From IMG/VR virus record IMGVR_UViG_3300017971_000766, positions 1 through 23,750 of that record: a stretch of DNA of 23,750 nt; one strand, 5' to 3'. Shown here in pieces: positions 1-23,750 of this stretch; position 1 is the first letter of the stretch; every line of letters starts with the position of its first letter. The notes beneath the pieces were generated by a model that saw nothing but the letters and a program-made list of their open reading frames with translations, was not told where the DNA came from and searched no databases. The translations under genes and the position numbers were made by a program. Origin of the DNA: a virus.

Positions 1-351
1 ATAGTCACAGACGAACAGGGATATCCACAGTTTGTCGCTTTTTCGTATGCAACAGAGCTTATTCTCTACATGGAGTTTGTGATTGGATATTCTTCTGCAT
101 ACGAAGGAGACAATGCAGTCAAGGACGCAGCCGAATCAATCGGGGAGTCTCTGTCTGTGGGAGATGATGTCAGGTTGCTAGAATTCCTTTGTGGAGTCTC
201 GGACGATGTTTTGGGAATCGTGTCGATGGAAGTCAGGGCAAAGTTCGGTAGTGCCCCTGGTCCTGGCGATACTTCTGACTTGCCAGTCGACATTGACGAG
301 ATTGCGACTCTCGACCAGACGAACATTGCTGTTTCTTCCTCTCCGATCTGA
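1..351 (+). CDS. Baseplate J-like protein, C-terminal part (5' end outside window)
   Basis: The reading frame is open from base 1 and ends at TGA 349-351, so only the last 116 residues are present. The segment has the acidic helix followed by a DDVRLLEFLCGVSDDVLGIV stretch. This resembles the end of baseplate J/gp47-like proteins, where a helix that sets the ring interface precedes a 'pGV.dV' strand. Such proteins form the wedge of contractile-tail baseplates. The next gene starts 9 bases later and is the DUF2612-like gene that often follows J-like genes in myophages. The J assignment rests on this weak C-terminal resemblance plus gene order, so it is moderate. Confidence 0.6.
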   Translation: MVTDEQGYPQFVAFSYATELILYMEFVIGYSSAYEGDNAVKDAAESIGESLSVGDDVRLLEFLCGVSDDVLGIVSMEVRAKFGSAPGPGDTSDLPVDIDEIATLDQTNIAVSSSPI

Positions 352-360
352 GTCTGAATC

Positions 361-918
361 ATGCCACCTATCACACCTATTCAGGACCACGTTGCATACG
401 TCTTGGAGGACTTGATATCCTTCTTTTCGAATGCAGAGAATCTAAAGAAATTGATCGGTGTCATTGTTGAAGAGTCAAACGAACTCGAAACAGAACTGGT
501 GAAACTCTGGACAGATACGACTCTGCAAACCGCAACTGGAGACAGTCTGAAGCAGTGGGGTTTGATTGTAGGACAGTCACGTATTGATGGGTGGACAGAC
601 GAAGAATACAGGCTTGCGATTCAGACAAAGATTGACATCAATCTAGGACAAGGAGAGGTAACAAGACTGATCAGAATCATATCAACTCTTGTAGAGACTT
701 CTGTCAGATATCGCCAGCGTGGAAGAGCACATTATTCTCTTGAGTGGTTAACGGCTTCTCCCACTTCTGCACTGTGGCTGGAACACATTGCAAACTCAAT
801 TCGTGATTTGACTCCTGCAGGTGTTTCGTGGGAAGCGGAAGAAGGCAGGCCTGGAGTGTTCAGATTTAACAGTGGACCAGGGTTTGACCAGGGGAAACTA
901 GCAAGTAGGGTAATCTAA
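361..918 (+). CDS. DUF2612-like tail/baseplate protein
   Basis: The protein has 185 residues. After an N-terminal helical part (residues 1-55) comes LKQWGLIVGQSRIDGWTDEE followed by YRLAIQTKIDINLGQGEV. This is the typical signature of DUF2612-type phage proteins: 'L..lG.ivG..R...sDe.YR..i..ki..N...G'. These proteins sit beside baseplate J and act at the tail tip or baseplate, though their exact role is poorly defined. The stop overlaps the next start as TAATG (916-920), showing tight translational coupling to the fibre gene. Structural genes here run on the plus strand, opposite to the replication module. Confidence 0.7.
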   Translation: MPPITPIQDHVAYVLEDLISFFSNAENLKKLIGVIVEESNELETELVKLWTDTTLQTATGDSLKQWGLIVGQSRIDGWTDEEYRLAIQTKIDINLGQGEVTRLIRIISTLVETSVRYRQRGRAHYSLEWLTASPTSALWLEHIANSIRDLTPAGVSWEAEEGRPGVFRFNSGPGFDQGKLASRVI

Positions 919-2219
919 TGGCAGAATCACCTAGCGCAAAGCCTGATATTGACGATCTGCACTGGTGCGATGGGTCAACCCCTGAAGGCAAAACGGAACC
1001 AGACGAAGCAAAGAAAGATGATGGATGGGCTACAGACGATATTCCTCCGAGCGAAGAATTCAACTGGAGATGGAATTTCATCTATACAGTCCTTTCCTGG
1101 ATTGGCTCTGTAATCATTAGAAGGTTCACTTCTTTTTTGAGTGCTGTTGAGGCAGGGCTAGGCAATGGAGACTTGGCCACAATCAGATCGTATGTTTTTT
1201 CTAATGCTCCATTTCAGAGGATTGTTGATGTCCACACAGACATAGAACCATTGGACTGTGACACAGACAACAGATATCTATACTGTGCAGATCATACAGG
1301 TGGATTTGTAAACAACACAGTTCATGCTTTCGAAGTTGACAATCTTGGTCAAGGAGAAGAGGCCTGGATTGCTACACTTTCTGAAGCTGTTTCGAGTCTG
1401 TGTGCACCAGGGTCATATGTCTATGTTGGTTTTGTGTCTACAAGTGGAAATGACAAGGTTGTAGGGCTTGTGCCTTCTACTGGAGCCGTTGCATTGGGCC
1501 CAGTAACGGAAGCCCACAATGAGCCGATCAGAATGATCAAATCCAATGGAAGCAAGGTCGCATATATCCATGGAAGTACTGTTGCAATTCGCAATTCTGC
1601 ACTGTCCAGTATTATCAATTATGTGTTGACCGGAACTTCTCTGGAAGCTTTATGTGTTGATTCTGACTATGCTTTTGCAATAGGTGGAGGCGGAACAAAC
1701 AATATTGTTCAGGTTGATCTTTCGACTGGATCTGCAAGTGTTGCAAACTTTGGAGGAGCGTCCTGGATCCTTGCTGGAATTTGCACAGACGGAACTTTCC
1801 TGTATGTGTATTCAGTCTCAACACAGACTGTATACTGTCTGAAGAAAGATGCCGCTTGGTTCTCTGTTTCTCTTGCAATCTGGAGTACAGATATTTCTTC
1901 TTTGATATCCAGTTCTCCAAGTCCTGTTTATACAGCTGTCGATGACAAGTGGTTGTTTGTCGGTACAGAGAACAGAGCTGTTATTCTAGACAAGCAGACC
2001 GGGGCAGTAATTGAGGCCCCTCCTGCTTCCGAAGCATCTGGTATAATGGGAGTTTGTGCAAATGGAAGAGAGTTCGTTGTTTGTGGCGAGTATTCAAGCA
2101 CAGACTTTTTCTCCAGAATATTTCGCGGTTCCCCTTCTCGTCTCTATATGAAATGCAGTTCTGTTGACATTTACCGACGTCCTTTCTATAACCTTTTCTG
2201 TCCAATCGACGATGCATAA
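918..2219 (+). CDS. Tail fibre-like protein with beta-propeller-like body
   Basis: The protein has 433 residues. Residues 5-65 (acidic, with DGWATDDIPPSEEFNWRWNF) match the N-terminal attachment segment common in phage tail fibres and spikes. A short hydrophobic helix follows at about residues 55-70. Residues 95-400 are strand-rich with repeating units of the type 'DSDYAFAIGGG', 'DGTFLYVYSVS', 'DDKWLFVGTENRAVILDKQTG' and 'NGREFVVCG', which suggests a beta-propeller or similar repeat fold. A receptor-binding or adhesion role is inferred from position and architecture only. Its stop lies inside the start of the endolysin gene (8-base overlap). Confidence 0.6.
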   Translation: MAESPSAKPDIDDLHWCDGSTPEGKTEPDEAKKDDGWATDDIPPSEEFNWRWNFIYTVLSWIGSVIIRRFTSFLSAVEAGLGNGDLATIRSYVFSNAPFQRIVDVHTDIEPLDCDTDNRYLYCADHTGGFVNNTVHAFEVDNLGQGEEAWIATLSEAVSSLCAPGSYVYVGFVSTSGNDKVVGLVPSTGAVALGPVTEAHNEPIRMIKSNGSKVAYIHGSTVAIRNSALSSIINYVLTGTSLEALCVDSDYAFAIGGGGTNNIVQVDLSTGSASVANFGGASWILAGICTDGTFLYVYSVSTQTVYCLKKDAAWFSVSLAIWSTDISSLISSSPSPVYTAVDDKWLFVGTENRAVILDKQTGAVIEAPPASEASGIMGVCANGREFVVCGEYSSTDFFSRIFRGSPSRLYMKCSSVDIYRRPFYNLFCPIDDA

Positions 2220-2946
2220 ACCACTTGTGATCCCTGGGTATCCTTCTCCTTCTGATACACAGATTCGTCTTTTCCAGAAAAACAACAGACTTGTTGTTGA
2301 CGGAATTGTCGGACCAAAGACAAGAGGGGCATGCTGGAGAAAGGAAGGGTCAAAAAGCTATACCCACCTTGCTTGGCATCCAAGGGGAAAGCATGGAGCA
2401 GAGTCATCAAAGGAATGGACTGCAAGGTTTTTTTCAAGGCTTGACAAGCTTCCTCTTTCAGAAGCCAATCTGTTAACTTTGGCTTTTCTGGTATCTTCGG
2501 AATGGAGCTGTGGCCTTGATTACTGCAGTACTCAGGACGGATTAACTATGGGCTTTCGAAGAAGGGCAGGGTCTGGTCTTCCAAAGCTTCTGAAAAAAGA
2601 GATGGGATTTGACATAGGATGCAATCTTCGGCAGGACAACAATGGTCCTCCAATGGACGATCCTGAAATGCGAGAAAGGATAATCAATCTTGCAACTGAT
2701 CCTGGTTGGTGGGAAGTCCAGTTAAGGGAGTGGCTGGAGGTAATCAAAAGACATCTTTCTCGTCATTTTATGACAACAGGAAGAGAGATTGCTTTGTATG
2801 AAAGATCATGTAATAGTTCTCATCGTTGGGTAAATGGTTGTTATTCATACAAGGATCTGGTTGCAAGCTATTCAAAGCACAAGCGTGGTCCTAGCAGGAT
2901 TCGCAGAATTGAAAAGTCGATTCCAGAAGGAGAGAAATGGAGATAG
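2212..2946 (+). CDS. Putative endolysin with N-terminal peptidoglycan-binding domain
   Basis: I chose ATG 2212 rather than the upstream ATG 2164. It gives 244 residues, overlaps the preceding stop by only 8 bases, and starts directly before the domain. Residues 10-42 (DTQIRLFQKNNRLVVDGIVG, then PKTRGACW) match the PG_binding_1 fold, which targets lysins to the cell wall. The remaining 200 residues (including EANLLTLAFLVSSEWSCGLD) are not a catalytic domain I recognise. The Glu in SSEWS could be a glycosidase acid, but that is a guess. The context (fibre before, membrane peptides and a transglycosylase after) supports a role in lysis or virion-associated cell wall digestion. Confidence 0.55.
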   Translation: MHKPLVIPGYPSPSDTQIRLFQKNNRLVVDGIVGPKTRGACWRKEGSKSYTHLAWHPRGKHGAESSKEWTARFFSRLDKLPLSEANLLTLAFLVSSEWSCGLDYCSTQDGLTMGFRRRAGSGLPKLLKKEMGFDIGCNLRQDNNGPPMDDPEMRERIINLATDPGWWEVQLREWLEVIKRHLSRHFMTTGREIALYERSCNSSHRWVNGCYSYKDLVASYSKHKRGPSRIRRIEKSIPEGEKWR

Positions 2947-3236
2947 ATCTTGATCTGGCTTTGTACTTTCTTATTTCTGCTGTTACATATCTTGCGACTG
3001 AATTGAAGAACTATCTTGTGTGGCTCAGGACCAGCAACACAAAGCAAAAAGCGATAGAAGATGTCACAAGTCCAACCCCAATCCGGGCAATCAAAATCGT
3101 CACTATCGAGTCTTCCGACAATCCTATCGTCTCCAATCCTACCGTCACCTCCACAGGCTCCGGGGAAATGGAGCAAGATAGCGATGGGGATTGCAATGTT
3201 GATTGTGATCCTGTCGACTTGGACGATCCTGACTAA
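2937..3236 (+). CDS. Small single-pass membrane protein, holin- or spanin-like
   Basis: The protein has 99 residues. A hydrophobic segment lies at about residues 6-25 (DLALYFLISAVTYLATELKN), followed by a basic turn and a long polar tail ending in Asp-rich sequence with two Cys (CNVDC). The ATG sits inside the end of the endolysin gene behind GAAGGAG, a strong ribosome binding site. One N-terminal membrane segment with a soluble tail fits a holin or an inner-membrane spanin component. No family was recognised. It shares 176 bases with the next ORF in another frame, an arrangement reminiscent of nested Rz/Rz1 genes. Confidence 0.45.
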   Translation: MEIDLDLALYFLISAVTYLATELKNYLVWLRTSNTKQKAIEDVTSPTPIRAIKIVTIESSDNPIVSNPTVTSTGSGEMEQDSDGDCNVDCDPVDLDDPD

Positions 3237-3396
3237 TCTTGGGTGTAGCTCTGCTGTCGCAAACAGCCCTGAAGCCACAGAGAAGCCACAGGACAGTCAA
3301 GACCCTGTCGATGTGCCAGAGTTGGACTTGAATCCTTCAGAGGGCTCCACAGGGCCTGAATCGGGCCGGAAAGAAGGTGTGTCGCCGGGGGAATGA
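3061..3396 (+). CDS. Nested small membrane/lipoprotein-like ORF in the lysis cassette
   Basis: This 111-residue ORF overlaps the previous gene in a different frame. The first 38 residues are Ser/Pro/Gln-rich and may simply be the shadow of the upstream frame. Residues 39-62 (IAMGIAMLIVILSTWTILTN) form a membrane segment followed by LGCSS and a Pro/Glu/Ser-rich tail. From an internal ATG at 3184, preceded by GGAG at about 10 bases, the product would be a 70-residue peptide with a signal-like helix and a Cys soon after it, similar in build to an outer-membrane spanin lipoprotein. The lipobox is imperfect (TNLGC). The stop overlaps the next ATG as ATGA. Confidence 0.4.
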   Translation: MSQVQPQSGQSKSSLSSLPTILSSPILPSPPQAPGKWSKIAMGIAMLIVILSTWTILTNLGCSSAVANSPEATEKPQDSQDPVDVPELDLNPSEGSTGPESGRKEGVSPGE

Positions 3397-3863
3397 CAGC
3401 TAGGCTGGCTGTCTTCGTCTGGAGAATGTGGGCAGTAGGGAGAGTCCCTATTGAATATTCCGTCCCTGCATTTTCTGCTTGTATTCGTTTCGAAGTCGAC
3501 TGCGAGACTCTAGGCGGATATCTGATATCAGAACACGGAAACGACTGGACAGACCAGCCAGAGAAATGCAGCCATCGAAAAGCCTGCGGACCCTACCAGC
3601 TCGTTCGACACTGGCCCCGTGAATTTGGATACGAGTCGGAAGACAGGCTTTGTCCGTGGCTCTCTGCAGAGATTATGGCACAAGTGATTCTGTATTCGGT
3701 CGAGAAGACAAAGAAAGAGAGATCCTCTTTCGACTGGAGAGCTAGACTCAAGTGCTCAAGGAAGAGTCGCGAAACGTGCAAGTTTCCAGTTTTAAAGTGG
3801 AGACGTCTAGAAGATAGGCTTTCCCTTTGGTCTGCAGTCTCTGCATCCCTGGACCAGTCCTAG
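3393..3863 (+). CDS. Lysozyme-like / lytic transglycosylase-like protein
   Basis: The protein has 156 residues. GGYLISEHGND places a candidate catalytic Glu at residue 47, and 17 residues later ACGPYQL (residues 64-70) corresponds to the 'G(L/P).Q' strand of SLT-type transglycosylases and related lysozymes. The following helix EIMAQVILYSVEKTK also fits that fold. It would cut the glycan strand of peptidoglycan, in lysis or from the virion. The start overlaps the previous stop as ATGA (3393-3396). The 3' end overlaps the convergent ASCH gene by 57 bases, so the last codons are coding on both strands. Confidence 0.55.
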   Translation: MTARLAVFVWRMWAVGRVPIEYSVPAFSACIRFEVDCETLGGYLISEHGNDWTDQPEKCSHRKACGPYQLVRHWPREFGYESEDRLCPWLSAEIMAQVILYSVEKTKKERSSFDWRARLKCSRKSRETCKFPVLKWRRLEDRLSLWSAVSASLDQS

Positions 3864-4346
3864 ATCTGTAGAGACCAGGCAACACACCTGCTTTCCGCTT
3901 TCGCAACTGCACTTCGGCCTTTTGGGAGTTGGCCAGTCAGAACGAGTCATCTTCCACTCTATAGAATCAGGAAGAGTCCAGAGTCCTTTTTTGCCTGCAC
4001 AGTAGATTGGCTTTCGAAGCTTCAAAGGTGCAGTGAGCAACCAGCACTTCGGACCTGTAGACCAGGGATCGTTCCTGACAGCAGGATCGTCTACTCCGAG
4101 GATTGCCCTGATTCGAACAGTCCCGAGGATACAGCCAAGTTTGAAAGACTTCGGATCGTGACACTTTGGCCACAGTTTCCGAATCTGTGACTTCTCGAGA
4201 AGTCCGGGATTCCACCTTTTCGAAGTGGCATGAATCGCAATCGTCTGTCCTGTAAGGGAAAGATATCCCCAAGTGCGATTCTCCACTTTCTTCACTCCTT
4301 CGATAATCGCAGAAGCGAAGGGCTGATGTATTGACAGAGCTTTCAT
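3807..4346 (-). CDS. ASCH-domain protein with Cys-rich C-terminus
   Basis: I chose the ATG at 4346 because the protein then begins MKALSIHQPFASAIIEGVKK, the classic start of ASCH/PUA-like domains (usually 'MKALSLrQPwA.lI..G.K..E.R.w'), and GGAG lies 10 bases upstream. ASCH proteins bind RNA or modified nucleosides, and some hydrolyse N4-acetylcytidine. The domain spans about residues 1-130. The C-terminal 45 residues are Cys-rich (PKCSCESGKQVCC, then QGCRDC), which suggests a metal-binding addition not typical of the family. The frame stays open 44 codons upstream of this ATG with protein-like sequence (see 4347-4531). Last gene of the minus-strand module. Confidence 0.75.
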   Translation of the reverse strand: MKALSIHQPFASAIIEGVKKVENRTWGYLSLTGQTIAIHATSKRWNPGLLEKSQIRKLWPKCHDPKSFKLGCILGTVRIRAILGVDDPAVRNDPWSTGPKCWLLTAPLKLRKPIYCAGKKGLWTLPDSIEWKMTRSDWPTPKRPKCSCESGKQVCCLVSTDLGLVQGCRDCRPKGKPIF

Positions 4347-4531
4347 TCTGGCATGTCTCCTATCTTCCAAAGTCACATCGTAGCCTGCTTCTGACAGCAG
4401 GACTTTGGCGAATGATACCGGGTCTTGCCCTGGTTCTAGGTACTTTGCCAGGAATGCTATCAGCCTGAATCCATCGGCCTAGTGTTCGCATCAACCATGC
4501 ATCTGGCATAAATACAATTCTCACAAGCCAT
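4347..4531 (-). pseudogene. Frameshifted small Cys-containing ORF upstream of, and in frame with, the ASCH gene
   Basis: An ATG at 4531, five bases after the primase-helicase stop, opens MACENCIYARCMVDANTRP and then reads into TGA at 4460-4462. In the frame shifted by one base the sequence continues in good protein style (DGFRLIAFLAKYLEPGQDPV, then SFAKVLLSEAGYDVTLEDRR) with no stop straight into the ASCH gene. One extra base near 4473-4479, for example a third C in GGCCG, would join the parts. The result would be a roughly 60-residue small protein or an N-terminal extension of the ASCH protein. CENC...C could bind metal. This could be a real indel, recoding or a sequence error. Confidence 0.45.
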
Positions 4532-4536
4532 GTGTC

Positions 4537-6381
4537 TCACAACGGAATTCCTTCTTCGGGGTCCAGGTACATTGCTTTTTCTTTGTCTAGCTTCATCTCT
4601 ATAAGCGCTTCTCTTCCGTATTCCATTCTTTGTTTCAGTGAGACCACAGCAGCAGGGTATAGACCTAGCTCGTCTCTCAAATCTTCTCTGTCATTCGACC
4701 TTGGTCTGTAGACAGAAAGGACGTTTGCAACGTCCTGAAAGGCTTCTGTGTGTCCTTTGATATCAGAAAGTTGCACGGTGTAATCATCGCGGTTCGTGTA
4801 CTGTTTAGGGGCATTCGAGTGGGCAAGTAGCCACATATGAGATTGAGAAGTAGAAATTATAGTCTGGCAATCCATAATTATTTGGTCTTGTATATCCCAT
4901 CTTTTTCTGGAGTCTCTTTTCGTCATAAAGTGCAAATGATCAACAACAATACAATTACAACACAGTCCTCTCACACAGTAGTCTAAAGTCTCTCTGAACT
5001 TCGCAGAGTCGACAGCTCCGACATGTCGAAACATCACAAACGACTGTCCGAATTCTTCGATAGCCTGAACGCAACTTTCTTTCCCTGCTTTGTAAGGATC
5101 CTTCCCTACATGTCTCCGAATCAGTTTGACCGCTGCAAATGTCGGCCCACCTTCAATGGCACAGACCATGATTTTCTTTCCTGTTGCGGCTTGCCTGTAG
5201 GCTGCATCTAGTACGAAGGTTGTTTTTCCAGCTCCGCTCTGTCCTGTAACAAGCGTCACTTCTCCTGGTCTCCATCCTCCTATTGCTTCGTCGAGACAGT
5301 TCCAGCCAGTAGGCCAGCCTTTAGGGTTCTCTCGGAAGATGGAATCCAGAATGTCTGCTTTCAGGTCCAGGATCGATACTATCTTTTTCTGTCCTACAGA
5401 TTCTGCGTTCCTGACTATAGTCTCGACAGCAGTCCAATCAAGAGACCCTGCTTGGTAGGCCTCGTTTCCGTCTTTGTAACCTTCTGGCCAGTGTCCTACT
5501 TTGCACCTGTAGACACCGATTGATTCTACTGCCTTACTGGCCCCAATCTCTCCAGCCTCGTCATTGTCGAAGCACACAACGACTTCTTCGAACTCTTCCA
5601 GCTGTTTCGAAAAGGTATCCTTCCAGTTACCTTCTCCAGAAGGAACAGAGAACGGACAGATGCCACAGGCCTCCCAATCTCCCTTGTCGAGTTCCCAATC
5701 AATCGCAGACTGAACCACAGACAGACAGTCGATTTCTCCTCCTACAACAAGGGCAGTCTTGTCCTTTCGGAGTCCTATAGGTGCGTATAGGATTTGCGTT
5801 CCACCCTTTATTTGTGAGTATCGAATAGACCCTGCAGATTCAGGTGGAACAGTTCGAAGTTTCACCATTACAGGTTCACTTTTCGAAGCAGGGCCGAAGT
5901 AGGGTATGGAAATGAGTCCTTGTCCTACGACTTTTCCGGTTCGCTTGTCGCCTGGATTCCTTGGGATCCATCCGAGTTTTGCCAGTTTAGAAACTCTGTC
6001 GGAGATTCCTCTGTTTCGAAGGTAGACTCTTGAAGGATCTGCAAGTTTCGAACTCCACAGATACGAAGCCCAGAGTTCCGCTTCAGATCCATGAGACGGT
6101 TCGAAAGCCTTTGACCATTCGAGTTCTTCTTTCCGGCTTTCTCCTGTGAAGTCTCCAATCTCATAGGCGAATCCGAGAAGCCCTTTCAAAGTGTGAAGGT
6201 TGCCTTTCTTACCACAGCTTGCTCGAAGACAACCCCATTGGCCAGTCTTGAGATTCATACTGAATCCTTCAGACTTTCCACACTCTGGACACTTGAACCG
6301 GACTTCTTTCGAACCTAGCTTTTTGAAGGCTATCCCTGCTCGCTTTAGAAACTCGATTGGGGATTCGGAGTGTCCGGTCAA
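4537..6381 (-). CDS. Bifunctional DNA primase-helicase (T7 gp4 / Twinkle type)
   Basis: The 614-residue protein has the full order of the family. A zinc-binding primase head has Cys 31, 34, 51 and 56 (CPEC, then C....C). A Toprim core has GGEID around residue 216 and FDNDEAG at 271-277, which bind Mg2+. A RecA-type replicative helicase has Walker A GQSGAGKT at 380-387, Walker B IVVDH at 478-482, and SDIKGH at 539-544, matching the nucleotide- and DNA-binding loop of T7 gp4. It unwinds the fork and lays down RNA primers. The start codon is TTG, overlapping the previous stop as TTGA (6378-6381), which couples it to the organizer gene. Confidence 0.93.
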   Translation of the reverse strand: MTGHSESPIEFLKRAGIAFKKLGSKEVRFKCPECGKSEGFSMNLKTGQWGCLRASCGKKGNLHTLKGLLGFAYEIGDFTGESRKEELEWSKAFEPSHGSEAELWASYLWSSKLADPSRVYLRNRGISDRVSKLAKLGWIPRNPGDKRTGKVVGQGLISIPYFGPASKSEPVMVKLRTVPPESAGSIRYSQIKGGTQILYAPIGLRKDKTALVVGGEIDCLSVVQSAIDWELDKGDWEACGICPFSVPSGEGNWKDTFSKQLEEFEEVVVCFDNDEAGEIGASKAVESIGVYRCKVGHWPEGYKDGNEAYQAGSLDWTAVETIVRNAESVGQKKIVSILDLKADILDSIFRENPKGWPTGWNCLDEAIGGWRPGEVTLVTGQSGAGKTTFVLDAAYRQAATGKKIMVCAIEGGPTFAAVKLIRRHVGKDPYKAGKESCVQAIEEFGQSFVMFRHVGAVDSAKFRETLDYCVRGLCCNCIVVDHLHFMTKRDSRKRWDIQDQIIMDCQTIISTSQSHMWLLAHSNAPKQYTNRDDYTVQLSDIKGHTEAFQDVANVLSVYRPRSNDREDLRDELGLYPAAVVSLKQRMEYGREALIEMKLDKEKAMYLDPEEGIPL

Positions 6382-6926
6382 CTGTGGCTCCTGATTCTGT
6401 CACGAATGGATTGCTTCTGTTTCGAATTTGTTGCATCTGACATTTCGAGAAAGCGTTCAACGTGGTCTGTGGTTCGACATACTAGTTCAATGTCATTGTA
6501 TGCTTTCTTTCCTGGCTGTTTCGGATTGTAGAAGTCATCTGCAAGCATCGCATCAATAGCGCGCTTCAGATCCTGTGCAGAGAACTCTTGCAGTCGAAGT
6601 CTAATTTTCTCGCGTCGCCTCGGAGTCAATCTTGTCCGCTTGTTTTTTTCTGCGTTCCGTTTCCAGTGTTCGAATATAGAGTTGATGTCATCCGTTCGAA
6701 CAATGGTTTTGTCGATTTCCAGAACAACAGTTCCATCTCTTTTGATGGATGCGAGAATTCTTCCCTTTGCTAATTCTGGAGCGAGCTTATTCCTTATCGC
6801 TTCCTTTACTTCGTCAACTGGTATCTCCAGAAGGAGAGAAACTGTAGACTGTTGAAGCGAGACAACAGGATTTCCAGAGTGCAAAGCGAAGTAATAGAGC
6901 AACCTTGCTCGTAATCTCCATAGCAT
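6378..6926 (-). CDS. Replisome organizer / helicase-loader-like protein
   Basis: I placed the start at ATG 6926 (182 residues), because the only upstream option is a TTG at 6965 and the intervening codons are the shared leader motif. Residues 1-70 look like a small winged-helix domain. The C-terminal 90 residues (SIFEHWKRNAEK, RLTPRRREKIRLRLQEFSAQ, DLKRAIDAMLADDFY, YNDIELVCRTTDHVERFL) match the C-terminal domain of phage replisome organizers (phg_2220_C type): a 'W' helix, 'lTp.Rr..I..rl.efs..dl..AI', and a final 'd...ER'. Such proteins recruit the helicase to the origin. Translational coupling to the primase-helicase agrees with this. Confidence 0.7.
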   Translation of the reverse strand: MLWRLRARLLYYFALHSGNPVVSLQQSTVSLLLEIPVDEVKEAIRNKLAPELAKGRILASIKRDGTVVLEIDKTIVRTDDINSIFEHWKRNAEKNKRTRLTPRRREKIRLRLQEFSAQDLKRAIDAMLADDFYNPKQPGKKAYNDIELVCRTTDHVERFLEMSDATNSKQKQSIRDRIRSHS

Positions 6927-6960
6927 GTCAGTTCCCCTGTCTGTGGCTTTGGGTAGGGTA
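6924..6960 (-). promoter_or_regulatory. Conserved leader motif before the replisome organizer gene
   Basis: Read on the minus strand, CTACCCAAAGCCACAGACAG is followed by GGGAACTGAC and ATG 6926. The CCCAAAGC.ACA block and the GACAG(A/G).GG block recur before at least eight other genes here. The second block supplies the ribosome binding site. The motif decides the start codon for this gene. Confidence 0.6.
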
Positions 6961-6964
6961 GCCA

Positions 6965-6980
6965 AGAGGCTTTTGCCTCT
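6965..6980. repeat. Perfect 6-bp hairpin with T4/A4 loop between SSB and organizer genes
   Basis: AGAGGC and GCCTCT flank a four-base loop. The hairpin lies between the SSB stop (6996-6998) and the leader of the next gene. There is no long T-run after it on the minus strand, so it is more likely an mRNA processing or stability element, or an operator, than a classic terminator. Confidence 0.5.
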
Positions 6981-6995
6981 CGACTCTATAACAGA

Positions 6996-7568
6996 CTAGA
7001 AGGGGACGTCTGCGTCATAATATGTAGTGTCGTCTTCTCCGTTCGAACCGAATCCATCCAACGGCCTTCCGTCGAAGTCCTGGTATGAATCATCAGGAAG
7101 GGGTGGCTCTCCATCGTCGTATGTGGCTAGCATGAGCTTGACCGCTTCCCGTGGAAGTCGGCTGTACTCTTCCGATTGTGCATTCGTGAACTTGCGACCG
7201 TCGTTCCCTTCTGTGTCCTGATTCTTCGTTTCGACGATGCACACCTTTCCGAGCATGTTCCTGGTGACAGACTCCGAGACAAGAGGATTGAGTCCTGCTG
7301 GATCCTTGTCTATCGCCTGGATTCCTGTGGCTCTACAGATCCGCTGTAGTTTGCCGTATCCGTACCAGACTTTCTTACAGATGATGTACTCTCGCCAGTT
7401 CAGACCTTTCTGGGCATCTTCAACGATCGTCCAGCGCAAAGCAATCATTGGATCCCCTTTTCGAGACTCTGTCAGGAAGGCCTTTGTTATTTGTGCGATG
7501 TGTTCTCCTTCTTCGATTATTTCGGATCCGTAGTCTTCGTCTAGGGAAAATGGACTGTCGTTGCTCAT
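6996..7568 (-). CDS. DUF669-type single-stranded DNA-binding protein
   Basis: The protein has 190 residues. The N-terminus MSNDSPFSLDEDYGSEIIEE and the body (IAQITKAFLTESRKGDPMIA, ...ALRWTIVEDAQKGLNWREYI) resemble DUF669 proteins, which in many phages act as the SSB and lie next to a Sak4-type recombinase, as here. The C-terminus is acidic and ends DADVPF. This matches the bacterial SSB tail (D.D.PF) that recruits replication and repair partners. The stop is TAG right after that tail, which shows TAG really terminates in this genome. The N-terminal FSLDEDYGS is shared with the helicase at 11719-13497. Confidence 0.75.
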   Translation of the reverse strand: MSNDSPFSLDEDYGSEIIEEGEHIAQITKAFLTESRKGDPMIALRWTIVEDAQKGLNWREYIICKKVWYGYGKLQRICRATGIQAIDKDPAGLNPLVSESVTRNMLGKVCIVETKNQDTEGNDGRKFTNAQSEEYSRLPREAVKLMLATYDDGEPPLPDDSYQDFDGRPLDGFGSNGEDDTTYYDADVPF

Positions 7569-7682
7569 GTGTTTGTGCTCCTTCGGCGTGGTTATGAGGG
7601 GCCCTCAGAACTCCTGCTTTGGGTTCAGGTGTGTTTCCTTGGTCGGTCCTGTCGAAAGGCTCCAGAGGGTCTGTGGCTTGCG

Positions 7683-8483
7683 CTACGCCTCCTGTTTGAC
7701 ATGTTCTGCAGAGTCCCCTTCCGCATGGGGTACAGAATCCATGTCTGGATACATCGAAAGCAGGAGAGAGCCTAGTGTTGTGCAGCCTGGAGTGTCCAAT
7801 TTCGAAACTGTGACACCTGGTATTGTTTCCAGAGTAGGAAGGGTCTTTGTCACGAACTGCTGTCCTAGATTCCATGCAATTGCGTATTGTCCGCTTCGCT
7901 TGTGAGCATAGCCTACCCCGGAGAAATACTGCCCTACTCGCTCGGGCATCTGTCCATGTAGAGCTGGAACAGTCCTGCGAGGAATCCCGTCGCTTCCTCC
8001 AGTCGACTGCTGGAGAGCTGTGCAGATTACGTTGCATGGTAGACTTCGAAGTTTGTGCAGAAAGCGTCCAAGCTCTTTCTGAGTCAATCCCCATCGCTTC
8101 AGGGTCTTACGTTCGTCTTCGTCAACCCTCATGTATTCGGAGATCCGAGTGTGAAGATCTGTCAAGGAGTCGAACACAAGGGTCTGGATCGTGTATTTCT
8201 CCGATCCCTTTCCCTTGAACTGCAAAGCGGGCTGTCCATCGACATCGACAACGGTTCCCTTCGTCATAGCCTCGACGATACGGGAGATCGCTTCATAGTC
8301 TCGGACGAGGAAAACTTCAGCGTCCGGGTTCGCAACAGCGATCGATGGGATCGATTGATGTTCGGTTGCGATAATGAAGGGGAGAGGGCTTCTCGAAGCC
8401 CATGTCGTCTTCCCCGTCCCTGAGTCCCCGTATACGAGAAGCTTCAGGAAGGGTTGTTCTTTGTGTAGTTCGCTTGCTTTCAC
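7683..8483 (-). CDS. Sak4-type RecA-fold recombinase / AAA_24 nucleotide-binding protein
   Basis: The protein has 266 residues. Walker A GDSGTGKTT spans residues 19-27 and the Walker B-like TLVFDS ends with Asp 105. The core has the short RecA fold of phage AAA_24/Sak4 proteins, which promote single-strand annealing with the phage SSB. The DUF669 SSB gene directly downstream is the usual partner. The start is GTG at 8483, overlapping the previous stop as GTGA and preceded by AAGGAGG, the strongest ribosome binding site in this module. After the TAG stop the frame stays open 25 codons, but that stretch holds the next leader, so I do not read it as an extension. Confidence 0.82.
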   Translation of the reverse strand: MKASELHKEQPFLKLLVYGDSGTGKTTWASRSPLPFIIATEHQSIPSIAVANPDAEVFLVRDYEAISRIVEAMTKGTVVDVDGQPALQFKGKGSEKYTIQTLVFDSLTDLHTRISEYMRVDEDERKTLKRWGLTQKELGRFLHKLRSLPCNVICTALQQSTGGSDGIPRRTVPALHGQMPERVGQYFSGVGYAHKRSGQYAIAWNLGQQFVTKTLPTLETIPGVTVSKLDTPGCTTLGSLLLSMYPDMDSVPHAEGDSAEHVKQEA

Positions 8484-8884
8484 AAGTCCTCCTTCATCAT
8501 GTCAAACATTTTTGCGATTGCAGTCAATGCAATCTGTCTGACACGTTCTCTGGTTATGTTCATGTGTCTGGCCATTTCTTCGAAAGAAGAGCCTCCACGG
8601 TCTGCAATATCCAATGAACATGTTTCTTTCATTTCATGTATTTGCATTGTGCGTGATATCAATTTTATTGATCCGCTTTTTGTTACAGTTATAAACAAGT
8701 GGTGTCTGCATCCAACCCATGGGCAGGGTCTCCTGTTCCCACATTCTCCTCTTGTTTTTGGTCTTTTATGGTCTGTCTTTTCTGCAACGAGCTTTTTGCT
8801 TGTTCTGATTGTATGTTGCTTTCCATACATCTTCTTTAAAAGAAGATTGTATTTTTCTTTCTGGATTTTGTTTATTGTTCTCAC
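8480..8884 (-). CDS. Sigma-70 region 4-like HTH protein with a Cys/His N-terminal part
   Basis: The protein has 134 residues. The C-terminus GGSSFEEMARHMNITRERVR followed by QIALTAIAKM is a clear sigma region 4-type helix-turn-helix (residues 99-125), the part of a sigma factor that reads the -35 box. No region 2 is present, so it cannot be a complete sigma factor. It may redirect host RNA polymerase or act as a repressor. The middle part (GECGNRRPCPWVGCRHHLFI, Cys 48, 54, 59 and His 61/62) looks metal-binding and recurs in a family of 'sigma-like HTH' proteins I recall from phage and plasmid genomes. The GTG start overlaps the preceding stop as GTGA, with no ribosome binding site of its own. 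Confidence 0.7.
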   Translation of the reverse strand: MRTINKIQKEKYNLLLKKMYGKQHTIRTSKKLVAEKTDHKRPKTRGECGNRRPCPWVGCRHHLFITVTKSGSIKLISRTMQIHEMKETCSLDIADRGGSSFEEMARHMNITRERVRQIALTAIAKMFDMMKEDL

Positions 8885-9043
8885 TTTGTATTGTAAATTG
8901 CCCTGTCGAGTTTTTCGAGAAGCTCTTTCGAGTGTTTCTCACACAAGCGGATCTGTACCACAGCAGTCCGGTTCATAGCTGATTCCGTATTCTGGAGCGA
9001 TACATTCTTCCAACTTGTGTGTTGCTTTTCTGACGTCAATCAT
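8881..9043 (-). pseudogene. Frameshifted (or overlapping) micro-gene for a Cys/His zinc-type peptide
   Basis: ATG 9043 opens 34 codons (MIDVRKATHKLEECIAPEYG, then ISYEPDCCGTDPLV) ending at TGA 8939-8941. In the +1 frame the sequence continues as CEKHSKELLEKLDRAIYNTK and stops at 8881-8883 in a GTGA overlap with the sigma-like gene. An alternative ATG at 8976 opens the second frame alone (31 residues). Joined, the product would be about 54 residues with a CC....VC..H metal-binding knot. Loss of one GT unit in CTTGTGTGAG, or +1 slippage at the TGA, would explain the break. Two coupled micro-ORFs remain possible. No function is known. Confidence 0.5.
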
Positions 9044-9057
9044 TATTGCGTCTGCTC

Positions 9058-9279
9058 TTACTTGTTGAACCACACAACATGTGTGAATCGCTTGTCAGGT
9101 CCTAATACAGATCGGATACTTCTAAGGCAGATAGTTCTGTTGAACATTTCTGTTCTGTTTGCGTATTTTGCAAACCCGTCGTAGTCAGAAAATACGCCTC
9201 TTCGTACACATTCGACAAACTCGCACATTTCCATGTGTTCTCCATATTTCGGGATAGGCAAATGTTCTAGTTCTTCCAT
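9058..9279 (-). CDS. Small protein of unknown function
   Basis: The protein has 73 residues, beginning MEELEHLPIPKYGEHMEMCE and ending in THVVWFNK. It is acidic at the start and basic at the end, with no membrane segment and no motif I recognise. The ATG lies behind AGGGA at a usable distance and nine bases after the nuclease stop, so the gene sits in the same minus-strand operon. The micro-gene at 9043 begins 14 bases after its stop. Real coding is supported by the tight packing and ordinary composition. Confidence 0.6.
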   Translation of the reverse strand: MEELEHLPIPKYGEHMEMCEFVECVRRGVFSDYDGFAKYANRTEMFNRTICLRSIRSVLGPDKRFTHVVWFNK

Positions 9280-9288
9280 GGTTATTCC

Positions 9289-10434
9289 CTAGTGTGTTTG
9301 TTCTGTCCGATCGATTGTGTACCTTTCGATGGCAGTCCGGTTCTGATACTTGCACAAGTCCATGTATTCACAGGATCTGTTATACAGGTAGCAAGCGTGA
9401 TTCGAACGCGGGTAGTCTGCTCCGTGCTGCTTCAGAAATTTGAGAGCCCAATCAAGCGAGTCTGCTTTATCCAATAGTTGCAAAGCCCCGAACAACTCCT
9501 TGTGATACGCCTGTCGAATCTCTGTAGAAACTTTCCAGAGTTCCCGAACAACTCTCCATTGGTCCTGTTCCACAAATCGAACTGTGTACCTTCGGACAAA
9601 AGGATTCTGCTTTCTCCTCAGTTTCGACAACTGTTCTTCGTAGTCCTCGACTTTGAATCCATAGTGTCGGATTGCACGTAGGAGGCTTGTGCTGGTCGAG
9701 TCCTTGGGTAGGATTTTAGAAAGCCTGGTTCCTTTCGAAACGACCTTGTATTGTTCAGGTCCTGGCTCTGATGCCTTCCTGGCTAGATCGTAGATGACTC
9801 CTACAGGCTTCAGTCCAAGGCACTGTTCTACAAGGTAGGAGTATGTGATTGCTTGCGGATTGTACTCGTGTCTATCCAGCCACAGATCGAGATTGCCGTA
9901 GGATGAACAAGTCTTGTGCTCGACAATCCATATTTGACCGTACTTATCTTTAACAATCTTGTCGATGGTTCCACAGATTCTGGACACAGGGGAGAACCTT
10001 CCTGGCCTTGGTTGTGTCCTGGATTCTAGTCGAATCTCCGATTTTATCAGTTCGTATTCTTCTAAAGTCTGGTCGTAGAACTCGGAATCGTATTTATGGA
10101 TCAGGAATGTCAGCAGTTCTTCTGCCTCGTCGAGTTCTTCTTCTGTATAGCCTGGCATCACAGAATCAAGGGAGAACTCAACACCGGCTTCCTTCTTTGC
10201 TTCCTCGATTCCTTTCGAAAGGACTTCCCTGTATTCCTGAGCCCACAGAGAACTCTCTTTATGGATTGCCTCTTTCCACCATACGTCTAGCATTTCGTGC
10301 CAGAGCGATCCGATAATCAAATCTAGGCTTTTCCCTCGTGAACGTCGCAATCGCAGTCCGAACACGAACAGCCATAGCATCTTGCACTTTTCCCAGCAGG
10401 AACGCTGGGAGTTCGAGATTGTGTAACTGGGCAT
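9289..10434 (-). CDS. Cas4/RecB-type PD-(D/E)XK nuclease with probable Fe-S cluster
   Basis: The protein has 381 residues. The nuclease core shows GSLWHEMLD (His 46), GTIDKI (Asp 158), WIVEHKT (Glu 172, Lys 174) and PQAITYSYL (Gln 194, Tyr 198), the ordered motifs of the RecB/Cas4 superfamily. Cys 13 or 17 near the start and Cys 348, 355 and 361 at the end (ACYLYNRSCEYMDLC) match the split Cys pattern that holds a 4Fe-4S cluster in Cas4 and AddB. It probably resects DNA ends for recombination with Sak4, SSB and the UvrD-like helicase, which lie in the same operon. The ATG follows AGAAGGAG in the shared leader. No Cas1/Cas2 or array is present, so this is a phage recombination nuclease. Confidence 0.85.
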   Translation of the reverse strand: MPSYTISNSQRSCWEKCKMLWLFVFGLRLRRSRGKSLDLIIGSLWHEMLDVWWKEAIHKESSLWAQEYREVLSKGIEEAKKEAGVEFSLDSVMPGYTEEELDEAEELLTFLIHKYDSEFYDQTLEEYELIKSEIRLESRTQPRPGRFSPVSRICGTIDKIVKDKYGQIWIVEHKTCSSYGNLDLWLDRHEYNPQAITYSYLVEQCLGLKPVGVIYDLARKASEPGPEQYKVVSKGTRLSKILPKDSTSTSLLRAIRHYGFKVEDYEEQLSKLRRKQNPFVRRYTVRFVEQDQWRVVRELWKVSTEIRQAYHKELFGALQLLDKADSLDWALKFLKQHGADYPRSNHACYLYNRSCEYMDLCKYQNRTAIERYTIDRTEQTH

Positions 10435-10480
10435 TCTGTTCTCCTTCTGTCGGTTGTGTTGCCTTGGGTATGGGTTCCAA
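10432..10480 (-). promoter_or_regulatory. Conserved leader motif before the nuclease gene
   Basis: On the minus strand, ATACCCAAGGCAACACAACC and then GACAGAAGGAG precede ATG 10434. The spacing between the two blocks is longer than in other copies by about four bases. An ATG at 10480 opens a competing frame through the leader that I treat as non-coding. Confidence 0.55.
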
Positions 10481-10492
10481 TTCAGGCGTAGT

Positions 10493-11254
10493 CTAACACG
10501 ATACTCGGACAGAATCTGTCAGTCTTCGAAACAGGAGTTTGAATGCAGTTGCAGCCACGATTGGAACTTGTCCATTTCCAAGGGCTGCAAGTCTGTTGCG
10601 CCGATTGGCCAACCCATCAACCATTCGCTGAACTGTGGGTGTACAGGACCACCGATCCTTCCCGCTAAATGCGCCCTTTTGGAAAGGTTCTCCCAGTTTG
10701 TATTTTCTCCGACATCTTTCCAATCGCTTGTCCTTGGGGTTGGATACTGCTCCGAGTATCCATAGTCTTCTCCTGATGTGAGGCGCGCCACAGTCCCTAG
10801 CTCCCAGCACTGACCACGCAACATCAAACCCGCTATTGGCCATGGACCTGAGAATCTCTCCGAAGTATCCTGAACTATGGGAAGTGAGAGCTGGCACATT
10901 TTCCAGAAAGACGAGGTCTGGTCTAATCTCACGAACGATCCGGATCGTGTCCGGCCAGAGATTCCTTTTGTGGGATTCTCCTCTACTGTGAGACATCTTT
11001 GACCACGGTTGGCAAGGGAATCCCGCAGACACGATATCCACAACTCCACCCCATGGCTTTCCTTCGAATGTCCTACAGTCATCCCAGATTGGGAAGGGGT
11101 CGAAGATTCCGTCTTTCTGTCTCTGGATAAGAATCTTTTGACAGTAGGGGTCTTTTTCGACTGCACAAACAGTTCTCCATCCGAGCAATCCTGCTGTGTA
11201 GAGTCCTCCCCCTGCCCCTGCAAACAGCTCGATATGTGTGGGATGTGAATCCAT
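10493..11254 (-). CDS. C5-cytosine DNA methyltransferase (short, phage type)
   Basis: I chose ATG 11254, two bases after the preceding stop, giving 253 residues. Motif I is HIELFAGAGGGLYTAG, motif IV is GFPCQPWS with the catalytic Cys, motif VI is FLENV, motif VIII is PHIRRRLW, and motifs IX/X are RRNRLAALGNGQVP. All motifs are in the usual order for m5C enzymes. The target recognition region between VIII and IX is short (about 45 residues), so specificity cannot be read by eye. No restriction gene is adjacent, so this is an orphan enzyme, probably for protection from host restriction or for marking phage DNA. Its target could relate to the abundant TTCGAA sites, but this is untested. Confidence 0.92.
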   Translation of the reverse strand: MDSHPTHIELFAGAGGGLYTAGLLGWRTVCAVEKDPYCQKILIQRQKDGIFDPFPIWDDCRTFEGKPWGGVVDIVSAGFPCQPWSKMSHSRGESHKRNLWPDTIRIVREIRPDLVFLENVPALTSHSSGYFGEILRSMANSGFDVAWSVLGARDCGAPHIRRRLWILGAVSNPKDKRLERCRRKYKLGEPFQKGAFSGKDRWSCTPTVQRMVDGLANRRNRLAALGNGQVPIVAATAFKLLFRRLTDSVRVSC

Positions 11255-11255
11255 G

Positions 11256-11522
11256 TCATAACTCAACCAGTTGTGTTCGCTCCACAATCTCAAGCATTGC
11301 AGAGCAGAGTTGTAGGAGTTCTTTTGATTTGTCTTCTTTCCCTTCTTCTCGGATGGACCGGGCTTTGTCCACTGCAGCCCTGGAAGAGAGGAGTAGAAGC
11401 GGAGCAAGGGCTTCCAGGGTCCACGGGGCTTTGTGCTGAGCTTCTCTCTCAATCAGATCTGCTATGTCTCTGATGATGGTAGAAAGTGCTTGCAGGTCTA
11501 CTCTTCCTCTCCTCTCATCCAT
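11256..11522 (-). CDS. Small helical protein of unknown function
   Basis: The protein has 88 residues and is almost entirely helical, with heptad-like Leu/Ile spacing (DLQALSTIIRDIADLIEREA and ELLQLCSAMLEIVERTQL) and a central basic-acidic stretch. This suggests a small dimer or coiled coil. The start overlaps the end of the interrupted gene 11498-11722 by 25 bases. Its stop is one base before the methyltransferase ATG, so the two are probably translated together. It might assist or regulate the methyltransferase, but only by association. Confidence 0.6.
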   Translation of the reverse strand: MDERRGRVDLQALSTIIRDIADLIEREAQHKAPWTLEALAPLLLLSSRAAVDKARSIREEGKEDKSKELLQLCSAMLEIVERTQLVEL

Positions 11523-11722
11523 ACAGATTCTCCGACCTTATCATAGTGATTGTGTTGCAATCTCAGGAATGCGAGTCCAGGACTCGGACTCTGGGGTACT
11601 AATACATACCCCTGTACTCCCCATGTCCTGACTTCTGTTACCACCAGGAGACACGCGGCAAAGACCGGATTGATTTATGGGTCAATCTGTAAGATGTCTC
11701 CGACTTCGATCTGATTGTTCAT
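11498..11722 (-). pseudogene. Small phage protein gene interrupted by in-frame TAA
   Basis: ATG 11722 overlaps the helicase stop as ATGA and opens MNNQIEVGDILQIDP. TAA then falls at 11675-11677, and the same frame continues 57 codons (INPVFAACLLVVTEVRTWGV, QGYVLVPQSPSPGLAFLRLQ, ending VWMRGEEE) to TAG 11498-11500. The joined sequence closely resembles a small phage family I recall, with 'GDIvQidP..nP.F..Cl.vVtEvksWGvQGyV..p', in which the stop position is an ordinary residue. No start codon follows the stop early enough to rescue the second part. Options are a nonsense mutation (for example CAA or GAA to TAA), readthrough, or a sequence error. Confidence 0.65.
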
Positions 11723-13497
11723 CGGCAGGTGTCCAGGATGAAGGTTTGTGGGTGTCCAGACTGAACGGAGAAAGAGACAGCGGTACGGGTAGGGAATGAA
11801 GCTTCTCCTTCACTCTCCTGCCCTTCGAAGTCCTCTGTGTCTTTCTGTGGGGCATCGGAGTCGATGAAGTATAGAGCCTTCTTAGCCCTGGTATAGGCTA
11901 CGTATTCCAGATTGCTTTCCTGCTGCTGCTGCCAGGGAAGACGAGCGTAGGGGAAGGGAAGGAGTTCGGGCCGGAGAATGAACACGTTGTCCGCTTCGAG
12001 ACCTTTGACCTTGTGGACTGTCGAAAGCCAGATTGCAGGCCGTTGATCCGAGAACAGGTCTTCGATTCCGTCTTCCAGTGCTTCGATCGTTTCTGCCTCT
12101 GTCATTTCTAGGAAGACCCGCAAGCATTCCGCCCGATCCATGATAGCTTGGATTCCTGGATCGTCCTGGTCTCCTTGTGTCCTTTCGAGGATGCGACGGG
12201 CTTTCTTCCTCTCCCATGAATCAATTTCGTCTTCGATTCTTCTGAACCTGAACCCTGGTTGATCTGAAATTTCAATCAAGGTGTTGATGATTTGCTTTCC
12301 GATATCTCTTCCTCGAACTCTTGCAGCGATTCCCTGCCGAATCAGATCGAAGCAAAGTTTTACGAGAGGTGCAGTTGTCCTGCATACGACAATGTCTCCT
12401 TCTGACAGCTGTTTCGAAATTTCTTTAGGGTCGACTGTTCCGATCGTTCCTTCTTCTGAGCATGGGTATGGCTCAATATCTGGAACGATTTTCGAAGCAA
12501 TCTCTACCACAGAACGGGGGCAACGATAGCAAATCGAAAGCGGAAGTTCTGTTGCGTCAATCCTGTCAATGATGCGGTCGATAGAGTCAACATCTGCCCC
12601 CGCAAATCCGTATATACTTTGATTGCGGTCTCCTACTGCAATCACCCTGCCTTTCCTGTGGACGCAGGAAAGAGCCATTCGAAGTTGACAGGGTGACAGG
12701 TCCTGAGCCTCGTCGACAAAGACAAACGAGTAGGGGTAGGGACGCAGGTTCAGTTCTCCGGGAATCCATATCATGTCCGTGAAGTCAATTTCTCCGTTGT
12801 CATTGGTTGCAGCCAGGCCGTATCGAAGAATCGCAGGAACAACATAACAAGCCCAGTCTTCCAACTCTCTATGGATATCAATTTCGTAGTGCTCGCACAG
12901 ATCGTAGAGTTGATCCTTCGTCCAGTCTCTTGAGTATTGGATCAAGTTCAGACGAGCAAGGTCTACCAGTTTTGAAAGAGCTTGTAGGGTATTCGTTCGT
13001 TCCTGCTGCAGTACGGTCTCCTGTTGCTCGGTGTGGATCATACGTCGAAACTGATTCAGCAGTTTCTTTTCCTTGCGTCCTGGATTCCTGTCCTTGCTTC
13101 GTAGGTCGACTGCAAGAGCACAGAGTCTGCGATATTTTTGAGCTTCGAGTTTCAAGCTCCCGAATCGCTTTCGAAGGACACCGTACCCTCGGCTATGGAT
13201 CGTGCTGCAGTCGAAGGTTGTTCCTTTCAAATCTTCGGAAAGTTCTGTGGCAATGTGCTTGTTAAAGGCCAGGAAAAGAACTTTGACAGTCATATACGAA
13301 GCGAGGGCTTTGAGCGTCGAAGTCTTCCCGGAGCCAGCAACGGCATTGACAACCAGATTCCCCATCTTGTCGAGAACGAAGTCAACGATCGCCTTCTGGT
13401 ATCCAGAGAGGGGATATGGGTGAGACTGTCCGCGGTAGACATTCTCTGTACCTTCTGGCTCCTTCGAACCGTAGCTATCATCCAGTGAAAAGCTCAT
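11719..13497 (-). CDS. UvrD/Rep-type superfamily 1 DNA helicase
   Basis: I chose ATG 13497 (592 residues), because it follows AGAAGGAG in the shared leader, while the upstream frame to 13644 crosses the leader. The motifs are in order: I AVAGSGKTST (residue 52 on), II FVFVDEAQDLSP, III AVGDRNQSIYGFAGAD, IV CYRCPRS, V STVHKVKGLEADNVFIL, and VI EYVAYTRAKKALY. This is a 3'-5' helicase of the UvrD/Rep family that needs no further subunits for its ATPase core. Together with the Cas4-like nuclease it could resect ends for recombination-dependent replication. Residues 3-11 (FSLDDSYGS) closely match the N-terminus of the SSB gene product, an unusual shared peptide. Confidence 0.9.
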   Translation of the reverse strand: MSFSLDDSYGSKEPEGTENVYRGQSHPYPLSGYQKAIVDFVLDKMGNLVVNAVAGSGKTSTLKALASYMTVKVLFLAFNKHIATELSEDLKGTTFDCSTIHSRGYGVLRKRFGSLKLEAQKYRRLCALAVDLRSKDRNPGRKEKKLLNQFRRMIHTEQQETVLQQERTNTLQALSKLVDLARLNLIQYSRDWTKDQLYDLCEHYEIDIHRELEDWACYVVPAILRYGLAATNDNGEIDFTDMIWIPGELNLRPYPYSFVFVDEAQDLSPCQLRMALSCVHRKGRVIAVGDRNQSIYGFAGADVDSIDRIIDRIDATELPLSICYRCPRSVVEIASKIVPDIEPYPCSEEGTIGTVDPKEISKQLSEGDIVVCRTTAPLVKLCFDLIRQGIAARVRGRDIGKQIINTLIEISDQPGFRFRRIEDEIDSWERKKARRILERTQGDQDDPGIQAIMDRAECLRVFLEMTEAETIEALEDGIEDLFSDQRPAIWLSTVHKVKGLEADNVFILRPELLPFPYARLPWQQQQESNLEYVAYTRAKKALYFIDSDAPQKDTEDFEGQESEGEASFPTRTAVSFSVQSGHPQTFILDTCR

Positions 13498-13557
13498 ATG
13501 TGTCTCCTTCTGTCTGTTGCTTGGGGTAGGGTCCCTGCTTTCGAAGCAGTAGCAGGG
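13495..13557 (-). promoter_or_regulatory. Conserved leader motif with hairpin before the UvrD-like helicase gene
   Basis: On the minus strand, ACCCTACCCCAAGCAACAGA and CAGAAGGAG precede ATG 13497 with a gap suited to a ribosome binding site. Just upstream, 13533-13557 forms a hairpin (CCCTGCT with AGCAGGG, or TGCTT with AAGCA) whose centre holds TTCGAA. The same order of hairpin, CCCAAAGC block and GACAG.AGGAG block is seen before the replisome organizer gene. Confidence 0.6.
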
Positions 13558-13573
13558 GAACTGATGTGGTCTG

Positions 13574-14914
13574 TCAGGAAACGCCCCTGATGTAATCCGC
13601 CAGATCGTGAGCGTCGCACGCACAGAGCTTTTCTGCCACTGCATTCCGCACGAATGACTTATATGTGCTGTGTCCCTTGCTCCATGCTGGTTGAAGCTTT
13701 CTGCGGGTCTCTGTGCTCATGATATCGACTTTTGTCTGTCGAGGCTCAGGGGTGCCATTCTTCTTTCTCTCTTCGATCTTCTTCGACAGGTAGACAGGGT
13801 CCTTCGAGCGGGTCTCTTTCCCGAACAGTTCTAGGTATTCGGCTTGGAGTTTCTCCAGATTCAGTTCGGGAGACTTCTTCGGAGCCTTTCCGCTCAGAAG
13901 GAATTTTTTGATTCTGTTTGCGATCGAAGTTGGGTTTGCAGACTTCGTTGTCTTCCCTGTTATTCCTCTGTAGATGGATTGGAGTGCTTCGACTGCGAGT
14001 CCTCGACGCCACTTGCCCCCCCCGTCAATCTCTTCGATTCCGTAGGGTCGGAAGACTTCCTGCTGCTCTGGGCTCAAGGTGTCCACCTGTACAGACGCTC
14101 TCTTGCTCTTCTGTTGCTTCTCAGGGACAGGCTCAGGGGCTTGCTCTTCCTCGACAGGTTCAGGCTCGTCTGGAGTCTCGGATGGCTCAGGGCTCTCTTC
14201 CTGCTGCTTCTCTTCCACTTCGAAATGGAATCCTGTCGAAGGGTCTCCAGCGGAAGACAGGGTATTCCTGTCTTCTTTCTCGATTGTGCGCATTGCAGTG
14301 CTCATTGCCTCGTCTGTCGAGACTTCTTCTTCCTTCTTTTCGAACAGGAATCCGAAGTCTTCCGAGTCTCCGAATCTGAACGAAACTTCTTCCTCTTCCG
14401 CTTCAATCAGGATAGACGTGGCCTTTTCGATGCAGGCTTCCCGGAACTTGAAGTCAGGACAGTGTTCTTCCTGTCCGAAGTCGAACCGCTCGAAACTGAC
14501 ATAAATGGTTCCGTCGTCTTTGTCGAATCTGAACAATCCGCCTTCGAGAGTGTCGGAGTCTATGAGGGGAGAGTTTTTCGCGATCGTAACTTCGAAAGTC
14601 CAGACTGCGGGGGCAGTCTGTTGCTGCTCCGGTTCTTCTTCGACAGTGGTTGAAAGAGTCGGAGTTTCATCTAGGTCAAGACGAAAAGGCTTGAGTCCTA
14701 GCATCTGAATGTTTGCAGACATTCTGTCTGCCCAGCCCTTACCCTTGTATCCGTAGGCAACTTGGAAGACTGAATTGTTAGAAACTCGAAAGTAGTCTCC
14801 ACGAGGGGCTTTCAGTTTCGACTTGGGCAGGGACAGAGACTTCAGGGTCTTGGAGAGCTTTTCTTCGGAAACGAGAAAAGCAACGATGAACGGGAACAAG
14901 CTACGGTCAATCAT
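13574..14914 (-). CDS. Large acidic protein of unknown function with DUF2924-like C-terminal segment
   Basis: I placed the start at ATG 14914 (446 residues) behind AAAGGAGG. ATG 14956 is an alternative that would add 14 leader-encoded residues. Residues 1-220 contain strand-rich stretches (FEVTIAKNSPLIDSD, GTIYVSFERFDFG) and could be a beta domain. Residues 220-275 are a Glu/Pro-rich linker, likely disordered. The C-terminal 150 residues are basic and helical. A segment near residue 355 (LQAEYLELFGKETRSKDPVY, then LSKKIEER) resembles DUF2924-like 'L...y.elfG..prs.....L..ri' motifs found in phages. A DNA-associated role is inferred from the operon only. Confidence 0.65.
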   Translation of the reverse strand: MIDRSLFPFIVAFLVSEEKLSKTLKSLSLPKSKLKAPRGDYFRVSNNSVFQVAYGYKGKGWADRMSANIQMLGLKPFRLDLDETPTLSTTVEEEPEQQQTAPAVWTFEVTIAKNSPLIDSDTLEGGLFRFDKDDGTIYVSFERFDFGQEEHCPDFKFREACIEKATSILIEAEEEEVSFRFGDSEDFGFLFEKKEEEVSTDEAMSTAMRTIEKEDRNTLSSAGDPSTGFHFEVEEKQQEESPEPSETPDEPEPVEEEQAPEPVPEKQQKSKRASVQVDTLSPEQQEVFRPYGIEEIDGGGKWRRGLAVEALQSIYRGITGKTTKSANPTSIANRIKKFLLSGKAPKKSPELNLEKLQAEYLELFGKETRSKDPVYLSKKIEERKKNGTPEPRQTKVDIMSTETRRKLQPAWSKGHSTYKSFVRNAVAEKLCACDAHDLADYIRGVS

Positions 14915-14977
14915 GTTCTGTGCCTCCTTTGTGGCGGTTCCAAGTAACAAGTCCATCGCTGTTCCTTTCGAAAGGAA
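14912..14977 (-). promoter_or_regulatory. Leader with strong ribosome binding site and 16-bp palindrome
   Basis: AAAGGAGG stands before ATG 14914, preceded by a weaker copy of the shared leader (GGAACCGCCACA). Upstream at 14962-14977 is a perfect 16-base palindrome, TTCCTTTCGAAAGGAA, centred on TTCGAA. A related palindrome (CCTCTTTCGAAAGAGG) is at 18555-18570 inside a gene, and a 14-base version lies near 10210. It may be a protein-binding site or a hairpin in the mRNA. Confidence 0.5.
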
Positions 14978-14995
14978 AGAGGCAGAGTGGAGCTG

Positions 14996-15637
14996 CTACA
15001 CAGAGAGCAAAGCCTTCCTGACTTGAAGCCCAAGTCCTGTCAATTCTCCGCTGTGATCCGAACAGACATCGCCTTTCTGACTGTCATGATACAGAATTCT
15101 GTACTTTGCTAGTTCTCTGTCAACAAGGGCTTTCATCGTGCGCTTGTCGATGCAAATCAGAGTTTCGCTGGTCTCGATTGTCTTGACCATGCCTTCAGAA
15201 AGCTTGTGCTTTCGAATGACATCTTCTCTTTCTTCCGGCTTCGGATCTTTCCACACGATCGGAGCGAACTCTCCCGTACAGCTGTAATGCCAGAGGAACA
15301 AATCACCAAGGCTCATTTCGTCCTTGCCACCGTCTTGTCGATTGTACTCTGCGAACAAGTCTTCGAAGTCTTCCCGAACAAATAGGTCCGGTTCTTCGTC
15401 CAGTATGCTGTTGATCGCATTCGAAACGTGCCCGTAGGCCGAAAGGATCCTGCTGGTCTGTCCGTTGTTCGCATTCAGGACTTCCAGTGCTTCGCATAGG
15501 TTATTGAAAGTCGAGACAAGCTCTTTCCCTCTTGCAGCCCTGTCCTTCTTCGTTCCGAGTCGCATCAATTCGGAGTAGGAGTGTCCGATCGGGATTCCGT
15601 CCAGTCCCCTGCAGAGTTTGTTGCTTCCTGGTACCAT
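14996..15637 (-). CDS. Protein of unknown function
   Basis: The 213-residue protein is mostly helical and mildly acidic in the middle (SILDEEPDLFVREDFEDLFA) and has no membrane segment. I recognise no family. The start at ATG 15637 follows AAGGGAGAGAG in a copy of the shared leader, which supports both the gene and the start. The length and even composition make it a confident coding call. The operon context places it with replication and control genes rather than virion genes. Confidence 0.75.
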   Translation of the reverse strand: MVPGSNKLCRGLDGIPIGHSYSELMRLGTKKDRAARGKELVSTFNNLCEALEVLNANNGQTSRILSAYGHVSNAINSILDEEPDLFVREDFEDLFAEYNRQDGGKDEMSLGDLFLWHYSCTGEFAPIVWKDPKPEEREDVIRKHKLSEGMVKTIETSETLICIDKRTMKALVDRELAKYRILYHDSQKGDVCSDHSGELTGLGLQVRKALLSV

Positions 15638-15677
15638 GCTCTCTCCCTTGTCTGTGTTGTTTTGGCTGGGCAGGGTC
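15635..15677 (-). promoter_or_regulatory. Conserved leader motif before the gene at 14996-15637
   Basis: On the minus strand, GCCAAAACAACACAGACAAG and GGAGAGAGC lead to ATG 15637. The first block is a degenerate copy (AAAACAACA for AAAGCAACA), while GACA(A/G)GG is kept. Upstream, between this and the next stop, GGCCT and AGGCC near 15710-15730 can form a short hairpin. Confidence 0.45.
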
Positions 15678-15747
15678 TGTTGCGTCCCTGGACTCCGGGA
15701 AGGAGTTTCGGCCTACCGCCGCAGGCCTCGTCAGCAGGGTTTGCTGT

Positions 15748-15927
15748 TTAGTCTGTCTTGTGGAGCCTGTAGATTCCAAGCTCGTTTCCGTATGCAATCC
15801 CTTCGATCTGAAGGTCTGTCAAAACGTAGTGAACCTGATATTCATCCAGTCCTGAGCAAGCACAGATTGCTTCGACGGTGCACACGTTCTTCAAAAGGTA
15901 ATAGAGTACCAGAGTTCTGTTGCTCAT
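15748..15927 (-). CDS. Small winged-helix DNA-binding protein
   Basis: The 59-residue ORF runs from ATG 15927 to TAA 15748-15750. It begins MSNRTLVLYYLLKNVCTVEA, then ICACSGLDEYQVHYVLTDLQ, then IEGIAYGNELGIYRLHKTD. Two helices, a recognition helix (EYQVHYVLTDLQIEG) and a two-strand wing (IAYGNELGIYRL) make a compact winged helix like the MarR/DprA-WH type. The shared leader and AAGGAG precede the ATG, so expression is very likely. It probably represses or tunes early transcription, judged from its position next to another winged-helix gene close to the divergent control region. Confidence 0.7.
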   Translation of the reverse strand: MSNRTLVLYYLLKNVCTVEAICACSGLDEYQVHYVLTDLQIEGIAYGNELGIYRLHKTD

Positions 15928-15968
15928 TTTTTGCTCCTTGTCTTTGTTGCCTTTGGGGGGTCCAGGGT
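15925..15968 (-). promoter_or_regulatory. Conserved leader motif before the small winged-helix gene
   Basis: On the minus strand, CCCCCCAAAGGCAACAAAGA and CAAGGAGC lead to ATG 15927. A 30-codon frame from the ATG at 16015 runs through this leader and ends as ATGA on the gene start. It could be a leader peptide, but the overlap with the motif makes that doubtful. Confidence 0.5.
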
Positions 15969-16062
15969 TTGTTTCCTCTCCCTGACAAGAGGCAAAATAC
16001 TACTGATCGATCCCATGGTCAACAGAATTCGAAAAAAACTTTGTCTTTTTTTTCTTTCTAGT

Positions 16063-16566
16063 CTATCTGCCCGAAATGTAGCGCTTTCTGCGTCTCTTGC
16101 CAGACCCGATATATTCGATTCGAAGGGCTCCGAGGTGCCTTGCTCGACGAATTCGACGCCTTTCCGCAGATGTCCTGGCATGAATCGGCTTTCTCTGGAT
16201 AGGTCGAACCTGGATTCTGATTTGCTCGTTCCTTTGTTCTGCTTTCGAAGGGGACTCCTTCAGTCCTGTCTTTCGAGGCTTCTTTTTCGGAGCTGGCTTG
16301 GTCTTATGGTCTTCGAAGTCGTCTTCGTCGCTTTCGAGAACGAACCAGTCTGCCCCTGGCCTTTCGATCTTCAGGACTTCTCCAGAGTCGACAAGAGAGC
16401 GGAGAGCATTCCTTACTGTCGAAACGGCTGGAACTTTATCAGGCTTGAATCCCTCTGTTTCAATGCTCGACAGGTATGCTATTCTTTCTGCTATTGTTCT
16501 GGCACTCGGCTTTTCTATTCCATCCCTTATGGCTGATAGTACTTTTTCTTTAGTGCTATAATACAT
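16063..16566 (-). CDS. Winged-helix regulator with long basic tail
   Basis: The protein has 167 residues. Residues 1-80 form a winged helix: KEKVLSAIRDGIEKPSARTI, AERIAYLSSIE, recognition helix VSTVRNALRSLVDSGEVLKI, and wing ERPGADWFVLES. An acidic bridge (DEDDFED) leads to a very basic tail (KKKPRK, ERRRIRRARH, GKRRRKR) of about 70 residues that could bind DNA or RNA without specificity. It is the first gene of the minus-strand module, directly beside the gene-free divergent region, which suits a regulator of that switch. The ribosome binding site is AAAGGAAC before ATG 16566. The recognition helix aligns with that of the gene at 18826. Confidence 0.75.
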   Translation of the reverse strand: MYYSTKEKVLSAIRDGIEKPSARTIAERIAYLSSIETEGFKPDKVPAVSTVRNALRSLVDSGEVLKIERPGADWFVLESDEDDFEDHKTKPAPKKKPRKTGLKESPSKAEQRNEQIRIQVRPIQRKPIHARTSAERRRIRRARHLGALRIEYIGSGKRRRKRYISGR

Positions 16567-16586
16567 GTCTGTTCCTTTTGAAGTTC

Positions 16587-16645
16587 AACGGCTCCACTGG
16601 AACCCTGCTGAACCACCAGTTAGAGGCTGCTTCCAGGGAACCGTT
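16587..16645. repeat. Imperfect inverted repeat in the divergent region
   Basis: The arms AACGGCTCCACTGGAA (16587-16602) and TTCCAGGGAACCGTT (16631-16645) pair except for one mismatch and one bulged base, with a 28-base loop. The repeat lies 21 bases upstream of the start of the winged-helix gene, where an operator or an mRNA structure would act. Confidence 0.55.
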
Positions 16646-16755
16646 TGCAAAGCGTAGCGAAAAAACACTGGACAGTGCAAGGCTTGCGTGGCAGTCTGGT
16701 CAAGCACGCTCCTTCTGTCCCTTCCCTCGGAAGACGGAAGCAGAGTTGCTTTGGG

Positions 16756-16805
16756 TAGCCCCCTATAGGTGTCCCTGATTAAGCCAGGGGCACCGTAGGG
16801 GGCTA
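16756..16805. repeat. Long, nearly perfect stem-loop in the divergent region
   Basis: The arms TAGCCCCCTATAGGTGTCCCTG and the complement CAGGGGCACCGTAGGGGGCTA surround a seven-base loop (ATTAAGC), with about 20 pairs, one bulge and one mismatch or GU pair. No T-run follows on either side, so it is a poor fit for an intrinsic terminator. An origin hairpin, a protein-binding cruciform or a structured leader RNA are possible. Confidence 0.65.
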
Positions 16806-16831
16806 GGGGAGGCAACAGGGACGGAGTACAG

Positions 16832-16871
16832 CGTGTCCCCAAAGCGACCGACAGACAAAGGAGGCACTATG
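16832..16871 (+). promoter_or_regulatory. Conserved leader motif before the first plus-strand gene
   Basis: CCCCAAAGCGACCGACAGAC is followed by AAAGGAGG, four bases and ATG 16869. This is the same arrangement used on the minus strand, now on the plus strand, so the motif belongs to gene starts of both modules. Confidence 0.6.
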
Positions 16872-17036
16872 ATTCGAAAGTGTACAAACCACAGATGTAA
16901 GAATCCTGGACAGGATAAACTGCATAAAAAGTGGAATCGTTTAATGAATTACAGCCCTAAGAAGGGCGTGGTTCGTTGTACTGTTTGCGGTATGGAATAT
17001 ACTGTTTCAGACAGAGAGGATACGCCAGACAAATGA
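16869..17036 (+). CDS. Small zinc-ribbon protein
   Basis: The 55-residue protein begins MIRKCTNHRCKNPG, with Cys 5 and 10, and later VVRCTVCGMEYTV, with Cys 37 and 40. The spacing is that of a zinc ribbon. I chose ATG 16869 because AAAGGAGG lies four bases upstream and the earlier in-frame ATG at 16833 reads through the leader. The stop overlaps the next ATG as ATGA (17033-17036). Its function is unknown. It is the first of about nine small Cys-pair proteins encoded on the plus strand. Confidence 0.75.
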   Translation: MIRKCTNHRCKNPGQDKLHKKWNRLMNYSPKKGVVRCTVCGMEYTVSDREDTPDK

Positions 17037-17989
17037 CAGAACGGACTGCACTTCTGTCCATCCCTGTCCCTACGCTGAGCCAGAACCGTATACAACGGCT
17101 GCACTGGGCTCAGTACAGGGATCACAAAAAAGACCTTCATCTGTTAATCCGTTCTGCTATATCCAGACTTGGAAGAAATAATCTTCCGGCAGGATGCAAT
17201 AACGGAAAGCTTACAACTCACAACGGGAAAGTCCCGAAAGGGGAAGTCGAAGGAGAATGGACCCCTCCGAGTGTCAAAGTCAATCTTCTTTTGATTCGAT
17301 ATGGTCCCCAAACACTGGACAAAGGCAATCTCATAGGAGGCGCAAAGCCGCTTCTAGATGTCCTGACAGAAGAAGGGATTCTAGTAGATGACAGACCGGA
17401 GTGGTTAGAAGATAAATACGAGCAAGTGAAAGAAAAAGGAGTAGGAAAGACTATATTAAAGTTTACATGGGGAGAGAAAGAAAAACAACACAAGCAACAG
17501 GAGAAAAGAAACATGTTTGAATTCGAAAAGAAGTCTGTAGAGATTGACAGGATCGAAGTGCGAGAAAAGTACAACAGCGAAGATGGACAGACTTTCTATA
17601 TCTGTCGTGCAAAGCTCGTAATTGAAGATATCTGGACAGGCTCTGTTCCTGAAATGGAAGGAGCACTTGAAGCAGCGAAGAAGGCAGGAGAAGACATCGA
17701 AGGCACTGTTGCAGTGACTTTCAAGTCGAATGCATGGCCTACACAGGTTCTGAAGTTCTCCGATTCTAAGAACAAACGCTACTCTGCGAAACTAATTGGC
17801 GCTCCGGTCAACAGGCCGAAAGCTTCGATTGTCGGAGATACAGGGATCGTTACCCTGGCATGGACTGTGGAAGATCGAAGGGTCGAAGAGAAGATGCTTT
17901 CGAGGCTTTGTAAAGCTGTGAAGTCGAAGACGATCCTGTTCTCGACAGACGACGTGCAGGGCTCTCTTCCACTGCAGGAAGTAGCCTAG
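17033..17989 (+). CDS. RusA-like Holliday junction resolvase fused to a second domain
   Basis: The product has 318 residues from the ATGA overlap. Residues 1-145 resemble RusA-type resolvases: IPVPTLSQNRIQRLHWAQYR near the start and LDKGNLIGGAKPLLDVLTEE followed by GILVDD. RusA enzymes use acidic residues in a D.DN...K...D...DD array to cut Holliday junctions. Here the second Asp of D.DN is Gly (DKGN), so activity is uncertain. Residues 161-318 are a separate strand-rich domain (ICRAKLVIEDIWTG, GTVAVTFKSNAWPTQVLKFS, GDTGIVTLAWTVEDRR) that I do not recognise. The joint (KEKQHKQQEKRNM) contains AGGAGAAAAGAAACATG, so the second domain may also be made alone from ATG 17513. Confidence 0.7.
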   Translation: MTERTALLSIPVPTLSQNRIQRLHWAQYRDHKKDLHLLIRSAISRLGRNNLPAGCNNGKLTTHNGKVPKGEVEGEWTPPSVKVNLLLIRYGPQTLDKGNLIGGAKPLLDVLTEEGILVDDRPEWLEDKYEQVKEKGVGKTILKFTWGEKEKQHKQQEKRNMFEFEKKSVEIDRIEVREKYNSEDGQTFYICRAKLVIEDIWTGSVPEMEGALEAAKKAGEDIEGTVAVTFKSNAWPTQVLKFSDSKNKRYSAKLIGAPVNRPKASIVGDTGIVTLAWTVEDRRVEEKMLSRLCKAVKSKTILFSTDDVQGSLPLQEVA

Positions 17990-17999
17990 TCGAACCAAT

Positions 18000-18037
18000 C
18001 CCAACCCAAAGCAGTTCCGACATAAGGAGACAAAATG
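18000..18037 (+). promoter_or_regulatory. Conserved leader motif before the gene at 18035
   Basis: CCCAACCCAAAGCAGTTCCG is followed by ACATAAGGAG, six bases and ATG 18035. The CCCAAAGCA block and the A-rich ribosome binding site are kept. The gap between the previous stop (17987-17989) and this ATG is made of little else. Confidence 0.55.
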
Positions 18038-18316
18038 GTTGTTCAGAAGGTGGCAAAGACGTTCTGGTCATGCATTCGAAACAGATGGGATTTTGTGAAA
18101 GAGTCACAGTTCCCTACTGAGATTCGAAAGGCTGATTGTCAACAGGCCGAAATTCGCAGATGCTACTACAAAGTTTCTTTCGAAAAGGATTCCAGAGGAA
18201 ATAACGTAGAAAAGTTTCAGGCTTGGATCAAGACTGAATCTGAACCTGTGCTCTGTGGGGTAGCTCTCCGAGAACACGAGAAGAAACAGCAGCAGAACAG
18301 ACAACTCCCAGCGTAG
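18035..18316 (+). CDS. Small basic protein of unknown function
   Basis: The 93-residue protein has a basic N-terminal half (KTFWSCIRNRWDFVKESQFP), three Cys without regular spacing and a Gln/Lys-rich end (REHEKKQQQNRQLPA). It has no membrane segment. A strong ribosome binding site (AAGGAG) and the shared leader support the ATG. A nine-base hairpin covers the stop codon (18304-18327). No homologous family was recognised. It may bind nucleic acid because of its charge, but nothing more can be said. Confidence 0.65.
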   Translation: MVVQKVAKTFWSCIRNRWDFVKESQFPTEIRKADCQQAEIRRCYYKVSFEKDSRGNNVEKFQAWIKTESEPVLCGVALREHEKKQQQNRQLPA

Positions 18317-18327
18317 TGGCTGGGAGT
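18304..18327 (+). repeat. Perfect 9-bp hairpin over the stop codon of the preceding gene
   Basis: ACTCCCAGC and GCTGGGAGT flank GTAGTG, and the stop TAG is in the loop. There is no T-run behind it, so it would be a weak intrinsic terminator at most. It could protect the mRNA 3' end or affect termination at the stop codon. Confidence 0.6.
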
Positions 18328-18389
18328 GTCCACCGAGGGGCTAGACTTAAAAGGAATCCTCACAATAATCAGAGCACAGGTGTAGTCAA

Positions 18390-18839
18390 GTGGGCAGAAA
18401 CAGCAGAAGCAGGAATAGGGCGCGCAAAGCCAGGCAGAAGAAGTTTCACGATCAAGTAGCAGGACTCCGAAAAGATAGAAGGAACGCAGTTCAGGCTTGT
18501 TGCGCGAAGGCTGGCAAGGCTCTCGTTCTTCAGAATTTGTCAGACCTTCCAGACCCTCTTTCGAAAGAGGACTTTGAGAAGCACGTTTCCACCTGGCACA
18601 CGATTGCAGAAGTGGCAGTAGCCGGATCATGGTTCGCGTTCGTAGCAGCAGGAATCACATCGATGCAGGAAGACGGGGAGTGGTTTAACGGAATCTACCC
18701 TGAGCTTGTCAAAGTGTCCCTGCTGGACGGAGAAGTTTCTGCATACCTCCGAGGCTATACGCAAGAGAAAGCATCGATCGGCCTGTCAGATGAAGGCACG
18801 ATTATTGTCTTGTGGAGAGAAGACGATGCAGAAGCTTGA
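18390..18839 (+). CDS. Protein of unknown function with basic N-terminus
   Basis: The 149-residue protein starts at GTG 18390 with a very basic stretch (GRNSRSRNRARKARQKKFHD), then a helical region and a hydrophobic helix (IAEVAVAGSWFAFVAAGITS, about residues 71-90) that may be buried rather than membrane-spanning. The C-terminus is acidic (WREDDAEA). The Shine-Dalgarno sequence is weak, so the exact start is uncertain. The end overlaps the next gene by 14 bases. A 16-base TTCGAA-centred palindrome (18555-18570) lies within the coding sequence. No family was recognised. Confidence 0.6.
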   Translation: MGRNSRSRNRARKARQKKFHDQVAGLRKDRRNAVQACCAKAGKALVLQNLSDLPDPLSKEDFEKHVSTWHTIAEVAVAGSWFAFVAAGITSMQEDGEWFNGIYPELVKVSLLDGEVSAYLRGYTQEKASIGLSDEGTIIVLWREDDAEA

Positions 18840-19080
18840 AACGTATCAGAAGGTCAATCTTGCCCTTGTATCGATTGGAGAAGGGACAGTCTCTGAAGTC
18901 CTAGCAGAACTCAAAAGAATGGCTGCAAAGGACGAAGGATTCTGCCCTGTCCCTTCGATGGATTCAGTTCGAAAGACGCTCGAATCATAGGCAAAGAAAG
19001 ACGAAGTGGTCTGCAAGGAAGAAGTTCATTCTGATGAAGTAGAACGGATCGTTTCTCTTCTCAGAAGAGGTAGAAGATAA
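18826..19080 (+). pseudogene. Winged-helix gene interrupted by in-frame TAG
   Basis: ATG 18826 lies inside the end of the previous gene. The first part is 54 residues (MQKLETYQKVNLALVSIGEG, TVSEVLAELKRMAAKDEG, SMDSVRKTLES), then TAG at 18988-18990. The same frame goes on for 29 codons (AKKDEVVCKEEVHSDEVERI, then VSLLRRGRR) to TAA 19078-19080, just before the next ATG. Aligned with the regulator at 16063, SVRKTLES-AKKDEVV matches TVRNALRSLVDSGEVL, so the TAG sits exactly where a residue of the recognition helix belongs. An intact protein would be 84 residues with a full wing. Readthrough, nonsense mutation or error are the options. Confidence 0.6.
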
Positions 19081-19083
19081 GTC

Positions 19084-19794
19084 ATGCGTAGGACCGGGAG
19101 AGAGGAAGCAGAGAGACTCTGGAGGCTCTTGCAGGATGACCCTACAGATGTTCCAGCCTGGAGAGCCATAAGGCCTCTGTTGAGGGCTCAGGGGCGTTCT
19201 GTAGGGTCTCTGTTCCAGTCTGTCTATCTGCGAGCAACCGAAGCCCCAAGGCCTCCACAGAGCCAGCAGGAAGCAAACGAGCAGCAGTCTGTGATGCTAG
19301 AGAATGCGTCCTGGATTGTTAATTGTCTCGACGCCTTTGGATGGAGTTTCCAACTCGGAACAGTCGAAGGAAAAGCACACACGTTCCATCATGACGTATT
19401 GATTGGCTCCGTTTCTTTCCCCGGAAGGTCTCCGTTCAATGTCAGAAGGACAAAAAAGATCCTGATTGAAATGCTGCACCTTCGTGGTGTATGTAGAGTC
19501 GGGTATTCAATCACATACAACGCTCAATATCCGCTGCCAGAGGAGCAAATCACACTAGGTAATCTGTGTTTGGAATGCCTCTCGAAAATCACAGACCCTG
19601 ATGCACCTCTACTACTTTCGAAAAAGGAGCAGAAAGAACTTCAGGACAGAAAATCTGCCGAGCAACTTCGACAACTGAAAGCAGAGCAAGAACAAGCTCT
19701 TCGAATGTCGAAAGAATACAGACTCGAGAAAAAACGAAAGCAGGAAAAAGAACGGGAAGCGTTCCTAGACAAGTGGCACAGGGAGAACTACTAA
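19084..19794 (+). CDS. Protein of unknown function with C-terminal charged coiled coil
   Basis: The protein has 236 residues. Residues 1-60 are Arg/Pro-rich. Residues 72-170 have mixed strands and helices (FQLGTVEGKAHTFHHDVLIG, FNVRRTKKILIEMLHLRGVC) and could be a compact domain. Residues 178-236 are a long Lys/Glu/Gln helix (KKEQKELQDRKSAEQLRQLK and on to KRKQEKEREAFLDKW) that should form a coiled coil. No family was recognised. The stop overlaps the next ATG as TAATG, so it is coupled to the frameshifted zinc-ribbon gene that follows. Confidence 0.65.
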   Translation: MRRTGREEAERLWRLLQDDPTDVPAWRAIRPLLRAQGRSVGSLFQSVYLRATEAPRPPQSQQEANEQQSVMLENASWIVNCLDAFGWSFQLGTVEGKAHTFHHDVLIGSVSFPGRSPFNVRRTKKILIEMLHLRGVCRVGYSITYNAQYPLPEEQITLGNLCLECLSKITDPDAPLLLSKKEQKELQDRKSAEQLRQLKAEQEQALRMSKEYRLEKKRKQEKEREAFLDKWHRENY

Positions 19795-19987
19795 TGGCTA
19801 TCTGCATCCGGTGTGGAACACAGTACTTCTACAGTTCTGTTTCGAAAAGGCCGGAGGCAGGATCAGGGTTCCTCACATTGTCCGGTGTGAGAACTGCAAC
19901 GGAAAAAGTTGCGCTGAAGAACTCATACTCTTCGACTTCCCAGAAAGGTCGAAGTGGGCTTGCAGGTATTGCAGGGGAGAGCATTGA
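19794..19987 (+). pseudogene. Zinc-ribbon micro-gene split by a one-base frameshift
   Basis: ATG 19794 begins MAICIRCGTQYFYSSVSK, a clear zinc-binding start. In this frame the sequence then loses protein character, although it stays open to 20075. In the frame reached by one extra base near the AAAA run at 19842-19845 it continues KAGGRIRVPHIVRCENCNGK, then SCAEELILFDFPERSKWACR and YCRGEH, and stops at TGA 19985-19987. The joined protein of about 64 residues has CIRC, CENC..KSC and CRYC, a plausible zinc fold. A deleted A, -1 slippage on the ribosome or transcriptional slippage could explain it. Confidence 0.6.
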
Positions 19988-19993
19988 CTCTAT

Positions 19994-20064
19994 CTATTAT
20001 AGGCGCGCACGCGCTCTACTAATAGGCAATGGAGTAACACAAAGAACGTTCCCCGGAGGGGAAC
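19994..20064. repeat. Two hairpins in the gap before the three-ribbon zinc protein gene
   Basis: At 19994-20025, CTATTA and TAATAG enclose inner pairs TAG/CTA and CGCG/CGCG around CA. At 20048-20064, GTTCCCC and GGGGAAC pair perfectly around GGA. The gap 19988-20110 has no convincing gene. Neither hairpin has a T-run, so RNA processing, stability or operator roles fit better than termination. Confidence 0.5.
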
Positions 20065-20082
20065 AAGAGAGATAAGAAAGAA

Positions 20083-20113
20083 GAACCCAAAGCAAACAGA
20101 AGGAAAAGAAATG
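20083..20113 (+). promoter_or_regulatory. Conserved leader motif before the three-ribbon zinc protein gene
   Basis: AACCCAAAGCAAACAGAAGG is followed by AAAAGAA and ATG 20111. This is the shortest copy: the CCCAAAGCA block and the ACAGAAGG block are fused with no spacer between them. Confidence 0.55.
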
Positions 20114-21103
20114 ACACAATCAGAAATTGAAAATCGAATTGAAAGAATGGAAAAAGAAAGACAAAAGACTTGGACTGATATCTACGATCGAATTGAAGAT
20201 CTTGAATTGTTCAGAGAAAAGATCATAAACATGATTCGTGATTCTTTCGCTTTGACTTCGGTCTTTGAAAAATCAAACAAATGCTCTTTCGAAACAGATT
20301 CTGAAAAGAAGGATCCAATTAGTCCATCTGAACCATTCGAATATCAGTGCTCAAGGTGTCTGCACTACACAGAGACAACTGAACTGTCATACGAACAAGG
20401 AAAGAGGTGCGGTCAATGTGGAGCAGTATTGAATAAACAGGGACACGAAGAAGAATCAGAAGAATCCTCTTTCGAAAGTAAATACGCGGTTACTCAAGCT
20501 CACATTGAAATAGACGCTTTCGATCGATGCCCAGAATGCAAGCTATACATCGGACCAGGAAAGATCGGATCTGAACTTCTCTGCAATCAGTGCTCTAATC
20601 TCATGATTCGAGACTGGATAGACCCTGTCGAAGATGAACAAGGGTTTGCCTTCTGGAAGATCAAACACGAAGAACCTTCCGCCACAGAACTTTCGAAAGA
20701 AGAACTCTTGAGAATAGAGATCATAAAAGTCTTCTATGAGATATTCCGAACAAGTCTCTCTTTCGAGAGTGAGAAACAGGAAGCTGAATACTGGGTAGAA
20801 CAGGTTCTGGAGCAAATTAAAGAAATATGCCCTTTGGAGACTGAAAAGAAACAGAAAGTCTTCGAAGCGAAAGCTGCAAGAGTTCTCATAGACGAAAATG
20901 AAGTCCATTTCGATTCTGAGCCAGCAAGAGATCTGAATAGTCTAGTACAAGACTTCAAACAGATCGAAGGCGAAGAACGCTCAAGACAGTGCCCTAAATG
21001 TCTAAAGCTTTTGCATGCTTTTCCGAAAGGGAAATTCCGTTGCTATTACTGTAGGGCAGAGATTGAGTGGAAAGGAGCACACTGGCAAACTACAGGCAAG
21101 TAG
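20111..21103 (+). CDS. Protein with three zinc ribbons and N-terminal coiled coil
   Basis: The protein has 330 residues. Residues 1-45 form a charged coiled coil (IENRIERMEKERQKTWTDIY). Three Cys2-Cys2 ribbons follow: Cys 80/83 with 100/103 (CSRC, CGQC), Cys 140/143 with 158/161 (CPEC, CNQC), and Cys 294/297 with 311/314 (CPKC, CYYC). A long acidic helical linker separates ribbons two and three. Such arrays bind nucleic acid or other proteins, but no family was recognised. It is the largest member of the zinc-rich run on this strand and may be a scaffold or a transcription factor. The next gene starts five bases after its TAG. Confidence 0.7.
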   Translation: MTQSEIENRIERMEKERQKTWTDIYDRIEDLELFREKIINMIRDSFALTSVFEKSNKCSFETDSEKKDPISPSEPFEYQCSRCLHYTETTELSYEQGKRCGQCGAVLNKQGHEEESEESSFESKYAVTQAHIEIDAFDRCPECKLYIGPGKIGSELLCNQCSNLMIRDWIDPVEDEQGFAFWKIKHEEPSATELSKEELLRIEIIKVFYEIFRTSLSFESEKQEAEYWVEQVLEQIKEICPLETEKKQKVFEAKAARVLIDENEVHFDSEPARDLNSLVQDFKQIEGEERSRQCPKCLKLLHAFPKGKFRCYYCRAEIEWKGAHWQTTGK

Positions 21104-21108
21104 ATTCT

Positions 21109-21306
21109 ATGACCAAAAAGCGAAAGTCCATGTCTGTCTAAGTTGTCGACTCTAACGAATCTACAATCAACCCCTGTATCTGTTTCGAATGTGGAATCGA
21201 AATGGAATCATGGGATGGAGGATACAGAACATGTCCAATCTGTCACAGATCCAGAGTCACGATCGGAACCTGGATTCTCGAGAACTATCAGAGCAACAGG
21301 AAATGA
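21109..21306 (+). pseudogene. Zinc-ribbon micro-gene interrupted by in-frame TAA
   Basis: ATG 21109 reads MTKKRKSMSV and meets TAA at 21139-21141. The same frame then continues VVDSNESTINPCICFECGIE, MESWDGGYRTCPICHRSRVT and IGTWILENYQSNRK to TGA 21304-21306, which overlaps the next ATG as ATGA. The second part carries CICFECG and CPICHRS, a standard zinc ribbon, and has no start codon before the first Cys pair. So it is either translated by reading through the TAA or it is a dead gene. A change of CAA to TAA would explain it. The coupled overlap with the next gene argues that the frame was used until recently. Confidence 0.6.
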
Positions 21307-21443
21307 GAACTTGGATTCAAGATGGGATTGCTCTCCTGTCAGATGAATCCAGAGTTGAACTTGTTGAGTTTCTCAGAATCAATTTTTGCTTTGTTTGTGG
21401 AAAGAAAGGATGTCCTTCTTTCACATGTGACTGCTGGGTTTGA
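21303..21443 (+). CDS. Zinc-binding micro-protein
   Basis: This 46-residue protein starts in an ATGA overlap behind AGG. It has an acidic helix (IALLSDESRVELVEFLRIN) followed by FCFVCGKKGCPSFTCDC, six Cys of which four or more could bind zinc. It resembles the C-terminal 40 residues of the protein at 21721-21990 (helix, then NFC..CG...C), so the two are likely paralogues. It is too short for a family call, and its function is unknown. Confidence 0.6.
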   Translation: MRTWIQDGIALLSDESRVELVEFLRINFCFVCGKKGCPSFTCDCWV

Positions 21444-21445
21444 AG

Positions 21446-21706
21446 ATGTACGTCTGTTCTGATTGTGGAAGATTCCTCGTTCGTCAAGGTTGTCTATCTG
21501 GTTGCAAAGGACCAAGACTAGACACAGGAGAGCCACTGTCTAACAACACAGAAATTTCAATAGTGTCTTCTAGAGAACAGACCATAGTTCATCTGGGCAC
21601 ACAAACTCTGCTCTACTTTCCTCTTTCGAAACAACAGGCAAGAGTCCTCGGAACTTCAATTGTCAATCCTGGAATCAGGATTAGAATTCAGAATACAGGT
21701 GTTTGA
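21446..21706 (+). CDS. Zinc-binding small protein
   Basis: The 86-residue protein begins MYVCSDCGRFLVRQGCLSGC, with Cys 4, 7, 16 and 20 forming a compact zinc knuckle. The rest is strand-rich (TEISIVSSREQTIVHLGTQT, LLYFPLSKQQARVL) and ends NPGIRIRIQNTGV. I chose ATG 21446, two bases after the preceding stop. A TTG two codons earlier that overlaps that stop is also possible. The knuckle plus small beta domain could bind nucleic acid. No family was recognised. Confidence 0.6.
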   Translation: MYVCSDCGRFLVRQGCLSGCKGPRLDTGEPLSNNTEISIVSSREQTIVHLGTQTLLYFPLSKQQARVLGTSIVNPGIRIRIQNTGV

Positions 21707-21720
21707 TTAGGGGGTCTTTT

Positions 21721-21990
21721 GTGTCTAAAATCATTCGACATATCCAGTGCAGAGAGTGTGGAAGACCTTCTAGTATGCCAGATGTAGCAGGTTCACCAGA
21801 ATGGATTTGTGCCTGTTGTTCTCTGGTCTGTGACAGGTGCAAGCAACACTTGTCGAAAATGGAGAAAGCAGAAGCTTTGTCAGAGTTCGTAGAGAACCTG
21901 GATTCAGAATTCATAGTCTGGCTGATTGAGCACTTGACTTTGAACTTCTGTCCACACTGTGGGCTCAGGGTCTGTAATGGGAAGGCGTAG
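21721..21990 (+). CDS. Zinc-binding protein with two Cys clusters
   Basis: The 89-residue protein starts at GTG 21721 with AGGGGG seven bases upstream, rather than the TTG at 21703. The first cluster is IQCRECG, then WICACCSLVCDRC. The second is LNFCPHCGLRVC. Between them is an acidic helix (KAEALSEFVENLDSEFIVWL). The second half repeats the design of the micro-protein at 21303. The stop lies inside the start of the next gene (14-base overlap). Its function is unknown. Confidence 0.62.
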   Translation: MSKIIRHIQCRECGRPSSMPDVAGSPEWICACCSLVCDRCKQHLSKMEKAEALSEFVENLDSEFIVWLIEHLTLNFCPHCGLRVCNGKA

Positions 21991-22243
21991 GAATCTGAGA
22001 AAAGAGCTGCACAAGGATCCTGTCAGAATGCAGGGGCTTGTTTGGTCCTGTGTTGTGACAGATTCCTGTGTCTTCGTTTGTCTTCGTTCTAGAGTCGATT
22101 CCTCTGTAACAGTTCGAAAGCTATCTTTCAAATCTGCAGAATTCATGGCAGTCAATCCCATGGCAATGCGTCTGTTAATCGCAGAACTGGAAGGAGGACT
22201 ATGCGAGAGAGTGCAGAGTTCTGGATTGTATTTTCGATTCTGA
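21977..22243 (+). CDS. Small protein of unknown function
   Basis: From ATG 21977 the protein has 88 residues. It has a basic start (MGRRRNLRKELHKDPVRMQG), a strand-rich hydrophobic middle (LVWSCVVTDSCVFVCLRS) and a helical end (NPMAMRLLIAELEGGLCERV). Cys residues are irregular and not zinc-like. Overlaps with both neighbours (14 and 43 bases) fit the packing of this region. The ribosome binding site is poor, so expression may depend on coupling. I recognise no family. Confidence 0.5.
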   Translation: MGRRRNLRKELHKDPVRMQGLVWSCVVTDSCVFVCLRSRVDSSVTVRKLSFKSAEFMAVNPMAMRLLIAELEGGLCERVQSSGLYFRF

Positions 22244-22296
22244 TTCTCTTCGTTCTTCTAATCCTGGCTTGGGGAATCTTCGGGAATGTCAAGTGA
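22201..22296 (+). CDS. 31-residue single-pass membrane peptide
   Basis: MRESAEFWIVFSILILFVLL is followed by ILAWGIFGNVK and TGA. Residues 8-27 are an uninterrupted hydrophobic helix with a charged start and a short basic end, the design of a phage membrane microprotein. AAGGAGG sits three bases before the ATG, one of the strongest ribosome binding sites in the window, so translation is likely. It overlaps both neighbours. It lies far from the lysis cassette, so roles such as superinfection exclusion, holin control or host membrane modulation are open. Confidence 0.7.
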   Translation: MRESAEFWIVFSILILFVLLILAWGIFGNVK

Positions 22297-22483
22297 CAAC
22301 GAGAAGCGGTATCAGGCTGTATGTGATGTGGACTGGGCTTTCCGAATTGCTTTCGATATGCATAGCGTCACTATGCACAAAATCACCAGGGCAGAAGTGG
22401 TTCACATTGCCAGGATGATTCTGGACAGGCTATCACACCTTGAGTGTACGGAAGGTCTCAACAAAAGAGGAGAATTGCATTGA
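22286..22483 (+). CDS. Small helical protein of unknown function
   Basis: The 65-residue protein begins MSSDNEKRYQAVCDVDWAFR and is helical throughout (ITRAEVVHIARMILDRLSHL). Two Cys and several His occur without a clear ribbon pattern. The start lies inside the membrane-peptide gene (11-base overlap) and the end overlaps the next start as TTGA, so it is part of a translationally coupled chain. No family was recognised. Confidence 0.55.
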   Translation: MSSDNEKRYQAVCDVDWAFRIAFDMHSVTMHKITRAEVVHIARMILDRLSHLECTEGLNKRGELH

Positions 22484-22704
22484 ATTTGGACAGAAAGCAG
22501 TTGTCGAAAGTTTATCGAAGAATCAGACCTTCAAATCTTTTGACCGTCTGCCGAAAGTGTAAACACCCGATCGATGCTGTCGACGGAATGTCTGGATATG
22601 GTGTTCTGTGTAGGAACAAAAACTGTGGACATTTCGAAACTGGTAGGGACTATTTGTCTAGATGTGTCGGAGGGGCAGCCATAGGGTGGACTGGTGGGAG
22701 TTAA
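22480..22704 (+). CDS. Zinc-ribbon small protein
   Basis: The start is TTG 22480, overlapping the previous stop as TTGA, with GAGGAG about eight bases upstream. It gives 74 residues. A basic N-terminus (LDRKQLSKVYRRIRPSN) precedes VCRKCKHPID (Cys 24, 27) and VLCRNKNCGHFE (Cys 44, 49), a zinc ribbon. The Gly-rich end (CVGGAAIGWTGGS) overlaps the next gene by 11 bases. The basic arm and ribbon suggest nucleic acid binding, which is an inference. Confidence 0.62.
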   Translation: MNLDRKQLSKVYRRIRPSNLLTVCRKCKHPIDAVDGMSGYGVLCRNKNCGHFETGRDYLSRCVGGAAIGWTGGS

Positions 22705-23248
22705 ACTGGAGAAGTGTAAGATTTGTGGAGTTGGCTCTTTTGTCGAAGGTATGATCGGAAGTGACAGTTTGTGTGCAGACTGCAGAGCAGAGCCGGAAGC
22801 AGACGGAGACGAGTCAAGGTGGACTCAAGGAGTGGACAAAGAAGACCACGCAGACGCTCTGACAAGGCTTCGAAAGCAGAAACTGCAGGACATGTTATCA
22901 AGCTCTTTCGAGGTTTCAGAGCCTGTCCGAGGCCTTCCGTTCGCTTTTCCGCAGTTCCTAGAAAGTGAGAGTGAATCACAGAGACGCTGGGCAGAATGGA
23001 CAATGCTAACCAGGGAGCAGCAGTATAACTTGCTTCTTTCGTGGGCTGCGTTTGTTGCGACAACTCCTACTAGTGCAGTTAGAGAACCTGCAGAACTTGT
23101 GACAGTTCTTATCGAACTCTGTGCTGAGATTCGAAATTCTACTCTTGTTTTTCTCGATCCTGCGATTCAGACTGAACCAGAGGAACCAGTTTCGGAAGAA
23201 CCGGGACCGGTAGAGAGTGGAGGCTTCGGAAAGGGATTCGGAAAATGA
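22694..23248 (+). CDS. Zinc-ribbon protein with acidic Pro/Gly-rich tail
   Basis: The protein has 184 residues from GTG 22694. KCKICGVGSFVEG and LCADC (Cys 8, 11, 27, 30) form an N-terminal ribbon. Residues 45-150 are helical and contain SQRRWAEWTMLTREQQYNLL and AELVTVLIELCAEIRN. The tail is acidic and Pro-rich, then GGFGKGFGK. The start overlaps the previous gene by 11 bases. The stop overlaps the terminase-like ATG as ATGA, so it is the last small gene before the packaging genes and may be expressed with them. No family was recognised. Confidence 0.65.
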   Translation: MGVKLEKCKICGVGSFVEGMIGSDSLCADCRAEPEADGDESRWTQGVDKEDHADALTRLRKQKLQDMLSSSFEVSEPVRGLPFAFPQFLESESESQRRWAEWTMLTREQQYNLLLSWAAFVATTPTSAVREPAELVTVLIELCAEIRNSTLVFLDPAIQTEPEEPVSEEPGPVESGGFGKGFGK

Positions 23249-23750
23249 GCAGACCACAGACCAGAATTCGAAAGTGGACAGGGATCGAAACAGAGTCTCC
23301 TCTCAAAAAGTCAGAAATGCAGCCTTGGGGGAAACTGGACAGAGAGACCAGTGCTGCATACTCTGCCTTTCTGCAATATTTGAATCTTGGTCCAGGAAGG
23401 TCTGTCAGGAAAGCCTATGCTCTTTCGAGGGGATTTGAGGAAAGCGATAAGTGCAAAGTTTCTGCAACGTGGCAGAACTGGAGTCACAGATTCCAGTGGA
23501 CCAGGAGAGCAGAGGCGTTTGACCAGTATGAGGCAAAGAAACGTTTCGAGCGAATCTGCGAAGTTCGGGAGATTGCACGTAACAAAGTCGGGGAGCATGC
23601 TGCAAAGCTTATCGAAAAGCTCTTGTCCATTGCTATGGGTACACAGAAAGTCCCTGCCTCTGTCCAACTCCGAGCTATTCAGACTGCCCTGGAGTATGCA
23701 GGAATCTCCCTTCCCAGAACCACTCGTGTGGAGATGTCTGGCAGGGACGG
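23245..23750 (+). CDS. Terminase small subunit-like DNA-binding protein (3' end outside window)
   Basis: The frame is open from ATG 23245 to the window end (168 codons seen). After a basic arm comes LDRETSAAYSAFLQYLNLGP, then GRSVRKAYALSRGFE, with WQNWSHRFQWTRRAEAFDQY after a variable loop. This matches a family of phage small-terminase-like proteins: 'E....AyaAF..Y..lGp.RSlrk', then an HTH, then 'W..ry.W..Ra.ayd'. Such subunits recognise the packaging site and load the large terminase. The following helix (RICEVREIARNKVGEHAAKL) could be the oligomerisation part. The ATGA overlap couples it to the zinc-ribbon gene. A large terminase gene would be expected just outside the window. Confidence 0.7.
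   Translation, partial: MSRPQTRIRKWTGIETESPLKKSEMQPWGKLDRETSAAYSAFLQYLNLGPGRSVRKAYALSRGFEESDKCKVSATWQNWSHRFQWTRRAEAFDQYEAKKRFERICEVREIARNKVGEHAAKLIEKLLSIAMGTQKVPASVQLRAIQTALEYAGISLPRTTRVEMSGRD

Follow-up and report, generated by a model that had tools for sequence, protein, structure and literature searches.

Why would the small genes of a phage be interrupted by stop codons and frame changes while its large genes are whole? The question is raised by a linear window of 23,750 bases, the entire IMG/VR record IMGVR_UViG_3300017971_000766, which is probably a fragment of a phage genome. A sequence-only reading had proposed six small genes (here b1 to b6, in order of position), each carrying a stop or a 1-2 base frameshift. 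Here we present an analysis that partly confirms a pattern of about six small accessory genes with one interruption each and large genes left whole; the support is strong for three of the six cases, moderate for one and doubtful for two.

Gene content and distribution of the interruptions

Matches to PHROG and Pfam identified a baseplate protein, an endolysin-like protein and a small terminase on the structural, lysis and packaging side, and a replication-initiation protein, an SSB, a Sak4-like protein, an exonuclease, a DNA cytosine methylase and a UvrD-like helicase on the DNA side, as well as an ASCH protein. The primase/helicase gave low-identity matches in 1,495 phage records. Searches of phage records, of viral contigs (queried with the primase, UvrD helicase, Sak4, sigma-like, g9058 and b3 proteins) and of genome contigs (queried with UvrD) recovered no close relative, though very near records may have been hidden from them. 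Only distant homologues were retrieved, for UvrD, the sigma-like protein, the DNA methylase and b3, and their contigs showed no synteny with the window except on one contig, where the methylase and the sigma-like gene occur together. The sigma-like protein (8480-8884) was assigned by eye and carries the motif RPCPWVGCRHH and a C-terminal helix-turn-helix-like segment; it has no match in phage records and seven relatives in IMG/VR, one of which (L039) adjoins a DNA methylase of 62% identity.

Two further features were noted in the window. A hairpin at 16735-16820 (-53 kcal/mol, z -7.0, equalled by no shuffle) lies between divergent gene sets starting at 16566 (-) and 16869 (+); it has no match in Rfam and is possibly a control element or a replication signal. 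At 17033-17989, a RusA-like resolvase, recognized by eye and without a Pfam match, and a second coding stretch are read in a single open frame uninterrupted by a stop. An AGGAG and an ATG (17513) stand in the middle of this frame, which arose either by fusion or through loss of a stop codon.

The distribution of the breaks is non-uniform. Long genes had been described as unbroken, and indeed no break was seen in the 23 ORFs longer than 110 aa, which cover about 18.6 kb. The small genes (n = 20, about 4.4 kb) make up 19% of the coding length, so that placing six of six breaks among them has p = 5e-5 under a uniform per-base rate, and counting only the three best cases, all in small genes, gives p = 0.007; both values are optimistic, and the contrast inflated, since the small ORFs were chosen for looking broken. 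The break sites also coincide with the six largest same-direction intergenic gaps out of 34, at 173-316 bp with the next at 135 bp, and most starts or ends of the broken genes are coupled to neighbouring genes.

The six small genes

Coding potential was assessed with a 3-periodic coding model, whose margins are given in bits, as simple scoring of codons against background proved too weak. For 11498-11722 (b3) and 18826-19080 (b4), whether the protein continues over the break was put to a direct test. The three in-frame stops of the sequence-only reading are present at the sites claimed, namely TAA at 11675-11677 (-), TAG at 18988-18990 (+) and TAA at 21139-21141 (+).

The gene b3 (11498-11722, -) belongs to the phrog_19062 family and has its in-frame TAA at codon 16. 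Read through this stop, it matches phrog_19062 positions 3-69 of 74 in a profile search (E 1.7e-18), and a DNA search against the family (E 5.6e-20) flags one internal TAA in what is otherwise, for phrog_19062, a continuous open frame. Among 25 database copies, some of them near-identical to each other, the column of the stop holds Glu, Ala, Asn, His or Asp and in no case a stop. In a 16-row alignment (A4), none of the seven invariant residues is missing from b3, and six of the seven lie past the stop; b3 shares with the family the invariant Gln, Val, Glu, Trp-Gly and Arg, and differs from the other copies examined by its internal TAA. An exact DNA pattern spanning the break gave no match. On these alignments, we regard b3 as certainly an interrupted gene.

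With the TAA taken as Glu, AlphaFold2 predicted a confident five-strand barrel (pLDDT 86.8), in which the stop falls just after strand one. The short product should therefore be inactive, because the break would leave only the first of five strands. A fold search with this model returned weak SH3-like matches, mainly 60S ribosomal subunit chains and the cyanobacterial protein Ssl0352, none with E <=0.001, and phrog_19062 is predicted to be a small SH3-like barrel. The homologue in Erythrobacter phage vB_EliS-L02 (L011:289-807) is without the first strand because it is annotated from an internal GTG; its start is probably misannotated, in a gene fused to a further domain.

The winged-helix-like gene b4 (18826-19080, +) is interrupted by TAG at codon 55 and has an intact paralogue in the window, a winged-helix-like protein of 167 aa (16063-16566, -). 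The two align on both sides of the TAG, with 35% identity and E 0.003 in the 47-protein set, and the paralogue has Leu opposite this codon, which aligns to the recognition-helix region. The coding margins are 12.5 and 3.7 bits, and the AlphaFold2 model is poor (pLDDT 56). This alignment gives good grounds for considering b4 an interrupted gene. Both b3 and b4 thus display the features by which a pseudogene would be recognized, an intact homologue and a lesion inside a conserved domain: in b3 the domain is intact in relatives, and in b4 it is common to the paralogue.

Two frames, MIDVRKATHKLEECIAPEYGISYEPDCCGT and QIRLCEKHSKELLEKLDRAIYNTK, make up the small gene b2 (8881-9043, -), the first ending at a stop at 8939-8941. 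Each half scores as coding, in a different frame and with margins of 19.0 and 9.0 bits, and b2 ends in a GTGA overlap with the GTG that starts the sigma-like gene; the case for b2 as an interrupted gene is good. Moderate confidence attaches to b6 (21109-21306, +), a small Cys-rich gene with its TAA at codon 11, which separates an upstream piece of 10 codons from a downstream piece of 54 codons with a coding margin of 7.0 bits. The downstream piece has no ATG, GTG or TTG start ahead of its first CxxC motif, and its 3' end overlaps the ATG of the next gene (ATGA at 21303). The broken parts of b1, b2, b5 and b6 have no reliable homologue in 50,697 phage records, and tblastn of b2, b4, b5 and b6 against phages yielded no usable homologue.

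The remaining two cases are doubtful. The candidate small ORF b1 (4346-4531, -) precedes the ASCH gene; its upstream frame closes with the TGA at 4460-4462, and from 4478 its downstream frame stays open and continues in phase into ASCH with no intervening stop. The downstream half has a margin of 16.2 bits; the Cys-rich upstream half of 23 codons scores -6.2 bits, below another frame, and b1 is thus half supported as a broken gene, in its downstream half only. Reliable phage matches for this region begin at the ASCH methionine and cover the ASCH part only; one match that apparently reached further upstream was rejected, as it fails by blastp. In the zinc-ribbon-like gene b5 (19794-19987, +), the two frames when joined match Zn_ribbon_SprT in Pfam with E 6e-4, under the curated cut-off. 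The upstream frame alone stays open to 20075, encoding 93 aa, and the codon model favours it in 19986-20072 and is undecided for the downstream half; as a broken gene, b5 is a weak to moderate case.

The three frame changes originally proposed have therefore fared unevenly: the one in b2 holds, both halves scoring as coding, the upstream half of b1 is unsupported and the downstream half of b5 is undecided. Likewise, of the claim that sequence beyond the breaks completes metal-binding or winged-helix motifs, the winged helix of b4 is borne out, and the zinc ribbon of b5 weakly so, by its sub-threshold match. Since the downstream part of b1 may belong to ASCH as an N-terminal extension, and b5 may be an intact 93-aa gene at 19794-20075, the true number of breaks may be three or four. 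The scores of the b1 upstream half and of the b5 upstream frame, together with the absence of a stop between b1 and ASCH, speak for this smaller count; the joined-frame zinc-ribbon match and the unusually large gaps that both genes occupy speak against it, and we put it at somewhat short of an even chance. It is compatible with either loss or error at the remaining sites.

Recoding, sequence error or gene loss

An alternative genetic code was rejected, as the sequence-only reading had also concluded, because TGA, TAA and TAG each terminate long genes. No tRNA gene, and hence no suppressor tRNA, lies in the 23,750-base window; such a tRNA may be encoded elsewhere in the genome or by the host. 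Programmed -1 frameshifting and stop readthrough occur in phages, and a combination of the two could yield joined proteins from all six genes. Like those known systems, most of the breaks here are followed by coding-like sequence, and the conserved residues of b3 persist after its stop. Unlike them, the breaks have no slippery heptamer, no structure that stands out and no conserved stop: the -1 pattern X XXY YYZ is absent from the frame-overlap zones of b1, b2 and b5, and the RNA downstream of the breaks is unremarkable when folded without pseudoknots (z -0.5 to -1.8; -0.5, -0.5 and -0.8 for the frame-change sites b1, b2 and b5). At b3, the sole site with database homologues, the stop is shared by none of them. 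Furthermore, two stop types and frame shifts of opposite direction could be accounted for only by several unrelated mechanisms acting together. We consider recoding of the six genes very improbable, and more improbable still a scheme in which leaky stops and frame changes turn down small accessory genes so that the joined products, regulatory and zinc-binding proteins, are produced in low amounts only. There is no evidence here for a new recoding mechanism.

Of the two explanations originally offered, recoding and selective decay, it is thus selective loss that fits best. We think it somewhat probable that several small accessory genes recently lost function, each by a single lesion, with the core genes kept whole by selection. 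Dispensable small genes would have been disabled, one lesion per gene, by nonsense codons in three cases and by frame changes in up to three, and the genes for replication, recombination, packaging and the tail, being essential, would be intact because selection weeds out breaks in them. The lesions would be present in the phage population, and they would be recent, given one per gene and the conserved residues that b3 still has downstream of its stop; the broken genes may be dispensable under present conditions. The main rival is that sequencing or assembly errors, or the consensus of a strain mixture, made some or all of the breaks in a virus whose genes are whole. This is rather unlikely, and it had been argued beforehand that random error should also strike long genes: a uniform process should have hit the 18.6 kb in which no break was seen, so the distribution does disfavour error. 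Furthermore, only about 5% of random substitutions create stops, so that three stops by random base error imply many more substitutions, and nonsense codons in long genes number zero. Error nevertheless draws support from the nature of the record, a virus fragment lacking both reads and close relatives, from the residues conserved beyond the b3 stop, and from the case in which error is confined to the three indel-type breaks, where their all falling in small genes (p about 0.007) is not prohibitive. Six lesions per 23.7 kb would, moreover, be a high load for a compact phage, which counts against loss.

Loss of this type would be an ordinary event, and it has a small-scale precedent in T4 sublines (PMC8573959). 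There, two frameshift mutations were found in the auxiliary gene arn and the hypothetical gene MobD.6, and none in essential genes, which had missense changes only (PMC8573959). The small auxiliary or hypothetical nature of the frameshifted genes is the point of likeness; the T4 losses were, however, documented between known stocks (PMC8573959), whereas the present case is a single metagenomic sequence with no comparison strain.

Broken genes of this kind are overlooked or truncated by gene callers, which calls for caution with metagenomic virus records. If the lesions are real, the record would provide a clear picture of selection acting in a wild phage at one moment, with the core whole and up to about one third of the small accessory genes carrying single lesions.
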